Shown in pieces: positions 1 to 64,000 of a stretch of DNA of 64,000 nucleotides. The stretch's first letter is position 1. The number at the start of each line of letters is the position of its first letter. Source of the stretch: Micromonospora ureilytica (GTDB taxonomy: Bacteria > Actinomycetota > Actinomycetes > Mycobacteriales > Micromonosporaceae); contig NZ_JADOTX010000001.1 of assembly GCF_015751765.1 (NCBI RefSeq), positions 4,712,001 through 4,776,000 of the forward strand, written 5' to 3'. The notes beneath the pieces are model-generated. The model was not told the DNA's origin. It did not search any database and saw only the letters and a list, made by a program, of their open reading frames with translations. The position numbers and the translations under genes are program-made.

Positions 1-237
1 GCTCGGGCGTTCCTGCGGGCCGCCCCGGTGGTGCTGCTCGACGAACCCACCGCCCGACTCGACACGGCAGCCGAGGCGGTGGTGCTCGACGCCACCCGTC
101 GCCTGGTCGCCGGACGGACCGCGCTGCTGGTCGCGCACCGACCGGCGCTACTCGCCGACGCCGACCGGATCCTGCGCATCGAGGACGGTCGGGTCACCGA
201 GCTGACGCCCGAACCGACCGGGAAGACCACCCGATGA
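1..237 (+). CDS. cydD: CydD, C-terminal fragment of thiol exporter ATPase
   Basis: Open from the left window edge, so only the last part of the nucleotide-binding domain is visible. The residues show Walker B followed by the D-loop (VVLLDEPTARLD) and the H-loop histidine (LLVAHRPAL). The stop overlaps the start of the next gene by four bases (ATGA), which gives translational coupling with CydC. CydDC is the heterodimeric inner-membrane ABC exporter of cysteine and glutathione needed for cytochrome bd assembly. The assignment to CydD rather than another half-transporter rests on the coupling to a CydC-like protein; the transmembrane half lies outside the window. Confidence 0.8.
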   Translation, partial: ARAFLRAAPVVLLDEPTARLDTAAEAVVLDATRRLVAGRTALLVAHRPALLADADRILRIEDGRVTELTPEPTGKTTR

Positions 238-2033
238 ACAGGGAACACGGGCCGGCGGCGGTGGCCGACGCGGCACCGGTCGGGCGGGCCGCCGCCGAGC
301 GGGCCGTGCTGCGCCTGGCCCGGCCGTACCTGGGCCGCCTGGTCGGAGCCGGGTTGTTGGCAGCCGCCACCGAGTTCGCCGGGCTCGCCCTGATGGCCAC
401 GGCCACCTGGCTGCTGATGAGCGCCGCCGGTCAGCCTCCGCTGGACCGCCTCACAGTGGCGATCGTCGCGGTCCGGGCGCTGGCGATCAGCCGGGGCGTG
501 TTCCGCTACACCGAACGGCTCGCCGGGCACGACGCGGTGCTCCGCATGATCACCGACGTGCGGGCCCGGGTCTTCGCCACCCTGGCGGCCCGCCGTGGTT
601 CGGCGCACCGCTCGGGGGACGTGCTGAGCCGCCTGGTCTCCGACGTGGAGGCCGTCCAGGACCTGTTGCTGCGGGTGCTGGTCCCCGGTTCGGCGGCGGC
701 TCTGGTGGGTGTGCTGGCGGTCGCCGTGGCGGCGCTGATCTCGCCACCGGCCGCCGGCGCGCTCGCCGTCGGGCTGCTGGTTGCCGGGGTGGCGCTGCCC
801 GCACTGGCCACCGCTGTCACCCGCCGCAGCGCGGCCGAGGTGGCCCCCCTGCGGGGCGCGCTGGCCACCGACGCGATCGACCTCACCCACGGCGCGGCCG
901 ACCTGGCCGCCTTCGGGGCGACAGATGTCACGCTGCGCGCCGCCGAGCAGCGCGCTCACCGGCTGGCCCGGCTGGAACGTCGGCTGGCCGCCACCGGGTT
1001 CGCGGTGGACGCGGCCGGGGTGCTGACCGCCGGTGTGACCGCCGCGGCGGTGGTGCTTGTCGCGCTCGCCGCCGACGTGTCGGGGGTGCTGGTGGGCGTC
1101 CTGGCCGTCGGCGCGCTGGCCGCCGTCGAGGTGACGCTGGCGCTGGTCACGGCGGCCCGGCAGTGGACGCAGCTGCGGCCCGGCCTGACCCGGGTGGCCG
1201 ACCTGCTGGACACGGCCCCGCCGACCCCGCCGACCCCGCCGCCCGCGAACGGCCCGACGGACCTGACCGGCCCGCACGAGCTGCGCTTCATCGACGTGAC
1301 GGTGCGATACCGGGCCGGCGCGGCCCCCGCCCTGGACGGCGTCAGCCTGGACCTGCCGGCGGGACGCCGGATCGCGGTCGTCGGCCCGAGTGGCGCCGGC
1401 AAGAGCACCCTGGCCGCCGTGCTCACCGGCACCGTCCGGCCCGCGACCGGCCGGGTCACCCTGGACGGTCACGACCTCTCGGCGTACGCCGAGGAGGCGT
1501 TGCCCCGTGCCGTCGGCGGGCTGCTGGCCGAGGCGTACGTCTTCCACGCCACGGTGCGGGAGAACCTGCTGCTCGGGCGTGCCGGAGCAGACGAGGAGGA
1601 GCTGACCGGGGCCACCGCCGCCGCCGGCCTCCTGGACTGGGTGCACGCCCAGCCGGCGGGCTGGGACACGCTCGTCGGCGAGGAGGGCGGGCAGCTCTCC
1701 GGCGGGCAGCGGCAGCGGCTGGCGCTCGCCCGAGCCCTGCTGGCCGCGCCGCCGGTGCTGGTGCTCGACGAGCCCACCGAAGGTCTGGACCCGACCGCCG
1801 CGGACGCGGTGCTCGCGTCCGCTCTCGCCGCCACCCCCACCGGGCACTCGGTGCTGTTGATCACCCACCGGCTCAGCGGGCTGGCCGAGCTGGACGAGAT
1901 AGTGGTTCTGGACGGCGGCAGGGTGATCCAGCGCGGTCGGCACGCCGAGCTGGTCGCCGCCCCGGGCTGGTACCGGGACCAGTGGCTGCTCCAGGCCGCT
2001 GCCGAACGGGGTTACCTGGCGCTCGCCCCCTGA
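234..2033 (+). CDS. cydC: Thiol reductant ABC exporter subunit CydC
   Basis: 599 residues, normal length for a CydC half-transporter. The first ~320 residues are six-helix exporter membrane domain. A Pro/Thr-rich linker (repeated TPP) follows at ~325, then the ATPase domain: Walker A GPSGAGKST near 384, signature LSGGQ near 487, Walker B VLVLDEPTEGLD near 507 and H-loop ITHR. It pairs with CydD to export thiols to the periplasmic face and so supports cytochrome bd maturation and redox balance. The ATG overlaps the cydD stop. I chose CydC over a generic lipid exporter because of the tandem half-transporter arrangement and the CydC-like N-terminal region. Confidence 0.85.
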   Translation: MNREHGPAAVADAAPVGRAAAERAVLRLARPYLGRLVGAGLLAAATEFAGLALMATATWLLMSAAGQPPLDRLTVAIVAVRALAISRGVFRYTERLAGHDAVLRMITDVRARVFATLAARRGSAHRSGDVLSRLVSDVEAVQDLLLRVLVPGSAAALVGVLAVAVAALISPPAAGALAVGLLVAGVALPALATAVTRRSAAEVAPLRGALATDAIDLTHGAADLAAFGATDVTLRAAEQRAHRLARLERRLAATGFAVDAAGVLTAGVTAAAVVLVALAADVSGVLVGVLAVGALAAVEVTLALVTAARQWTQLRPGLTRVADLLDTAPPTPPTPPPANGPTDLTGPHELRFIDVTVRYRAGAAPALDGVSLDLPAGRRIAVVGPSGAGKSTLAAVLTGTVRPATGRVTLDGHDLSAYAEEALPRAVGGLLAEAYVFHATVRENLLLGRAGADEEELTGATAAAGLLDWVHAQPAGWDTLVGEEGGQLSGGQRQRLALARALLAAPPVLVLDEPTEGLDPTAADAVLASALAATPTGHSVLLITHRLSGLAELDEIVVLDGGRVIQRGRHAELVAAPGWYRDQWLLQAAAERGYLALAP

Positions 2034-2101
2034 CCGGCCTCGGGGGCCGACCAGGGTTCTCCCGGACGTCGACCCGTCGGAGTCCGTGGCAGTGTGGTGC
2101 C

Positions 2102-2776
2102 ATGGCGCGCGCTGAGGATGTGTTGGTCGACGAGCACCTGCGGGATCTGGGCGCTCGGTTGCAGGGGCCGGCGCGACTCAAGTCCGAGCTGCTGACCGAG
2201 GCCCGGCACGGGCTGCTGGACGCCGTCGAGGCGTACCGCGAGAGCGGGGTGCCGCCCACCGAGGCGCAGCGCCGGGCGGTGGCCGAGTTCGGCTCGCCGG
2301 CGCAGCTGCTCCCCTCCTGGCAGGCCGAGCTGGCGGTGGCCGCCCTGCGTGGGCTCTCCCTGCGGATGCTCGCTGTCGCCGGGGTGGGGGTGGCCGCCGG
2401 CGATCTGACCTGGCGTGGGGCGAGCTGGAGCAACGGCCCCCGCCCGCCCGCCGGCTACCTGCTGCTCTCCAACTCGGTCGACTGGATCTGGATGAGCACG
2501 CTGCTGCTCTCGGTGGCCGGTCTGCTGGTGGTCTGGGCGAGCGCACGGGCCCCCCGGCCGGGCCTGGCCCTGGCGCAACGCGCGGTGGGCGCCGGCCTGA
2601 CCGGCCTGCTGGCTCTCGCCATGCTGACCGGCTGCGCCCTCTTCACCTGGTCCCTCAACCTCTGGGACGCGGCGCTGCACTGGCCCCCGATGATCATCGG
2701 GGCGGTGTTGGTGGGCGGCGGATACTTCTCGCTGACCCGCGCGGCGCGCGGCTGGTTGCGGGCCACCGCCCGCTGA
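2102..2776 (+). CDS. HAAS/permease-prefix domain membrane protein
   Basis: 224 residues from the ATG at 2102; the frame is open further upstream but that extension is a shadow of cydC. The N-terminal ~75 residues (VDEHLRDLGARLQGPARLKSELLTEARHGL is its core region) look like the HAAS or permease-prefix helical domain. About four membrane segments follow (around 85-100, 120-150, 165-190 and 195-215). HAAS proteins are typically partners of PadR regulators and modulate their activity or an associated permease. A PadR gene lies immediately convergent at 2799, which fits, although the pair is not in one operon here. Exact function unknown. Confidence 0.65.
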   Translation: MARAEDVLVDEHLRDLGARLQGPARLKSELLTEARHGLLDAVEAYRESGVPPTEAQRRAVAEFGSPAQLLPSWQAELAVAALRGLSLRMLAVAGVGVAAGDLTWRGASWSNGPRPPAGYLLLSNSVDWIWMSTLLLSVAGLLVVWASARAPRPGLALAQRAVGAGLTGLLALAMLTGCALFTWSLNLWDAALHWPPMIIGAVLVGGGYFSLTRAARGWLRATAR

Positions 2777-2798
2777 TCGGCGGCCCGGCCCGAGGGGG

Positions 2799-3137
2799 TC
2801 AGGCCGGCGTGGGCGGGCTGCCGGGGTCGAGGAACCGGCCGACGGTCAGTTGGAACTCGCGCCAACCGGCGCGCTCCCCGGCCAGCGCCCGCCGGCCGGA
2901 GTCGGTGAGCTGGTACGTCCGCCGTTCCCGGCCGCTGACCGTGCTCCAGGTGCTCGCCACGTGGCCGGCGCGTTCCAGGCGACGGAGCGCCGGATAGATG
3001 GTGCCGGTGGGTAGGTCCAGATTGCCGTCGCTGCGGGCACGCAGCGCCTCGATGATCGCGTAGCCGTGCAGCGCGCCCTGTTCGAGAACGGCGAGCAGCA
3101 GAGCGTCGAGATGGCCGTGCAACGCCTGGGCCTTCAT
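2799..3137 (-). CDS. PadR-family transcriptional regulator
   Basis: 112 residues, the typical short PadR (subfamily 2) length. The winged-helix shows the diagnostic HGYAIIEAL and TGTIYPALRRLERAGHV segments with the following wing SGRERRTYQLT. PadR proteins are dimeric repressors of membrane or export genes and usually bind their own promoter. The gene is convergent with the HAAS membrane protein ending at 2776, and its promoter lies in 3138-3327, shared divergently with the acidic protein gene. The likely target is the neighbouring membrane protein or cydDC; this is inference. Confidence 0.85.
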   Translation of the reverse strand: MKAQALHGHLDALLLAVLEQGALHGYAIIEALRARSDGNLDLPTGTIYPALRRLERAGHVASTWSTVSGRERRTYQLTDSGRRALAGERAGWREFQLTVGRFLDPGSPPTPA

Positions 3138-3327
3138 GCGTAGCTACGCTACTTGTCGGACGGCCGCTTCGCCAGCGGAGACCACCAGCAGGTCGGACCC
3201 GTGCGCCAACCGGCCACCGGGGTGCGGGCATCGGTCACCCAGGGCCGCCGACTAGGGTATGTGCCCAGAGTCACTCGCCGGTCAGAGACCCCGGTGGGTG
3301 GGCAACCCGAAGCACACGGAGGTCAGC

Positions 3328-4260
3328 GTGGCCCGCCAGTCGCCCCAACGGCCCGACGCCGACGAGCCCGAGCTCGACGACACCACCGGCACGGCCGAGC
3401 CAGATGAGACCGAGGAGACCGACCGCCCGTCGGCGTCGATCGACCGCTCGCTCTGGGACGAGCTGCGCATCGACCCAGTGGAGATCGCGCTGCCCGCCGG
3501 CACCGGCTTCACGCTCCGGGCGTACCGGCCAGCCAGCGCGCTGACCCCGACCGACGTGACCGAGCGCGACCAGGACGACCCGTTCCTCGCCCGCCGCCAG
3601 GCGGTCGAGGAGGAAGAGGACGACGAGACCGTCGTCATCCTCGACGAGGAACTGGCCGAGGAGTTCGCCGCCGAGGACGAGGACGACGAGTCGAAGCGCC
3701 GCCGCGGTGACGGCGCCGCCACCGCCGACACCGAAGACGAGTCGGACGAGGCCGTCACGGACGAGGCGGACGACGAGGAGGTGCCGGTCTTCCTCAGCAA
3801 CCGCGGCAAGCTGCTGCTGTTCAAGACCCCCGAGTCGCTTGTCAGTTTCATCCGTTCCGGTGCGCCCAACGATCTGTCCCAACTGGACAGCTGGAATGAA
3901 TTGTCCGAACGGGTGGAGCCGGCAGATATCGCTCCGCTCGACGAGGACACCTACGAGCTCGACCTGGTCGTGGAGAACCTGCGCGGCGGGCACGACACGT
4001 GGGATTCGACCCTGCTGATCGAGGCCGGCGAGGCCGCGCGTGACCTCTCGTACGCATTGCGGCTGCCTGCGGTGCTCGACATGCTCTCGGCCGGCTCCAG
4101 CCTCGACGACCTGGACGAGGCGCTGCGTGCCACCGCCAACGGCGGGATCGGCGCGTTCATGGGTCGGCGACGGCTGAAGAAGATCGGGGCGCAGACCGCA
4201 AGTTTGGGTTGGCGCACCATTGTCGGCAAGATCTCTGCGGTGGTGGACTGGCGCGACTGA
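3328..4260 (+). CDS. Acidic protein of unknown function
   Basis: 310 residues from the GTG at 3328, chosen because GGAGG lies just upstream (about 3318) and the earlier in-frame ATG at 3259 lacks one. I do not recognise the family. Residues ~1-35 and ~90-150 are runs of Glu and Asp and are probably disordered. A folded segment at ~150-270 begins VPVFLSNRGKLLLFKTPESL. A basic C-terminus follows (GRRRLKKIG). No signal peptide or membrane segment. The gene lies 63 bases ahead of the IS110-like tail protein in the same orientation, so the two may be co-transcribed. A role together with the facing conservon is speculative. Confidence 0.6.
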   Translation: MARQSPQRPDADEPELDDTTGTAEPDETEETDRPSASIDRSLWDELRIDPVEIALPAGTGFTLRAYRPASALTPTDVTERDQDDPFLARRQAVEEEEDDETVVILDEELAEEFAAEDEDDESKRRRGDGAATADTEDESDEAVTDEADDEEVPVFLSNRGKLLLFKTPESLVSFIRSGAPNDLSQLDSWNELSERVEPADIAPLDEDTYELDLVVENLRGGHDTWDSTLLIEAGEAARDLSYALRLPAVLDMLSAGSSLDDLDEALRATANGGIGAFMGRRRLKKIGAQTASLGWRTIVGKISAVVDWRD

Positions 4261-4323
4261 CCCGTACCGGGGAGCATCAGTTGCTGGCAGAGGAAAGACC
4301 TGTCCCGGGAGGAGGACGACGCC

Positions 4324-6759
4324 GTGGCGCTCGTGCGCGTTTACTGCGGTCTGGCCTCGGCGGATCCGGCTGACCGACCGGCCTCCGCCGGTTCGACGCT
4401 GACGTCCGCTGTGGTCGACGACGCAGGCCGTCTGCTGCATGTCTGCGAGATCAGCGATGACGCCGCTGGCTACGCCCAGCTCGTCGCGCTGCTCGTGGAG
4501 CGGTCGGGCGGGCCGAGCGGTGCGGCCATCGCCGCCGACAGCGACGACCACACGGTCACCTCGCTGCTGAGCGCGGCGGGGCGACCCCTGGCGATCGCCG
4601 ACGACGACTCGGTGGACGACTTCGCCGAGCGGTTCGCCGACGACGACTCCCTTGAGGAGATGCAGTCGCCTCCGGCCGAACGACGGGCGGTCGGCCTGGC
4701 CCGCGCGTTGCAGGCGGGGGCGCTCTCTGCCGTCACCCTGCCGGCGCCTCGGGACCTCGCCGGCTACAAGCAGGTGCTCTCCGCGCACGCCGCGCTTGCC
4801 AGCGGTCGACACTCCGCCGCCGTGGCGCTGCGCGAGGTTCTGCGGGAGCTCTACCCGGCGGCCCTGCGCGCCTACCCGGACCCGGCCGAGCCGGTCTCTC
4901 TGGCGGTGCTGGACGCGCTGCCCGAGCCGGGCATGCTCGGCGGCACCGTGGCCAGGGGCCGCGAGGTGTCGGTAGCGGCGGATGCCATCGCCGCGCACCT
5001 CGCCGCCGACGGGGTCGCCGACGCCGAGGAGATCAACGAAGCGGTCACCGCCCTGCGGGTCGCCATCTCCGAGACTCCCCGACGCGCTGCGGTCAACCGG
5101 GCGCTCACGTCCGCGGTGGCCGAGACGGTCCGCCAGGCCGTCGCCTCCGTACGGGCCTGCGACGCCGGGTGTGAGGCGCTGGTCAGCGCGCTCAGCTCAC
5201 GGGTCAGCACGCCGGTCCAGGCGCCGGGCCGCCGGGCCGCTGCCCGCCGCGGCGAGTCCGTCGGCGAGCTGACCGGTCTGGCCGGCACCAACGCTGGCCT
5301 GGCCGGCACCAACGCCGGTTTGGCCGGCCTCGCCGGCACCAACACCGGGCTGCGGTCGGTCCGACCCACCCCGGCGGGCGCCGAGCCGGCACCCGCCATC
5401 GGGCGGCGCAGCCGTCCCGAGCCGGTCCCGGGTAACGCGCCGCTGGCGTCGCCCCGCCCGCTCGGGCCACCGCCGGTCGCACCGGCGCCGGTCACGCCAC
5501 CGCCGGTCGCACCCGCGCCGATGACTCCGGCGGCGATGGCTGGTCCGCCGGCGTCCACGCTGCCCACCCGCAGCGAGCCGCTCCCCAGCCGGATCGACGG
5601 CCCGACCAACCGGCCGGTCTCCGCGCCGCCGCCTCCGCCGCCCGGGATCACCCCGATCGCGCCGGCCCAGCGCGGCATGGTGCCCCCGGCCGAGGCCGGC
5701 GAGCCGTTCCGGCCGACGCTGACCACCGCCGCGATCAACAACGCGCGGGCCGAACGGCAGCGTACGGTCATTCCGCCCCGCCCCAAGACCAACGGTGAGC
5801 CCCGGCCGAGCCACCAGCAACGCCCGGTCGACGAGCCACCCACCGGCGGCTTCAGCGCCACCGATCTCAGCATTCCGGTGCCGACCCCCCGACCCGGGCA
5901 GGAGTCCGCACCACCCGGCTCCCGTGCCAACTGGCCGCTGGTCAACAACCCGGAGGACCCGTCCGACAGCTCACCGAACAACCCGGTGGCCTACTCGTAC
6001 GGCAGCCGCGGTGTCGACGCCCCGACCGATCCAGGCCGGGCCGACGGTCGGGTCACCCCGCCCTGGTTGGCGGACGACCTGCCACCGGAGCCACCGATGC
6101 TGCGGCTCGTGGAGCCGCCGCCGCTGGCCGACCGGGCGCTGCGCGAGGGGCTCAACCCTCCCCCGGACCAGCACCTGGAGACGCCCCCGCTGCGCCTGGT
6201 CGACCGCGAGCAGGCCGCTCGTAACGGTCGGGCTGCCGCCCGCACCGAGCGCGCCGAGCACCGGCCACCGCCCCCGGTGGAGCACCGGCCGCCGCCGATG
6301 GAGCACCGGCCACCGCCGGTCGCCGACGAGGGCGACGGCGATCTGCTGATCTTCGCGCAGGCCAAGTCCGCCTGGTTCGTCGGGCAGCCCGAGGAGTCCG
6401 ACCTGGACTGGTCGACCACGGCCGACACCGGCTGGCAGGCCGCCGAGCAGGCGGCGCGCCCGGCGGTGGGCGCCGAGACCAACGCCGGGCTGCCGAAGCG
6501 CGTGCCGCAGGCCAACCTGGTGCCGGGTTCCCCGATACGCGAGGAGCGCCCATTGCGGATAGTGCGTGATGCGGCAAGCCTCGCGGAGAACACGACAGGC
6601 TACTTCCGTGGCTGGCGTCGCGGGCAGGAGATCGGCGGTTTCGCGGTGGGTGGTCGGCCCGGTCGCGAGGCGGCCGGCGGCTGGGACTTCAGCCGCGACC
6701 ACGGGGACCGCGACGACGACCGGGAGTACGAGTACCGCTCGGCGGGCTACCAGTCCTGA
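4324..6759 (+). CDS. Degenerate IS110-like protein with long disordered tail
   Basis: 811 residues from a GTG with GGGAGGAGG upstream. Residues ~1-200 resemble the RNase-H-like DEDD domain of IS110 transposases (TSAVVDDAGRLLHV, then LVALLVERSGG, then LREVLRELYPAALRAYPDP). The first catalytic Asp, expected in VGxD, reads CGLA here, and the other acidic positions also look lost. Residues ~320-670 are Pro/Ala-rich and disordered, with short tandem repeats at 5275-5352. The last ~140 residues carry SAWF (~682), GLPKRVPQANLVPG (722-735) and a GYFRGWRRGQ block (~759). The same blocks in the same order end the conservon kinase at 8497-12126. No flanking terminal repeats, so it is not a mobile element. 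Probably a domesticated regulator. Confidence 0.6.
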   Translation: MALVRVYCGLASADPADRPASAGSTLTSAVVDDAGRLLHVCEISDDAAGYAQLVALLVERSGGPSGAAIAADSDDHTVTSLLSAAGRPLAIADDDSVDDFAERFADDDSLEEMQSPPAERRAVGLARALQAGALSAVTLPAPRDLAGYKQVLSAHAALASGRHSAAVALREVLRELYPAALRAYPDPAEPVSLAVLDALPEPGMLGGTVARGREVSVAADAIAAHLAADGVADAEEINEAVTALRVAISETPRRAAVNRALTSAVAETVRQAVASVRACDAGCEALVSALSSRVSTPVQAPGRRAAARRGESVGELTGLAGTNAGLAGTNAGLAGLAGTNTGLRSVRPTPAGAEPAPAIGRRSRPEPVPGNAPLASPRPLGPPPVAPAPVTPPPVAPAPMTPAAMAGPPASTLPTRSEPLPSRIDGPTNRPVSAPPPPPPGITPIAPAQRGMVPPAEAGEPFRPTLTTAAINNARAERQRTVIPPRPKTNGEPRPSHQQRPVDEPPTGGFSATDLSIPVPTPRPGQESAPPGSRANWPLVNNPEDPSDSSPNNPVAYSYGSRGVDAPTDPGRADGRVTPPWLADDLPPEPPMLRLVEPPPLADRALREGLNPPPDQHLETPPLRLVDREQAARNGRAAARTERAEHRPPPPVEHRPPPMEHRPPPVADEGDGDLLIFAQAKSAWFVGQPEESDLDWSTTADTGWQAAEQAARPAVGAETNAGLPKRVPQANLVPGSPIREERPLRIVRDAASLAENTTGYFRGWRRGQEIGGFAVGGRPGREAAGGWDFSRDHGDRDDDREYEYRSAGYQS
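5275..5352 (+). repeat. In-frame tandem repeats (LAGTNAG units)
   Basis: Three to four copies of a unit encoding LAGTNAG or LAGTNTG sit in the disordered part of the IS110-like protein. The copies are imperfect at the DNA level. This is a low-complexity expansion typical of linker regions. Confidence 0.7.
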
Positions 6760-6770
6760 CCCCTCTTCAC

Positions 6771-6814
6771 ACGCGAGAGCGCCCCCAGCCGGTTGGCTGG
6801 GGGCGCTCTCGCGT
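6771..6814 (+). terminator. Strong hairpin terminator after the IS110-like gene
   Basis: A perfect 20-bp stem (arms 6771-6790 and 6795-6814) with a GGTT loop starts 12 bases after the stop at 6759. There is no clear T-run, which is usual for high-G+C actinomycetes. It can act on both strands and separates the plus-strand pair from the convergent conservon. Confidence 0.85.
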
Positions 6815-6840
6815 CGGCGGGTCGATCCCGGGTACGCAGA

Positions 6841-6917
6841 AGCCGCCTCCGAGGACCGTGGGTGGGCTTGTGCCCCCGGGTAGGGGCTGACAGCTTCCAG
6901 GACGTCAGGAGGCGGCT
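6841..6917. repeat. 10-bp inverted repeat with large loop
   Basis: AGCCGCCTCC (6841-6850) is matched by GGAGGCGGCT (6908-6917) across a 57-base interior, 111 bases downstream of the conservon GTPase stop on the minus strand. It may be part of a terminator or structured RNA. Otherwise nothing recognisable is seen in 6815-7027. Confidence 0.4.
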
Positions 6918-7027
6918 AGGCGGCGCGCCGGCCCGTCTGGCGACGGGCCAGCGCGGAGGGACTCACCGGGGCGGCTGGCAACGCCCGGTGGCGGCCGGAG
7001 CCACCACCGGGGCGTGCAGCGCCGCGA

Positions 7028-7621
7028 TCAGGCCGGGGCGACGGCGCGCGTACGACGCATGGTCAGCACGTACTCGACCAGCGAGATCAGCACGTGCTTC
7101 GTCGACTCCCGGTTACGGGCGTCACAGGCCACCACCGGCACGTCGCTCGAGATCGCCAAGGCGTCCCGGACGTCCTGCGGGTCGTGGTACTGCATCCCGT
7201 CGAAGCAGTTGATCGCCACCAGGTACGGCAGGCGTCGGTGCTCGAAGAAATCGATCGCCGCGAAGCAGTCGGCCAGCCGGCGAGTGTCCACCAGCACGAC
7301 CGCACCGATCGCACCCCGCACCAGTTCGTCCCACATGAACCAGAAACGGGTCTGACCCGGCGTACCGAACAGGTACAGGATCAGGTCACGGTCGATCGAG
7401 ATCCGGCCGAAGTCCATGGCCACCGTGGTCGTCGTCTTTCCCGGCACCTGCCGGGTGTCGTCGACGCCCACGCCAGCGGAGGTCATGATGGCCTCGGTGG
7501 TCAGCGGCGTGATCTCCGAGACCGAGCCGACCAGCGTCGTCTTACCGACGCCGAATCCACCGGCGATAACGATCTTCGCCGACGTCACGCGGCCGCTCGG
7601 GTTCGGCGGGCGGTGCGACAT
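7028..7621 (-). CDS. Conservon small GTPase (CvnD-like)
   Basis: 197 residues from the ATG at 7621, one base after the DUF742 stop; a longer in-frame start at 7642 would overlap that gene. The G1 P-loop is GGFGVGKTT, G3 is the family-typical LFGTPGQ rather than DxxG, and the G4 region reads AINCFD. Cvn GTPases are the output of the four-gene conservon: roadblock and DUF742 partners control nucleotide state in response to the membrane kinase. The cluster order kinase-roadblock-DUF742-GTPase on one strand is the canonical conservon order. No cytochrome P450 follows, unlike some Streptomyces conservons. Confidence 0.9.
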   Translation of the reverse strand: MSHRPPNPSGRVTSAKIVIAGGFGVGKTTLVGSVSEITPLTTEAIMTSAGVGVDDTRQVPGKTTTTVAMDFGRISIDRDLILYLFGTPGQTRFWFMWDELVRGAIGAVVLVDTRRLADCFAAIDFFEHRRLPYLVAINCFDGMQYHDPQDVRDALAISSDVPVVACDARNRESTKHVLISLVEYVLTMRRTRAVAPA

Positions 7622-7622
7622 G

Positions 7623-7997
7623 TCAGAGCCTGCGAAGTCCACTCAGCACCCTCTCCAGCAGTTCAGTGCCCACCGCGTCGTCGGAGTCGTCCAAAATGGT
7701 CGGCTCGTGGACCGCGACCAGGCCGTCCGTCGCCATGTCGGCGATGAGCACCCGGGCCACACCGAGCGGGAGCTGCATCCGCGCCGCGATCTCCGCGAGC
7801 GATTGCACGCGACCGTCACACAGCGCGGCGATGTACTGGTGTTCGCGGCCACCACCGTTGCCATTGGCAGCGGTACGGCCGCGCACCGTCGTCTCGACGA
7901 GCGCCTCCAGCGCGATGTCGAGCCGGGGACGGGTGCGACCACGGGTCACGGCGTATGGACGGACCAACGCTCCGGTCGGTTCGTCACGATCGGCCAT
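7623..7997 (-). CDS. Conservon DUF742 protein (CvnC-like)
   Basis: 124 residues from the ATG at 7997. AAGGAGG lies about 11 bases upstream, and the alternative GTG at 8009 would overlap that Shine-Dalgarno. The start LVRPYAVTRGRT and the later winged-helix-like LAEIAARMQLPLGVARVLIADMATDGLV are typical of DUF742. The C-terminus ELLERVLSGLRRL is also family-like. In conservons this protein links the roadblock subunit to the GTPase; it probably has a helix-turn-helix fold but is not known to be a classical DNA-binding regulator. It ends one base before the GTPase start, so the two are translationally coupled. Confidence 0.9.
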   Translation of the reverse strand: MADRDEPTGALVRPYAVTRGRTRPRLDIALEALVETTVRGRTAANGNGGGREHQYIAALCDGRVQSLAEIAARMQLPLGVARVLIADMATDGLVAVHEPTILDDSDDAVGTELLERVLSGLRRL

Positions 7998-8095
7998 CTC
8001 GCCGCTCACCTCCTTCGCACCCGTTACCGGCTCCCACCGGTGAAACCCGTCGTTGTCGTTGTTGCGGTCGCGCCGACCTCACGATCGGCGAAACG

Positions 8096-8500
8096 TCAGC
8101 CCAGCATGCCCGCAGCCGCACGCGGCTGCGGGGTCAGCGCGTCGCCCACCCGGTCGACCAGCAGCGCCATCTCGTAGCCAACCTGGCCCACGTCGGAGCT
8201 GCGGGCTGCCAGCACGGCGAAGGACGAGCCGTCCGAGATGGACATCAGGAACAGGAAGCCATTGTCCATCTCCACGACGGTCTGCAACACCGCGCCTCCC
8301 TCGAAGCAGCGGGCCGCCCCCTGGGTCAGGCTGACCAGACCCGATGAGATCGCGGCGAGCTGGTCTGCCCGGTCACGCGGCAGATCCCGTGACGACGCGA
8401 GGAGTAGGCCGTCCGCCGATACGGCGACCGCATGCGCGACGCCGGGCACCCGGTCGGCGAAGTTGGCCAGCAGCCAACCAAGATCCTGCGTAGTTGTCAT
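8096..8500 (-). CDS. Conservon roadblock/LC7 protein (CvnB-like)
   Basis: 134 residues. The roadblock/LC7 fold is recognisable from [31 protein letters not shown] and the later [26 protein letters not shown]. These proteins act as GTPase-activating or scaffold partners of the CvnD GTPase, as MglB does for MglA. The start overlaps the kinase stop in ATGA form, giving translational coupling. An 86-base gap separates it from DUF742 without an obvious terminator, so the operon is probably continuous. Confidence 0.9.
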
Positions 8501-11500
8501 CCTTCTTGCTCCTTCTGCCCGCTCCCGGCCACCGGGCCTGAGCCAGACTGCGAGGATTGCCCTCCCGGAGTTGCCTCCGGGCTGGTCGGGTTGTCCGAGG
8601 TGCTACGCCCTCGCTGCACGCCCCGGTGGTAGGCGGAGAGCAGGCCACGGACCGCCTCCGGGGAGCGCCGCTGGACCGAGGTGGTGGGCTTCTCCACCGC
8701 GCCGGGCACCAGCTGCGCCATCGGCTTGCGTTTCGGCAGACCGGTCGTGGTGGTCTCGCTCACCGGCGTCGCGCCGGCCGCCGCGGAGGCAGCACGCCAG
8801 CCGTCGTCGGCGGCGGTCTGCCAGCCGTTGCTCTGCGGTTGGGGCCTGCGGTTCGGCAGGCTCTCGGCGAGGCTGGGGCGGGTGCCCTCGTTCGCTGTGG
8901 AGCCGTTGTCCCGCGGCGCTCCTCCGACCGTCGGAGTGTCTGCCATCGGTGTGTTACCTGTCGTCCCGGGTGGTGTCTTGTGGACTGCCCGACCGGTGGC
9001 CTCGACCGTGGCGAACTGCTGGGTCGCGGAGTCGCCGTTCGTCGCTGGCTGGCCGCCGGCCGCGGTCTCCTCGGAGCCGGGGCGACGGGTACGGAACCAG
9101 GCCGACTCGAGCTCCCGGAAGATCGGCAGCTCCATCGTCTCGTCCGCGTACCGCTGACGGTTCTGTGCCTGCGGCTGCTGCGGCGTCGGCCGAGTCTGCG
9201 GGGCCGGAGCCGGGGTCGGCGCCGGAGGCTGGGCTGCGGCCGGCTGCTCGCCGGGTCGCGGCACACGCGGCAGCTCCGTCGTCATGTCCAGCGCAGCGGC
9301 GAGCCGCTCGGGCACCGGCGGGGTGGCCGTGTCCCGGTCGCTACCCGGCACTGGCGGCCAGGCCGGCGGTGCCGGGGCGCTGGCTGCCTGCGCGGGCGGG
9401 GCGGATCGGGGCGCGAAGCCACTGAACGACTGACCAGAGGCGGGCGGCGCCGAGTACGGCTGGTTCGAGTACGGCTGACCGGACGCCGGCGAGGCCGAGA
9501 CCGGCGACGCCGACACCGGCGGACCGGCGTACGGCTGCCCGGACGCCGGAGCGGCGGACACCGGCGCGCCGCCGTACGGCGCACCCGAGTAGGGCTGCCC
9601 GGAGTAGGGCTGCCCGGAGGCCGGCGAGGCGGAGACCGGCGCGCCGGAGTAGGGCTGCGCGGAGACCGGCGGCGCCGAGTACGGGTGCGCCTCGGGGCTG
9701 CTCGGCAGTTGACGCGGAATGGACGGCTGCTGGCCGGTGGTCGGGGTCTCGTCGCCGGCCCGGCGCTGCGGCAGCGGGTCGGTCCCCGGGCCGTTCGCCG
9801 AGCGCGGGGTGAACCCGTCGCCGCCGTTGACGCCGTTCGTTCCGGCCGCGCCGGTCAGGTCGGACCAGGCCGGCATCGAGCGGTACGCGCCGCCGTTGGC
9901 GGGGGTGCCGGCACCGTTGCGCGAAGCGGGGTCGAACGGACGACCGCCCAGGGTGACCTGGTTACCGGACTCGCTCGGTCGGGGGCCGTTGCCCAGCGCG
10001 GGCAGCGCGCCGAAGACCGGCGCAGGACCACCGGACTGCGGACCACCGAACTGGTGAGCACCGGACTGCGGACCACCGAACTGGTGAGTACCGGCCGCCG
10101 GCAACGCCGGAGGCTGCTGCACCCGACCGGACAGCGCCCGGGGCACCAGCACCGAGGTGGGCAGGCTCACTTCGGCGACCGTGCCGCGATCGCTGCCGGG
10201 GCGCAGCTCGACCCGGACACCGTGCCGCGACGCCAGCCGGGCGACCACGACCAGGCCCATCATCCGGGACACGGCCACGTCCACCTGGGGCGGCGTCGCG
10301 AGCCGCTCGTTGAGGTCGTGCAGCTGGTCGGCGCTGATGCCGATGCCGCGGTCCTCGACGTACAGCGAGGAGCGGTCGCCGACACGGCGAGCCTCGACCA
10401 TGACCTGCGAGTCGGGCGGTGAGAACGCGGTGGCGTTGTCGAACAGCTCCGCGACCAGGTGCACCAGGTCGTTGACCGCGTGCGCGGCGACCTCGATGTC
10501 GCGGTCGATGACACCGAAGTCGATCCGGGTGTAGTGCTCGACCTCGGACTGCGCGGCGCGCAGCACGTCGATGAGGGCGGCCGGCTCACGCTGCACACGG
10601 GTGGAGTCGGCACCGGCGAGCACCAGCAGGTTCTCGTCGTTACGGCGCATCCGGGTGGCCAGGTGGTCGAGCTGGAACAGCTCGGCCAGCCGGTCCGGGT
10701 CCTCCTCGCCGCGCTCCAGCCGGTCGAGGTGCCCGATGAGGCGGTCGACCAGGATCTGGGAACGGCGGGCCAGGTTGACGAACATGGTCGCGACGGAGGC
10801 ACGCAGTGCCGCCTGCTCGGCGGCCGTGCGAACGGCTTCCAGGTGGACGGCGTTGAACGCCTCGGTCACCTGGCCGAACTCGTCCTTGCTGCGCACCGGC
10901 AGCGGTTCGGCGATCTGGTTGGCCAGCTGCACCGGGGAGAGCTGCCCGACGACCTGCGGGTCGCGCAGGCGGGCCACCGCCTGTGGCAGGCCGTACTGGG
11001 CCACGGAGAGCGCGCCCTGCCGCAGCTCACGGAGTGAGCGGGCCATCGAGCGGGCCACCAGGTAGGCGAAGAGGATGGCCAGCAGCAGCATGCTGAGCAG
11101 CAGGCCGGTCTCCAGGAAGACCTGGCGCTGGACGTCCGAGCGGAGGGTGTCGGCCTGGTCGACCACTTCACTGTCGAGCTTCACTTCGACGGTGCGGATC
11201 AGCTTGGCGTTGGCCGTCATGGCGGCTTCCCACTGGTCCGGGCCGAACGGCGCACCGCGCATGTCGCCTGTGGTGTTGCCGTCGATCCAGCCGGTGTAGT
11301 TCTGTGCCTGCCGGCGGTCGCCGCCCGCGACCGTCTGGTCGTGGAACTTCGCGTCGTCCGGGGTGGCGACGGCCTTGAAGCTCTGCAGGGCCTGCTGCTG
11401 GCCGGTGTCACTGGCGACGTAGTCCCTGCGCAGAGCCGGGGTCAGGCGCTGTCGGCCCTGAACGCCCAGCGCGCGGTGCACGACGACCCGGCGTACGGCC

Positions 11501-12126
11501 AGGAACTCCTTCTCCCGGGCGACCGCCGCGGCGGCGCGCATCCGGTCGCTCAGCTGGTTGTCACCGGCGAGCTGCGTGGACGAGTCGCGGATGGCGAGCA
11601 GGTCGCTGATCAGGCCCTCGTACGCCTGCACGGTCTCGGTGAGCGCGAGCTTTCCGTTGAACACCTGGCTGCGGACGCCCGCCAGGTCCTGCAGGTTCTG
11701 GTCGATGCTGTCGAGCAGACCCTCGAGGCTGCTCGGCAGGTCCTCGACCTCGGTCCGCTGCTGCCGGTAGGGGGCCGCGTCCTGATCCACCCGGGCGTTC
11801 ACCCGGTTGTAGGCCTCCTGGTACTGAGCGGTCGGCTGCGTCCCGTTCGCGCCCAGCAGCAGCACGGCGGCGGTCCGCTCGTCCTGCAGGCTGTCGACCA
11901 GGTCACCTGAATAGCTCGACAGGTTCGCCAGATCGCCAGCTCGGTTGGCATTGTTGAGCGTCTCCACGTGGTCGACGAGACCACTGGTGCCCACGACGAC
12001 CGTGGCGATGGTCGGCACGATCATGATGAGACCGAGCTTGGACCAGATCGGCATGTCCTGGAGCCGACTGGCCGGCCGGCCCAGCCGCGACAGGAAGGAG
12101 CCCGCCGTCTTTGGCCGTTTGCTCAC
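8497..12126 (-). CDS. NIT-domain sensor histidine kinase (CvnA-like)
   Basis: 1209 residues from the GTG at 12126 (GGGCGG upstream); a start 45 bases further out is possible but adds no family-like sequence. TM1 near 35-55 is followed by an extracellular nitrate/nitrite-sensing (NIT) helical domain to ~330, TM2 near 338-362 and HAMP. The dimerisation helix has the phospho-acceptor candidate in LDHLATRM (~488). The HATPase domain shows the N-box [12 protein letters not shown] (~559) and EDRGIGI (~594). Residues ~655-1209 are a Pro/Ser/Gly-rich disordered tail with tandem repeats, ending in SAWF (~1009), [14 protein letters not shown] (~1128) and a RGVQRGR block (~1165). Conservon kinases often lack ordinary phosphotransfer partners, and no response regulator is nearby. 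Confidence 0.88.
9418..9690 (-). repeat. [16 protein letters not shown] peptide repeats in kinase tail
   Basis: The reading frame here encodes many imperfect copies of SGQPYS, SAPPVSA and [10 protein letters not shown]. This disordered Gly/Pro/Ser/Tyr-rich region lies inside the kinase C-terminal tail and is likely variable in length between strains. Confidence 0.75.
10031..10090 (-). repeat. 30-bp direct tandem duplication in kinase gene
   Basis: Two adjacent 30-bp units (10031-10060 and 10061-10090) differ at a single base. They encode two copies of a [10 protein letters not shown] segment just after the HATPase domain. The near-identity points to a recent in-frame slippage event. Confidence 0.85.
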
Positions 12127-12319
12127 GTCACCGCCCTCGCGATTACAGCTTGAACGCGTTGCCCCGGGCAACGCCCAGCGACCGACCCGGCGGGTCGGAC
12201 CCCCGAGATTCCATCACGCCGGTCGACAAGAAGAAAGCCCAGGTTGTCCCCAACCGAAGGTGTGATGAGATGTTGATGCGATTTGATAGCAGTCTGTCTG
12301 GCCGGAGTAACTGAAGGTA

Positions 12320-12922
12320 ATGGAACATCCGCACCGAGTTGTCCTACTGGCCGGCCCATCTGGGTCCGGAAAGTCGTACATAGCGCAGCAAACCGGTTTG
12401 CCGGTGCTCTGCTTGGACGACTTCTATAAAGACGGCGATGACCCTACGTTGCCCAGACGAAACGGGCAGGTGGATTGGGAATCACCGCAGTCCTGGGACG
12501 CCCCCAGTGCGGTCGAAATCATTGCCCGACTTGCCCGCGAGGGTCGTGCCGATGTGCCGGTTTATGCGATCGGCGCGGATCGACGGGTAGCCACCCGGCC
12601 ATTTGATGTCGCCGGATCGCCACTTTTCGTGGCCGAAGGGATCTTCGCCGCCGAGATCGTGGAGGAGTGCCGTCGCCGTGGCCTGCTCGCCGGGGCGTAC
12701 GCGCTGCGCCGTCCGCGCGGGGCGACCTTCCTGCGCCGACTCGCCCGTGACCTGTCCGAACAGCGCAAGGCGCCCCGGGTGCTGGTTCGGCGCGGGGTGG
12801 CGCTCCTGCGGGCCGAGCCCGCGGTGCTACGTCGGCAGATGGGCCTGGGCGCGGAGGCGGCGCGGGCGCGGGAGGTGCTGCGCCGGGTGGCCGGCCTGCT
12901 CGCCGGCCACCCACACGGCTGA
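12320..12922 (+). CDS. Uridine kinase-like P-loop kinase
   Basis: 200 residues. Walker A is LAGPSGSGKSY near 12-20. LCLDDFYKDGDD is the nucleoside-binding and Asp region of uridine kinases, and the lid and C-terminal helices are Arg-rich. It should phosphorylate uridine/cytidine to the monophosphate using ATP or GTP. The gene diverges from the conservon kinase and lies next to adenosine deaminase, in keeping with nucleoside salvage. The first ~150 bases and the leader are less G+C-rich than the surroundings. A possible promoter is TTGATA (12283) with a weak -10 near 12307. Members of this short actinobacterial group are annotated as uridine kinase, but substrate is unproven. Confidence 0.75.
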   Translation: MEHPHRVVLLAGPSGSGKSYIAQQTGLPVLCLDDFYKDGDDPTLPRRNGQVDWESPQSWDAPSAVEIIARLAREGRADVPVYAIGADRRVATRPFDVAGSPLFVAEGIFAAEIVEECRRRGLLAGAYALRRPRGATFLRRLARDLSEQRKAPRVLVRRGVALLRAEPAVLRRQMGLGAEAARAREVLRRVAGLLAGHPHG

Positions 12923-12924
12923 GC

Positions 12925-13998
12925 TCAGGCCAGCAACTTCGCGTACGCCGGCTTGATCACCTCATCGATGATCCGCAGCCGTTCGTCGAACGGGATGAAG
13001 GCGCTCTTCATCGCATTGATGGTGAACCACTGCAACTCCTTCCAGCCGTAGCCGAACGTCTCCACCAGCAGCGACATCTCCCGCGACATCGAGGTGCCGC
13101 TCATCAGCCGGTTGTCGGTGTTGACGGTCGCCCGGAAGCGCAGGTCCCGCAGCAGGCCGATCGGGTGGTCCGCGATCGAGGCCACCGCGCCGGTCTGCAC
13201 GTTCGACGAGGGGCACAGCTCCAGCGGGATCCGCTTGTCCCGGACGTACGCGGCCAGCCGACCGAGCGAGCCGTCGGGGGCGATGTCGTCGACGATCCGC
13301 ACTCCGTGGCCGAGCCGGTCCGCTCCGCACCACTGGATCGCCTGCCAGATCGACGGCAGACCGAACGCCTCGCCGGCGTGGATGGTGAAGTGGAAGTTCT
13401 CCCGCTGGAGGTACTCGAAGGCGTCCAGGTGTCGGGTGGGCGGGAAGCCCGCCTCGGCGCCGGCGATGTCGAAGCCGACCACCCCGACGTCCCGGTGCCG
13501 TACGGCCAGCTCCGCGATCTCCTGCGAGCGGGCGGCGTGCCGCATCGCGGTCAGCAGGGTGCCCACCCGGATGCTCAGGCCCGCCTCGACCGCCTGGGCA
13601 GTGCCCTCGGCGAACCCGGCCAGCACCGCCTCGACCACCTCGTCCAGGCTCAGGTCCCGTTCCAGGTGCTGCTCCGGGGCGAAGCGCACCTCCGCGTAGA
13701 CCACTCCGTCGGCGGCCAGGTCCAGGGCACACTCGCGGGCCACCCGACGCAGCGCGGGCGCGGTCTGCATGACCGCCACGGTGTGCGCGAACGTCTCGAG
13801 GTAGCGCTCCAGCGAGCCGGAGTCCGCCGCGTCCGCGAACCAGCGTCCGAGCGCTTCCGGGTCGGTGGCGGGCAGTTCGTGGCCCACCTCGGCGGCCAGG
13901 TCGACGATCGTCGCCGGCCGCAGCCCGCCGTCGAGGTGGTCGTGCAGCAGCGCCTTCGGGACCTTGACAATGTCCTCGTACCGGATAGTTGCGACCAT
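12925..13998 (-). CDS. add: Adenosine deaminase
   Basis: 357 residues, normal for the family. Metal ligands are visible as HDHLDG near 18, HAGE in mid-protein and HGVRI after it, and the C-terminal catalytic Asp region reads NTDNR, where many homologues have TDDP. The enzyme deaminates adenosine and deoxyadenosine to inosine and deoxyinosine in the cytosol. It ends three bases from the convergent uridine kinase gene, with no room for a dedicated terminator. The position downstream of a nucleoside importer and other salvage genes supports a catabolic role. AGGGTCTGAG precedes the ATG. Confidence 0.92.
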
Positions 13999-14050
13999 GC
14001 TCAGACCCTAGTCAGCAGCCTGGGCGCACCTGTACGGGACCGGCCGGGCG

Positions 14051-14467
14051 TCACGGCCGCCAGCCGTACACCCGGTGCACGTCGAGGCGGATCACGAGCC
14101 GTCCGTCGGCAACCATGGCGGCGCGGTAGTCCGCCCAGTCCGGGTGGTCGCCGCGAATTCGGCGATAGACCTCGACCAGCTCGTCGACCGTCTCGTCGGT
14201 GGTGGCCACGGCCGGCTCGCTGAGGGTCACGGTCCCCTCCGCGACCGCGTACGCGCCGCCGTCCGGCGTGGTCACGTGGAAGCTGGCCCGGGGATCGCGG
14301 CGCAGGTTGCGCACCTTCGCCCGGTCGCCGGTGGTGGAGCAGCGGATCAACCCCGGCTCGGCCAGGTAGTCGAGGTTGGACAGCTGGGGCCGCCCGTCCC
14401 GGCGCACTGTGACCAGCACCCCGCGCCCGCGCTGACCGAACAGCTCCCACAGCTGGTTTGTTGACAT
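14051..14467 (-). CDS. PPOX-class F420-dependent oxidoreductase
   Basis: 138 residues from the ATG at 14467; the frame is open upstream but that part overlaps marR. The split-barrel flavin/F420 fold is recognisable from GRGVLVTVRRDGRPQLSNLDYL, the RCSTTGDRAKVRNLRRDPRAS segment and the C-terminal HRVYGW. Members use reduced or oxidised F420 on small substrates; the substrate here is unknown. There is no Shine-Dalgarno. TTGACA-17-TACGTT lies upstream with the -10 seven bases from ATG, so the mRNA is probably leaderless. The start codon lies inside a palindromic operator shared with the divergent marR gene, implying repression by that protein. Confidence 0.82.
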   Translation of the reverse strand: MSTNQLWELFGQRGRGVLVTVRRDGRPQLSNLDYLAEPGLIRCSTTGDRAKVRNLRRDPRASFHVTTPDGGAYAVAEGTVTLSEPAVATTDETVDELVEVYRRIRGDHPDWADYRAAMVADGRLVIRLDVHRVYGWRP

Positions 14468-14503
14468 GTCATCGAACGTAGGGGGCTTTCGATGACATGT
14501 CAA
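14461..14503. promoter_or_regulatory. Twin TGACATGTCA operators between F420 enzyme and marR
   Basis: A perfect 16-bp inverted repeat (14461-14476 and 14488-14503, 11-bp spacer) contains two copies of the self-palindrome TGACATGTCA at 14462-14471 and 14493-14502, 31 bp or three helical turns apart. One copy covers the F420-enzyme start codon. The other overlaps that gene's -35 (TTGACA, 14498-14503 on the minus strand). This is the expected geometry for an autoregulated divergent MarR pair. Confidence 0.85.
14475..14503 (-). promoter_or_regulatory. Leaderless promoter of the F420 enzyme gene
   Basis: On the minus strand TTGACA (14503-14498), a 17-base spacer and TACGTT (14480-14475) form a near-consensus housekeeping promoter. 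Seven bases separate the -10 from ATG, predicting transcription to start at or next to the start codon. Confidence 0.7.
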
Positions 14504-14512
14504 CAAGATGGC

Positions 14513-14518
14513 TAGACT
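14513..14518 (+). promoter_or_regulatory. -10 box TAGACT of leaderless marR
   Basis: TAGACT ends six bases before the marR ATG at 14525, with no Shine-Dalgarno between, matching the actinobacterial TANNNT-N6/7-RTG leaderless pattern. The -35 region falls at the second operator copy. Confidence 0.65.
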
Positions 14519-14524
14519 GGGAAC

Positions 14525-15022
14525 ATGGACGCACCCCGTTGGCTGGACGCGCGGGAGGACCGCGCCTGGCGCGGCTACCGCCGGATGCGTCGCCTGCTCG
14601 ACCTGGAGCTGGCCCGGGAGCTGACCCACGACGCCGGCCTCTCCGAGCCGGACTACGACGTGTTGTCCGACCTCTCCGAGACACCCCCGGGGCGCCTGCG
14701 CCTCAGCGAGCTGGCAAACAGGATGCTGTGGTCACGTAGCCGGCTCTCCCACCACCTGAGCCGGATGCAGCAGCGTGGCCTGGTGACCCGCGAGGAGTGC
14801 GCCGACGATGCCCGCGGCTCGATCGTCGTGCTCACCCCGGCGGGCCGGCAGGCCATCGAGTCCGCCGCACCCGGTCATGTGGCCGCCGTCCGCCGGCACC
14901 TGATCGACCTGCTCACCCCCGCGGAGGTCGACGCCCTCGGCGCGCTCACCCACCGGGTGGTCGACCATCTCGCCGACCCGAGCCTGCGGGCCACCCGGCC
15001 GCAGCCCGCGGCGGAGGCCTGA
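14525..15022 (+). CDS. MarR-family regulator
   Basis: 165 residues. The winged helix is clear: LSEPDYDVLSDLSETPPGRLRLSELANRM, recognition helix SRSRLSHHLSRMQQRGLV, then the wing with EECADDARGSIVVLTPAGR. The flanking helices form the dimer interface. MarR dimers usually bind 16-20-bp palindromes next to their own promoter and respond to phenolic or oxidative ligands. The twin TGACATGTCA sites just upstream are the obvious targets. The gene appears leaderless. The next gene starts one base after its stop, so the RlmA-like methyltransferase is probably in the same operon. Confidence 0.9.
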   Translation: MDAPRWLDAREDRAWRGYRRMRRLLDLELARELTHDAGLSEPDYDVLSDLSETPPGRLRLSELANRMLWSRSRLSHHLSRMQQRGLVTREECADDARGSIVVLTPAGRQAIESAAPGHVAAVRRHLIDLLTPAEVDALGALTHRVVDHLADPSLRATRPQPAAEA

Positions 15023-15023
15023 C

Positions 15024-15902
15024 GTGGACCCCCGCATCCTCGACCGACTGCGCTGCCCGGTCTGCGGCGAGCCGCTGACCGAGGCGACCGCCGGCACCAC
15101 AAGTGCGCTGCGCTGCCTGCGCCGGCACAGCTTCGACATCGCCCGGCAGGGGTACGTCAACCTGCTCACCGGTCGCGCGCCGCACGTCGGTGACACCGCC
15201 GAGATGGTCGCCGCCCGCGCCGACTTCCAAGCCGCCGGCCACTACGACGTCATCTCGGCCGCCCTCGTCGACGCCGCGACGGAAGCCGTCGGCCGGCTCC
15301 GCGCGACGCCGACACCCGACGTCGGGGCGTACCCCCTGGTGGTGGACGCCGGCGCCGGCACCGGCCGGTACCTCGGCGCGGTCCTGGCGGCGCTGCCGGA
15401 CGCCGTGGGTCTGGCCCTGGACGTCTCCAAGCCGGCGCTGCGCCGCGCGGCCCGCGCGCATCCCCGGGCCGCCGCCGCGCTCGCCGACACCTGGCAGCGA
15501 CTGCCGCTCGCGGACGCCTCGACCGCCGTGCTGCTGAACGTCTTCGCCCCGCGAAACGGCACCGAGTTCCACCGGGTGCTCGATCCGGCCGGGACGCTGT
15601 TGGTGGTCACGCCCGACACCGACCACCTCGCCGAGTTGGTGGATGCCCTCGACCTGCTGCGGGTGGACCCGGACAAGGCCGACCGGGTGGCCGACAGCCT
15701 GGGCGGGCACTTCACGCTGGTCAGCTCGGCCGGGCACCGCGCGGAGCTGGCGCTGACCCGACCGGAGGTCGCCACAGTGGTCGGGATGGGCCCCAGCGCC
15801 TGGCACACCGACCCGGTCGCGCTCGCCACCCGGCTGGCGGCCCTGCCCGAGCCGGTCCGGGTGACTGTGGCGGTCCGGGTGGACGCGTACCGGCCCCACT
15901 GA
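15024..15902 (+). CDS. RlmA-type 23S rRNA guanine-N1 methyltransferase
   Basis: 292 residues from a GTG one base after the marR stop. A zinc ribbon opens the protein (CPVCGEPL near 11, then CLRRHSFDIARQGYVNLL), followed by a Rossmann methyltransferase with SAM motif VVDAGAGTGRYL near 110. This architecture is that of RlmA(I)/RlmA(II), which methylate G745 or G748 of 23S rRNA. RlmA(II) enzymes such as TlrB and MyrA contribute to macrolide tolerance in producing actinomycetes, so co-regulation by a MarR protein is noteworthy. Which guanine is modified cannot be read from sequence alone. Confidence 0.82.
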   Translation: MDPRILDRLRCPVCGEPLTEATAGTTSALRCLRRHSFDIARQGYVNLLTGRAPHVGDTAEMVAARADFQAAGHYDVISAALVDAATEAVGRLRATPTPDVGAYPLVVDAGAGTGRYLGAVLAALPDAVGLALDVSKPALRRAARAHPRAAAALADTWQRLPLADASTAVLLNVFAPRNGTEFHRVLDPAGTLLVVTPDTDHLAELVDALDLLRVDPDKADRVADSLGGHFTLVSSAGHRAELALTRPEVATVVGMGPSAWHTDPVALATRLAALPEPVRVTVAVRVDAYRPH

Positions 15903-15904
15903 CC

Positions 15905-16585
15905 TCAGGTGGAGAGGTCGACCTCTTCCCAGCCGGGCGGCTCGTCGTGGTACGGCCCGCGCAGGATCACCGCCCACTCCAGCGCCCAACGCCGCTGCCC
16001 GATCGCGTTCGCGTCGACCAGACCCGGCGCACGTCGGCCGCCGCGCTCGGTCTCCAGGTACGCCCAGTCCAGGCAGTAGTGCAGGTCGAGCAGGGCTGCC
16101 GCGTCGGCCGGGTGCTGCGGCGCCGTGAGGATCCGGGAGCGCCAGTGCGGGAAGGTCTCCCCCTCGGCGATGTGCGGCAGCCGCTCGACCAGCCGCTCGT
16201 CGACGGCCAGGGTGGGGTCGAGTTGCTTGCTCAGCCCGAGCACCCAGGCCAGCGCGAAGAGCGCGTCGTGGTGCAGCACGAACGACCGGTGGTCGCCCTT
16301 GCCGCCCATCACGAACTGCCACTCCGGCGGGGTGACCATGTCGACCAGGTGCGAACCGAGCAGCCAGCTCATCGCCGCCTGCGGGGGCATCCCGAAGCAG
16401 CGGGCCAGGATCAGGTGCAGCACCGCGATCCGCGCCTCGATCTCCGCGGTCGGTCGCAGGTCGATCTGGTCACCCGGCTCCCAGACGAGCGGAAACTGGG
16501 CCGGCGGCAACGGCAGGCCGAGCCGGGACAGCTCGTCCAGGCTCGCCTCGCGCACCTCACGTGGGTCGGGGGCAGCAACGGTCAC
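15905..16585 (-). CDS. DUF4272 domain protein
   Basis: 226 residues from the GTG at 16585, chosen for AGGAAGA eight bases upstream; a TTG start at 16648 is possible. The DUF4272 pattern is seen in the N-terminal REASLDELSRLGLPLP and in EIEARIAVLHLILARCFGMP, and a Trp-rich second half ends LDWAYLETERGG and ALEWAVILRGPYHDEPPGWEEVDLST. The family has no established function. The gene lies between thymidine phosphorylase upstream and a convergent methyltransferase, with 110 bases to the former, so it may be the last gene of the nucleoside operon. Confidence 0.72.
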   Translation of the reverse strand: MTVAAPDPREVREASLDELSRLGLPLPPAQFPLVWEPGDQIDLRPTAEIEARIAVLHLILARCFGMPPQAAMSWLLGSHLVDMVTPPEWQFVMGGKGDHRSFVLHHDALFALAWVLGLSKQLDPTLAVDERLVERLPHIAEGETFPHWRSRILTAPQHPADAAALLDLHYCLDWAYLETERGGRRAPGLVDANAIGQRRWALEWAVILRGPYHDEPPGWEEVDLST

Positions 16586-16695
16586 GGCGGATCTTCCTGT
16601 CTGCTCGCGCCGGCGCAAGGCCGGTTGTCCCCCCTTGGCCTGCGACAATAGCGCTCCCAGGTGACCGGCACCACGCCAGGGCGACGCCGGATCGA

Positions 16696-17979
16696 TCAGC
16701 CGATGCGTTCGATGACCAACGACGTCGCCGCCGGCGCCGTCGACGCGATCCGCACCGCGTTCGCAGCCTCGGTCAGCGCGGCCGGAATCCGCGTCGCGTC
16801 CTCCGCATGCAGCTCGTAGAGCGGGTCACCGGCCCGCACCTCGTCACCCGGCCGCTTGTGCAACACCACACCGGCCGGCACGCTGACCGGGTCCTCCTTG
16901 CGCGCCCGACCCGCGCCGAGCCGCCACGCCGCAACCCCCATGGCGTACGCGTCGACGGCCGCGACGTACCCGTCCCGCTCGGCGCGGACCACCTCCACCT
17001 CGGCGGCCGTCGGCATCGGCGCGTCCGGGTCGCCGCCCTGCGCCCGGATCATCGCCCGCCAGGAGTCCATGGCCCGGCCATCGCGCAGCGCCGCAGCCGG
17101 ATCGGCGTCCGGCAAACCGGCGGCGTCGAGCATCTCCCGGGCCAGCGCGAGGGTCAGCTCCACCACGTCGGCGGGTCCACCACCGGCCAGCACCTCGACC
17201 GACTCGGTCACCTCGACCGCGTTGCCGATCGCCAGGCCGAGCGGAGTGGACATGTCGGTGAGCAGGGCGACCGTCCGCACACCGTGCGCGCCGCCCAGCT
17301 CGACCATGGTGCGCGCCAACTCGCGGGCCTGGTCGACGGACTTCATGAAGGCGCCCGAGCCGACCTTGACGTCGAGGACCAGCGCCCCGGTGCCCTCGGC
17401 GATCTTCTTGCTCATGATCGAGCTGGCGATCAGCGGGATCGCCTCGACGGTGCCGGTGACGTCGCGCAACGCGTACAGCTTGCGGTCGGCGGGGGCGAGC
17501 CCGGCACCGGCCGCGCAGATCACCGCACCGACCTCGTCCAGCTGGGCGATGAACTCGTCGTTGCTCACCGTGGCCCGCCAGCCCGGGATGGACTCCAACT
17601 TGTCCAGTGTGCCGCCGGTGTGCCCGAGACCCCGGCCGCTCAGCTGCGGCACTGCCGCGCCACACGCCGCCACCAATGGGGTGAGCGGCAGAGTGATCTT
17701 GTCGCCGACGCCGCCGGTGGAGTGCTTGTCGACAGTCGGCCGGCGTACCGCCGACAGGTCCAACCGCTCACCGCTGGCGATCATCGCGGCGGTCCACCGG
17801 GCGATCTCCGGCCCGGTCATGCCGTTGAGCAGGATCGCCATCGCCAGCGCGGACATCTGCTCGTCGGCGACAACCCCCCGGGTGTACGCGTCGACCACCC
17901 AGTCGATCTGCGCGTCCGACAGCACACCCCCGTCCCGCTTCACCCGAATAACGTCAACCGCAGCAAAAGCACTACTCAT
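16696..17979 (-). CDS. deoA: Thymidine (pyrimidine-nucleoside) phosphorylase
   Basis: 427 residues from the ATG at 17979; the frame continues upstream only through a repeat element. The phosphorylase signature SGRGLGHTGGTLDKLE is intact, and KHSTGGVGDKITL supplies phosphate-binding residues. The C-terminal PYNP_C-like domain contains GDPLYELHAEDATRIP. The enzyme splits thymidine, deoxyuridine or uridine to base and (deoxy)ribose-1-phosphate, and the gene product acts after the neighbouring cytidine deaminase. A stem-loop element at 18052-18127 separates it from cdd. GGGAAGA precedes the start. Confidence 0.92.
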   Translation of the reverse strand: MSSAFAAVDVIRVKRDGGVLSDAQIDWVVDAYTRGVVADEQMSALAMAILLNGMTGPEIARWTAAMIASGERLDLSAVRRPTVDKHSTGGVGDKITLPLTPLVAACGAAVPQLSGRGLGHTGGTLDKLESIPGWRATVSNDEFIAQLDEVGAVICAAGAGLAPADRKLYALRDVTGTVEAIPLIASSIMSKKIAEGTGALVLDVKVGSGAFMKSVDQARELARTMVELGGAHGVRTVALLTDMSTPLGLAIGNAVEVTESVEVLAGGGPADVVELTLALAREMLDAAGLPDADPAAALRDGRAMDSWRAMIRAQGGDPDAPMPTAAEVEVVRAERDGYVAAVDAYAMGVAAWRLGAGRARKEDPVSVPAGVVLHKRPGDEVRAGDPLYELHAEDATRIPAALTEAANAVRIASTAPAATSLVIERIG

Positions 17980-18051
17980 CAGAAGATCTTCCCTAGTCGA
18001 ATGGAGATGCCGCCCCGCAACCGTGCCCGATGGACGGCGGGTGCCCACGAC

Positions 18052-18127
18052 GGGGCCGGGGCCGACCGTGCCCGGCGGAGGGATCAAGCCTGACCGCCCA
18101 GAGCCGGGCACGGTCGGCCCCGGCCCC
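18052..18127 (-). repeat. Intercistronic stem-loop element, copy 1
   Basis: A perfect 24-bp inverted repeat (18052-18075 and 18104-18127) encloses a 28-base loop containing GGATCAAGCCTGACCGCC (plus-strand reading). It begins 28 bases beyond the cytidine deaminase stop on the minus strand. CCGCAACCAA lies next to it at 18131-18140. Copy 2 at 45989-46060 has the same 21-base loop core (18079-18099 here), the same flanking decamer and an unrelated but equally perfect stem. It could act as a terminator or a processing/stability element. Confidence 0.85.
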
Positions 18128-18154
18128 CAACCGCAACCAACCCAAACCCCAAGC

Positions 18155-18865
18155 TCAACCAGCAGCCCAGCGCACCGGGATCTCAGCCGGCGGCTCACCC
18201 TCGCCGGCCCAGAAGATGGTGCCGGTCGCGTCGACCACCACCACACGGGGAGTCCGGGCCAAGCCCCAGGTGATCGCCTCGGCCGGGTCGTCCCAGCTCG
18301 GCGCCTCCTCCAGCACGCCGGTCTCGGCGCCGGCGTCGTCACCGGCCGACCGCTCCCAGTACGCGGTCCAGACCTGCTGGCCGGCGGACATGTCCGGGTG
18401 CACGAAGACGGTGCCGCGCCCGCGCCAGGCAGCGAGCCGTTCCGGGACCACCGGCACCGGCGTCTCCCCGGTAACGGCCTCCAGGTCCTCCACGCCGAAG
18501 GCGTGCGGTAGCAGCTCGGCCATCCGCAGGGGCCGGGTCTTGCTCTCGATCAGGCACTCCGGCCCGCCGTTCTCCCAGAGCAGCTGCCGGCAGCGACCAC
18601 ACGGCATCAGCGGCTCACCGGTGGCGTCGACGCAGGACAACGCGACGAGTCGGCCTCCGCCGGTGGCGTGCAGGCTGGAAACGACCCCGCACTCGGCGCA
18701 CAGCGTCACCCCGTACGCGGCGTTCTCCACGTTGCAGCCGACCACCACACGGCCGTCGTCGACCAGCGCGGCCGCGCCGACCGGAAACGTCGAGTACGGC
18801 GCGTACGCGTGCCGCATCGCCTCGGTGGCGGCGGCACGCAGCCGCGCCCAGTCAATGTCGGTCAT
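18155..18865 (-). CDS. cdd: Cytidine deaminase with C-terminal extension
   Basis: 236 residues, about 100 longer than ordinary homotetrameric cytidine deaminases. Residues 1-~130 hold the enzyme: CAECG supplies the first zinc Cys and catalytic Glu, and PCGRCRQ gives the other two Cys, preceded by NVENAAYG. Residues ~135-236 form an extra segment (VFVHPDMSAGQQVWTAYW, then RTPRVVVVDATGTIFWAGEGEPP) that I do not recognise. It deaminates cytidine and deoxycytidine to uridine and deoxyuridine, feeding the downstream phosphorylase. The extension shows Trp-rich, ordered-looking sequence and is probably a real domain. Confidence 0.88.
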   Translation of the reverse strand: MTDIDWARLRAAATEAMRHAYAPYSTFPVGAAALVDDGRVVVGCNVENAAYGVTLCAECGVVSSLHATGGGRLVALSCVDATGEPLMPCGRCRQLLWENGGPECLIESKTRPLRMAELLPHAFGVEDLEAVTGETPVPVVPERLAAWRGRGTVFVHPDMSAGQQVWTAYWERSAGDDAGAETGVLEEAPSWDDPAEAITWGLARTPRVVVVDATGTIFWAGEGEPPAEIPVRWAAG

Positions 18866-18956
18866 GCCACCATTCTGCCCAAGGAGCCCAGGTCAGAAGC
18901 GGGCAGGGCCGGGTACACAGGCACCCTTCGGAGACTCGGCCGCGCCACCGCACCCC

Positions 18957-19031
18957 CTCCCATGATCAGGCGATGAAAAGTAGGTCAGAGACGCCCCCTG
19001 ACACCTACTTCTCATCACCTGATCATGGGAG
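18957..19031. repeat. Long imperfect inverted repeat upstream of cdd
   Basis: Arms 18957-18988 and 18998-19031 pair over about 30 bp with two substitutions and a 2-base bulge, leaving a 9-base loop. The outer 14 bp (CTCCCATGATCAGG) are perfect. A 10-bp palindrome GACACGTGTC follows at 19034-19043. It lies in the 383-base gap 18866-19248 between cdd and the importer operon, which otherwise holds only the terminator at 19213. It is too long and A+T-rich for an ordinary terminator and may be a miniature repeat or operator region. Confidence 0.6.
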
Positions 19032-19212
19032 AGGACACGTGTCACTGCGGCGATCGGCGCACTTCCGCGACCTTCTACCCTCACCGGTCGCCGATGATCG
19101 ACCTGCGGAACGGACTCACGCAGCGACGGTGGCTGATCGGGCACGACAGCTGTTTCGCGATGCGCCACGTCTGGGCGTACTCCTGGGAGGGGCTGGATGG
19201 GCACGGGGCGCA

Positions 19213-19234
19213 CCCGGCGGGGAGGCCCGCCGGG
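19213..19234 (-). terminator. Terminator of the nucleoside importer operon
   Basis: A perfect 9-bp G+C stem (CCCGGCGGG at 19213-19221 with CCCGCCGGG at 19226-19234, GAGG loop) starts 15 bases past the last permease stop on the minus strand. There is no T-run. Confidence 0.65.
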
Positions 19235-19248
19235 CGCGCCTGCGCGGG

Positions 19249-20529
19249 TCAGCCCTTGATGTAGGGCTTGCCGTCGGCGGCCGGTGCCCGGACCCGGCCG
19301 ACCAGCCCGGCGACGGCCAGGATGGTCGCCAGGTAGGGCAGCATGGCCAGGAACTGGCTGGGGATCGAGCTGCTGATCGCGCCCAGGTAGGTGGCGAGCT
19401 GGTCGGCGAAACCGAAGAAGAGCGCGGCGAGCAACGCGCCTGTCGGGTTCCACCGGCCGAAGATCAGCGCAGCCAGTGCGATGAAGCCCTTACCGCCGAT
19501 CATGTTCTTGGTGAACGAGTAGAGCGCCAGCGTGTAGGACGCCCCGCCGATGCCGGCGACCACGCCGGCCAGCAGCACGTTGCGGTAGCGCACCCGCAGC
19601 ACCTTGACGCCGAGCGTGTCGGCGGCGATCGGGTGTTCGCCGACCGAGCGGGTGCGCAGCCCCCACCGGGTGCGGAACAGCCCGATGTGGATCACCAGCA
19701 CCAGGAGCAGCCCGACGTAGAGGAAGATGTTGCCGCGGAACAACGCCGGCCCGAGCACCGGGATGTCCTTCAGCAACGGGATCTCCCAGTTGCTGAAGCG
19801 GGGCGCGCTGTTGTACTTCGCGGCGTCGGTCTGCATCAGCCGCTCGTAGAGGAAGCCGGTGACGCCGACCGCCAGCAGGTTCAGCACGATGCCCATGACG
19901 ACCTGGTCGACCAGGTAGCGGATGGCGAAGACGGCCAGCAGCAGCGAGATGAACGCGCCACCGAGCGCTGCGGCGACCAGGCCCACCCAGACGCTGCCGG
20001 AGAGGCTGCCGAACAGGGCGCCGCTGAACGCGCCCATCAGCAGCTGACCCTCGATGGCCACGTTGACCACGCCGGAGCGTTCGCAGAGCACCCCGGCGAG
20101 CGCGCCGAAGATCAGCGGCAGGGCCAGGATGAACGTGCCCCGGATGATGTTGACAAGTGGCATGAAGTTCTGCCCGGCCGGCGCGGCGGAGACCTGCCAG
20201 CAGAGGAACGACAGCACGAACCCGACGAGCCCGACGCCGAGCACGGGAAGGAACCACCGCTTCGGCACTCCGGCGAGCAGCGCCGCGCCGGCGGCGATCG
20301 TGATGATCCCGAACAGGATCGCCCCGATCGTGCCGTTGATCTCCAGTGCGGCGCCGGCCGCGTCGTCGCTGAGCGTGAACCGGGCCTGCTGGTCGGTGGC
20401 GAGCGCGCCGAAGAGCACCGCGGACAGCAGACCGAGCCCCAGCAGCGTGAGGCCGACCTTGCGGCTACGGGTCCAGAAGCCCTCGTCGACGGGGGCGACG
20501 GCGATGTCGGGGACAGCCATGGTGGACAT
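19249..20529 (-). CDS. Nucleoside ABC importer permease (second)
   Basis: 426 residues, multi-pass. The BPD_transp_2 core starts near 140 (LPLIFGALAGVLCERSGVVNVAIEGQLLMGAFSGALFGSL), with EG as the ATPase-coupling region typical of BmpABC/NupQ or RnsD permeases. An N-terminal extension with three extra helices is present, as in many actinobacterial members. It forms the importer channel with the other permease and takes up purine and/or pyrimidine nucleosides. Its start lies three bases after the preceding permease stop. Last gene of the operon, followed by a hairpin terminator. Confidence 0.88.
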   Translation of the reverse strand: MSTMAVPDIAVAPVDEGFWTRSRKVGLTLLGLGLLSAVLFGALATDQQARFTLSDDAAGAALEINGTIGAILFGIITIAAGAALLAGVPKRWFLPVLGVGLVGFVLSFLCWQVSAAPAGQNFMPLVNIIRGTFILALPLIFGALAGVLCERSGVVNVAIEGQLLMGAFSGALFGSLSGSVWVGLVAAALGGAFISLLLAVFAIRYLVDQVVMGIVLNLLAVGVTGFLYERLMQTDAAKYNSAPRFSNWEIPLLKDIPVLGPALFRGNIFLYVGLLLVLVIHIGLFRTRWGLRTRSVGEHPIAADTLGVKVLRVRYRNVLLAGVVAGIGGASYTLALYSFTKNMIGGKGFIALAALIFGRWNPTGALLAALFFGFADQLATYLGAISSSIPSQFLAMLPYLATILAVAGLVGRVRAPAADGKPYIKG

Positions 20530-20532
20530 GAG

Positions 20533-21909
20533 TTACCAGCCCTTCGCCAGGCTCGTCTGCAACCGGGCGGCGCGTGCGGCCCGGAGCTGGAAGATCGCCT
20601 TCACCAGGGCCGGCGCGGCGATGAAGATGACGATCAGCGCCTGGAGCACGGTCACCAGCTCCAGCGAGATCCCGGAGTACGACTGCATCCGGTTACCACC
20701 GGCCTGCAGCGCCCCGAACAGCAGCGCGGCGAGCAACACCCCCCAGGGCTTCACCCGCCCCAGCAGCGCCACCAGGATGCCGTCGAAGCCGATCTGCGCG
20801 ACCACCAGCGGGGTCAACGCGCTGGCGGTGGAGCCGAGCACCATGTTCGAGCCGCCGAGGCCCGCCAGGATGCCGGCGAAGACCATGATCAGGATGTACG
20901 TCCGGGTGACGCTGATGCCTGCGGTCCGGGCGGCGTCCGGGTTGGCGCCGACCGCGCGCAGCTCGAAGCCGAGCGTCGAGCGGTTGAGCAACCAGGCGAC
21001 CGCCCAGGTGGCCAGCACGGCGAGCAGGATGCCGGCGTGCACCCGCAGGTTGTCGCCGAGCAGTCGGGGCAGCTGGGCGGAGGTGTCCACCGCCTTGCTG
21101 ATCGCGTCGGTGCGGGTCGGGTCCTGCACGCCGTTCTGCACGATCAACCAGGTGAGGAAGTACGTGGCGACGTAGTTGAGCATGATCGTGTTGATCACCT
21201 CGTGCGCGCCGGCACGGGCCTTGAGGATGCCGGGGATGAAACCCCAGATCGCTCCACCCAGCGCGCCGGCCAGCACCGCCACCAACAGGTGCAGGCCGGG
21301 CGGCAACGGCAGCAGGAAACCGGCCAGCGCCGCCATGATGACGCCGATGGTGGCCTGCCCCTGGGCGCCGATGTTGAACAGGCCGCCACGGAAGGCCAGC
21401 GCCACCGACAGACCGGTGAAGACCAACGGCGCCGCGTAGGTCAGCGTCTCCGAGATCGGCGCGAGCACGGCCTGCCAGCCGTTGGCGCCGTCCAACCAGC
21501 CGGAGAACGCCTCGGGGTCGAAGATCGAGCCCTTGAACAGGTTCGCGTACGCCTCACTGACGAGCGTCCAGCTGGAGTTGATCGCGTCGGACGGGCGGGA
21601 GGTGATGTACGAGTAGGTGGAGAGCACTGCCGGATCAGAAATGATCATCAGCACCGCGCCGACAACGATCGCCAGCACCAACGACAGCAGCGTGACAGTG
21701 AAGGTGTTGGCCGCCCAGAGGTTGTCCAGGAACAACCTGCCCAGGCTCGGCTTCGACTCCGGCTCCGGGTCCGGCTTCGCCACCGAGCGGTCCGGCTCGG
21801 TCGCCACCTCGGCCCGTTCGGTGTTGCCGAGCGCGTTCTGCGCGGCCTGCGCCTCGCTCGCCGGCTCCTTGTCCGGCGAGCCGGACTGCGGGTTGGGGGG
21901 ATTGGTCAT
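20533..21909 (-). CDS. Nucleoside ABC importer permease (first)
   Basis: 458 residues. The first ~60 are charged and cytoplasmic, then about eight to ten membrane helices follow with the BPD_transp_2 signature [16 protein letters not shown] and [20 protein letters not shown] (the EAA-like coupling loop). Homologues include B. subtilis NupP and S. mutans RnsC. It overlaps the ATPase stop by four bases (ATGA), so the subunits are made in coupled fashion. Together with the second permease it forms the transmembrane pore. Confidence 0.88.
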
Positions 21910-23567
21910 GCCTTGTCCTCGCTCGCGGAGCCCGCGTCGCCTGCCGGGCTCCCGTCTGGCACGCCGGGCTTGTCGGCGGCGGACGCCGTACCGGGCTTGT
22001 CGGCGGCGGATGCCGCATCGGGCTTGTCGGCGGCGGGTGCTGCGGTGGCGTCGTGTGCCTCGTCCGGGCTGATGCCGGCCATCAGCAGACCGATCTCCTC
22101 ACGCGGAGTGTCCGGTCCGACGATGCCGATGATCCGACCGCGGTACATCACCGCGATCCGGTCGGCCAGCCCGATCACCTCGTCGAGTTCGCTGGAGACC
22201 ACCATGACGGCGGTGCCGATGTCCCGCTCGCGGATGATCTGGCTGTGGATGAACTCGATCGACCCGACGTCGACGCCACGGGTCGGCTGGGCGGCGATGA
22301 AGAGCTTCAGCGGCCGGGACAGCTCCCGGGCCACGATCACCTTCTGCTGGTTGCCGCCGGAGAGGGTGCCCACCGCCGCGTCGGCCGATGAGGTACGGAC
22401 GTCGAACTGCTCGATCCGTTCCTTCGCCGAGGCGGCGATCGCGTCCGGCTTCAGCGCGAGCCCGGCCCCGAACGGCGGCCGGTCGTAGATGTCCAGCACC
22501 AGGTTCTCCGCGACGCTGAACTCCTTGACCAGGCCGTCCACGCTGCGGTCCTCGGGCACGTAGCCGACGCCCGCCCGGAGCACCTTCTTGGGCTTCCAAC
22601 CGTCGATCCGGTCGCCGGCCAGGCTGACCGTGCCGGCGAGCACCGGGCGCAGGCCCATGATCGCCTCGATCAGCTCGGTCTGACCGTTGCCTTGTACGCC
22701 CGCCACGCCGAGCACCTCGCCGGCGCGCACGGTCAGGTCGATGCCGTCGACCGCACGGATCTGCCGGTCGTCGTCGACGACCAGCCCGGCCACCTCCAGC
22801 ACCGGGTCGCCCGGCGTGGCCGGGGTCTTGTCCACGGTGAGCCGGACGTTGCGCCCGACCATCAACGCGGCCAGCTCGTCCCGGCTGGCCTCCGGCGAGG
22901 CGGTGCCGACGGTCTTTCCGCGTCGGATCACGGTGATCCGGTCGGCGATGGCCTTGACCTCGCCGAGCTTGTGGGTGATGAAGACGATCGACTTGCCGGC
23001 CGCCTTGAGCGACCGCATGACCGTCAGCAGTTCCTCGGTCTCCTGGGGGGTGAGCACCGCGGTCGGCTCGTCCAGGATGAGCAGGTCGACGTCGCGGGTG
23101 AGCGCCTTGACGATCTCGACTCGCTGCTGGATGCCGACCGGCAGGTCCTCGATCACCGCGTCCGGGTCGACCCGCAGGTTGTAGCGCTCGGACACCTCGG
23201 TGACCTCGCGCCGGGCCCGACGCCGGTCCAGGAAGCCGGCGATGCCGCCCCTGACCTGCTCCGCGCCGAGCATGATGTTTTCGGCGACGGTGAAGACCGG
23301 CACCAGCATGAAGTGCTGGTGCACCATGCCGATCCCGGCCCCGATCGCGTCGGATGGGCCCTTCAGCTTCAGCGGCTTGCCGTCGACCAGGATCTCGCCC
23401 TCGTCGGGCTGGTACAGCCCGTAGAGCACGTTCATCAGTGTCGACTTGCCCGCGCCGTTCTCGCCGAGGAGGGCGTGAATCTCTCCAGGCTCCACCGTCA
23501 GGTCGATGTGATCGTTGGCGACCAGATCACCGAACCGCTTGGTGATGCCGCGCAGTTCGAGTCTCAG
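21906..23567 (-). CDS. Nucleoside ABC importer ATPase (tandem domains, CTG start)
   Basis: 553 residues if it starts at CTG 23567. The first in-frame ATG/GTG/TTG is GTG 23495, which would delete the N-terminal strand ([14 protein letters not shown]) needed before Walker [10 protein letters not shown], and there is no earlier canonical start before an in-frame TAG. AGGAGG sits five bases ahead of the CTG. Two ABC domains follow; the second has Walker A-like [10 protein letters not shown], signature LSGGNQQK and Walker B-like [12 protein letters not shown], as in sugar/nucleoside CUT2-type ATPases. The C-terminal ~45 residues hold Ala/Asp-rich ADKPG repeats. It energises uptake with both permeases. 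Confidence 0.85.
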
Positions 23568-23572
23568 CGCAA

Positions 23573-23578
23573 CCTCCT
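23573..23578 (-). promoter_or_regulatory. AGGAGG ribosome site deciding the CTG start
   Basis: On the minus strand a perfect AGGAGG is followed by TTGCG and CTG. TTG also occurs within that spacer but is out of frame and closes at once (TTG CGC TGA). The site therefore points to CTG 23567 as the ATPase start. Confidence 0.65.
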
Positions 23579-23757
23579 GGAGTGCGAGCGATGGTGCAGC
23601 CTAGCTGCCGTGGAACCGGCCGGATCGGACCGGCCGCCGTGGTGCGCGATCGGCCGCTCCGACCCCGCGGGGCACCCGCAGAGCCGGAGCGGCCGATCGG
23701 TCGTACCTGTCCCCCGCCGACCCTCCCGATGATCGCATCGGAGGGGCCGGCCGGTCG

Positions 23758-24843
23758 TCACTTGGTCGGCTGGGCCTTCGAGGTGACGGTGATGGTGCCG
23801 GCGGCGATGTCCGCCTTGATCTTGTCGACCTCGGCCTTCAGCTCGGCCGGAACCTTGCTGTCGAAGTCGTGGTACGGGGCGATCGAGACACCGTTGTTGG
23901 CCAGGGTGCCGACGAAGCCCGGCTTGGCCGGCAGCTTGTCACCGGCGGCGGCCTTCACCACGGCCTCCTTGACGGCGTCCGGGATGTTCTTGACCACCGT
24001 GGTGATGATCGCTGAGCAGTCCGGGGTGCTCTCGCAGCCGTCGACGTCCACCCAGATGGTGCTGTACTTGCCACCCGACGCCTTGGCCGCGGCCGTGGTG
24101 CCGAGGCCGGAGCCGCCGGCGACCGGCATGATGATGTCCGCGCCCTGGGCGACCAGCGCGTCGGAAACCTTCTTGCCCTCGTCCTGCTTGGCGAAGTCGT
24201 TGGTGAAGGAGCCCTTCTGAGTCTCCTTGTTCCAACCCAGCGCCTGGACGTTCTTGCCCTTGGTGGTGTTGAAGTACTTCACACCGTCGACGAAGCCGTC
24301 CATGAAGATGGTCACCGGCGGGATCGGCAGACCACCGTAGGTGCCCACCTTGCCGGACTTGCTCATCCCGGCGGCCAGGTAACCGGCCTGGAACGCGGCC
24401 TGGGCGGTGTCGAACTGCATCGGGTAGACGTTGGCGTCACCAGTGTTCGCGTCGACGATGCCGAACTCCTGGTTCGGGTTCGCCTTGGCGATCTTCGAGG
24501 TGGCGTTGCCCATCAGGCCACCGACCGCCAGGATGAAGTCGCACTTCTGGTTGACGTACTGCGTCAGGTTCGGCTCGTAGTCGGCCTCCGCCTTCGACGC
24601 GACGAACTTGATGTCGATGTTGTCGTTGGCGGCCTTGGCCTCCTGCAGACCCTTCCAGGCCGAGGTGTTGAACGACTTGTCGTCGATGCCGCCGACGTCG
24701 GTCACCATGCAGGCGCTGAACTTCTTGGCGCCACTGCCGGCGTTGTTGTCATCCTTGGGCGCCTCGCCACAAGCGGCGGCGGTGAGCGCGAGCCCACCCA
24801 CCGCGAAGATCGAGGCGATCCGCATCCCACGCACCGAGCGCAA
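23758..24843 (-). CDS. BMP-family nucleoside-binding lipoprotein
   Basis: 361 residues from the TTG at 24843, which AAGGAG precedes by five bases. A short Arg-containing start, a hydrophobic stretch (IASIFAVGGLALTAAAC) and a Cys suited to lipidation form a lipoprotein signal. The mature BMP/PnrA fold shows VTDVGGIDDKSFN near 40, the hinge segment FILAVGGLMGNA and ADIIMPVAGGSGLG. PnrA and BmpA relatives bind purine nucleosides. It is the first gene of the importer operon, 190 bases ahead of the ATPase, a gap that may permit higher expression of the binding protein. The precise nucleoside preference cannot be read from sequence. Confidence 0.9.
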   Translation of the reverse strand: MRSVRGMRIASIFAVGGLALTAAACGEAPKDDNNAGSGAKKFSACMVTDVGGIDDKSFNTSAWKGLQEAKAANDNIDIKFVASKAEADYEPNLTQYVNQKCDFILAVGGLMGNATSKIAKANPNQEFGIVDANTGDANVYPMQFDTAQAAFQAGYLAAGMSKSGKVGTYGGLPIPPVTIFMDGFVDGVKYFNTTKGKNVQALGWNKETQKGSFTNDFAKQDEGKKVSDALVAQGADIIMPVAGGSGLGTTAAAKASGGKYSTIWVDVDGCESTPDCSAIITTVVKNIPDAVKEAVVKAAAGDKLPAKPGFVGTLANNGVSIAPYHDFDSKVPAELKAEVDKIKADIAAGTITVTSKAQPTK

Positions 24844-24971
24844 GACGTCTCCTTCCCATTGCACACCGCGCCTTGTGCGGTGGCAGCCCATCAGCCGACC
24901 TGCGGGTGTGCCGCCGGCTGTCCCACGTTACGGACGGGAGCGTACGCCCGCGCCCACCCACCGGCCGACAA

Positions 24972-25010
24972 TCGTGCACGACTGTTGAGCGCCTGTTACC
25001 CGGGTGTAAC
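24972..25010. promoter_or_regulatory. Palindromes upstream of the importer operon
   Basis: Two dyads lie 130-170 bases upstream of the lipoprotein gene: TCGTGCACGA (24972-24981) and GTTAC-N6-GTAAC (24995-25010). They are plausible operators for a nucleoside-responsive regulator, but no cognate regulator is adjacent and the promoter itself is not obvious. Confidence 0.35.
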
Positions 25011-25065
25011 CCTTGCGTGGGGCACGTCACTCTTCGTGCTGGCAAGCGAGCGCCGGGGCGTCCGC

Positions 25066-25104
25066 AACGTCCGTTTTCTGGAGGCGATTTCCACCTCGGA
25101 CGTT
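25066..25104 (-). terminator. Possible terminator of the small membrane protein gene
   Basis: AACGTCCG (25066-25073) pairs with CGGACGTT (25097-25104), with an inner GAGG/CCTC pairing. The right arm touches the stop codon of the minus-strand gene at 25103. Weak but suitably placed. Confidence 0.4.
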
Positions 25105-25453
25105 ACCGCCAAAAGACCGCGACCGCCGCGTTGACCAGGGTCAGACCGACGATCGCGAGGAAATGACCCCGGTTTACCACGTCCCGCTTCCGGGAGAAGA
25201 AGACCATGACGAAGATCAGCAGCGCGATCACCAACTTCGTCACAAGTTTTGCCGGTGCCGGCTCGTCGCCGTCGCGCAACGGCGCGGACAGGCCCAGCCC
25301 GGTCAGCAACTGGATCACCGCGCCCCACAGCATGGCCGGGTTGATCCGCAACCGACCGCTGGCGTACTGCGCGATCGAGCCGCCGAGCAGCAGGGCGAAC
25401 CCGATCAGATGGACGTAGAGAAGGATGAGTCTGAGAGCTTCCACGGTCGCCAT
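25103..25453 (-). CDS. Small integral membrane protein, unknown
   Basis: 116 residues with four predicted helices (about 5-27, 40-56, 68-86 and 96-115) and no soluble domain. The first helix contains LRLILLYVHLIGFALLLGGS, a pattern seen in small actinobacterial membrane proteins of the DUF2269/YtpI type, without a firm match. The gene stands alone between the nucleoside importer and a glycosyltransferase. No functional inference is possible from context. Confidence 0.6.
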   Translation of the reverse strand: MATVEALRLILLYVHLIGFALLLGGSIAQYASGRLRINPAMLWGAVIQLLTGLGLSAPLRDGDEPAPAKLVTKLVIALLIFVMVFFSRKRDVVNRGHFLAIVGLTLVNAAVAVFWR

Positions 25454-25517
25454 ACTTCCCTATGAACGACGGATCGTAGTAGTGGGAACCGCCGACGGGC
25501 GCGGTGCTTCGTTGTCG

Positions 25518-26240
25518 TCATCGATCAGCGAGCGTCTGGGCGGGGACGACGCCGGGACGACGCCGGGCGCGTTCCCGGCCCAGGATCCACAACGCCTCGA
25601 TCCCGTTCCGCCAGGTGATCTTCTTGCCCTCGGCGCGGCCCCGCGCCCGGTAGGTGATCGGCACGTCGTAGGGGCGGATCCGCCGCCGCAGCAGTTTGCC
25701 TGTCACCTCGGCCTCCATGCCGAACCCGCGGGACCGGATGTCCAGCGACCGGTACAGCTCCACCGGCATCAGCTTGAAGCACGTCTCCAGGTCGGCGATG
25801 TAGGTATTGAACAAGACGTTCGCCGCCGTGGTGACCCCCCGGTTTCCGACCACGTACCAGAAGCTGTAGGCGCTGTGGCTGCCGAAGGTGCGGTTGCCGT
25901 AGACGACTGTCGCGTGCCCCTCCAGCACCGGCGCCAACAGCTTCGGAATGTCCTGTGGGTCGTACTCCAGATCGGCGTCCAGGATCACCATGTACTCGCC
26001 GCGGGCGCTGTCCACGGCCGTCCTGATCGCCGCGCCCTTGCCCGCGTTACGCGGGTGCGTCACGACCCGCAGCCGCGCGTCATCCATCCGAGCGAGGATC
26101 CCCGGAGTCTCGTCCGTACTACCGTCGTCGACCACCACGATCTCGATCTCGCACGGGTACCGCACGGCGAGAGCCTGCTTCAGGGCCTCGGCGACGCGTT
26201 CCGCCTCGTTGTAGACCGGCATCAAGATCGACAGTTGCAC
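25518..26240 (-). CDS. Family 2 glycosyltransferase (dolichol-P-sugar synthase-like)
   Basis: 240 residues from the GTG at 26240 with GGGAGA upstream; the longer open frame runs into the promoter of the LacI gene. The GT-A fold shows LSILMPVYNEAERV, VVVDDGSTDET for the nucleotide and the metal motif DADLEYDP near 96. GNRTFGSHSAYSFWYVVGN and FGMEAEV are typical of DPM1/GtrB-type synthases that charge polyprenyl phosphate with a sugar. There is no C-terminal membrane domain, so it is a peripheral enzyme. It could supply polyprenyl-P-mannose to the protein mannosyltransferase at 56769, but that link is inference. Confidence 0.8.
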   Translation of the reverse strand: MQLSILMPVYNEAERVAEALKQALAVRYPCEIEIVVVDDGSTDETPGILARMDDARLRVVTHPRNAGKGAAIRTAVDSARGEYMVILDADLEYDPQDIPKLLAPVLEGHATVVYGNRTFGSHSAYSFWYVVGNRGVTTAANVLFNTYIADLETCFKLMPVELYRSLDIRSRGFGMEAEVTGKLLRRRIRPYDVPITYRARGRAEGKKITWRNGIEALWILGRERARRRPGVVPAQTLADR

Positions 26241-26428
26241 GAGAGTCTCCCGGGAACAGCGCCGGACGGCGGATGAGAGGGCGGCCGGCCCCCACCAGCG
26301 GCTAGTGAAGCAGGCGCGCCACGGGTTCGCTAACCCGCTCTCGCTGAGCGACGTCGGCGCCAGCAACCCATGCCATTGCAAGTTGTGGAAGGGCTTGCAG
26401 GGCACCCCGCAAGAAATTGCCGGTGGGC

Positions 26429-26434
26429 TAAAGT
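26429..26434 (+). promoter_or_regulatory. -10 box TAAAGT of leaderless lacI-type gene
   Basis: TAAAGT ends six bases before ATG 26441, with no Shine-Dalgarno. Several CTTGCA or GCAAG motifs lie just upstream (26367-26420), including GCAA-N4-TTGC at 26409-26420, as possible autoregulatory operators. Confidence 0.55.
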
Positions 26435-26440
26435 GCCGCC

Positions 26441-27487
26441 ATGCGCGCTCGACTGTCCGACATCGCCCAGCAGGCCCAGGTCAGCGAGGCCACGGTGTCG
26501 CGGGTGCTCAACGACCGCCCCGGCGTGGCGGTGGAGACCCGGCAGGTCGTCCTCACCGCCCTCGACGTGCTCGGGTACGAGCGCCCGGCCCGGCTGCGTA
26601 AGCGCAGCGCCGGGCTGGTCGGCCTGGTGGTGCCGGAGCTGGACAACCCGATCTTCCCCGCCTTCGCCCAGGTCATCGAGTCCACTTTGGCGCAGAGCGG
26701 GTTCACCCCGGTGCTCTGCACCCAGACCGCCGGCGGCGTGACCGAGGACGAATACGTGGAGATGCTGCTGGACCGGCAGGTCTCCGGGATCGTCTTCGTC
26801 TCCGGCCTGCACGCGGACACCGCAGCCAACCACGACCGCTACCGCGCGCTGCTCGCCCGGCCGTTGCCGGTCGTGATGATCAACGGGTACGTGCCCGGCA
26901 TCGGCGCGCCCTTCGTCTCCTGTGACGATCGGGAGGCGGCCGAGCTGGCCGTCGCCCACCTGGTCGCGCTCGGGCACCGACGGATCGGCCTGATCACCGG
27001 CCCGGACCGGTTCGTCCCGGTGCAGCGCAAGGTGGCCGGCTGGCGGTCCGCGATGACCAGGCTGGCCGGTGTCGCCGAAGCCGACCTGGGCCCACTGGCC
27101 GAGCTGTCACTGTTCGGAGTGGAGGGTGGCGAGGCGGCGGCCGGTCGACTGCTGGACCGCGGCGTCACAGGCGTAGTGTGCGGCTCCGACCTGATGGCGC
27201 TCGGCGCGATCCGGGCCGCCCGCCAACGCGGCCTCGACGTGCCCGACGGCCTGTCCGTGGTGGGTTATGACGACTCACCGCTGATGGCCTTCACCGACCC
27301 GCCACTGACAACCATGCGGCAGCCGGTCACCGCGATGGCGGTGGCCGCCGTCCGCGCCCTGGTGGACGAGATCAACGGGCACGGCGCCCCGCACTCGGAG
27401 TACCTGTTCCGACCGGAGCTGGTGGTGCGCGGCTCCACCGCTGTCGCGCCGAGTTCCGCACGCCTTTCTTACGCAAGATCTGCTTGA
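26441..27487 (+). CDS. LacI-family transcriptional regulator
   Basis: 348 residues. The N-terminal helix-turn-helix and hinge are SDIAQQAQVSEATVSRVLNDRPGVA, followed by a periplasmic-binding-protein-like effector domain (LVGLVVPELDNPIFP, then VSGIVFVSGLH and FVSCDDREAAELAVAHLVALGHRRIG). The C-terminus has the usual VVGYDDSPLMAFTDPPLTTMRQP. Such proteins repress sugar uptake or catabolic genes and are released by a sugar ligand. No transport operon adjoins it, so the target may be elsewhere or the gene itself. The leaderless start is supported by a TANNNT box. Confidence 0.9.
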   Translation: MRARLSDIAQQAQVSEATVSRVLNDRPGVAVETRQVVLTALDVLGYERPARLRKRSAGLVGLVVPELDNPIFPAFAQVIESTLAQSGFTPVLCTQTAGGVTEDEYVEMLLDRQVSGIVFVSGLHADTAANHDRYRALLARPLPVVMINGYVPGIGAPFVSCDDREAAELAVAHLVALGHRRIGLITGPDRFVPVQRKVAGWRSAMTRLAGVAEADLGPLAELSLFGVEGGEAAAGRLLDRGVTGVVCGSDLMALGAIRAARQRGLDVPDGLSVVGYDDSPLMAFTDPPLTTMRQPVTAMAVAAVRALVDEINGHGAPHSEYLFRPELVVRGSTAVAPSSARLSYARSA

Positions 27488-27724
27488 CTCTTGCAGCGAC
27501 AGGCCGGCATATCGCTCGAATGATCAGCGCCGCCCGCCCGCCGCACGACACCGGTCGCCGGCGACGAGCTCACCGAGCAGGGCCCGGCCATCTGCTGCCA
27601 ATTGACGCGGCAGCCTGGTTGGAACAGCGCTGAACGGGTAACTCGTTCCCGACCTGGTCGTTCGTCGTGCCCCGCGCCGACGGGCGACTGGGCTACCGAC
27701 CCCTTGTGGTGGGGGGTGAGGTGC

Positions 27725-27764
27725 CACCGGCGCCATGCGGAGTCCGCTCCGCGTGGCGCCGGTG
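27725..27764 (+). terminator. Hairpin in the LacI-VOC intergenic region
   Basis: An 18-bp stem with one mismatch (27725-27742 and 27747-27764) and a TCCG tetraloop stands in the 350-base gap 27488-27837. It is probably the terminator of the LacI gene although it lies 237 bases past the stop. No gene is supported elsewhere in the gap. Confidence 0.6.
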
Positions 27765-27837
27765 TCCGTATACGCCGGTGATTAGACCCAGGCGTCGTGG
27801 GTACCGCATCGGGCACCATCGCTACGGAGGTGACCCC

Positions 27838-28209
27838 ATGGTGGTACGGATCGCCCAGTGCACGCTCGACGTCGAGGACCTGGGCCTGATGGTCGCGTTC
27901 TGGTCGGCGGCGCTCGGCTACGAGGTCGAGCAGGGCGACGACGGCAGCGCCAAGCTCTGGCCGCCGGGGCAGCCGTCCGCGGCCGCGCCCACAGTGTGGT
28001 TGCAGGGCTCGGGCACCGCCAAGCGCGGCAAGAACCGGCTGCACCTCGACCTGGTCGCGGACGCGGACCCCCAGGCCGAGCTACGCCGGCTGCTGAGCCT
28101 CGGCGCGCGGCAGGTCGATGTCGGGCAGACCGGGGCCGAACAGTTCACGGTGCTCGCCGACCCCGAGGGCAACGAGTTCTGCGTGCTGGACCGCGCGCCG
28201 ACCCGCTGA
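27838..28209 (+). CDS. VOC-family (glyoxalase-like) protein
   Basis: 123 residues from an ATG with GGAGGTGA six bases upstream. The vicinal-oxygen-chelate fold is seen as paired beta-alpha-beta units: VEDLGLMVAFWSAALGYEVEQGD near the start and LDPEGNEFCVLD at the end (here LADPEGNEFCVLDR). KNRLHLDLVADADPQAE is typical of the Glyoxalase_6 subgroup. The enzymatic activity of this subgroup is mostly unknown; some are dioxygenase-like or bind drugs. It stands alone, convergent with the next gene. Confidence 0.85.
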   Translation: MVVRIAQCTLDVEDLGLMVAFWSAALGYEVEQGDDGSAKLWPPGQPSAAAPTVWLQGSGTAKRGKNRLHLDLVADADPQAELRRLLSLGARQVDVGQTGAEQFTVLADPEGNEFCVLDRAPTR

Positions 28210-28213
28210 CGGG

Positions 28214-28639
28214 TTACTTCGCGGTGAGCAACGCCGCGATCCGGGTCCAGCCGGCGCGTACCTCGGCCTCGTCCGGCGGTTCGGCGGGCTCACCGTGGCC
28301 GGCCTCGTCGGCTGCCGCGTCCAACTCCTCGTCGATCACGTCCTCGAAGTCCCCGTACAGGTCGGCGCCCTCCACCTGACGGGCCTCGTCCTCGGCGGCG
28401 ACCTGCGCGGCGGCGATCTCGCTGCGGATCTCGTCGGGAGACAGGGCCGGCAGCAACGGCTCCACAACGGCCATCAGCTGCTCCTCGGCCACCACCGCCT
28501 CGGCCAGGGCCAACGCGTGCGGTCGCTCGTACGGCCCGCAGACCACCGGCTCCCACTCGTCGAGATCACCGAGCGGACCGAAGGTGATGATCCACGGCAG
28601 GCCGAGGAGCGGTGAGTCCGCCGGCAGGTCAAGTGTCAT
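28214..28639 (-). CDS. Acidic protein of unknown function
   Basis: 141 residues from the ATG at 28639; a GTG at 28681 would add 14 residues and neither has a good Shine-Dalgarno. The first ~45 residues look folded (LLGLPWIITFGPLGDLDEWEPVVCGPYERPHA is the core). The rest is Glu/Ala-rich helix followed by an acidic linker and a short basic end. No recognised domain, signal peptide or membrane segment. It is convergent with the VOC gene with four bases between stops. Confidence 0.55.
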   Translation of the reverse strand: MTLDLPADSPLLGLPWIITFGPLGDLDEWEPVVCGPYERPHALALAEAVVAEEQLMAVVEPLLPALSPDEIRSEIAAAQVAAEDEARQVEGADLYGDFEDVIDEELDAAADEAGHGEPAEPPDEAEVRAGWTRIAALLTAK

Positions 28640-28732
28640 GAGTGCGCCCACCGGCTCATCATGGTCCGCGAACGCGAGCACCGACGCCGTTCTGCTCAGT
28701 TATCGCCCGTCCGACTGTCGATCGGTGGCCGG

Positions 28733-29107
28733 TCAGCCGGGGCGGACCGCGTCCAGGGCGGCGCGGACCAGGGCGAGCGCGGTGGTCGACGGCACGCCGA
28801 GCCGGGCCGCCTCCGCCGCGTAGCCGGCCGCCGCCCGCTGTAACCGGTCGACGGCGTCGTCCCGCCCGGGGGCGACGAAGGTGCCGTTGCGCCCCCGGGT
28901 CTCCAGCAGCCCGGCCGCCTCCAACTCCCGGTAGGCGCGGGCCACCGTGTTCGCGGCCAGCCGTAGGTCGGCGGCGAGCTGCCGGACGGTGGGCAGTCGG
29001 TTGCCCACCGGCAACCGGCCGTCGCCGATCAGCTCGGCGAGCTGCACGCGCACCTGCTCGTACGGGGGCACCGACGAGTCCGGGTCGACCGAGATCAGCA
29101 CCTGCAT
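28733..29107 (-). CDS. GntR-family (YtrA-type) regulator
   Basis: 124 residues from the ATG at 29107. The winged helix is typical: [58 protein letters not shown] covers the domain, with the wing at TRGRNGTFV. The short C-terminal two-helix tail (~45 residues) places it in the YtrA-like subgroup that lacks a large effector domain. It begins 12 bases after the YihY gene stop, so it is co-transcribed with that membrane protein and may regulate it or ABC genes elsewhere. Confidence 0.88.
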
Positions 29108-29118
29108 ACCTTCCGTCG

Positions 29119-30045
29119 TCAACCCGCACCACCCGGCGTACCAGGGTCGGTGTCCTCGTCGACCACCCTGGCCGGCGCGGGGGTCTCCGCCAGGTCCACG
29201 ACCCGGCCGTTGGTGCTGGTCGCGAGGAGCGCCGCGCCGAACAGCACCAGCTGGTTGAGCAGGTAGAGGTAGAGCAGCAGACCGACGGCGCCGGCCACCA
29301 CCGTGTACGCCGGATTCCGCTCCGTCCGCACCACGTAGTAGCGCCCGACGGTGTTCAGCAACGTGATACCGACCGCCACCAGCAACACCACCGGGCGCAG
29401 CCGGGAGCGGCTCATCCGCAGCCGGGGCACGGCGAGCAGCAACGCGGCGGCGAGCACGGTGTTGACCAGCACGCTGAGCACCGCGCTGATCGTGGTCAGA
29501 CCGACCGAGCCGGTGCTCCGCAGCAGGAAACGCAGCAGCGACTCCAGCGCGTCCACCGCCGCGACCGAGAGGCCGAGCAGCACGAACACGCCGATCATCA
29601 CGCCCAGGTCGACGAGCCGCCGCATCACCAGATTGCCCGGCTGCTGGTTGAGCGCGTACATCAGCCGCTGCGAGGACCGGATGGCCTCCACCCAGCCGAT
29701 CCCGGTGAAGACCAGGATGATCAGGCCGACCACACCGACCGTGCCGCTGGAGTTGGCGATCTGCTCGGCGTCCAGGAACGGCAGATTCTCCTTGAGGAAG
29801 TTGGCCGCCGCCGCGCTGACCTCGTCGTTGTCCTCCAGGATCGCGCCGAAGATGGAGAACGCGACAAGAGCGAGAGCGAACACCGCGAAGAAGCCGTAGT
29901 AGGCGATCGCGGCGGCCAACCGGCCGGCCAGCACCTCGCCGTACAGCACGCCGGCCCGCCACACATGATCGAACAGCCCCGACCGGTGGCGCGCGGCGCT
30001 CACCCAGCGGTCGATGCCCGCCTCGATCTGGCCGATCACGTTCAC
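29119..30045 (-). CDS. YihY/BrkB-family membrane protein
   Basis: 308 residues from the GTG at 30045, preceded by GAGGA; an upstream in-frame start at 30084 is less likely. About six membrane helices are visible, beginning with [27 protein letters not shown] near 55, and including [18 protein letters not shown] and [10 protein letters not shown]. YihY proteins (formerly called RNase BN) have no firmly established function. The gene is followed in-operon by the GntR regulator. Confidence 0.85.
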
Positions 30046-30123
30046 GCGATCATCCTCGCCGATCTCCCACCGCTGTAGTGGCAACCGGCTTCCGATGCTC
30101 GCCGGCCGGCGCGTCGCCGCGCT

Positions 30124-30669
30124 TCAGTTGCCGAGGCAGAAGTCCCGACGCGGCTGCCACCTGGCCTGCCCGCTGTGCGAGAAGAGGGTGAACGCGTCGA
30201 CCTCGAACATCGCGGAGAAGTCCGCCAGGTCCTCGTACACCCTGTCCAGGGCCTCCGGCGCAACGTCCTGAGCCACGGTGACGTGCGGATGGTACGGGAA
30301 GCGAAGCTCGCGGTGCAGGCCCGGCGCCGCGGCGATGGCCGCGGCCAGCAGCTCGCATTCACTGATCCCGGCCGCCACCGTCACGAACACCACCTGGGTG
30401 ACCGGACGGAACGTGCCGGTGCCCCGCAGGTGCAACGTGAACGGCAGGTGCGCGGCGGCGACAGCGGCCAGGTGCCGCTCGACCGCGGGCAGGTTGGCCG
30501 TCCGGATCTCGGTGGGACCGAGCAACGTCACGTGCGCGGGCACCGCCAGCGGATCACCGGCCTCGACCCGCCGCCGGGTGAGCTGGGCACCCCATGGTTC
30601 GGGGATGTCCACCGCGATGCCGATCTGGATGGTGTCGCCGGTCGGCGGCACCCCACCACTGCGATCCAC
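30124..30669 (-). CDS. 2H phosphoesterase (2'-5' RNA ligase-like)
   Basis: 181 residues if it starts at GTG 30669; other GTGs nearby are possible. Both catalytic HxT motifs are present: HVTLLGP near 43 and HVTVAQ near 128. The overall length fits the LigT/ThpR 2H superfamily, whose members open 2',3'-cyclic phosphates or ligate RNA halves. It lies about 50 bases downstream of trpS on the same strand and may be read through from it. Confidence 0.78.
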   Translation of the reverse strand: MDRSGGVPPTGDTIQIGIAVDIPEPWGAQLTRRRVEAGDPLAVPAHVTLLGPTEIRTANLPAVERHLAAVAAAHLPFTLHLRGTGTFRPVTQVVFVTVAAGISECELLAAAIAAAPGLHRELRFPYHPHVTVAQDVAPEALDRVYEDLADFSAMFEVDAFTLFSHSGQARWQPRRDFCLGN

Positions 30670-30718
30670 GCTTCGCGCCGCCCCTCCGAGCACCGACCCG
30701 TCCACGTCTATCGCGGAG

Positions 30719-31777
<1,059 letters not shown>

Positions 31778-32947
31778 TCATGACGGGCCGGCGGGTCGGC
31801 TTCGGCCCGCCGGTGCCGGGGCGCTGACCTCGCGTGGTTCGCCCGCGCCGACCCGGCGCGTCGGCCCGACCGCGACCCGGCGGTGCTGCCCCGCCACCGT
31901 CTCCCGGGCCGACTCCGGGCCGCCCGCCGAGGCCGGCGCGGCGTCGTGCCCGCGGCGCTGCTCCGTGTTCGGCTCGCGGCGTTGCTCGGTGGTGCGGGTG
32001 GCGGAGACGGCGAGTTGGGCCACCCGGCGGCCGTCCAACGCGAGCACCCGCAGCAGCCAGCCGGCCGACAGCTCGGCCGGATCGGGCGCGCCGACGGCGG
32101 CGGGCTCGGCGGGCACCGGTACCTCGTCGCCGGTCACCGGGAGTCGGCCCAGCGCGGCCATGACGAACCCGCCCACCGTCTCGTACGGTCCGGCGGGTAG
32201 CGCCACCCCGGTCCGCTCGGCGAAGTCGGCGAGGTTGAGGCGGCCGTCCACCACGGCGGGCAGGCCGGCGTGCACCGGGTCCGGGGTGGCGTCGTACTCG
32301 TCGTGGATCTCACCGATCAACTCCTCGATGAGGTCCTCCAGGGTGACGATCCCGGCCGTGCCCCCGTACTCGTCGACCACCACCGCGAGGTGCTGACCCT
32401 CCCGGCGCATCTCGGTCAGCGCGGCGAGCACGCGTTTGCTGCCGGGGAGCCGCTTCACCTCCCGGGCCAGCTCGCCGACGGTGACGCACGGGTCGGCGTC
32501 CGGGCGCAGCAGGACGTCACGGAGGTGCACGAAGCCGACCACGTCGTCGTGGGTGCCGTCGGTGACCGGATAGCGGGTGTGCGTTTCGGCGCGGACCAGT
32601 CGGGCGGCTTCGACGATGGTCAGCCGCGCCGGCAGGAAGACCACCTCGGTGCGCGGCATCATCACCTCGCGGATCAGACTGGCGCCGGCCACCAGGACCT
32701 CGTCGATGATCCGCCGCTCGTCCGGGTCGAGCACCGTGTTCGCCGCGACCAGGTCCCGCAGATCGGCCTCCGAGATGCGCTCCCGGCCGGCCGTCGGACC
32801 GGTCCCGAGCAGATCGGTGACGAGACGGGTGGCGCCATCCGCGGCGCGGACCAGCACCCGGGCGACGGCCCGGGCAAGCGGGCCGGAGTCGCGGCGGGGA
32901 TGTGCCCGCACGCGTCGCCGGAGCCCGGTACGGGCCACTTCCCGCAT
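31778..32947 (-). CDS. CBS-pair/CorC-domain protein lacking DUF21
   Basis: 389 residues from the ATG at 32947; a GTG at 32965 is an alternative. TACCAT ends seven bases upstream of the ATG, suggesting a leaderless start. Two CBS domains lie at ~85-200 (MMPRTEVVFLP, then HTRYPVTDG and FVHLRDVLL), ending in VVVDEYGGTAGIVTLEDLIEELIGEI. A CorC_HlyC transporter-associated domain occupies ~225-300, followed by a basic, disordered ~90-residue tail. Hemolysin-family relatives normally begin with the DUF21 membrane domain; here only the linker (LARAVARVLVRAADG) remains and no hydrophobic N-terminus exists, as in cytosolic CorC/YbeX. A role in Mg efflux or ribosome metabolism is inferred from those relatives. 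Confidence 0.75.
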   Translation of the reverse strand: MREVARTGLRRRVRAHPRRDSGPLARAVARVLVRAADGATRLVTDLLGTGPTAGRERISEADLRDLVAANTVLDPDERRIIDEVLVAGASLIREVMMPRTEVVFLPARLTIVEAARLVRAETHTRYPVTDGTHDDVVGFVHLRDVLLRPDADPCVTVGELAREVKRLPGSKRVLAALTEMRREGQHLAVVVDEYGGTAGIVTLEDLIEELIGEIHDEYDATPDPVHAGLPAVVDGRLNLADFAERTGVALPAGPYETVGGFVMAALGRLPVTGDEVPVPAEPAAVGAPDPAELSAGWLLRVLALDGRRVAQLAVSATRTTEQRREPNTEQRRGHDAAPASAGGPESARETVAGQHRRVAVGPTRRVGAGEPREVSAPAPAGRSRPAGPS

Positions 32948-33142
32948 GACAGAGATGGTAGACACCGTGGGCCCACGGCACCCAGGATCACGCGGAGCGG
33001 CCCACAGATGTTCGGCTCTGTTTAATCATGAGAGATTATGATGGAATGGGCTTGACGGTGGCATCGGCTCGGATGCCGGCCACCGCCCTAGTGTGATCAC
33101 CGAAGGGCCACGTCCCGCGCGGGCCAGGCAGGAGGCAACGAC

Positions 33143-34126
33143 GTGAAACTGCTCGTCACCGGTGGCGCCGGCTTCATCGGAAGCGTGGTCACCCGGATGC
33201 TGCTCGACGCGGGTCACCAGGTGGTCATCCTGGACGACCTGCGCACCGGCCACCGCGAGGCCCTCGCCCCGGACGCCACCCACGTGGAGGCGTCCATCCA
33301 CGACGCCGCCCGCGTCATCACCGCGGAGGCCGGTTTCGACGGGGTGCTGCACTTCGCCGCCCTGATCGCCGCCGGCGAGTCGATGGTCAAGCCGGAGCTG
33401 TACTGGCACAACAACACCATCGGCACGCTCGCCCTGATCGACGCGGTCCGGGCCGCCGGGGTGCCCCGGATGGTCTTCTCCTCCACCGCCGCCGTCTACG
33501 GCAACCCCACCGAGCTGCCCATCACCGAAAACGCGGTCAAGGCGCCCACCAACACGTACGGCGCCACCAAACTCGCCGTCGACATGGCACTCACCTCCGA
33601 GGCGATCGCGCACGGGCTGGCCGCCGTGTCGCTGCGCTACTTCAACGTGGCCGGCGCCCACCTCGACGGCGACATCACGCTCGGCGAGCGGCACGACCCG
33701 GAGACGCACCTGATCCCGATCGCGCTGGACGTCGCCGCCGGCCGGCGGGAGAAGCTCCAGCTCTTCGGGGACGACTATCCCACCGTGGACGGCACCTGCG
33801 TCCGCGACTACATCCACGTCGCCGACCTGGCCCGCGCGCATCTGCTGGCGCTGGACGCGGCCACCGGCGGCCAGCACCGGATCTACAACCTGGGCAACGG
33901 CAACGGCTTCACCAACCGCCAGGTCGTCGACATGGTCCGCGAGGTCACCGGGCACCAACTGCCCGTCGAGGTCGCGCCACGCCGCGAGGGCGACCCGGCC
34001 GAGTTGGTGGCATCGTCCGCACTGGCCCGCGACGAGCTGGGCTGGGTGCCGCAGAAGCCGACCCTGCACGACATGGTCGGGGATGCCTGGGCGTTCTACC
34101 GCACGCACATCCTGGGCCAGTCATGA
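33143..34126 (+). CDS. galE: UDP-glucose 4-epimerase
   Basis: 327 residues from a GTG with AGGAGG upstream. The short-chain dehydrogenase fold shows NAD motif GGAGFIGS near 7, FSSTAAVYG with the catalytic Ser/Thr near 115, and YGATKLAVD giving the YxxxK pair near 138. It interconverts UDP-glucose and UDP-galactose in the Leloir pathway. The stop overlaps the galK start (ATGA). A TTGACG and several dyads lie in the 195-base region upstream shared with the divergent CBS gene, but I cannot fix a promoter. galT is not in the window. Confidence 0.93.
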   Translation: MKLLVTGGAGFIGSVVTRMLLDAGHQVVILDDLRTGHREALAPDATHVEASIHDAARVITAEAGFDGVLHFAALIAAGESMVKPELYWHNNTIGTLALIDAVRAAGVPRMVFSSTAAVYGNPTELPITENAVKAPTNTYGATKLAVDMALTSEAIAHGLAAVSLRYFNVAGAHLDGDITLGERHDPETHLIPIALDVAAGRREKLQLFGDDYPTVDGTCVRDYIHVADLARAHLLALDAATGGQHRIYNLGNGNGFTNRQVVDMVREVTGHQLPVEVAPRREGDPAELVASSALARDELGWVPQKPTLHDMVGDAWAFYRTHILGQS

Positions 34127-35292
34127 CCAACCCGAGCAGTGATGTCGCCGAGCGGGCTGCCGCCGGCTTCTCCGCACAGTTCGGCGGCCAGGCTGCCGGA
34201 CGTTGGGCCGCGCCGGGCCGGGTCAACCTGATCGGGGAGCACACCGACTACAACGACGGCTTCGTGCTGCCGTTCGCGCTGCCGATGCGCACCGTCGCCG
34301 CCGCCGACCGGCAGGACGGGGAGCACTGGACGGTCTGGTCCGAGCTCTCCGGCGAAGCGATCACCTTCGGCGCGGACGACGTCGCCGAGCCGGGTCGGGT
34401 CACCGGCTGGGGCGCGTACGTCGCGGGTGTGGTCTGGGCGCTGCGGGAGGCGGGTCATCAGGTGCCGGGTGCCCGGCTGGCGATCGCTTCCGACGTGCCG
34501 TTGGGTTCCGGGCTCTCCTCCTCGGCCGCGCTGGAGTCGGCAGTGCTGGCTGCCCTGCTCGACCTCGGCGGGCTGGAGCTTGCCCCGGCACTGCAGCCCC
34601 GGCTGGCGCAGCGGGCGGAGAACGTCTACGTGGGCGCGCCGACCGGCATCATGGACCAGTCCGCCTCAATCCGTTGCCGCGCGGGGCACGCCCTCTTCCT
34701 CGACTGCCGCGACGAGTCGGTCGAGCACATCCCGTTCGACCTGGAGGCCGCCGGGCTGGCTGTGCTGGTCATCGACAGCCGGGCGCCACACCGACACGCG
34801 GACGGGGAGTACGCGGCCCGCCGCCGCTCCTGCGAGGCCGGGGCCAGCGCGCTCGGCGTCGCCGCGCTGCGGGACGTGGGCATCGACCAGCTCGACGCCG
34901 CGTTGGCGCAGCTCGACGACGAGGAGACCCGGCGACGGGTCCGACACGTGGTGACCGAGGATCAGCGCGTACTGGACACGGTGGCGCTGCTCCGCGCCGC
35001 CCGGGTCCGCGACATCGGCCCGCTGTTGACCGCCTCCCACGTCTCGATGCGGGACGACTTCGAGATCACCGTGCCGGAGGTCGACACCGCGGTCGAGGCG
35101 GCGTTGGCGGCCGGTGCGCTGGGCGCCCGGATGACCGGTGGCGGCTTCGGCGGATGCGTGCTCGCGCTGGTCGAGGCCGACAGTGCCGACGCGGTGGCCG
35201 CCGCCGCAACCGAGGCGTACGCCGAACGAGGCTTCACCGCCCCCGGCACCGTGACGGTCCTGCCCTCCCCCGGCGCCACCCGCCTGCCCTAA
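34123..35292 (+). CDS. galK: Galactokinase
   Basis: 389 residues of GHMP-kinase fold. The galactose-binding signature is in GRVNLIGEHTDYNDGFVLP near 27, the ATP loop is VPLGSGLSSSAALE near 125, and the C-terminal motif is GARMTGGGFGGCVLAL near 328. It phosphorylates galactose to galactose-1-phosphate. Translation is coupled to galE through the ATGA overlap. No galT follows; the next genes are on the opposite strand. Confidence 0.94.
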   Translation: MTNPSSDVAERAAAGFSAQFGGQAAGRWAAPGRVNLIGEHTDYNDGFVLPFALPMRTVAAADRQDGEHWTVWSELSGEAITFGADDVAEPGRVTGWGAYVAGVVWALREAGHQVPGARLAIASDVPLGSGLSSSAALESAVLAALLDLGGLELAPALQPRLAQRAENVYVGAPTGIMDQSASIRCRAGHALFLDCRDESVEHIPFDLEAAGLAVLVIDSRAPHRHADGEYAARRRSCEAGASALGVAALRDVGIDQLDAALAQLDDEETRRRVRHVVTEDQRVLDTVALLRAARVRDIGPLLTASHVSMRDDFEITVPEVDTAVEAALAAGALGARMTGGGFGGCVLALVEADSADAVAAAATEAYAERGFTAPGTVTVLPSPGATRLP

Positions 35293-35340
35293 CCCCACAG
35301 GTGGATTAGGGCTGTCCGGCGGGAGAGGCCCCGGCCGCGC

Positions 35341-35410
35341 CGATCTTGCAGTTTCCGTTGTCGACATGGGTTGGGGTGCCCCTTATGCCGGGACAGAAAG
35401 TGCAAGATCG
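35341..35410. repeat. 15-bp inverted repeat between galK and cysN
   Basis: CGATCTTGCAGTTTC (35341-35355) pairs with GAAAGTGCAAGATCG (35396-35410) with one mismatch around a 40-base interior that includes the palindrome GGGGTGCCCC. It lies between two convergent operons and ends 11 bases from the cysN stop. It may be a bidirectional terminator or a dispersed miniature repeat. Confidence 0.6.
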
Positions 35411-35421
35411 CGGGACAGGGG

Positions 35422-36750
35422 TTAGCTGGCCTCGACGATCATGGCGGCGCCTACCGTGCGGTTGGTCGCCTCGTCGATGATGACGAAGCCGCCGGTGGTG
35501 CGGTTGCGGCGGTACTCGTCGGCCAGCAGCGGCACCGTCGTACGCAGTCGCACCCGGCCGATCTCGTTGAGCCGCAGCTCGTCGGCGGACTCGTCGCGGT
35601 GCAGCGAGTTGATGTCCAGCCGGTAGTGCAGCCCGCGCACGATCGCCCGAGCCGACCGGGTGGTGTGCTTGATCGCGTACCGGCCGCCGACCCGCAGGGG
35701 GGCCGTCTCGTCCATCCAGCAGACCATCGCCTCGATGTCCTGAGCCACCGCCGGTGCGTTGTTCGGCCGGCAGATCAGGTCACCCCGCGAGATGTCGATC
35801 TCGTCGGCCAGTCGTACCGTCACCGACATCGGTGGGAACGCCTCCTGGACCGGCCCGTCGGCGGTCTCCACGGCGGCGATCCGGCTGGTGAACCCGGAGG
35901 GCAGCACCATCACCTCGTCTCCCGGCTTCAGCACACCGGAGGCGACCTGGCCGGCGTAGCCGCGGTAGTCGGTGACAGTGGTGGACTGCGGTCGGATCAC
36001 GTACTGCACCGGGAACCGGACGTCGACCAGGTTGCGGTCGCTCGCGATGTGCACCCGCTCCAGGTGGTGCAGCAGCGAGGGGCCCTCGTACCAGGGCATG
36101 TTGTCCGACCGGGTGACGATGTTGTCGCCGCGCAACGCGGAGATCGGCACCACGGTCAGGTCCGGTGCGTCGAGCTTCGCCGCGAACGCGGTGAACTCGT
36201 CGGCGATCCGCTCGTAGACCTCCTGCGACCAGTCGACCAGGTCCATCTTGTTGACACAGAGGACCAGGTGCGGCACTCGCAGCAGGGAGCAGAGGAACGC
36301 GTGCCGGCGGGACTGCTCGACGAGGCCCTTGCGTGCGTCCACCAGGATCAGTGCCAGGTCCGCCGTCGAGGCCCCGGTGACCATGTTGCGGGTGTACTGG
36401 ATGTGGCCCGGAGTGTCGGCGATGATGAACTTGCGCCGGGGGGTGGCGAAGTAGCGGTACGCCACGTCGATGGTGATGCCCTGCTCCCGCTCGGCACGCA
36501 GACCGTCGGTGAGCAACGCCAGGTTGGTGTATTCGTCACCGCGGGCAGCGCTGACCGCCTCCACGGCGGCCAACTGGTCGGTGAAGAGCGACTTGGTGTC
36601 GTAGAGGAGCCGCCCGATCAGTGTCGACTTCCCGTCGTCCACACTGCCGGCGGTGGCGAACCGCAGCAGGTCCATAGCCCGGGCCTCCGGCCCGGCCCCG
36701 GTAACAGCCGGGGCCTCCGCATTCGCGGACGCCACGATCTCGGTGCTCAT
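35422..36750 (-). CDS. cysN: Sulfate adenylyltransferase GTPase subunit CysN
   Basis: 442 residues. The elongation-factor-like GTPase has G1 GSVDDGKSTLIGRLLYDT, G3 DTPGHIQYTRNM and G4 NKMDLVDW, followed by two beta-barrel domains. It lacks the C-terminal APS-kinase (CysC) fusion seen in some actinobacteria. With CysD it makes adenosine 5'-phosphosulfate from sulfate and ATP, driven by GTP hydrolysis. The start shares one base with the cysD stop (TGATG). Confidence 0.95.
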   Translation of the reverse strand: MSTEIVASANAEAPAVTGAGPEARAMDLLRFATAGSVDDGKSTLIGRLLYDTKSLFTDQLAAVEAVSAARGDEYTNLALLTDGLRAEREQGITIDVAYRYFATPRRKFIIADTPGHIQYTRNMVTGASTADLALILVDARKGLVEQSRRHAFLCSLLRVPHLVLCVNKMDLVDWSQEVYERIADEFTAFAAKLDAPDLTVVPISALRGDNIVTRSDNMPWYEGPSLLHHLERVHIASDRNLVDVRFPVQYVIRPQSTTVTDYRGYAGQVASGVLKPGDEVMVLPSGFTSRIAAVETADGPVQEAFPPMSVTVRLADEIDISRGDLICRPNNAPAVAQDIEAMVCWMDETAPLRVGGRYAIKHTTRSARAIVRGLHYRLDINSLHRDESADELRLNEIGRVRLRTTVPLLADEYRRNRTTGGFVIIDEATNRTVGAAMIVEAS

Positions 36751-37661
36751 CAGAAGTAGCCCTCCCGCTTGCGGTCCTCCATGGCGGCCTCACTGACCCG
36801 GTCGTCACCACGGGTGGCGCCGCGCTCGGTGATCCGGGTGGCCGCCACCTCCTCGATGACCTTCTCCACGGTGTCCGCGTCGGAACGGACCGCGGCGGTG
36901 CTGGAGGCGTCGCCGACGGTGCGGTAGCGCACCTGCGCCTTGAACCGCTCCTCACCCGCACGGGGGCGGAAGAACTCGTTGACGGCGTAGAACATGCCGT
37001 CCCGTTCGATCACCTCGCGCTCGTGCGCGTAGTAGATCGAGGGCAGCGGGATGCGTTCCTGGGCGATGTAGTGCCAGACGTCCAGCTCGGTCCAGTTGGA
37101 CAGCGGGAAGGCCCTGATCGACTCGCCCGGGTGGTGCCGGCCGTTGTACAGCGACCACAGCTCCGGCCGCTGGTTCTTCGGGTCCCACTGACCGAACTCG
37201 TCGCGGAAGCTGAAAACCCGCTCCTTCGCCCGGGCCTTCTCCTCGTCCCGGCGGGCGCCACCGAACAGCGCGTCGAAGCGGTGCTTCTCCACCGCGTCCA
37301 GCAGCACCGGTGTCTGGATCCGGTTGCGCATGCCGTCAGCGGACTCCCGGACCATGCCGCGAGCCAGGGCCTCCGGCACGCTCGCCACCACGAGCTGCAA
37401 CCCCAACTCGGCAACCCGTTGGTCGCGGTATTCCAGGACCTCGGGGAAGTTGTGCCCGGTGTCGACGTGCATGACCGGGAAGGGGACGTTGGCCGGGGCG
37501 AACGCCTTCTGCGCCAGCCGCAGCATGACGATCGAGTCCTTGCCACCGGAGAAGAGCAGCACCGGGCGTTCCATCTCGGCGACGACCTCGCGCATCACGA
37601 AGATGCTCTCCGCTTCCAGGGCGTCCAGGTGGGACACCTGGTACGCCGCGGGGGTGGTCAT
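36750..37661 (-). CDS. cysD: Sulfate adenylyltransferase subunit CysD
   Basis: 303 residues from the ATG at 37661. The PP-loop SGGKDSIVMLRLA near 43 marks the PAPS-reductase/ATP-sulfurylase fold, and the C-terminus has the family [32 protein letters not shown] segment. It catalyses adenylation of sulfate together with CysN. cysQ lies 75 bases upstream on the same strand, giving a cysQ-cysD-cysN operon. No cysC or cysH is in the window, so the rest of the assimilation pathway is elsewhere. Confidence 0.95.
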   Translation of the reverse strand: MTTPAAYQVSHLDALEAESIFVMREVVAEMERPVLLFSGGKDSIVMLRLAQKAFAPANVPFPVMHVDTGHNFPEVLEYRDQRVAELGLQLVVASVPEALARGMVRESADGMRNRIQTPVLLDAVEKHRFDALFGGARRDEEKARAKERVFSFRDEFGQWDPKNQRPELWSLYNGRHHPGESIRAFPLSNWTELDVWHYIAQERIPLPSIYYAHEREVIERDGMFYAVNEFFRPRAGEERFKAQVRYRTVGDASSTAAVRSDADTVEKVIEEVAATRITERGATRGDDRVSEAAMEDRKREGYF

Positions 37662-37736
37662 GACACCGGCTCGATTCGCTCGCTCATCCGATTTCCAGAC
37701 CTTTCCGGTCGGGCATGTCAAGAAAGTTCGCTCAGG

Positions 37737-38567
37737 TTACCCGGAATGTCTCTGCAGCGCTGCAAGCAACCGGGTGGCGAGATCCTTGCGACAGACCAAC
37801 AGGTCGGGCAGGCGCGGATCCGCCTCGTTGTATTTCAGCGCAGAACCGTCGATCCGGGAAGCGTGCAGTCCGGTGGCCGTCGCCACAGCGATCGGGGCCG
37901 CCGAGTCCCACTCGTACTGCCCACCTGCGTGGATGTACGCGTCCACCTCGCCGGTGACCACGGCAGCGATTTTCGCTCCGGCCGAGCCCATCGGCACCAG
38001 GTGCGCCCCGACGTCCTCGGCCAGATCGGTCAGGAAGACCGGCGGCCGGCTCCGGCTCGCCGCCAGGCGGATCTTCCGCTCGCCGGCCGCCGCCGCCTCC
38101 ACAGTCATCGGCGGGTACGCCGGCGGGTAGTCCGTGCCCAGCACCCGGTCCTGCGCCGGCAGCCCCACCGCCCCGGCGACCAGCCCGTGCGGACTCGGCG
38201 CGTTACGCGCCCAGAGCGCCACGTGCACCGCCCAGTCCGAGCGGCCCTCCTCGGCGAACTCCCGGGTGCCGTCCAACGGGTCGACGATCCACACCCGGTC
38301 CGCGTTCAACCGCGACACCGCTCCGGTGTTCACCTCCGCGGCCCAGGCCAACCGCGAGCCCTCGTCCTCCTCGGAGAGCACCGCGTCACCCGGACGCCAC
38401 TTCGCCAACTCGGTGCGGATCAGGTCGTGCGACACCTTGTCCCCGGCCGACTTCAGCGCGCCGGCGTCGGCGAAGCCCATCTCCGTGCGCAGGTCGAGCA
38501 GCGCCTGCCCGGCCCGGGAAGCCAACCACCGGGCGAACGCGCCATCGATCATCGGAGGACTGCTCAT
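37737..38567 (-). CDS. cysQ: 3'(2'),5'-bisphosphate nucleotidase
   Basis: 276 residues from the ATG at 38567 with GGGAG upstream. The inositol-monophosphatase fold shows VLSEEDEGS with metal-binding acids near 77, WIVDPLDGTREF near 102 and GGQYEWDSAAP in the second half. It removes 3'-phosphate from PAP and PAPS, relieving product inhibition of sulfate assimilation. Its place directly upstream of cysDN supports this over inositol phosphatase activity. Confidence 0.88.
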   Translation of the reverse strand: MSSPPMIDGAFARWLASRAGQALLDLRTEMGFADAGALKSAGDKVSHDLIRTELAKWRPGDAVLSEEDEGSRLAWAAEVNTGAVSRLNADRVWIVDPLDGTREFAEEGRSDWAVHVALWARNAPSPHGLVAGAVGLPAQDRVLGTDYPPAYPPMTVEAAAAGERKIRLAASRSRPPVFLTDLAEDVGAHLVPMGSAGAKIAAVVTGEVDAYIHAGGQYEWDSAAPIAVATATGLHASRIDGSALKYNEADPRLPDLLVCRKDLATRLLAALQRHSG

Positions 38568-38700
38568 CTGCCCGCTCCCGTCGCCTCGCCGCGCTGCCCG
38601 CAGGGGCATGATCCGCCGCGACTCGCGCCGCCGGTCGCGGCACGCCGAAAGGCGCAGACTACCGGCCCGCTGTTTCCGATTCGGGTACGCCCCGCCCGGC

Positions 38701-39291
38701 TCAGCTGCCGTGGTAGAGGTTCTGGGTCGGCTCCACGCCCTTGATGATCACCGACTCCACCACATCGGCAGCCCGGTCCACCAGGAAATCCAGCTCCTTG
38801 CGCTCGGCCGCGCCGAAATCCGACAGCACATAATCCGCCGGATCCTGCCGCCCCGGCGGTCGACCGACGCCGAACCGCACCCGGGCGTAGTCCTTCGTCC
38901 CCAGCGACTTCGACATCGAACGCAGGCCGTTGTGCCCGCCCTCGCCACCGCCGAACTTGATCCGCACCTGACCGAACTCGATGTCCAGCTCGTCATGCAC
39001 CGCGATCACCTGCGTGGTCGGCACCTTGTAGAACTGCGCCAACGCCGCGACCGGCCCGCCGGAGAGGTTCATGTACGTCAAGGGCTTCACGAGCACCAGC
39101 TTCGGCCCACCGAACCCCAGTCGCGCCTCGGCGACCTCGGCCACCGCCCGCTTGTGCCGGCCGAAACGCGCACTCACCCGCCCGGCCAGCAGATCAGCCA
39201 CCATGAACCCGACGTTGTGCCGGTTCCCGGCGTACTCCCGACCCGGGTTGCCCAGGCCGACCACCAACCACGGCCCCGCCTCGTCCGTCAC
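38701..39291 (-). CDS. pth: Peptidyl-tRNA hydrolase
   Basis: 196 residues from the GTG at 39291 (GAAGGGA upstream). Catalytic His lies in GNPGREYAGNRHNVGFM near 20, and KPLTYMNLSGGPV, HDELDIEFG and GGEGGHNGLRS are all conserved. It releases peptides from stalled peptidyl-tRNA. The order rplY then pth on the minus strand is the common actinobacterial arrangement. A terminator-like hairpin at 39335 separates the two. Confidence 0.95.
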   Translation of the reverse strand: MTDEAGPWLVVGLGNPGREYAGNRHNVGFMVADLLAGRVSARFGRHKRAVAEVAEARLGFGGPKLVLVKPLTYMNLSGGPVAALAQFYKVPTTQVIAVHDELDIEFGQVRIKFGGGEGGHNGLRSMSKSLGTKDYARVRFGVGRPPGRQDPADYVLSDFGAAERKELDFLVDRAADVVESVIIKGVEPTQNLYHGS

Positions 39292-39334
39292 GACCCGTCC
39301 CTTCCGACGCCCATCCCACCGACTCCCGATATGC

Positions 39335-39370
39335 CGACAGGCGCCCCCGAACATTCGGGGACGCCTGTCG
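39335..39370 (-). terminator. Hairpin terminator after rplY
   Basis: A 16-bp stem with a single mismatch (39335-39350 and 39355-39370) and an ACAT loop begins 16 bases past the rplY stop. It should reduce readthrough into pth. Confidence 0.75.
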
Positions 39371-39385
39371 CACAGTACGAACCGA

Positions 39386-40075
39386 TCAGGCCTCGGTGCG
39401 CGCCTCGGTCGTCTCGGCGCCCTCGGCGGTGTCCGCGCCCTCGGAGCCCTCGGTGGTCTCGCCGGCCTCGGCCTCGGCCTCGTCGGTGGCAGTCTCGACC
39501 TCGGGCAGCGTCGCCTCGAGCTGCTCGGCGGTCGGGGCGGCGGTGATCGACGCGACGGTCAGCTCCGAGTCGACGGCCAGCTCGACGCCGCTCGGCAGCG
39601 CGACGTCACCAGCGGTCACCAGGGTGCCCGCCTCCAGGCCCTCGATCGACGCCTCGAGGTGGTCCGGAACCTTGGTGGCGTCCGCGGTCACCGAGAGGGT
39701 GTCGTGGTCGTGCACGATCAGGGTGTCGCGGGCGGCCTCGCCGGTCAGCTGGACCGGAACGTCGACGGTGACCTTCTCGCCCCGGCGAACCAGGATCAGG
39801 TCGACGTGCTCGAAGGTGTCGCGGATCGGGTCACGCTGGATCGCCTTCGGCAGCGCCAGCACCTGGGTGCCGTCGGTGATGTCGATCGCGAAGAGCTGGT
39901 TGGCACCGCCCTTGCGGATCGCGGCGGCGAACTCCCGCGACGGCAGCGCGATGTGCTTGGGCTTCTCGCCGTGGCCGTACAGCACGGCGGGCACCTTGCC
40001 GGCCCGGCGGGTACGGCGGGCACCACCCTTGCCGAACTCGGTGCGGGGCTCGGCGCTGATCTTTACCTCGGACAC
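39386..40075 (-). CDS. rplY: 50S ribosomal protein L25 (CTC type)
   Basis: 229 residues from the GTG at 40075 with AGGAG upstream; a longer frame to 40303 has no family support. The N-terminal 5S-rRNA-binding L25 domain has EFGKGGARRTRRAGKVPAVLYG, and the second TL5/CTC beta domain ends near 185. The C-terminal ~45 residues are Glu/Thr/Ala-rich and acidic, typical of long actinobacterial versions. It binds 5S rRNA in the large subunit and is linked to general stress in some species. Confidence 0.93.
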   Translation of the reverse strand: MSEVKISAEPRTEFGKGGARRTRRAGKVPAVLYGHGEKPKHIALPSREFAAAIRKGGANQLFAIDITDGTQVLALPKAIQRDPIRDTFEHVDLILVRRGEKVTVDVPVQLTGEAARDTLIVHDHDTLSVTADATKVPDHLEASIEGLEAGTLVTAGDVALPSGVELAVDSELTVASITAAPTAEQLEATLPEVETATDEAEAEAGETTEGSEGADTAEGAETTEARTEA

Positions 40076-40340
40076 GGGGAAACTCCTGATGCTTTTCGCT
40101 GCGGCGGCTTGTCGTCTAACGGTGCTGGGGCGAGGGGCTCGCTGGGGCTCATGCGTCATGAACGACTGCCCGGAGCACCGCGTCGATGACGGTGCCTCCG
40201 TGCGGCGCTTTTCAGCGGCCCGCCGGGCACCCTCGCCGTGGCAACCGCACCAGTCTACCCGAGCTGTTTCCAGGGTTTCCGGCAGTCCCCGATCACGGCT
40301 CAAGACCGGCGCGTCGGTGGTGCTCCCACCAGCGTGCCGG

Positions 40341-40401
40341 CCCCGTTTCCACCAGTTTGCCAGCCCCGCCCCCGCCAGCGTGTCGAGTGGCGGAAACGGG
40401 G
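40341..40401 (-). terminator. Possible terminator after prs
   Basis: CCCCGTTTCC (40341-40350) pairs perfectly with GGAAACGGGG (40392-40401), with partial pairing inwards, starting eight bases past the prs stop. It lies in the 333-base gap 40076-40408, which otherwise shows only the rplY leader and no supported gene. Confidence 0.45.
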
Positions 40402-40408
40402 CTCAGGC

Positions 40409-41389
40409 TCAGCTCAGGCCACCGAAGAGGGTGGTCACCGAGCCGTCGTCGAAGACCTCCCGGATCGCCCGCGCCAGCAGCGGCGCGATCGACAACACGG
40501 TGAGCTTGTCCAACTGCTTCTCCGGCGGGAGCGGCAGGGTGTTCGTCACCACGATCTCGCTGATCGAGCTGTTCTTCAGCCGCTCGGTGGCCGGGTCGGA
40601 CAGCAGCGCGTGGGTGGACGCGACAACGATCTCCGCAGCGCCCGACTCCTTGAGGATGTCGGCGGCCTTGGCGATCGTGCCCCCGGTGTCGATCATGTCG
40701 TCGACGATCAGGCAGACCCGGCCCTCCACCTCACCGACCACCCGGTTCGCCACGACCTGGTTCGGCTTCATCGGGTCACGGGTCTTGTGGATGAACGCCA
40801 GCGGGCAGCCGCCCAGCCGGTCGGTCCACCGCTCGGCCACCCGCACCCGGCCCGAATCCGGAGCCACCACTGTCATCGGCCGGCCGGCGTACTTGTGCTC
40901 CACGTACTCGGCCAGGATGTCCATCGCGAAGAGGTGGTCCACCGGACCGTCGAAGAAGCCCTGGATCTGCGCGGTGTGCAGGTCGACGGTGAGGATGCGG
41001 TTCGCGCCGGCGGTCTTCAGCAGGTCCGCGACCAGGCGGGCCGAGATCGGCTCCCGGCCGCGGTGCTTCTTGTCCTGGCGCGCGTACGGGTAGAACGGCA
41101 GCACCACGGTGATGCGCTTGGCCGACCCCCGCTTCAGCGCGTCCACCATGATCAGGGTCTCCATGACCCAGGTGTTCACCCCGTGCGTGACGGACTGCAC
41201 CACGAAGGCGTCCGAACCACGTACCGAGTCCTTGAACCGTACGAAGATCTCGCCGTTGGCGAACTCGTACGCGTCGGCCGGGGTCGGCGCGACGCCGAGC
41301 ACCTCGCCGATCTCCTTGGCCAACTCCGGAAAGCCACGTCCGGAAAAGAGCATCAGGCTTTTGCGGTTTTCGGCGACGATGCTGCCCAT
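40409..41389 (-). CDS. prs: Ribose-phosphate pyrophosphokinase
   Basis: 326 residues from the ATG at 41389. It has the class I PRPP synthase signatures: LMLFSGRGFPELAKEIG at the start, VVLPFYPYARQDKKHRGREPIS with the flexible ATP loop near 97, and the PRPP-binding VCLIVDDMIDTGGTI near 218. It makes PRPP from ribose-5-phosphate and ATP for nucleotide, His and Trp synthesis. It follows glmU on the same strand, 58 bases away, as in most actinobacteria. Confidence 0.96.
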   Translation of the reverse strand: MGSIVAENRKSLMLFSGRGFPELAKEIGEVLGVAPTPADAYEFANGEIFVRFKDSVRGSDAFVVQSVTHGVNTWVMETLIMVDALKRGSAKRITVVLPFYPYARQDKKHRGREPISARLVADLLKTAGANRILTVDLHTAQIQGFFDGPVDHLFAMDILAEYVEHKYAGRPMTVVAPDSGRVRVAERWTDRLGGCPLAFIHKTRDPMKPNQVVANRVVGEVEGRVCLIVDDMIDTGGTIAKAADILKESGAAEIVVASTHALLSDPATERLKNSSISEIVVTNTLPLPPEKQLDKLTVLSIAPLLARAIREVFDDGSVTTLFGGLS

Positions 41390-41447
41390 GGGCCCGTCTG
41401 CTCCCGTTATGTCGGCGGTACCCGACCCGGTGGTGGTGGGTCGGGGA

Positions 41448-43007
41448 CTATTCGGTTGCAGTATCTCCCGCGCCGGATGCGCCGCCCACCGTCTCGGTCG
41501 CCCCGTGGATTGCCTCACTGTGGCTTGCGGCACCAGTCGTACCGGACGCACCCTTCGCGTCGCCGTCCCGCTGCGCACCCTTCGCGTCGCGGGCCCGCTG
41601 CGCCGCCTCCGCAGCGGCGGTTCCGGCGCGCCGCATGACCACCCAGCCCTCGATGTTGCGCTGGCGCGCGCGGGCGACCCCCATCGCACCTGCCGGCACG
41701 TCGTCGACGATCACCGAACCGGCCGCCGTGTACGCCCCGTCGCCCACCTCGACCGGGGCCACGAACATGTTGTCCGCACCGGTCCGCGCGTGGCTGCCGA
41801 TCACCGTGCGGTGCTTGTTGACCCCGTCGTAGTTCACGAAGACCGACGCGGCGCCGATGTTGGTCTGCTCACCGATCGTCGCGTCGCCGACGTACGTCAG
41901 GTGCGGCACCTTCGAGCCGGCGCCGATCTGCGAGTTCTTCACCTCGACGAATGTGCCGACCTTCGCCTTCTCAGCGAGCTGGGCGGCCGGCCGCAGGTAC
42001 GCGTACGGCCCGACGGTTGCGCCCGCGCCCACCTCGGCGCCGACGGCGTGGCTGCGGACCACCGACGCGGCGGGGCCGACGATCGTGTCGATCAGCGTGA
42101 CGTCCGGCCCGATCAGGGCGCCCGCGCCGACCACCGTGCCGCCGCGCAACTGGGTGTTCTGGTCGACGACCGCGTCCCGGTCCAGTGCGACGGTCACGTC
42201 GATCCAGGTGGTGGCGGGGTCGAGCAGACTCACGCCGGTGCGCATCCACGCCTCGTTGATCCGGTCGCGCAGCAGCCGGCGCAGCGTCGCCAGCTCCACC
42301 CGGTCGTTGCAGCCCAGCGTCTCGACGTGGTCCACGGCGACGTGCACCGCAACCGGCTCACCGGCCGAGCGGAGCAGGCCGAAGACGTCGGTCAGGTACT
42401 CCTCGCCCTGGTCGTTGTCGGTGGAGAGCTTGCCCAGCGCCTCGCGCAGCCGCACCGCGTCGAACGCGTAGATGCCGGCGTTGATCTCCCGGATCGCGCG
42501 CTGCGTCGGGTCGGCGTCGCGCTCCTCGACGATCTGCTCCAGGCGGCCGTCGGCGTCCCGGACGATCCGCCCGAGGCCGGTCGGGTCGGGCACCTCGGCG
42601 GCCAGCACGGTGGCCGCCGCGGCGGCCACCTCGTGCGCGGTCACCAGCGCGCCCACGGTCTCGGGGCGCAGCAGGGGCACGTCCCCGTTGATCACCACGA
42701 CCGTGCCGGCACCGTCCGGTACGGCCTCCAGCGCGATTCGCACGGCGTGCCCGGTGCCGAGCTGCTCGGCCTGGAGCACCGGCGTGGCGTCCGGGGCGAC
42801 GTCGGAGAGGTGCGCCCGGACCTGGTCGGCGCCGTGCCCCACCACGACGACTGTGCGGTCCGCGTCCAGCGGGGCGGCGGCGCTCAGCACGTGACCGAGG
42901 AGCGTCCGGCCGAGCAGGGGGTGCAGCACCTTGGGCAGTGTCGACTTCATCCTCTTGCCCTCACCGGCGGCAAGTACGACGACGGTACGGAGGTGGGGCT
43001 GGGGCAC
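41448..43007 (-). CDS. glmU: Bifunctional GlmU (GlcNAc-1-P uridylyl/acetyltransferase)
   Basis: 519 residues from the GTG at 43007. The N-terminal uridylyltransferase has VVLAAGEGKRMKSTLPKVLHPLLG near 9. The C-terminal half is a left-handed beta helix with hexapeptide repeats (GAGATVGPYAYLRPAA near 335). A ~60-residue Ala/Gly/Asp-rich, disordered tail (KGAQRDGDAKGASGT) exceeds the E. coli length and is common in actinobacteria. It acetylates GlcN-1-P and then makes UDP-GlcNAc for cell wall. tRNA-Gln lies directly upstream. Confidence 0.95.
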   Translation of the reverse strand: MPQPHLRTVVVLAAGEGKRMKSTLPKVLHPLLGRTLLGHVLSAAAPLDADRTVVVVGHGADQVRAHLSDVAPDATPVLQAEQLGTGHAVRIALEAVPDGAGTVVVINGDVPLLRPETVGALVTAHEVAAAAATVLAAEVPDPTGLGRIVRDADGRLEQIVEERDADPTQRAIREINAGIYAFDAVRLREALGKLSTDNDQGEEYLTDVFGLLRSAGEPVAVHVAVDHVETLGCNDRVELATLRRLLRDRINEAWMRTGVSLLDPATTWIDVTVALDRDAVVDQNTQLRGGTVVGAGALIGPDVTLIDTIVGPAASVVRSHAVGAEVGAGATVGPYAYLRPAAQLAEKAKVGTFVEVKNSQIGAGSKVPHLTYVGDATIGEQTNIGAASVFVNYDGVNKHRTVIGSHARTGADNMFVAPVEVGDGAYTAAGSVIVDDVPAGAMGVARARQRNIEGWVVMRRAGTAAAEAAQRARDAKGAQRDGDAKGASGTTGAASHSEAIHGATETVGGASGAGDTATE

Positions 43008-43117
43008 GACGTGGCTCCCGTCGGGACGGCGGACACTCTCGCGGTCATGCTAGCCGCGAGGCCCGGCACGGTCCCCGCTTACCCCCACCGGACCCTAAAG
43101 CGGACGTAGGTGGGCAG

Positions 43118-43189
43118 CTCGGCCGCCAGGGTTCGAACCTGAAATACGGGTACCAAAGACCCGGGTGTTGCCAATTACACCACGGCCGA
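43118..43189 (-). tRNA. tRNA-Gln (anticodon TTG)
   Basis: 72 bases fold as a tRNA on the minus strand. The acceptor arms TCGGCCG and CGGCCGA pair with discriminator G. The anticodon stem CGGGT/ACCCG carries loop CTTTGGT, giving anticodon TTG (reads CAA). The T-loop is TTCGAAC. The CCA end is not encoded. It lies upstream of glmU as in related genomes. Confidence 0.95.
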
Positions 43190-43441
43190 TCAGCGACGCG
43201 AGGACGTCGCACGAGGGATGGACATCCCGCCGCTACACCTTAGCGCCCCGGCCGTCGGATGCCAGCGCTCATCCCGCCGCACGGCGAGCGATCGATGCCG
43301 TCGGTGTTCTGAGGGTGGTCGGCCCGCACCTCGGCCGCCCGCTTCCCGGGTCGATCAGGTACCCGCCACCGGGCCCGCTGACCTGCGACTTCGAGCGGTT
43401 ACGCGAAGGCTATTCGAAACTTCCCCGTGCGATCTACGGTG

Positions 43442-43454
43442 CCGTAAGTTACGG
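43442..43454 (+). promoter_or_regulatory. Palindrome in the desaturase promoter
   Basis: CCGTAAGTTACGG has perfect 6-bp arms around one base, and half-sites recur nearby (TACGGTG at 43437 and 43450). A -10-like TAGCTT lies at 43466-43471, placing the dyad over the -35 region, as expected for a repressor site. The remaining 313-base gap 43190-43502 holds only the tRNA promoter side and no supported gene. Confidence 0.4.
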
Positions 43455-43502
43455 TGACGTAGGCGTAGCTTCGTGATCGTTACCATCCCCCTGCGAGGTC
43501 CC

Positions 43503-44468
43503 ATGTCCACTGCTCTGCTCGATTCCAACACCGCCGGACCCGGCCCCAAACCACTCACCGACGGCAGCCAGTCCCCCGGCATCCTGGCCGCCCTCTGGGC
43601 CTTCGTGGTGATCCCCTTCGTCGCCCTGCTGGTCGCCGTGCCGGTGGCGTGGGGCGGCTGGCTGGGCTGGAGCGACGTGCTCATCGGCCTGGTCTGGTAC
43701 GTCGTCTCCGGGCTCGGCATCACCGTCGGCTTCCACCGCTACTTCACCCACGGCTCGTTCAAGGCCAAGCGGTGGCTGCGGGTGACCTTGGCGGTCGCGG
43801 GTTCGCTGGCGGTGCAGGGCGAGATCATTCAGTGGGTCGCCGACCACCGGCGGCACCACGCCTTCTCCGACCTGGAGGGTGACCCGCACTCGCCGTGGCG
43901 CTTCGGCACCAGCTTCTGGGCGTTGACCCGGGGCCTGTTCCACGCACACGTGGGCTGGCTGTTCCGCCGGGAGCTGTCCAACCGGGAGCGTTTCGCACCG
44001 GACCTGATCGCCGACCGGGACATCAGCCGGGTCGATCGGCTCTTTCCCGCGCTGGTGATCATCTCGCTGCTCGGCCCGGCGCTGATCGGCGGCCTGGTGA
44101 CCTGGTCCTGGCAGGGCGCGCTTACCGCGTTCTTCTGGGCCGGGCTGGTCCGGATCGGCCTCCTGCACCACGTCACCTGGGCGATCAACTCGGTGTGCCA
44201 CGTCTACGGCGAGCGTCCGTTCGCGATGCGCCAGGGCGACCGCGCGTCGAACTTCTGGCCGCTGGCGATCCTGTCGTTCGGCGAGAGCTGGCACAACCTG
44301 CACCACGCCGACCCAACCAGCGCCCGGCACGGCGTGCTGCGCGGTCAGGTGGACATCTCCGCCCGGGTGATCTGGTTGTTCGAGAAGACCGGCGCGGCAA
44401 CGCAGGTGCGCTGGCCAAAGCCGGAGCGCCTCGCCGCCAAGCTCGTGAAGCCGGTCGCACCCCGCTGA
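43503..44468 (+). CDS. Acyl-CoA/fatty-acid desaturase
   Basis: 321 residues from the ATG at 43503 with GAGGT upstream; an earlier start at 43473 is possible. The three histidine clusters of membrane di-iron desaturases are intact: HRYFTH near 80, HRRHHAF near 117 and HNLHH near 262. About four membrane helices surround them. It introduces a double bond (probably delta-9) in acyl chains to adjust membrane fluidity. A TetR regulator follows in the same orientation 225 bases downstream and may control it. Confidence 0.92.
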   Translation: MSTALLDSNTAGPGPKPLTDGSQSPGILAALWAFVVIPFVALLVAVPVAWGGWLGWSDVLIGLVWYVVSGLGITVGFHRYFTHGSFKAKRWLRVTLAVAGSLAVQGEIIQWVADHRRHHAFSDLEGDPHSPWRFGTSFWALTRGLFHAHVGWLFRRELSNRERFAPDLIADRDISRVDRLFPALVIISLLGPALIGGLVTWSWQGALTAFFWAGLVRIGLLHHVTWAINSVCHVYGERPFAMRQGDRASNFWPLAILSFGESWHNLHHADPTSARHGVLRGQVDISARVIWLFEKTGAATQVRWPKPERLAAKLVKPVAPR

Positions 44469-44593
44469 AACCGGGCGGATGCACGGGGGTGCCGCCTGGC
44501 AGGATGGCCGGGTGACCGAGCCATGCGGGGGGACCAGGCGGCTCGGCGGACGGGGGGCCGGGCCCGATCCGGGTACGGTCGGACGGCGCGGCA

Positions 44594-44610
44594 GGGCGGT
44601 CTTACCGCCC
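44594..44610 (+). terminator. Small hairpin between desaturase and TetR genes
   Basis: GGGCGGT and ACCGCCC pair around CTT, 126 bases past the desaturase stop and 84 bases before the TetR start. It could be a weak terminator or part of the regulator's leader. Confidence 0.35.
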
Positions 44611-44693
44611 GACAGTGAGGCGACGACGTGAACGGGCACAGCGGAGGAACCATTCCACGGCAGGGCGTCACCGAGCGCCAGCGAGGCGGCGAC

Positions 44694-45395
44694 ATGCCTG
44701 AGGTCAGCGACGACGCGGGGGCGGTTGTCGGCGGCCGACGGTCGACGCCGACGGCGGCGGCACCGAAAGCCAAAGCTCCCTCCCGGGTCCGCATGTCGGC
44801 GGCCCAACGCCGGGAGCAGTTGATCGCGACCGGCCGGCAACTCTTCGCCGAGCGCGGTTTCGACGCCACCTCCATCGAGGAGGTGGCGGCCCGCGCCAAG
44901 GTCTCCAAGCCGGTGGTGTACGAGCACTTCGGTGGCAAGGAAGGGCTCTACGCGGTGGTGGTGGACCGGGAGGTCCGGGCCCTGTTGGACCGGATCACCA
45001 CGGCGTTGACCGCCGGGCATCCGCGCGAGCTACTGGAGCAGGCGGCGCTCGCCCTGCTGACCTACATCGAGGAGGAGACCAGCGGTTTCCGGGTGCTGGT
45101 CCGCGAGTCGCCGCTGATGTCCGGCACGGCCACCTTCAGCAGCGTGATGAACGACGTGGCGCACCAGGTCGAGCACATCCTGGGCGCCGAGTACAAGAGC
45201 CGCGGGTACGACCCGAAGCTCGCCGAGCTGTACTCGCAGGCGCTGGTCGGCATGGTGGCACTGACCGGCCGCTGGTGGCTGGAGGTGCGTAAGCCGCGCA
45301 AGGAGACGGTGGCGGCGCACCTCGTCAACCTCGCCTGGAACGGGTTGTCGCACCTGGAGGCGAAGCCGACGCTGATCACCGCACGGCGTCACTGA
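44694..45395 (+). CDS. TetR-family regulator
   Basis: 233 residues from the ATG at 44694 (GAGGCGG upstream); a GTG at 44628 with its own GAGG would add 22 residues. A basic, Ala-rich N-terminus precedes the helix-turn-helix: REQLIATGRQLFAERGFDATSIEEVAARAKVSKPVVYEHFGGKEGLY spans the domain. The C-terminal helices (LMSGTATFSSVMNDVAHQVEHIL) form the ligand pocket. TetR proteins near desaturases commonly repress fatty-acid genes in response to acyl-CoA, making this a candidate for the palindrome at 43442. That is inference. Confidence 0.88.
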   Translation: MPEVSDDAGAVVGGRRSTPTAAAPKAKAPSRVRMSAAQRREQLIATGRQLFAERGFDATSIEEVAARAKVSKPVVYEHFGGKEGLYAVVVDREVRALLDRITTALTAGHPRELLEQAALALLTYIEEETSGFRVLVRESPLMSGTATFSSVMNDVAHQVEHILGAEYKSRGYDPKLAELYSQALVGMVALTGRWWLEVRKPRKETVAAHLVNLAWNGLSHLEAKPTLITARRH

Positions 45396-45401
45396 CCCCG
45401 A

Positions 45402-45878
45402 TCAGCTGCGGTGCACGTCGGCCACCGGGTGCTTGCGGTGCTCCAACTCCGCCTCGGCGGACTCCGGTGGGCCGACCTTGTCGTACAGACCGGTGCCGAG
45501 CAGGATCAGGCCGAACAGCATCGACACGACCACTGTCGACATCGAGAAGTTGAGGAAGTTCGCGTCGGTCTGCAGCACCGACATCATCAGGATGCTGGTC
45601 ACCAGGAACACCACGCCGGCGGTCAGGTTCATGTAGTGGCCGAGGTTGGTGCGCCGCGAGGCCCCGATGATCAGGACGACCCCGAAGACCACCGAGGCGA
45701 GCGAGAAGGCCAGGTTGGTCCGGAGCCCGAGGGCCCAGGTGCTGGTGCGGGCAAAGAGTGGATCGCCGATCGTCTCGGCGACACCCCAGACGCCGAAGAC
45801 CAGGATGTAGACGCCGATCAGCCCGGAGAGGACCCGGTAGAGCGGCCGTGCCGGATGGTTGACCGGAAAGTGCGGCAT
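45402..45878 (-). CDS. DUF4383 membrane protein (copy A)
   Basis: 158 residues from the ATG at 45878 with a G-rich run upstream; the longer frame passes through a stem-loop element. The family start PHFPVNHPARPLYRVLSG is followed by four membrane helices (about 15-35, 55-78, 85-105 and 115-135) and a charged C-terminus. DUF4383 has no established function. It is a tandem paralogue of the next gene upstream (46080-46535). Confidence 0.85.
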   Translation of the reverse strand: MPHFPVNHPARPLYRVLSGLIGVYILVFGVWGVAETIGDPLFARTSTWALGLRTNLAFSLASVVFGVVLIIGASRRTNLGHYMNLTAGVVFLVTSILMMSVLQTDANFLNFSMSTVVVSMLFGLILLGTGLYDKVGPPESAEAELEHRKHPVADVHRS

Positions 45879-45988
45879 GCCCAGACCCCCAGATGTGACC
45901 GTTTCAGGGGAATTGTCGCCCAAGGCAGCACTAACTGTCCGCAGAACCCCAAAGCCGAAGGGGTCCGCCGAAGGCTGGACCGAGTCAG

Positions 45989-46060
45989 GTTTTCGCCGGA
46001 GCCCGAGCTGCGCAGGGATCAAGCCTGACCGCCCGGAGCAGCTCGGGCTCCGGCGAAAAC
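45989..46060 (-). repeat. Intercistronic stem-loop element, copy 2
   Basis: A perfect 23-bp inverted repeat (45989-46011 and 46038-46060) encloses a 26-base loop with the same 21-base core as copy 1 (46014-46034), read GGATCAAGCCTGACCGCC on the plus strand. CCGCAACCAA occurs at 46067-46076. It begins 20 bases past the stop of the upstream minus-strand gene, the same orientation and position as copy 1 relative to transcription. Confidence 0.88.
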
Positions 46061-46079
46061 CCACGGCCGCAACCAAAGA

Positions 46080-46535
46080 TCAGAGAACCAGACGAGCCTT
46101 CTGGAACGCCTCCGCCTCGTCCTCCGTGCCGACCTTGCCGTACATACCGACCATGAGCAGCACCAGGGCTGCCGTCATCACCACGATCACTGTGGTGATG
46201 CTGAAGTTGAAGATGTTGGCGTCCGTCCGGATGAACGCGAGACCGGCCAGGCTGACCACCATGAGGCCGTACGCCATCCACTGGTTGATCGCCACGTCGA
46301 TGTTGCGGCCGAGCCCGGTGCCGACCAGCACGACGAGCCCGAGCAGCACGCTGAGCAGCGAGAAGCCGAGGTTCGTGCCCTGACCGAGCACGCGGGTGTC
46401 GTCCTGGGCGAGGAACTCGTTGCCGGTGCTCGCGATGATGCCGAGCACACCGAAGACGACCAGGTACAGACCGGTCAGCCCGCCGATCGCCCGGTAGATC
46501 GGCCGCGCGGGGTGGTTGACGGGGGTGTGGGCCAT
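46080..46535 (-). CDS. DUF4383 membrane protein (copy B)
   Basis: 151 residues from the ATG at 46535. It opens AHTPVNHPARPIYRAIGG, closely matching copy A, and has the same four helices with NLGFSLLSVLLGLVVLVG and IFNFSITTVIVVMTAALVLLMVGMYGKVG. The two genes arose by tandem duplication and have diverged moderately. They are separated by the stem-loop element, so they may be expressed unequally. Function unknown. Confidence 0.87.
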   Translation of the reverse strand: MAHTPVNHPARPIYRAIGGLTGLYLVVFGVLGIIASTGNEFLAQDDTRVLGQGTNLGFSLLSVLLGLVVLVGTGLGRNIDVAINQWMAYGLMVVSLAGLAFIRTDANIFNFSITTVIVVMTAALVLLMVGMYGKVGTEDEAEAFQKARLVL

Positions 46536-46611
46536 GTCTGTGTCTCCAACGCCGTGGGGTACGTGTCGCCGACGATTGTCTCGCACGCGGTGGTGTGACG
46601 CCGCACACGGG

Positions 46612-46633
46612 GGCCGGGCCGGCGCGCCCGGCC
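46612..46633 (-). terminator. Terminator after the ABC-F gene
   Basis: GGCCGGGC (46612-46619) and GCCCGGCC (46626-46633) form a perfect 8-bp stem with a 6-base loop, three bases beyond the ABC-F stop on the minus strand. Confidence 0.6.
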
Positions 46634-46635
46634 GG

Positions 46636-48441
<1,806 letters not shown>

Positions 48442-48560
48442 GTTCCACCCTTCATGATCAAGGCGTCCCGGTGCCGGCGGGCACCTGGACGCCTGTCCCA
48501 AGGGTACGCGGACGCCCCGAACGCCCGCGCCGCGCGCCGGCAGCCCGGTGGGACGTCCCG

Positions 48561-49508
48561 TCAGCCGACGCGGGCGCCGACGACCGGACCGTGCGCGACC
48601 CGCGCCTCCCGGCAGACGCCCGCGGCGGTCAGCTCGGCGGCGATCCGCTCCGCGTCGGCCGCGTCGGCGGCGAGAAACACGCAGGTCGGGCCGGAGCCGG
48701 AGACGATGCCGGTGAGCGCGCCGGCCGCCTCGCCGGCCTTGAGCGTGTCGGCCAGCGCCGGGCGCATGGCCAGGGCGGCGTCCTGGAGGTCGTTGCCGAG
48801 GGTTCGGGCGAGCACCCGGGGGTCGCGCTGGCGCAGCGCGCCCAGCAGGGCGTCGGTGCTGCCCAGCGGGGCGCCGGCGGCACCGGAGTCGCGGAGTCGA
48901 TCCAGCTCCCGGTACGCGGCCGGGGTGGACAGGCCGACGTCGGCGATCGCCACCACCCAGTGCCAGGAGGTCGGCCGGGCCAGCACCGGGCTGATCGCCT
49001 CACCCCGGCCGGTGCCCAGCGCGGTGCCACCGTAGATCAGGAACGGCACGTCGGAACCGAGGTCGGCGGCGATGCCGGCCAACTCGTCGCGGGACAGCCC
49101 GGTGCCCCAGAGCGCGTCGCAGGCCACCAGCGCGGCGGCCGCGTCGGCGCTGCCACCGGCCAGCCCACCGGCGAGCGGGATCTGCTTACGCAGGTGCAGT
49201 CGGGCGTGCGGCAGTACCCCCGCGTACCCGGCGAGGGCATGCGCGGCGCGGATCACCAGGTTGGTGTCGTCCAGGGCCAGCTCGCCGGTGCCCTCACCCT
49301 CCATGGTCAGCGCGAGGGTGTCGCCCCGACGGGCCGTCAGCTCGTCGTAGATCGAGATGGCGTGGTAGACCGTGTTCAGCTCGTGGTAGCCGTCCCGGCG
49401 CAGCGGGCCCACCCCGAGGTGCAGGTTGACCTTCGCGGGCACCCGCACCCGCACCGGGCCGATGGCCCCGCGTGGTTCGTCGTCGTCCGGTCGCCAGGCC
49501 TCGGTCAC
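48561..49508 (-). CDS. ispE: 4-diphosphocytidyl-2-C-methyl-D-erythritol kinase
   Basis: 315 residues from the GTG at 49508. A GHMP kinase with VRVPAKVNLHLGVGPLRRDGYHEL near 20, the ATP loop PLAGGLAGGSADAAAALVA near 105, and the C-terminal GIVSGSGPTCVFLA. It phosphorylates CDP-ME in the MEP isoprenoid pathway. It lies downstream of rsmA on the same strand, the usual actinobacterial order. The start overlaps by four bases (GTGA) a possible 26-codon ORF. Confidence 0.94.
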   Translation of the reverse strand: MTEAWRPDDDEPRGAIGPVRVRVPAKVNLHLGVGPLRRDGYHELNTVYHAISIYDELTARRGDTLALTMEGEGTGELALDDTNLVIRAAHALAGYAGVLPHARLHLRKQIPLAGGLAGGSADAAAALVACDALWGTGLSRDELAGIAADLGSDVPFLIYGGTALGTGRGEAISPVLARPTSWHWVVAIADVGLSTPAAYRELDRLRDSGAAGAPLGSTDALLGALRQRDPRVLARTLGNDLQDAALAMRPALADTLKAGEAAGALTGIVSGSGPTCVFLAADAADAERIAAELTAAGVCREARVAHGPVVGARVG

Positions 49509-49585
49509 GGGGTGATGTCCCGCATGCGCAGGCGGATGTCGAACGGCTTGGCCACGATCAGCTCCTCGGCGTCCTGGGCGGGCAC
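49505..49585 (-). CDS. Possible 26-residue ORF coupled to ispE
   Basis: A GTG at 49585 opens a frame encoding VPAQDAEELIVAKPFDIRLR and six more residues (MRDITP), whose TGA overlaps the ispE GTG. It fills most of the rsmA-ispE gap. No good Shine-Dalgarno is visible. It could be a coupling leader peptide or chance. I do not recognise the peptide. Confidence 0.35.
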   Translation of the reverse strand: MPAQDAEELIVAKPFDIRLRMRDITP

Positions 49586-49594
49586 GGCGTCAGC

Positions 49595-50464
49595 CTACTT
49601 CGCGGCCGGCGTACCGACCGGAGCCGACGCGGCGATGGCGGCGAACTGCTCGACGGTCAGTGACTCGCCACGGGCGCCGGGGTCGACGCCGGCGGCGGTG
49701 AGCGCTGCGGCGGCCCGGTCCGCACCGCCGGCCCAGCCGGCCAACGCGGCGCGCAGCGTCTTGCGGCGCTGCGCGAACGCCGCGTCCACCACGGCGAAGA
49801 CCCGCTGCCGGGGTACGTCGGTGCGGGGCGGTTCGTGGCAGGTGAAGGCGACCAGGCCGGAGTCGACGTTGGGCACCGGCCAGAACACGTTCGGCGGCAC
49901 CTTGCCCGCGCCCCGGGCCTGGGCGTACCAGGCAAGCTTCACCGACGGGATGCCGTACACCTTGGAGCCGGGACCGGCGACGAGCCGGTCGGCGACCTCC
50001 TTCTGCACCATCACCAGGCCGTGTCGCAGGGTGGGCAGCACGGCGAGCAGGTGCAACACCACAGGCACGGCGACGTTGTAGGGCAGGTTCGCCACCAGCG
50101 CGGTCGGTGGCGGGTCGGCCAGCTCGGCGGCGGCGACGCGCAGCGCGTCCGCGCGGTGCACGGTGAGCCGGGCGGCGTCGGCCCCGGCGTGCCGCGCGAC
50201 GGTCTCCGGCAGCGCCCCGGCGAGCACCGGGTCGATCTCCACGGCGTGCACGTGCCCGGCGACCGGTAGCAGCCCCAGGGTCAGCGAGCCGAGCCCCGGC
50301 CCCACCTCCAGGGCCACGTCGTCGGGGGTGAGGCCGGCGGCGGTGACGATCCGACGCACGGTGTTCGGGTCGTGCACGAAGTTCTGGCCCAGCTTCTTGG
50401 TGGGCGCGACGCCCAGCCGGGCGGCGAGTTCCCGGATCTCCGCCGGGCCGAGGAGACCGGTCAT
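49595..50464 (-). CDS. rsmA: 16S rRNA dimethyladenosine transferase
   Basis: 289 residues (KsgA). SAM-binding and catalytic motifs are clear: [16 protein letters not shown] near 24, [14 protein letters not shown] near 54 and [11 protein letters not shown] near 120. It dimethylates the two adjacent adenines (A1518, A1519) of helix 45 in 16S rRNA; loss confers kasugamycin resistance. It follows the TatD gene on the same strand by 46 bases and precedes ispE. Confidence 0.95.
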
Positions 50465-50510
50465 GGCTGGCAGCGTAGCGACGGGGTCGGTGTCGACCGT
50501 CGGGCCGGGC

Positions 50511-51398
50511 TCACCATGGGCCGAAGGCCCGGTCGCCGGTGGCGGAGATGGCGGCGCACAGCTCGTCCAGGTCGCTGCCCGCGGTCGCCGCGAGCGCGCG
50601 GACGGTGAGCGGGATCAGGTACGACGCGTTCGGCCGGCCGCGGTACGGCATCGGGGTGAGGTACGGGGCGTCGGTCTCCACCAGCATCTGATCCAGAGGG
50701 GTGAGCGCGGCGGCCTCGCGCAGCGCCGTAGCGCTGCCGAAGGTGACGGTGCCGGCGAAGCTCAGCAGAAAGCCGCGGCGGACGCACTCACGGGCGAAGT
50801 CGGCGTCGCCGGAGAAGCAGTGCAGCACCACCCGGTCGGGGGCGCCCTCGTCGTCGAGGATCCGCAGCACGTCGGCGTGTGCGTCGCGGTCGTGGATGAC
50901 AAGCGTCTTGCCGTACCGCTTGGCGATGGCGATGTGCGCCCGGAAACTCTCCTCCTGCGCGGCACGCCCCTCGTCTCCGGTCCGGAAGAAGTCCATTCCG
51001 GTCTCGCCGATCCCCCGGACGCGGTCGCGGGCGGCGAGCGACTCGATCTCCCGCAACGCCTCGTCGAGGTCGTTCAGCCGGGGCGCCTCGTTGGGGTGCA
51101 GCGCCACGGTGGCCAGCACGGCGGGATACCGGTCGGCGGTGTCCGCGCCCCACCGGGAGGAGGCGACGTCCACCCCCACCTGGACCAACCGGTCCACGCC
51201 GACCTTCGTGGCCAACTCGATGGCCACGGCAACCGGGTCGTCGGCCGTCCCGCCACCGGGCACACCTGCCTCGCTGACAGTGATGTCCAGGTGGGTGTGG
51301 CTGTCCAGCACCGCCCGGGGCAGCGACTCGGGGGCGGGCGGAAACTCTCCGGCCCGCCGGGCGGCACGCTCGCGGCGGGATTCAGTGGGCTCGCTCAT
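50511..51398 (-). CDS. TatD-family metal-dependent hydrolase
   Basis: 295 residues from the ATG at 51398; the very long frame upstream is a shadow of the next plus-strand gene. Metal ligands are visible: DSHTHLD near 31, [10 protein letters not shown] with Glu, HCFSGD and [17 protein letters not shown] at the C-terminus. TatD proteins are Mg-dependent 3'-5' DNases or RNases. The gene starts the TatD-rsmA-ispE series common in bacteria and may be transcribed with it. Confidence 0.92.
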
Positions 51399-51473
51399 CA
51401 GCGACAGCATCACACACCGGGCCTGTCCATCCGCCCGCCACCCGACGTTCACCTCGACTACGCCGCGCGACTC

Positions 51474-51479
51474 TACGGT
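51474..51479 (+). promoter_or_regulatory. -10 box TACGGT of a leaderless gene
   Basis: TACGGT ends six bases before ATG 51486 and no Shine-Dalgarno lies between, matching the leaderless pattern. Confidence 0.6.
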
Positions 51480-51485
51480 CCCCGC

Positions 51486-52733
51486 ATGAGCGTCACCCCC
51501 CAGGCCGATGGCGCCGCCGGCGAACGGACCGGGCTGCACGTGGCGTTCGGCGGCGGCGTGTACCCGGCCGAGGAGATCGCTCGGGGCGCCGCGTACGAGT
51601 TGTTCAGCGCCGACGAGGTGGCCGGCTTCGAGTGGGCGCCCCGCCCGGGTAGCGCCCTGCCGTGGCGTCGTTTCGTGCACGTCACCGAGGTGACCGCTGT
51701 GCACGGGGCCACCGAGCCGGCCGACGAGCCGGAGACGCCACTGCTGATGCCCGCCCACCGCGAGCGGGGTTGGGCGTACCTGCACCAGCTCAGCCAACAA
51801 CCGGCGGCGGCGGGCGACCCGATGCTGGTGACGGCACGCGCGTCGGCGGTGGTCCGGCGGGGCACCCGGATGATGAAGGTGCTCTCGGCCCAGCAGGTCG
51901 CCGGCTACGTGCGGGGCTGGCTGCCGCACGGCTTCTGCTACCGCGAACACGATGTGGCGCACCTGCGTACGCCGGCGACGACGACTGTGCTGCGGAGCGA
52001 CGGTGACGCTGGCCGGGACGGCCCGGAGGTCGCGTACGCGCTGCGCTGGCGCGCCTCCGACCCGGGCGACTACGACGTGCCGGTGGGCCGGGCGCACCGC
52101 GGCCTGACCGCGCTGGCCTCCCGGGACCGGCTCGGCGCCCCGGTGCTGGGCACGGGCTTCGTGCCGAGCAACGGTCAGCTCATCCCGGAGTTCATCACCC
52201 GGGACTTCGCCGACCTGCCGATGCCGGCGAACGCCGCCCTCATCGCCTACCCGGCGGAGGGGGCGGAGGTGGTGCTGTACACCTACCAGGCCGAGCAGCG
52301 CGGGTGGCTGCGGATGGTGGGCCCGCAGTGGCGGCACCTGCTGGCCGCGGTGCCGGGCCTCTCCCCGGACCAGGAGTACGTGCCGAACGCCGACGCGCCC
52401 CGCTCCACCCAACTGGTCGGCATGTACGGCGACACCGAGTACGAGGCGGTCGCCGACCTGCCCGGCGGGTTCCGGGTGCTGGCGATGACCCGGGCGGCCC
52501 GATACCCGGTGGACGCGGTGGCCCGCCGGGTCCGGTTCGCCCAGTGGCGGGGGACGCCGTGTCTGGTGCTGCGGGAGGAGGCCGGCTGGCTGCGGGTGCG
52601 CCTGCGCTACCCGAACCCGGACACCGTGGTCACCACCGGGGCGCAGTGTCAGGAACGTGGCATCTACGAGGCCTGGGCGCCGGGCGCCGAGGTGACCGAC
52701 GACCAGGTGATGGACACCCGGTACGCGATGTGA
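51486..52733 (+). CDS. Conserved protein of unknown function
   Basis: 415 residues from the leaderless ATG at 51486. I do not recognise a domain. It is soluble and Trp/Tyr/Arg-rich, without signal peptide or membrane segments. Two similar-looking halves may exist: AEEIARGAAYELFSADEVAGFEW early, and later WAPGAEVTDDQV; RYPVDAVARRVRFAQWRG recurs as a conserved-looking stretch. The C-terminal quarter alternates strands (GTPCLVLREEAGWLRVRL). It stands between TatD (divergent) and metG (convergent). A strong shared terminator closes it. Confidence 0.6.
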   Translation: MSVTPQADGAAGERTGLHVAFGGGVYPAEEIARGAAYELFSADEVAGFEWAPRPGSALPWRRFVHVTEVTAVHGATEPADEPETPLLMPAHRERGWAYLHQLSQQPAAAGDPMLVTARASAVVRRGTRMMKVLSAQQVAGYVRGWLPHGFCYREHDVAHLRTPATTTVLRSDGDAGRDGPEVAYALRWRASDPGDYDVPVGRAHRGLTALASRDRLGAPVLGTGFVPSNGQLIPEFITRDFADLPMPANAALIAYPAEGAEVVLYTYQAEQRGWLRMVGPQWRHLLAAVPGLSPDQEYVPNADAPRSTQLVGMYGDTEYEAVADLPGGFRVLAMTRAARYPVDAVARRVRFAQWRGTPCLVLREEAGWLRVRLRYPNPDTVVTTGAQCQERGIYEAWAPGAEVTDDQVMDTRYAM

Positions 52734-52771
52734 CGGCGCGCGGCGGCAGGGCACCCCGCCGCCGCGCGCCG
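52734..52771. terminator. Bidirectional terminator between orphan gene and metG
   Basis: A perfect 14-bp stem (52734-52747 and 52758-52771) with an inner GGG/CCC pairing fills the 43-base gap between two convergent stops. It should serve both strands. Confidence 0.85.
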
Positions 52772-52776
52772 TGCGT

Positions 52777-54579
52777 TCAGTCGGCGAGCCGGGCCAGCTC
52801 CTCGTCGACGATCGACGGGTCGAGCTTGCGGAACACGGGCTTCGGCGCGGCCAGCGGGCGGCCCGCCTCGATCGGCACCGACTCCCAGCGCGCGCCGACG
52901 GTGTAGTCCCCGGTGAGCACCGGGTACGTCGGACCGCCGTCCAGGTCGTCGACCTGCTCGATCACCGGCATCGGCGCGTGCACGCCAGTGCCCCCGAGCA
53001 GCTCGTGCACCTGCTGCGCGGAGTGCGGCAGGAACGGGGTGAGCAGCGTGTTGGCATCGCTGATCACCTGAAGGGCGACGTGCAGGATGGTGCCCATCCG
53101 GGGCTTGTCGGCCTCGCCCTTGAGCTTCCAGGGCGCCTGCTCGGAGAGGTACCTGTTGGCCTCGGCGACCACCTTCATGGCCTCACCGATGGCCTGCTTC
53201 TGCCGGTGCCGACCGATCAGGTCGCCGACAGTGGTGAAACCGGTCCGGGCGACGGCGAGCAGGGCCTCGTCGGCCTCGGTGAGCCCGGCCGGGTCGACCG
53301 GCGGGATCTCCCCGAAGTTCTTCGCGGCGATCGAGACGGACCTGTTGACCAGGTTGCCCCAGCCGGCGACCAACTCGTCGTTGTTGCGGCGGAGGAACTC
53401 GGCCCAGGTGAAGTCGGTGTCGTTGCTCTCCGGGCCGGCGGCGGCGATGAAGTAGCGCAGCGCGTCGGCGTCGTAGCGCTCCAGGAAGTCGCGAACGTAG
53501 ATGACCACCTTGCGGGACGAGGAGAACTTGCGCCCCTCCATGGTCAGGTATTCGCTGGAGACCACCTCGGTGGGCAGGTTGAGCCGGCCCAGCTCGCCCG
53601 GCTCACCGTCGCGGGAGCCCTCGCCGGAGTAGCCGGAGAGCAGCGCCGGCCAGATCACCGAGTGGAAGACGATGTTGTCCTTGCCCATGAAGTAGTAGGA
53701 CTGGGCGTCCTTACCGGCGCCGTCGGCGGACCAGTACTTCCGCCACGCGTCCGGGTCGCCGGAGCGACGGGCCCATTCGATCGAGGCGGACAGGTAGCCG
53801 ATCACGGCGTCGAACCACACGTAGATCCGCTTGTCCGACCGGTCGCGCCAGCCGTCGAGCGGGATCGGTACGCCCCACTCCAGGTCACGGGTGATCGCCC
53901 GGGGCTGGAGGTCGTCGAGCAGGTTGCGGGAGAACCGCAGCACGTTGGGCCGCCACCCCTCGCGGGTGTCCAGCCACTGCCGCAGCACCTCGGCCAGGGC
54001 CGGCAGGTCCAGGAAGAAGTGCTCGGTCTCGACGAACTTCGGAGTCTCCCCGTTGATCCGCGACTTCGGGTTGATCAGGTCGATCGGGTCGAGCTGGTTG
54101 CCGCAGTTGTCGCACTGGTCACCGCGGGCGCTGTCGTACCCGCAGATCGGGCAGGTGCCCTCGATGTAGCGGTCGGGCAGGGTGCGCCCGGTGGACGGGG
54201 AGATCGCGCCCATGGTGGTCTTCGGCACGATGTAGCCGTTGCGGTACATCCCCTCGAACAGCTCCTGCACCACCGCGTAGTGGTTGCGGGTGGTGGTGCG
54301 GGTGAACAGGTCGTAGGAGAGACCGAGGCCGTGCAGGTCCTCGACGATCACCCTGTTGTACCGGTCGGCCAGCTCGCGCGGGGTCACCCCGTCGGCGTCG
54401 GCCTGCACCTGGATGGGGGTGCCGTGCTCGTCGGTGCCGGAGACCATGAGCACGTCGTGGCCGGCCATCCGCATGTACCGGGCGAAGACGTCGGAGGGTA
54501 CGCCGAAACCGGAGACGTGGCCGATGTGGCGGGGGCCGTTGGCGTACGGCCAGGCCACTGCCGCGAGAACGTGACTCAT
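52777..54579 (-). CDS. metG: Methionyl-tRNA synthetase
   Basis: 600 residues. Class Ia features: [14 protein letters not shown] near 11 (HIGH), the zinc knuckle [18 protein letters not shown] near 140, and a KMSKS-equivalent GRKFSSSR near 350, in which the first Lys position reads KFSSS. The anticodon-binding helices follow to the end, with no C-terminal tRNA-binding EMAP domain. It charges initiator and elongator tRNA-Met. Normal length for the short type. Confidence 0.95.
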
Positions 54580-54728
54580 GAGCAGTGAGCCTAGTGACAG
54601 GTCCGGGGCATCCGCGAACCAATGGGGGGTGCCCGACCGGCGGACCGGGCCGACCAGCTCGCCCGTTGGTCCGATTTGTCGTCGACACGCGGCTCAGCTG
54701 CCCGTTTCGCCTCCTGGGGCGGTGTGCA

Positions 54729-55805
54729 ATGAACCTCGTGATGGGCAGACGAGCGGCGCGGGACCACGAGGACCGTCCCAGCGGACCGGCGGTCGGCGAC
54801 GACCCGGGGCCCGAGCCCGCCGTGCCCCGGGTCGGCGGGCTCGCGCCTCAGCCCCGGCTGGTGCCCGGTGCCGACCCGGGCGCGCAGCGGCCCACCCCGG
54901 CGGGGAGGTCCGCCACCCCGGCCCGCCCCACACCGGCGGCGCCGTCGCCCACTCCGGCCCGTCCGACCCCGGCGGCACCCGTGCCCAGCCCGGCCCGGCC
55001 CGGGTTGTCGGGTCCGCCCGCCGGCTCGGAGGCCGTCGAGGTGGAGGCCGTCGAGGTGGAGGCCGTCGAGGTGGAGCCGACCACCGGCGCGCCGGTGGAC
55101 GCGGTGCCGCGTCGGGTGCCGGTCCGGCAACAGGGTCGCCGGGAGCGGGGCCTGCGGTCCGACGGCGACACGCCGGACGACGACGGCGGCGCCTTCTGGG
55201 CACCGATCGAGCAGGTGCACTGGGACGGCACCCCGGTCCGCAAGGACCCGGCACCGGAGCGGTTCCGCGGCTTCCGGCTGGCACGCCGCCAGGCACCCAG
55301 CCGCACGCCCCCACCGCCGGATCCGCTGCCCGGGCTCGCCGCGCTGGTGGCGCTGAGCCTGGTCGCGGCCTTCTTCGCCTGGGTCAGCGCCGGCCCGTTC
55401 TGGCTCGCGGTCGGGCACGCCCGAACGGGCACTGTCGTGATCGACGACTGCTCCGGCGGCGGGCTCACCCAACGGTGCCAGGGGATCTTCACGGCTGAGG
55501 ATGGGCGGTTCATCGCCCATGGTGTCCGGGTCAGCGGCGTGCCCGTCGAAGGCAGCGCGACAGGTACCTCGCTGCCGGCGCGGATGACCGGCCCGGACAG
55601 CGGCACCGCGTACGCGGACGTCGGGGTGGGCAGGCACCTGCTGTGGCTGCCCGGTCTGCTGGTGGTGCTGGGCTGCACCGCCGGCATCGTCCGGTGGACC
55701 GGATCGGCCCGGCTGCCCGGTCGCCGGCACCGCCGCTGGGCGGTGGCCGCCGCCATCGCCGGCCCCACACTGATCACCGTCGGCTTCCTGGCCGCCGCGT
55801 GGTGA
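54729..55805 (+). CDS. Membrane protein with long disordered N-terminus
   Basis: 358 residues from the ATG at 54729 (GGGGCGG upstream); an earlier in-frame start at 54585 is less likely. The first ~210 residues are Pro/Ala/Arg/Glu-rich and disordered, with three exact 15-base repeats encoding EAVEV (55029-55073). Membrane helices follow near 203-225, 290-310 and 335-355, with an extracytoplasmic loop holding IDDCSGGGLTQRCQGIF (two Cys, possibly disulfide-bonded). I do not recognise the family. It diverges from metG. Confidence 0.6.
   Translation: MNLVMGRRAARDHEDRPSGPAVGDDPGPEPAVPRVGGLAPQPRLVPGADPGAQRPTPAGRSATPARPTPAAPSPTPARPTPAAPVPSPARPGLSGPPAGSEAVEVEAVEVEAVEVEPTTGAPVDAVPRRVPVRQQGRRERGLRSDGDTPDDDGGAFWAPIEQVHWDGTPVRKDPAPERFRGFRLARRQAPSRTPPPPDPLPGLAALVALSLVAAFFAWVSAGPFWLAVGHARTGTVVIDDCSGGGLTQRCQGIFTAEDGRFIAHGVRVSGVPVEGSATGTSLPARMTGPDSGTAYADVGVGRHLLWLPGLLVVLGCTAGIVRWTGSARLPGRRHRRWAVAAAIAGPTLITVGFLAAAW
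55029..55073 (+). repeat. Three exact 15-bp tandem repeats
   Basis: GAGGCCGTCGAGGTG occurs three times in a row without change and encodes EAVEV repeats in the disordered region of the membrane protein. Exact identity suggests recent slippage and possible strain variation. Confidence 0.9.
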
Positions 55806-55836
55806 CCCCGCCGTCAGGCGAGCCGGACCACAGTGG

Positions 55837-56676
55837 TCAGCTGTGCACGATCGTGTAGACGTCCCGGCGGCGCAGCGCGTACTCGGTGGCGACGTCGGTG
55901 ATGGCGTCCCGGCGGGACCGGCCGGCGGCCTCCCGCTCGGCGACGGCGGCGCGCAGGGTGTCGTCGTCGGGGCGTTCGGCGGCGGTCACCGGAGCTCCGG
56001 CCACCACCAGCGTGATCTCTCCGCGCGGGTCCCCCTCGGTGGCCCACCGGGCCAGCTCGCCGAGGGGTCGGCGGAGCACCTCCTCGTAGGTCTTTGTGAG
56101 TTCGCGGCAGAGCGCGGCCGGCCGGTCCGCCCCGAACGTGTCGGCCAGGTCGGTGAGGGTCGCCCCGATCCGGTGCGGCGCCTCGAAGAAGACCAGGGTG
56201 CGTTCCTCGGCGGCGAGCGCGCGCAGCCGGGATCGGCGGCCGCCGGGGGTGCGGGGCAGGAAGCCCTCGAAGCAGAACCGGTCGCAGGGCAGCCCGGAGA
56301 CGGCCAGCGCGGTGGTGACCGCGCTCGGCCCGGGGGCGACGGTGACCGGCGCCCCGACATCCACCGTGGCACGGACCAACCGGTAGCCGGGGTCGGAGAC
56401 GCTCGGCATCCCTCCGTCGGTGACAAGCGCCACCACGTACCCGCCGAGGATGGCCTCGACCAGCTCGGGGGTGCGCCGCTCCTCGTTGCCCTCGAAGTAG
56501 GAGACGATTCGACCGCCGACGGTGAGGTCGAGGTCGCGGGCCAACCGGGTGAGCCGGCGGGTGTCCTCGGCGGCGACCACGTCGGCGCTGATCAGCACCT
56601 CCCGGAGCCGGGCCGAGGCGTCGGCGGGGTTGCCGAGCGGAGCACCGAGCAGAATCAGGCGCCCAACTTCGGACAT
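55837..56676 (-). CDS. rsmI: 16S rRNA cytidine(1402)-2'-O-methyltransferase
   Basis: 279 residues from the ATG at 56676. The tetrapyrrole-methylase-like fold shows RLILLGAPLGNPADASARLREVL near the start, AAEDTRRLTRL, VALVTDGGMPSVSDPG near 105 and FFEAPHR. RsmI 2'-O-methylates C1402 in the decoding centre. Unlike E. coli it stands alone and diverges from the mannosyltransferase gene. Confidence 0.93.
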   Translation of the reverse strand: MSEVGRLILLGAPLGNPADASARLREVLISADVVAAEDTRRLTRLARDLDLTVGGRIVSYFEGNEERRTPELVEAILGGYVVALVTDGGMPSVSDPGYRLVRATVDVGAPVTVAPGPSAVTTALAVSGLPCDRFCFEGFLPRTPGGRRSRLRALAAEERTLVFFEAPHRIGATLTDLADTFGADRPAALCRELTKTYEEVLRRPLGELARWATEGDPRGEITLVVAGAPVTAAERPDDDTLRAAVAEREAAGRSRRDAITDVATEYALRRRDVYTIVHS

Positions 56677-56756
56677 TTCACCCACGGATTCGTCTCCTTC
56701 ATTGCTGGGAATACCGGTATCAGGGACGACGGACGCCACCGGACACCTTGGCAGCC

Positions 56757-56762
56757 TACGAT
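56757..56762 (+). promoter_or_regulatory. -10 box TACGAT of leaderless mannosyltransferase gene
   Basis: TACGAT ends six bases before GTG 56769 with no Shine-Dalgarno between. This decides the GTG over the in-frame TTG at 56748. Confidence 0.6.
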
Positions 56763-56768
56763 CGCCGG

Positions 56769-58478
56769 GTGACGAGTGCGTCGACAGCGCAGAGCCCGAG
56801 CGCCGATCCGGACAAGATGATCCAGGTGACGGGCGAGCCCAGTGCAACCCAGGAGCCGACGGCGCCGAGCGCCGAGAGCGGCGGGGTGGCCGCCGCGGTC
56901 CGGCGACGGTTCGCCACCGTCGATACCCAGGTGGACCGGTTCTCGTGGTTGGCCACGGCAGTGGTGGTGGCCATCGCGGCGATCGTGCGCTTCGTCGGGC
57001 TGTCCAGCCCGAAGGGCAAGATCTTCGACGAGACGTACTACGCCAAGGACGCCTACGGGCTGATCTCCCGTGGTGTGGAGTGGAACTACAAGGACAACGC
57101 CGCGTCGTACGTGGTGCATCCTCCACTGGGCAAGTGGTTGATCGGCGTCGGCGAGTGGGCCTTCGGCTATCAGGACGCGGATTCCAAGGTCTCCGTCCCC
57201 GGGCACCTGATGACCACCGCACCGGAGTTCGGCTGGCGATTCTCGGCGGCCGTGATCGGCACGCTGTCGGTGCTGCTGCTGGTCCGCATCGGTCGGCGGA
57301 TGTTCCGCTCGACGGTGCTCGGCTGCGCGGCCGGCCTGCTGCTCGCCCTGGACGGCTTCCACCTGGTGCTGTCCCGCGCGGCCCTGCTCGACATCTTCCT
57401 GCTCTTCTTCGTGCTGGCCGCGTTCGGCGCGCTGGTGCTCGATCGGGACGCCCGCCGTCGGCGCTGGGCACGGGCTCTGGACGACGGGCTCGATCCGAGC
57501 CAGCCGGGCCGGGCCGGCCGGCCGCCGACCGGTTGGCGCACCTGGCCGTGGTGGCGACTGGCGGCCGGGGTGCTGATCGGCTGCGCCTGCGCCGTGAAGT
57601 GGAGCGCCCTGTATTTCGTGCCGGCCTTCGCGCTGCTGGTGATCTTCTGGGAGGTCGGCGTCCGCCGCTCGGCGGGGGTCCGCCGGCCCTGGCGGGACAC
57701 GCTCGTCGACGAGCTGCCCTGGCTGGTGCTCGCCGGCGTACTCATGGTGGGCACCTACGTCGCCACCTGGTCGGGCTGGCTGCTCACCGACGACGGTTAC
57801 TACCGGCTCGCGTCGTCCTACCCGAGCGCCCCGCTCAGCGACCGCCCGGTGATCGGCCCGCTGATCAACCTCTTCGAATACCACCGCGCGGCGTACGGCT
57901 TCCACGCCCAGCTCGACGACGCGCACAAATACCAGTCGTGGCCGTGGCAGTGGCTGCTGCTCGGTCGACCGGTGGCGTTCCACTGGTCCGGCGACGGTGC
58001 CTGTGGCGCGCCGAGCTGCGCCTCGGAGATCCTGCTGCTCGGCACCCCGCTGCTCTGGTGGTCGTTCCTGCCCGCCCTGGTGGCGCTGGTCTGGCTGGGG
58101 GTAGCCCGTCGGGACTGGCGGGCCGGCGCGATCCTGCTCACCGTGGCCGCCGGGCTGCTGCCGTGGTTCTGGTTCGCCCTCGACGGCCGGACGATGTTCT
58201 CGTTCTACGCCGCACCGGCGGTGCCGTTCCTGGTGCTGGCCGTGGTGTACGTGCTGGGCGCGCTGATCGCACCCGCCGGGGGTGACGTGGGTACGGTGGC
58301 GCCGCTGGTGCCCGGTGACCCGAGTTACGAACGCCGACTGGTGGGCAGCATCGCGGCGGGGGCGTACGTGCTGTTGGTGGGGCTCTGCTTCGCGTACTTC
58401 TATCCGATCTTCGTCGGCCGGCTGATTCCGTACTCGGACTGGCTGTCCCGGATGTGGCTCGACGGTCGGTGGATATAA
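56769..58478 (+). CDS. Protein O-mannosyltransferase (PMT family)
   Basis: 569 residues from the leaderless GTG at 56769. After a ~50-residue cytoplasmic N-terminus come about eleven membrane helices. The catalytic DE pair is in KIFDETYYAKDAYG near 80, and HPPLGKWLI follows as in PMT enzymes. ARRPGDPS-type loops and FHLVLSRAALLD are family-like. It transfers mannose from polyprenyl-phosphate-mannose to Ser/Thr of secreted proteins during Sec export. The family-2 transferase at 25518 could make the donor. A strong terminator follows. Confidence 0.9.
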   Translation: MTSASTAQSPSADPDKMIQVTGEPSATQEPTAPSAESGGVAAAVRRRFATVDTQVDRFSWLATAVVVAIAAIVRFVGLSSPKGKIFDETYYAKDAYGLISRGVEWNYKDNAASYVVHPPLGKWLIGVGEWAFGYQDADSKVSVPGHLMTTAPEFGWRFSAAVIGTLSVLLLVRIGRRMFRSTVLGCAAGLLLALDGFHLVLSRAALLDIFLLFFVLAAFGALVLDRDARRRRWARALDDGLDPSQPGRAGRPPTGWRTWPWWRLAAGVLIGCACAVKWSALYFVPAFALLVIFWEVGVRRSAGVRRPWRDTLVDELPWLVLAGVLMVGTYVATWSGWLLTDDGYYRLASSYPSAPLSDRPVIGPLINLFEYHRAAYGFHAQLDDAHKYQSWPWQWLLLGRPVAFHWSGDGACGAPSCASEILLLGTPLLWWSFLPALVALVWLGVARRDWRAGAILLTVAAGLLPWFWFALDGRTMFSFYAAPAVPFLVLAVVYVLGALIAPAGGDVGTVAPLVPGDPSYERRLVGSIAAGAYVLLVGLCFAYFYPIFVGRLIPYSDWLSRMWLDGRWI

Positions 58479-58512
58479 GCATCGACAGGCGACGCGCCGC
58501 ACAGCGCGACGG

Positions 58513-58552
58513 AAGAAGGGCCCGCACGCCGAAGCGTGCGGGCCCTTCTTTT
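58513..58552 (+). terminator. Intrinsic terminator after the mannosyltransferase
   Basis: A perfect 16-bp stem (58513-58528 and 58535-58550) with loop CCGAAG and a following TT inside a TTCTTTT run forms the most canonical terminator in the window, 35 bases beyond the stop. Confidence 0.92.
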
Positions 58553-58560
58553 ACAAAGAC

Positions 58561-58608
58561 GCGCGCCCCGATCGCCTGCCACGGGGGAAGCGGGCGATTG
58601 GGGCGCGC
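58561..58608 (+). ncRNA. Second hairpin with G-U wobble pairs
   Basis: Arms 58561-58579 and 58590-58608 form a 19-bp stem with two wobble pairs. On the plus-strand transcript both are G-U pairs; on the minus strand they would be A-C mismatches. It follows the intrinsic terminator by ten bases. It may be a back-up terminator or a structured RNA. The rest of 58609-58831 shows no supported gene. Confidence 0.45.
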
Positions 58609-58831
58609 ATGAAGAGCTTAACCACCGCGCACCACCGGCACAACGGGTCGACTTGAGTCAGATTTCCGACGGATGCTGGCCGGGCCGAGACCTTCCCTCG
58701 CACAGTTGACCGAGGGTGACCCGCCGTGGACCCACAGCGCGGGCGCGGACGGTCAGAGGTGATTCCTGACCCGGCTGGAGTGGTCGGTCCCGCACCCCTC
58801 CACCCAAACGATCATCCAAAGTGGATCTCAC

Positions 58832-58837
58832 TACACT
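58832..58837 (+). promoter_or_regulatory. -10 box TACACT of leaderless VWA gene
   Basis: TACACT ends seven bases before GTG 58845, with no Shine-Dalgarno, and this start gives a proper signal peptide. The earlier in-frame start at 58821 would precede the -10 box. Confidence 0.65.
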
Positions 58838-58844
58838 GCGGGTC

Positions 58845-60128
58845 GTGATCAACTTCAGACGATCGACGGCGGTCCTTCTCGGACTGTTGGCGACCACCGC
58901 GCTGGCCGGGCCCGCCCCGGCGCGGGCCGACGAGGAGCCGGCGCCCGAGCCGCCCCGGGTCGAGCTGGTGCTCGACGTCAGCGGGTCGATGCGCGCCGCC
59001 GACATCGACGGACGCACCCGGATCTCGGTCGCCCAGCAGGCCTTCAACGATGTGGTGGACGCGCTACCCGAGGAGACACAGCTCGGTATCCGGGTGCTCG
59101 GCGCGACCTACCGCGGCAAGGACAAGAAGGTCGGCTGCCAGGACACGCAGCAGATCGTGCCGGTCGGCCCGGTGGACCGGTCCGCAGCGAAGGCCGCGGT
59201 GGCGACGCTCCGGCCGACCGGGTTCACCCCGGTCGGGCTGGCGCTGCGCTCCGCCGCGCAGGACCTGGGCAGCGGGGCCACCACCCGACGGATCGTGCTG
59301 ATCACCGACGGCGAGGACACCTGCGCTCCACCCGACCCGTGCGAGGTGGCCCGGGAGCTGGCCGCCCAGGGCACCAGCCTGGTCGTCGACACCCTCGGCC
59401 TGGCCCCCGACGAGAAGGTCCGTCGGCAACTGCTCTGCATCGCCAGCGCGACCGGCGGGACCTACACCGCAGCGCAGAGCGCCGAGGAGCTGACCGACCG
59501 GATCAAACAGCTCGTCGAGCGGGCCGGCGACACGCACACCCGGGCGCCGACGGTGGTCGGCGGCACCAACGCGTGCGACTCGGCGCCACTGCTCACCCCC
59601 GGCGTCTACGCCGACCGGGAGGCGTTCTCCGAGCATCGCTACTACCGGGTTCCGATCCGCCCCGGCCAGGAGTTGCGGGCTTCGGTGAGCATGGCGTTGG
59701 ACCGGGCCGTCAACCGGGACTACGGGGTGCTGCTGCGGGCCACCGCCGCCGACGGCCGGGAACTCGTCCGGGGCGCGGACGCCGGCAGCGGACGGGCCGA
59801 CGTGCTCTCCGCCGGGCTGCGCTGGTCGGCCACCGCCGACGACGAGGACGCCGACGAGACCGAGGAGAGCGCCGCGCCGGTCGTCGAACCCACCACCGTC
59901 TGCCTGGTGGTGAGCAACTCGTTCGCTCCGCGTCCCGGCAGCGCGGCGACCCCGGGCATGCCTGTGGAGCTGACCATCGACGTGGTCGCCGCCGCACCCG
60001 CACCGGACGGACCGGACCTCGGCCGGGGCTGGGTGCTGCTGGCCCTGCTCACCGTCGCCGGGCTGATCACCGGTCTGCTCGCCGGCCTGCTCACCCGCTG
60101 GTGGGTCGCCACCTGGAGGGAGAACTGA
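58845..60128 (+). CDS. Secreted, membrane-anchored VWA-domain protein
   Basis: 427 residues from GTG 58845. The signal peptide is FRRSTAVLLGLLATTALAG with cleavage near ARA. The VWA domain at ~40-225 has MIDAS residues DVSGS near 48, and LITDGEDTC later, with two Cys close by (CAPPDPC). A beta-rich domain follows to ~385 and a single C-terminal helix (WVLLALLTVAGLITGLLAG) with a short basic tail anchors it, so the domains face outside. VWA domains bind protein partners through metal. The stop overlaps the next gene (TGATG), which points to a two-protein complex. Confidence 0.85.
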   Translation: MINFRRSTAVLLGLLATTALAGPAPARADEEPAPEPPRVELVLDVSGSMRAADIDGRTRISVAQQAFNDVVDALPEETQLGIRVLGATYRGKDKKVGCQDTQQIVPVGPVDRSAAKAAVATLRPTGFTPVGLALRSAAQDLGSGATTRRIVLITDGEDTCAPPDPCEVARELAAQGTSLVVDTLGLAPDEKVRRQLLCIASATGGTYTAAQSAEELTDRIKQLVERAGDTHTRAPTVVGGTNACDSAPLLTPGVYADREAFSEHRYYRVPIRPGQELRASVSMALDRAVNRDYGVLLRATAADGRELVRGADAGSGRADVLSAGLRWSATADDEDADETEESAAPVVEPTTVCLVVSNSFAPRPGSAATPGMPVELTIDVVAAAPAPDGPDLGRGWVLLALLTVAGLITGLLAGLLTRWWVATWREN

Positions 60129-60910
60129 TGCGTACCGCCCTGTTCCGGTCGATGGCGGTGCTGCTCGCTGCCGGCGGGGCCGCTCTGCTCCCCGCTGCGG
60201 CCGTCGCCGCGCCGACCCCCTCCCCCGGTGCCACGCCGGTGAACCGTGCCGGCACGTCGTTCCTCAGCGCCACCCCGATCACCGCCGGACAACCGGTACG
60301 GGTGGACGCCTCGATCGGCGACCACCTCTACTGGTCGTTCCCGGCGACGGCCGGCCAGGTGCACGAGATCAACGCCACCGTCACCTTTCCGAAGGGACGC
60401 AGCGGCGCCTCCACCTGGACCGTGGACGTCTTCGACGGGCTACGCCGACGCCAGGCGTGCACGGCGGGGGCACAGACCCCGACAGTGGACGCGAAGGCGT
60501 CGAACGTCGTGTTGGGCTGCACGCTGCGCGAGGTGCGGCCGTGGGCGGAGCCCTGGTCGGCCGATCCACTGCCCGGCACGTACGTCATCCGGCTCTCCGT
60601 GATCGACCTGCCGGAGCCGGATCTGGGTGCGCCGATCGACGTGGACCTGCTGGTCGGCGCCATCGCCGACCGGGGCGCCTCGGCCGACGACGGCGAGTTG
60701 GCGGCACCGCTGGTGCCGAACACCAAGGCCGGCACGGTGCTCAACGCCGTACCCCCGGTGGACGCGGAGGCCGACGACGAGGGCGACTCGCTGACGGGTT
60801 GGTTGCCGGATCTCGGCTCGCGCTGGCTCTGGACCGGCATCGGCGGCGCGCTCGCCGCGGTGGCTGGCGTGTTCGGTTTCGCGGTCACCCGACGGCCTCG
60901 ACGTCGCTGA
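60128..60910 (+). CDS. Secreted membrane-anchored partner of the VWA protein
   Basis: 260 residues. A signal peptide (FRSMAVLLAAGGAALLPAAAVAA) precedes a Pro/Thr-rich start and a beta-rich domain of ~150 residues (DHLYWSFPATAGQVHEINATVTFPKG) with two Cys (RRQACTAG, VVLGCTLR). A C-terminal helix (WLWTGIGGALAAVAGVFGFAVT) and RRPRRR tail anchor it. The translational coupling, same topology and similar WSF/YYRVP-type jelly-roll sequence suggest it pairs with the upstream VWA protein. I do not recognise the family. Confidence 0.75.
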   Translation: MRTALFRSMAVLLAAGGAALLPAAAVAAPTPSPGATPVNRAGTSFLSATPITAGQPVRVDASIGDHLYWSFPATAGQVHEINATVTFPKGRSGASTWTVDVFDGLRRRQACTAGAQTPTVDAKASNVVLGCTLREVRPWAEPWSADPLPGTYVIRLSVIDLPEPDLGAPIDVDLLVGAIADRGASADDGELAAPLVPNTKAGTVLNAVPPVDAEADDEGDSLTGWLPDLGSRWLWTGIGGALAAVAGVFGFAVTRRPRRR

Positions 60911-60917
60911 ACGCTCC

Positions 60918-60953
60918 CTCTGGTGGCCCCGCCCAGCGGCGGGGCCACCAGAG
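60918..60953. terminator. Bidirectional terminator
   Basis: A perfect 16-bp stem (60918-60933 and 60938-60953) with loop CAGC sits between convergent stops at 60910 and 60956. An outer GCTGAAC/GTTCAGC pairing with a small bulge extends it. Confidence 0.88.
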
Positions 60954-60955
60954 GT

Positions 60956-61225
60956 TCAGCTACGCCGGGAGCCGCGCGGCAACCAGCCGATGAACCTGTC
61001 CTGGAGCGACATCACCGGGGCGGCGCGCAGATCCTCAGTGGCGGCGGCCAGGCAGGAGCCCAGATAGACGCTGAGCATCGCGCGATCACCCCCGTACTCC
61101 GCCAGCAGCCGGGTGCGCTTCGTCGCGCACGGCCATTCGTCACCGCAGGAGCCGCAGCTCCAGCAGGGGGTCTTCGGTGCGTGCTCGTCAGCCCGCACCC
61201 TCGGCCGTTCCGCACCATCGGTCAT
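60956..61225 (-). CDS. Small Cys-rich protein of unknown function
   Basis: 89 residues from an ATG with AAGGA upstream. The N-terminal third has four Cys in CWSCGSCGDEWPCATKR, suggesting a small zinc ribbon, followed by helices (LLAEYGGDRAMLSVYLGSCLAAATEDLR) and a basic end. Similar small actinobacterial proteins are often mis-annotated as flavin reductases. No catalytic motif is visible. It diverges from the phosphopantetheinyl transferase gene. Confidence 0.6.
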   Translation of the reverse strand: MTDGAERPRVRADEHAPKTPCWSCGSCGDEWPCATKRTRLLAEYGGDRAMLSVYLGSCLAAATEDLRAAPVMSLQDRFIGWLPRGSRRS

Positions 61226-61423
61226 CGCACGTCCTTCCAGATGTCCACGGGACTGGCGGCTGCCGTGCCGGCCAGCATTGATGGTGGTCCCCCCGGAGCC
61301 ATCAGGGAGGGCGCTGCAGGTCCCTCCGGTGTTACATCCTTGCGGTACCTTCAGCGGTCGTGGGAGTCGGAAAGTTGACGGTTAATTCGATGCGTCATTC
61401 CTACCGAGCAGTAGGTAACTGGG

Positions 61424-62080
61424 ATGCGTGACCTGCTGCCATCGACGGTCGCCGTCGCCGTCGCCGGGCCCGAGGACTGGACGGGCGACCTGCTCCCCGC
61501 TGAGCAGGCATGTCTCAGCGAGCGGGCCGTGCAGACCCGTCGGCGGGACTTCGCCGCGGGGAGGAATTGCGCCCGCAGGGCATTGCGCGACCTCGGCCTG
61601 CCGACGGCCGCCGTACCAGCCGCCGCCGACCGCGCGCCGGTCTGGCCGACCGGGGTGGTCGGCAGCATCACCCACACCGCCGGCTACTGCGCCGCCGCCG
61701 CGGCGCACACCACCGACATCCGGTCCGTCGGGATGGATGCCGAGCAGCACCGCAAGATCAATCCGGGAGTACGCAGACTCGTGCTGCTGCCCGAGGAGGA
61801 GGCCGCCTGTGCGCGGTTGCCCAGTGACATCTCCTGGCCGGTGGTGCTGTTCAGCGCGAAGGAAACCATCTACAAGGTGTGGTACCCGGTCGTTCGCAGC
61901 TGGTTGGACTTCCACGACGCCCGACTGGACATTGATCCGGACGCCGGCACGTTCACCGCCCGGATCGCACCGGCCCGGGTGGACGCGGCGGGGGTCGACG
62001 ACCCGCCGGCGTCAATCACCGGCCGCTTCGTGATCGCCGACGGGCTGGTCCGCACCGCCGCTGTGCTCCCGCTGCACTGA
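61424..62080 (+). CDS. 4'-phosphopantetheinyl transferase (Sfp/EntD type)
   Basis: 218 residues. The Sfp-type motifs are present: RRDFAAGRNCARRALRDLG near 45, GVVGSITHTAGYCAAA near 78, VGMDAEQH with Mg ligands near 104 and FSAKETIYKVWYP near 145. It moves phosphopantetheine from CoA to carrier proteins of polyketide, peptide or siderophore synthases. Such enzymes usually act in trans, and no synthase is in the window. The start has no clear Shine-Dalgarno; CCTAC-N6-GTAGG at 61400-61415 may be an operator. Confidence 0.88.
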   Translation: MRDLLPSTVAVAVAGPEDWTGDLLPAEQACLSERAVQTRRRDFAAGRNCARRALRDLGLPTAAVPAAADRAPVWPTGVVGSITHTAGYCAAAAAHTTDIRSVGMDAEQHRKINPGVRRLVLLPEEEAACARLPSDISWPVVLFSAKETIYKVWYPVVRSWLDFHDARLDIDPDAGTFTARIAPARVDAAGVDDPPASITGRFVIADGLVRTAAVLPLH

Positions 62081-62282
62081 CGTCGCCTGGCTACTCATAG
62101 TGATGGATGCGATACCGGTCCACATTGGTGTTCGGTGACCGGCCCGACACCGTCCACGCTGGCCGGTGCGGTTTCGCGTCGCCTTCGGTGAGACGCCCTC
62201 CGGCGCGGCGGCGGGGCACTCTGCCACCCACGGTAACGTCGACGAGTTCCCGCACGGCAGTATCGATGCGTCAAGGAGTACG

Positions 62283-63053
62283 GTGACCCACCGCCAGCCC
62301 TCCGCCGGGCCGCAGGATCTCCAGCAGTCAAGCTCGCAGCCGCCGAACCGCCCGTTCGCGGCGACGCCGCAGCCGCCGTTCTCGGGGGCCGCGTACCTGA
62401 CAGCTGGCGGACACACGGAGGCTGGTGGCGGATATCGGGCACCCGGTGGTCCGGGCTACCCGATCATCGCACCACCACCTGCGCAGACGGACCGCGCCAA
62501 GAAGTCCGTAGTGGTCGTCGCGGTCACCGCGGCCGTTCTCACCCTGCTCACCTGCGCCGGCGGCATCGTGGCGGCCGTCATCAGCACCAAAGGCACCTCG
62601 ACCACTGTGAGCGAGGCACAGGCCACCCCGCCGACCCCGCCGCCGGCGAACGGCGACACCCGCGACCTGTCGCCGGGCGACACCCTGGTCGTCAACAGCG
62701 AGGCCGGCACCGTCGAGATCACCGTGACGAAGTTCAGCAGCGCCACCAAACCCTGCAAGTCCCACGGACTGAAGCCCGGCGAGGGCATGTACGTGATCGC
62801 CGACGTGACTGTGGCTGTCACCAAGGGCACCGTGTCGACGAACCCGCTCTACTTCCAGTGGGTCGCCGCCGACGGCACCAGGACCACAGCGATCGGTGGA
62901 GCCTTCTCCGGCTGCGGCAAACCGATGCCGGCCGTCGACGACCTGACCGCTGGCACCAGACGGACCGGCAGCGTGGTGTTCGACGTGCACGACACGTCGG
63001 GCGCGCTGGAGTACCAGGACCAGTTCCAGACCGCCGGTTCCTGGAAGCCGTGA
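62283..63053 (+). CDS. Membrane-anchored DUF4352-like secreted protein
   Basis: 256 residues from the GTG at 62283 with AAGGAG five bases upstream. A Pro/Gln/Ser-rich cytoplasmic ~70 residues leads into one membrane helix (SVVVVAVTAAVLTLLTCAGGIVAAVIS), then a TPP-rich linker and a ~125-residue extracytoplasmic beta domain. That domain resembles DUF4352/immunoglobulin-like proteins: GEGMYVIADVTVAVTKGTV and NPLYFQWVAADG are typical, with two Cys. Function unknown; related proteins are cell-surface lipoproteins or chaperone-like. Terminator at 63067. Confidence 0.7.
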   Translation: MTHRQPSAGPQDLQQSSSQPPNRPFAATPQPPFSGAAYLTAGGHTEAGGGYRAPGGPGYPIIAPPPAQTDRAKKSVVVVAVTAAVLTLLTCAGGIVAAVISTKGTSTTVSEAQATPPTPPPANGDTRDLSPGDTLVVNSEAGTVEITVTKFSSATKPCKSHGLKPGEGMYVIADVTVAVTKGTVSTNPLYFQWVAADGTRTTAIGGAFSGCGKPMPAVDDLTAGTRRTGSVVFDVHDTSGALEYQDQFQTAGSWKP

Positions 63054-63066
63054 CGCGCTGACGCGA

Positions 63067-63098
63067 CGTGGGGCCGACCCGTCCGGGCCGGCCCCACG
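63067..63098. terminator. Bidirectional terminator
   Basis: CGTGGGGCCG (63067-63076) pairs with CGGCCCCACG (63089-63098), with an inner CCC/GGG stem and a GTCC loop, between convergent stops at 63053 and 63118. Confidence 0.82.
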
Positions 63099-63117
63099 CG
63101 GTGGGAGAGTCGGTGGG

Positions 63118-64000
63118 TCAGCAGCCTGTCCAGCGCACCGGGGTCACCCGGTCGGCGAGGACGTTGCGGAACCCGACGATGGTGCCCGAGTCGGAGATGG
63201 ACTGCGCACCGATGGCCACGCGTTCGCCGCCACCCGGCAGGACCCGGGAGGTGGAGCCTCTGGCAACGCGGTCACCACCCACCACGACACCCTTGGCGTT
63301 GATGCCGGTCAGCGCCGGCATGTCCTGGTCGAGCAGCGTGTGCGAGCCGTTCCGAAGGTCCCACCGGACCCTGGTCGACGTGGTGTCGCCGCCCAGCCAT
63401 ACCTGGCCGATTGCCCAGCGGCCCGCCGCCGCGCCGGCAGTGCTCCACTCGGCGCCGGGGAACGTGAGCGCGTCGATCCGGCCGTTCGGGCGGCGGACCC
63501 AGCTGTTCCAGTCTCCGAAGGGTCCGGCGCTACCGACGATGGTTCCGTTGTCAGTGATCCCACTTGCCTGGGCGTCGACCGGGGCGTCGAGCACCTCCAC
63601 GGTGCCCGGACGGGCAGCCGGCCAGCGCAGCGCGACCATTTCCCCGGAGACGATGTCGGAGCCGTGGCCGACGATGTCGCCGGCATCGTTGATGGCGCTG
63701 ACATACGTGGCGGTGGACGGCAGCACCGGCAACTGCTCGAGCTTGCCGTCGCGGTACCTCCACGGCTGCCCGTAGCCGGTTTCCGCCGATCCGTTGCCGA
63801 TCACGACACCGTCGGCGTTGATGTCGACCGGGGTGGACATGCCCTGTGACTCCAGCTCGGTGACCCGCTGCCCGTCCCAGAACAGCAGCAGGTACTGGTT
63901 GTCGGTTTCACCGACTCGCAGCGCGGTCCCCGCGACGTAGCGACCCGTCGGGTCGACCGCGTTCGCGTCGGCGCGATAGGTGTCGGTCGGGTACGGCAGC
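63118..64000 (-). CDS. HAF-repeat-like protein, 5' truncated by window edge
   Basis: Open to the right edge; at least 293 residues are visible and the true start lies outside. The protein is built of ~50-residue repeats with INADGVVIGNG, INDAGDIVGHG, ITDNGTIVGSAG, INAKGVVVGGD and ISDSGTIVGF at their centres, as in HAF-type repeats that form beta-propellers in secreted proteins. WRYRDG and RWP-like Trp residues recur. Likely extracellular or periplasm-facing; function unknown. An internal ATG at 63840 is not the start because the frame continues upstream in the same repeat pattern. Confidence 0.8.
   Translation of the reverse strand, partial: LPYPTDTYRADANAVDPTGRYVAGTALRVGETDNQYLLLFWDGQRVTELESQGMSTPVDINADGVVIGNGSAETGYGQPWRYRDGKLEQLPVLPSTATYVSAINDAGDIVGHGSDIVSGEMVALRWPAARPGTVEVLDAPVDAQASGITDNGTIVGSAGPFGDWNSWVRRPNGRIDALTFPGAEWSTAGAAAGRWAIGQVWLGGDTTSTRVRWDLRNGSHTLLDQDMPALTGINAKGVVVGGDRVARGSTSRVLPGGGERVAIGAQSISDSGTIVGFRNVLADRVTPVRWTGC

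Follow-up and report, generated by a model that had tools for sequence, protein, structure and literature searches.

The window examined here, a stretch of 64,000 nucleotides of the Micromonospora ureilytica genome, holds two hairpins with the same tip on perfectly paired stems of different sequence. It has long been puzzling that the two arms of a long hairpin can change in concert, and the question raised by this locus is what keeps the tip constant and the arms complementary. The first hairpin (18052 to 18127, minus strand) has arms at 18052 to 18076 and 18103 to 18127 that pair over 25 bp with 100% complementarity and carries the 18-base tip GGCGGTCAGGCTTGATCC, exact on the minus strand, at 18081 to 18098. 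A G/T-rich spacer of the composition usual in the family (18128 to 18154, minus strand), part of the halo described below, separates it from the stop codon of the upstream cytidine deaminase gene, cdd (18155 to 18865, minus strand; PF00383), while the downstream gene is deoA-like and encodes a pyrimidine nucleoside phosphorylase-like protein (16696 to 17979, minus strand; PF00591, PF07831, and PF02885). The second hairpin (45988 to 46061, minus strand) has arms at 45988 to 46011 and 46038 to 46061, 24 bp as read from the sequence, with an exact tip at 46016 to 46033 and a spacer that is again G/T-rich, as in the family, at 46062 to 46079 (both minus strand). It lies between genes for a DUF4383-like membrane protein upstream (46080 to 46535, minus strand; 26.4 bits, narrowly missing the Pfam cut-off of 27) and a DUF4383 protein downstream (45402 to 45881, minus strand; 52 bits). 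The initial annotation had both copies and their shared core in the right places and rightly called the stems perfect (a repeat finder merged stem and tip of the second copy into a 30-nt arm, 93% complementary), but the stem lengths, given as 24 and 23 bp, are 25 and 24 bp. Likewise, minus-strand stop codons do precede both stems, but at distances of 27 and 18 nt rather than 20 to 28 bases.

What had been described as a two-copy element proved to be a family. While the window holds no third match to the 18-base core at up to three mismatches (0.11 expected), the 7.1-Mb genome holds 12 copies, 11 exact and one with a single mismatch, all 12 with stems, and among 250 sampled Micromonosporaceae genomes the family is present in 116, in 19 of 44 genera, patchily and with 1 to 17 copies per positive genome. 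Chance origin was rejected, since at up to three mismatches the tip pattern has 24 matches in the own genome versus 8 for its reversal; stems accompany 12 of these 24 (the inspection of flanks covered the tip pattern and not its reversal), and the 12 matches with three mismatches lack an in-register stem at their flanks. At up to one mismatch, the reversed pattern gave no match in 61 relatives and three in the 250 family genomes. The search of genome and relatives proposed in the initial annotation thus found neither a core that mostly lacks arms nor an isolated pair of copies. A search of the own genome with model R1, in which 150 of 21,911 candidates were scored, matched both window copies. 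Omitted before counting were the three-mismatch matches (L013 to L024), second copies of own loci (L055 to L067), and elements with fewer than 14 of 20 pairs (23 of 288).

The earlier statement that no known family has this form holds for Rfam and for the literature searched. In the window, Rfam release 15 gave no match at the gathering threshold except a tRNA, and the sub-threshold matches of the second copy were mostly to microRNA-precursor models. The literature search, with preprints and most subscription papers outside its scope, returned no recognised description of the hairpin family and no match to the tip letters; the accessible portion of the main text of PMC12306157 contains no mention of Micromonospor-. 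A phage origin was rejected, the sole tip match on a viral contig being without a stem, and replication strand bias found no support in the own genome (orientations 7 versus 5, taking the origin to lie at the contig start). Nor do the neighbouring genes in that genome, named by sequence reading with four window proteins checked, have an evident common theme that would suggest a regulon.

The strictly constant part of the element is the 18-mer, with GTCARGCTTGAT at its heart, and not the 21 bases first proposed, because neighbouring bases pair in some members. The sequence CCGCAACCAA noted earlier does flank both window copies, but family-wide it is no constant part, being one variant of a changeable G/T-rich spacer (GGTTGCGG when read on the opposite strand). 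Since most loci were found by tip search, tip conservation is biased upward in those loci; in three sets of orthologues found by protein and read from the sequences, the tip is exact in 13 of 14 elements for cdd, in 11 of 15 for DUF4383 (including one cut, L331, and two altered, L336 and L354), and in 7 of 7 for DedA-like genes. Stems are mostly 23 to 27 bp long, with at least 14 of 20 pairs in one register for 265 of 288 tips. Their sequences are unrelated between lineages, but those of one genome group into a small number of related families, which limits the description of the stems as unrelated to the window pair and to comparisons between genera. Stem pairing is certainly conserved: double changes occur in 24 of 26 pair columns of alignment A2, a count biased for pairing because well-paired members were picked (45 of 203 candidates, at least 19 of 20 pairs; four of nine named seeds, L077, L025, L217, and L285, failed the filter). 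In 141 of 159 cases, the tip strand is the sense strand just past a stop codon, with a median of 50 nt from stop codon to tip (50 nt or less in 71 of the 141). The gene calls behind these figures come from a GC-frame script that was compared with the open reading frame list on one stretch and fails in low-GC DNA; at L077 and L082, which lie in such DNA and where the lists were inspected, the tip strand does not follow a gene end.

Around the element, T exceeds A and G exceeds C on the tip strand; this strand-polar halo extends into third codon positions for about 300 bp and is absent more than 400 bp upstream. Third-position T/(A+T) in 199 element genes falls with distance from the stop codon from 0.90 through 0.78 and 0.67 to 0.56, compared with 0.52 to 0.60 in 696 other genes. 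The pattern is mirrored in 94 convergent genes, decays likewise in 120 orthologue groups, recurs in all five lineage groups, in a second tip type, and in the 12 own copies, and follows the tip strand even where the genes on both sides oppose it (11 '<<' and 2 '<>' groups). Ordinary hairpins are without it. Orthologues with the element show a stronger halo for DUF4383 (p=0.0012) and DedA-like genes (p=0.007), while the difference for cdd taken by itself does not reach significance (p=0.054); this comparison left out two cdd and seven DedA-like loci that were incomplete. Gains of T and A stand at 15:1 near the element versus 25:15 far from it, small counts for a polarity, and the halo seems to persist where the element has been lost (L319, L320, and L379). 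Points against a DNA-structure reading are the weakness of the halo outside Micromonosporaceae, the A/T skew of 0.29 in the coding bin nearest the stem (0 to 25 nt, 236 sites) versus 0.73 in the next, and the 13 of 120 groups with A over T on the tip strand.

The stems bear a polarity of their own. On the tip strand, mismatches comprise 84 independent types of A.C versus 26 of G.U (G.T), compared with 33 versus 46 in ordinary 3' hairpins of the same loci (n=174). The excess rests on the Micromonospora-and-rest (51:15) and Actinoplanes-like (29:6) groups, a point against a DNA-structure reading; the ratios in G068, Hamadaea, and G061 are 1:3, 1:1, and 2:1, all tiny numbers. A single mutation type behind it was rejected, as G>A (16) and T>C (11) both exceed C>T (6) and A>G (4), and so was NucS-type mismatch avoidance on the tip strand, which would deplete G.G (22 G.G and 14 C.C were observed).

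In 4 of 120 groups, the tip is inverted in place between its arms, the loop inversion expected of a hairpin maintained by template switching. Between L043 and its orthologue L047, the flanks are 92 to 94% identical in reverse orientation and the hairpin is 100% identical in direct orientation, which is what template switching inside a DNA hairpin would be predicted to leave. Loci were fetched for 30 of 41 cdd, 30 of 41 DUF4383, and 30 of 56 DedA-like genomes with a match. Orthologous sites differ in presence or absence of the element, and L302, L304, L331, and L333 show arm deletions and duplications.

Halo and inverted tips together point to a DNA hairpin whose arms may be re-copied from each other and whose tip strand would recurrently be single-stranded. 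The reading that we favour, with a probability of roughly 0.45, is that of a dispersed, strand-polar hairpin element acting as a DNA structure, with putative recognition of the tip, a bare tip strand, and re-copied arms. The tip strand, in most cases the sense (non-template) strand at the 3' end of a gene, would fold out as a hairpin, and its constant tip would be recognised by a putative factor, with the stem as scaffold only. Around the hairpin, this strand would repeatedly be left single-stranded, displaced by an RNA:DNA hybrid or exposed by a nick or gap in the opposite strand; either state, a putative R-loop included, is inferred from the composition footprint. Damage to the bare strand could turn the flanks T/G-rich and A-poor for some hundred bases on either side. 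Within the stem, the folded tip strand would be protected and the opposite strand bare, so that stem errors would appear as A.C on the tip strand, although G>T on the tip strand, which opposite-strand damage alone would not predict, also occurs in stems. Replication would re-copy one arm from the other, template switching being the presumed cause of the perfect arms, and pairing would be kept while the sequence drifts, with the tip occasionally inverted. In the accessible parts of the respective papers, template switching is described as creating and mending hairpins (PMC8794818), and RNA:DNA hybrids in yeast as initiating mutations that perfect palindromes (PMC3820800). As for a role, our guess is that the element marks or shapes transcript ends, in a slot where other species have a terminator.

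Possibly, the element instead acts in RNA, as a transcribed hairpin whose tip binds a protein, so that the transcript is terminated, processed, or stabilised and selection on the RNA maintains the arms. The sense orientation past stop codons (141 of 159) fits this, as does the ordinary U-run terminator in the DUF4383 slot of 8 of 30 fetched orthologues (read from sequences). Folding z-scores for the four strands of the window copies range from -6.3 to -8.6, the tip strand being more stable than its complement (-89.3 versus -82.1 and -69.3 versus -65.1 kcal/mol), and the tip carries on that strand a conserved G.U pair, which fits an RNA and counts against a DNA structure. Yet no U-run follows the stem, the next 20 nt being G-rich with T at 0.16 to 0.32 per position; the element is absent from 16 of 30 fetched cdd-deoA loci, with no replacement terminator evident in most; and stem G.U is rarer than A.C, contrary to ordinary hairpins. 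Codon halo and inverted tips would also be left unexplained, and we consider an RNA-level explanation unlikely. Of the alternatives offered by the initial annotation, selection on structure and an element that copies its arms, the second gains direct support from the inverted tips; conserved pairing is certain, and plain RNA selection has difficulty with the A.C excess.

Equally improbable, in our view, is a REP-like mobile palindrome, in which a transposase or relaxase reads the tip in single-stranded DNA and spreads copies, the 3'-end location reflecting tolerated insertion. Dispersal at 1 to 17 copies per positive genome, patchiness among genera, the likeness of stems within one genome, and presence or absence at orthologous sites would be expected of such an element. 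However, Y1_Tnp, the usual REP partner and the transposase tested, is found in 33 of 121 genomes, and its presence does not follow element counts (none in G002, G061, and G068, with 11, 13, and 16 tips; ten in G163, without a tip), so that a RAYT or Y1 transposase partner found no support. Moreover, many sites recur in as many as 14 fetched species, scars remain after several losses (L302 and L304), and no proven clean insertion or target duplication was found. Function of the opposite-strand RNA, as a barrier to antisense transcription or a small RNA with unstructured flanks, is very improbable, for although the mismatches are tolerated ones on that strand (G.U 84 and G.A 33) and the flanks A/C-rich, the skew extends up to about 300 bp into third codon positions, 55 '>>' elements have neither neighbour read from that strand, and the tip pairs worse there. 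Each of the terminator, REP, and RNA-only readings has a result that speaks against it.

Returning to the DNA hairpin with re-copied arms, a further and rather doubtful step would be that the element makes its own strand-specific mutation zone, the tip factor opening one strand over some hundred base pairs and template switching rewriting the stem. A stem continually rewritten in this way might let the element persist across genera and families with little conserved beyond the 12- to 18-base tip. The family supplies some 250 examples with a fixed tip as a mark of orientation, from which arm copying and tip inversion can be followed directly. The halo would be a genome-readable record of where one bacterial DNA strand may have been exposed, and a tip-binding factor, if one exists, would represent a novel type of structure-specific recognition among actinomycetes.

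The attC sites of integrons have variable stems and form strand-specific single-stranded DNA hairpins whose recognition depends on structure together with a few fixed bases. The present family resembles them in its variable stems and few fixed bases, although no cassette array was noticed. With intrinsic (Rho-independent) terminators, it shares the slot just past the stop codon, the sense orientation, and a stable GC-rich hairpin, but it differs in the missing U-run, the invariant 18-base tip, the G/T-rich flanks, and the halo. Like REP and BIME sequences as described in the accessible part of PMC3733652, these palindromes are dispersed outside genes, for the most part downstream of them and at times in facing pairs, with a hairpin that would be recognised as structure. 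REP sequences of the GTAG- and CGTC-tagged types, however, have stems of 5 to 13 bp that are sequence-conserved within a family, the GTAG type with RAYT transposases (PMC3733652, in the same part), whereas here stems of mostly 23 to 27 bp are free in sequence and covarying, the tip is constant, the copies are few, and there is no unpaired GTAG or CGTC foot, the bases directly past the stem being varied (GTCG 19, TGAC 17, GACG 16, and CGTC 3 of 238). Perfect arms, presumably kept by copying, and loop inversion are shared with hairpins and quasipalindromes maintained by template switching (PMC8794818, PMC3820800). What is new here is the strand-polar halo and the in-place inversion of the tip at four loci. 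The mutation process described in those papers, in the parts accessible to us, concerns hairpins unrelated to one another, whereas in this case one tip has been kept over several families.

We commit to the reading that the element, a hairpin with a constant 18-base tip on a variable paired stem, is a DNA-structure element. Both window hairpins lie on the minus strand, here the tip strand, i.e., the strand on which the tip is read: one with a 25-bp stem follows the stop codon of the cytidine deaminase gene (cdd) by 27 nt, another with a 24-bp stem follows that of a DUF4383-like gene by 18 nt, and their 18-base tips are identical (GGCGGTCAGGCTTGATCC on the minus strand). The initial annotation had described a two-copy element, which proved too low a count: the Micromonospora ureilytica genome (7,096,270 bases, one contig) holds 12 stemmed copies, and relatives hold others. 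The tip occurs there 11 times exactly and once with a single change, with a stem in 12 of 12 cases; an in-register stem was present at none of 12 three-mismatch loci. A covariance model built from these copies recovered the same 12 sites and nothing else at E <= 1 in a search that scored 150 of 21,911 candidates. One Y1_Tnp (IS200/RAYT-type) gene is present in this genome (G000:C1:2801297-2801656), distant from the 12 elements. The window further contains a tRNA gene (43118 to 43189, minus strand), a tip-less inverted repeat with 32-nt arms that are 91% complementary and 17 nt apart (18954 to 19034), and a second inverted repeat at 14458 to 14506 (TTGTTGACATGTCATCGAA; 19 nt, perfect, 11-nt spacer), which is A/T-rich by the standards of this genome and looks like a putative operator, admittedly a guess.

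At up to one mismatch, 33 of 61 relatives carry the tip, as do 116 of 250 genomes of the family, which belong to 19 of 44 genera and have a maximum of 17 copies each; a reversed-pattern control gave three matches in those 250. An exact-tip search of 396 phylum-wide genomes returned two positives, both Micromonospora. When the order was sampled with 121 genomes, model R2, built from diverse members, matched 15, 4 of these in two other families; among seven tip-less Micromonospora genomes it gave no match in five and a weak match in G010, and G185 has a near-tip. A scan of genome contigs matched at least 120 stretches, and those listed include two Actinomycetaceae loci with stems (L077 and L082) and two proteobacterial tip matches without a stem (L178 and L184). 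Exact tips in distant lineages occur in Trueperella bonasi (L077 and L094) and an Actinomycetaceae metagenome-assembled genome (L082); L077 forms 16 of 16 and L082 17 of 20 pairs, and neither lies behind a gene end in tip orientation.

In a single fixed register, 265 of 288 tips (those with no more than one mismatch and enough flank) are enclosed by 14 or more Watson-Crick pairs out of 20, and among 250 orthology-grouped tips, 132 are perfect across 20 pairs and 68 have 19. The stem measures 23 to 27 bp in 185 of 238 elements; stems are similar within one genome and dissimilar between lineages. In an alignment of 45 diverse members, picked for pairing, both-sided changes occur in 24 of 26 pair columns, and the covariation signal collapses once partners are shifted by one column. 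Two Actinoplanes-group genomes carry a second tip type, (A/C)CCGTCARGCTTGATRT, which keeps the heart, GTCARGCTTGAT; its eight loci (L360, L362, and L364 to L369, in G184 and G202) share an identical heart and the same compositional halo described below, and neither genome has a tip of the first type when one mismatch is allowed. At L280 (G061), two tips stand in direct repeat 59 bp apart. The left arm at L333, in the DUF4383-site cluster, occurs in about three tandem repeats ahead of the hairpin, and the spacers of L028, L030, and L046 are short tandem repeats; we take these as signs of slippage at these sites.

The elements sit mostly behind genes. Of 182 stemmed elements, 159 overlap no gene call and have an upstream gene that was called, and this gene was co-oriented with the tip strand in 141, at a stop-to-tip distance of 25 to 365 nt (median, 50; at most 50 nt in 71 of 141); downstream genes occur in both orientations. 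Occupancy varies between orthologous sites. At DUF4383 sites, 13 of 30 fetched loci carry the element and 8 an ordinary U-run terminator in its slot; L352 keeps the stem and misses the tip, and at L356 an ordinary terminator comes after the left arm. Of the 30 loci fetched for cdd-deoA, 14 carry the element, and arm remnants persist at L302 and L304. Behind a DedA-like gene, the distance to the convergent gene is 191 to 269 bp at six sites with the element, and of 15 element-free sites whose gap was measured, 7 have one of 10 to 29 bp.

Around the elements, the tip strand is A-poor and T- and G-rich in intergenic regions (A, 0.05 to 0.06, and T, 0.25 to 0.30, before the stem; A, 0.11 to 0.13, and T, 0.19 to 0.23, after it), whereas element-free intergenic regions are balanced (both 0.13 to 0.16). 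This halo extends into coding sequence: third-position T/(A+T) in element genes (n = 199) is 0.90, 0.78, 0.67, and 0.56 at the last 20, 20 to 50, 50 to 100, and 100 to 200 codons, compared with 0.52 to 0.60 in genes without an element (n = 696), and convergent genes (n = 94) mirror it (0.17, 0.36, 0.50, and 0.53). When each of the 120 orthologue groups is represented once, upstream third-position A/T skew is 0.29 at 0 to 25 nt (236 sites), 0.73 at 25 to 50 nt, 0.34 at 200 to 300 nt, and about zero past 400 nt; downstream it is 0.45 to 0.65 at 50 to 200 nt, with a tail of 0.16 at 600 to 900 nt. Because the skew occupies third codon positions and declines with distance, we read it as mutational. 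Near the stop codon, inferred fourfold-site changes comprise 15 T-gains (8 C>T and 7 G>T) versus 1 A-gain, and far from it 25 versus 15 (near versus far, P = 0.023). The halo is present in all five lineage groups, with the second tip type, and at the 12 M. ureilytica loci, is weak outside Micromonosporaceae, and tracks the tip strand also in 11 groups with both neighbor genes opposed to it and 2 with diverging neighbors. It is stronger in element-bearing than in element-free orthologues at DUF4383 (P = 0.0012) and DedA-like sites (P = 0.007); the cdd comparison gave P = 0.054. Skew exceeds 0.4 in 58 and falls below -0.4 in 1 of 162 tip-bearing intergenic regions, and the corresponding numbers for 409 element-free ones are 14 and 16; these strongly skewed tip-less regions are possibly former element sites.

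Mechanistically, the tip strand may fold out as a hairpin and the flanking tip strand may recurrently be bare, through RNA:DNA hybrids, nicking, or another process, while each arm would be recopied from the other. In yeast, PMC3820800 ties RNA:DNA hybrids to palindrome-perfecting mutations. The stems themselves show no A/T skew, and their mismatches on the tip strand, tallied once per orthologue group and position, comprise 84 A.C versus 26 G.T types, an excess seen with co-oriented (32:11) and convergent (46:11) neighbors. Ordinary tip-less 3' hairpins at the same loci (n = 174) have 33 versus 46 (difference, P = 2e-6). The excess is carried by Micromonospora-and-rest (51:15) and Actinoplanes-like loci (29:6); the remaining groups (1:3, 1:1, and 2:1) are too small in number. 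Exposure of the opposite strand inside the folded stem would produce such mismatches. Selection on an opposite-strand RNA would give the A.C excess equally well but leaves the codon halo unaccounted for.

The tip strand has more T than A in 105 of 120 groups and more A than T in 13, and 2 are tied; flank tags point the same way as the tip in 67 groups, are reversed in 8, tied in 1, and absent in 44. Tags and skew are both reversed relative to the tip in four groups (L035, L043, L174, and L244). Between the orthologues L043 and L047, the flanks match at 92 to 94% over about 3 kb in reverse orientation, and 71 nt of the hairpin are 100% identical in direct orientation. Such a tip, turned around in place between palindromic arms, is the trace left by template switching in a DNA hairpin (PMC8794818). 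In orthologue sets found by protein and read from sequences, 31 of the 36 readable elements have an exact tip despite its place in the middle of the zone, from which we infer that it is under selection, with a putative binding factor.

Among known systems, REP elements (PMC3733652) are nearest by dispersal and location, and intrinsic terminators by slot, but for each a defining feature tested here does not hold; the presence of Y1_Tnp, the usual REP partner, does not track the element. We rate it as a new form of dispersed hairpin elements, one that would merit a separate class if the halo and the tip factor hold up experimentally.
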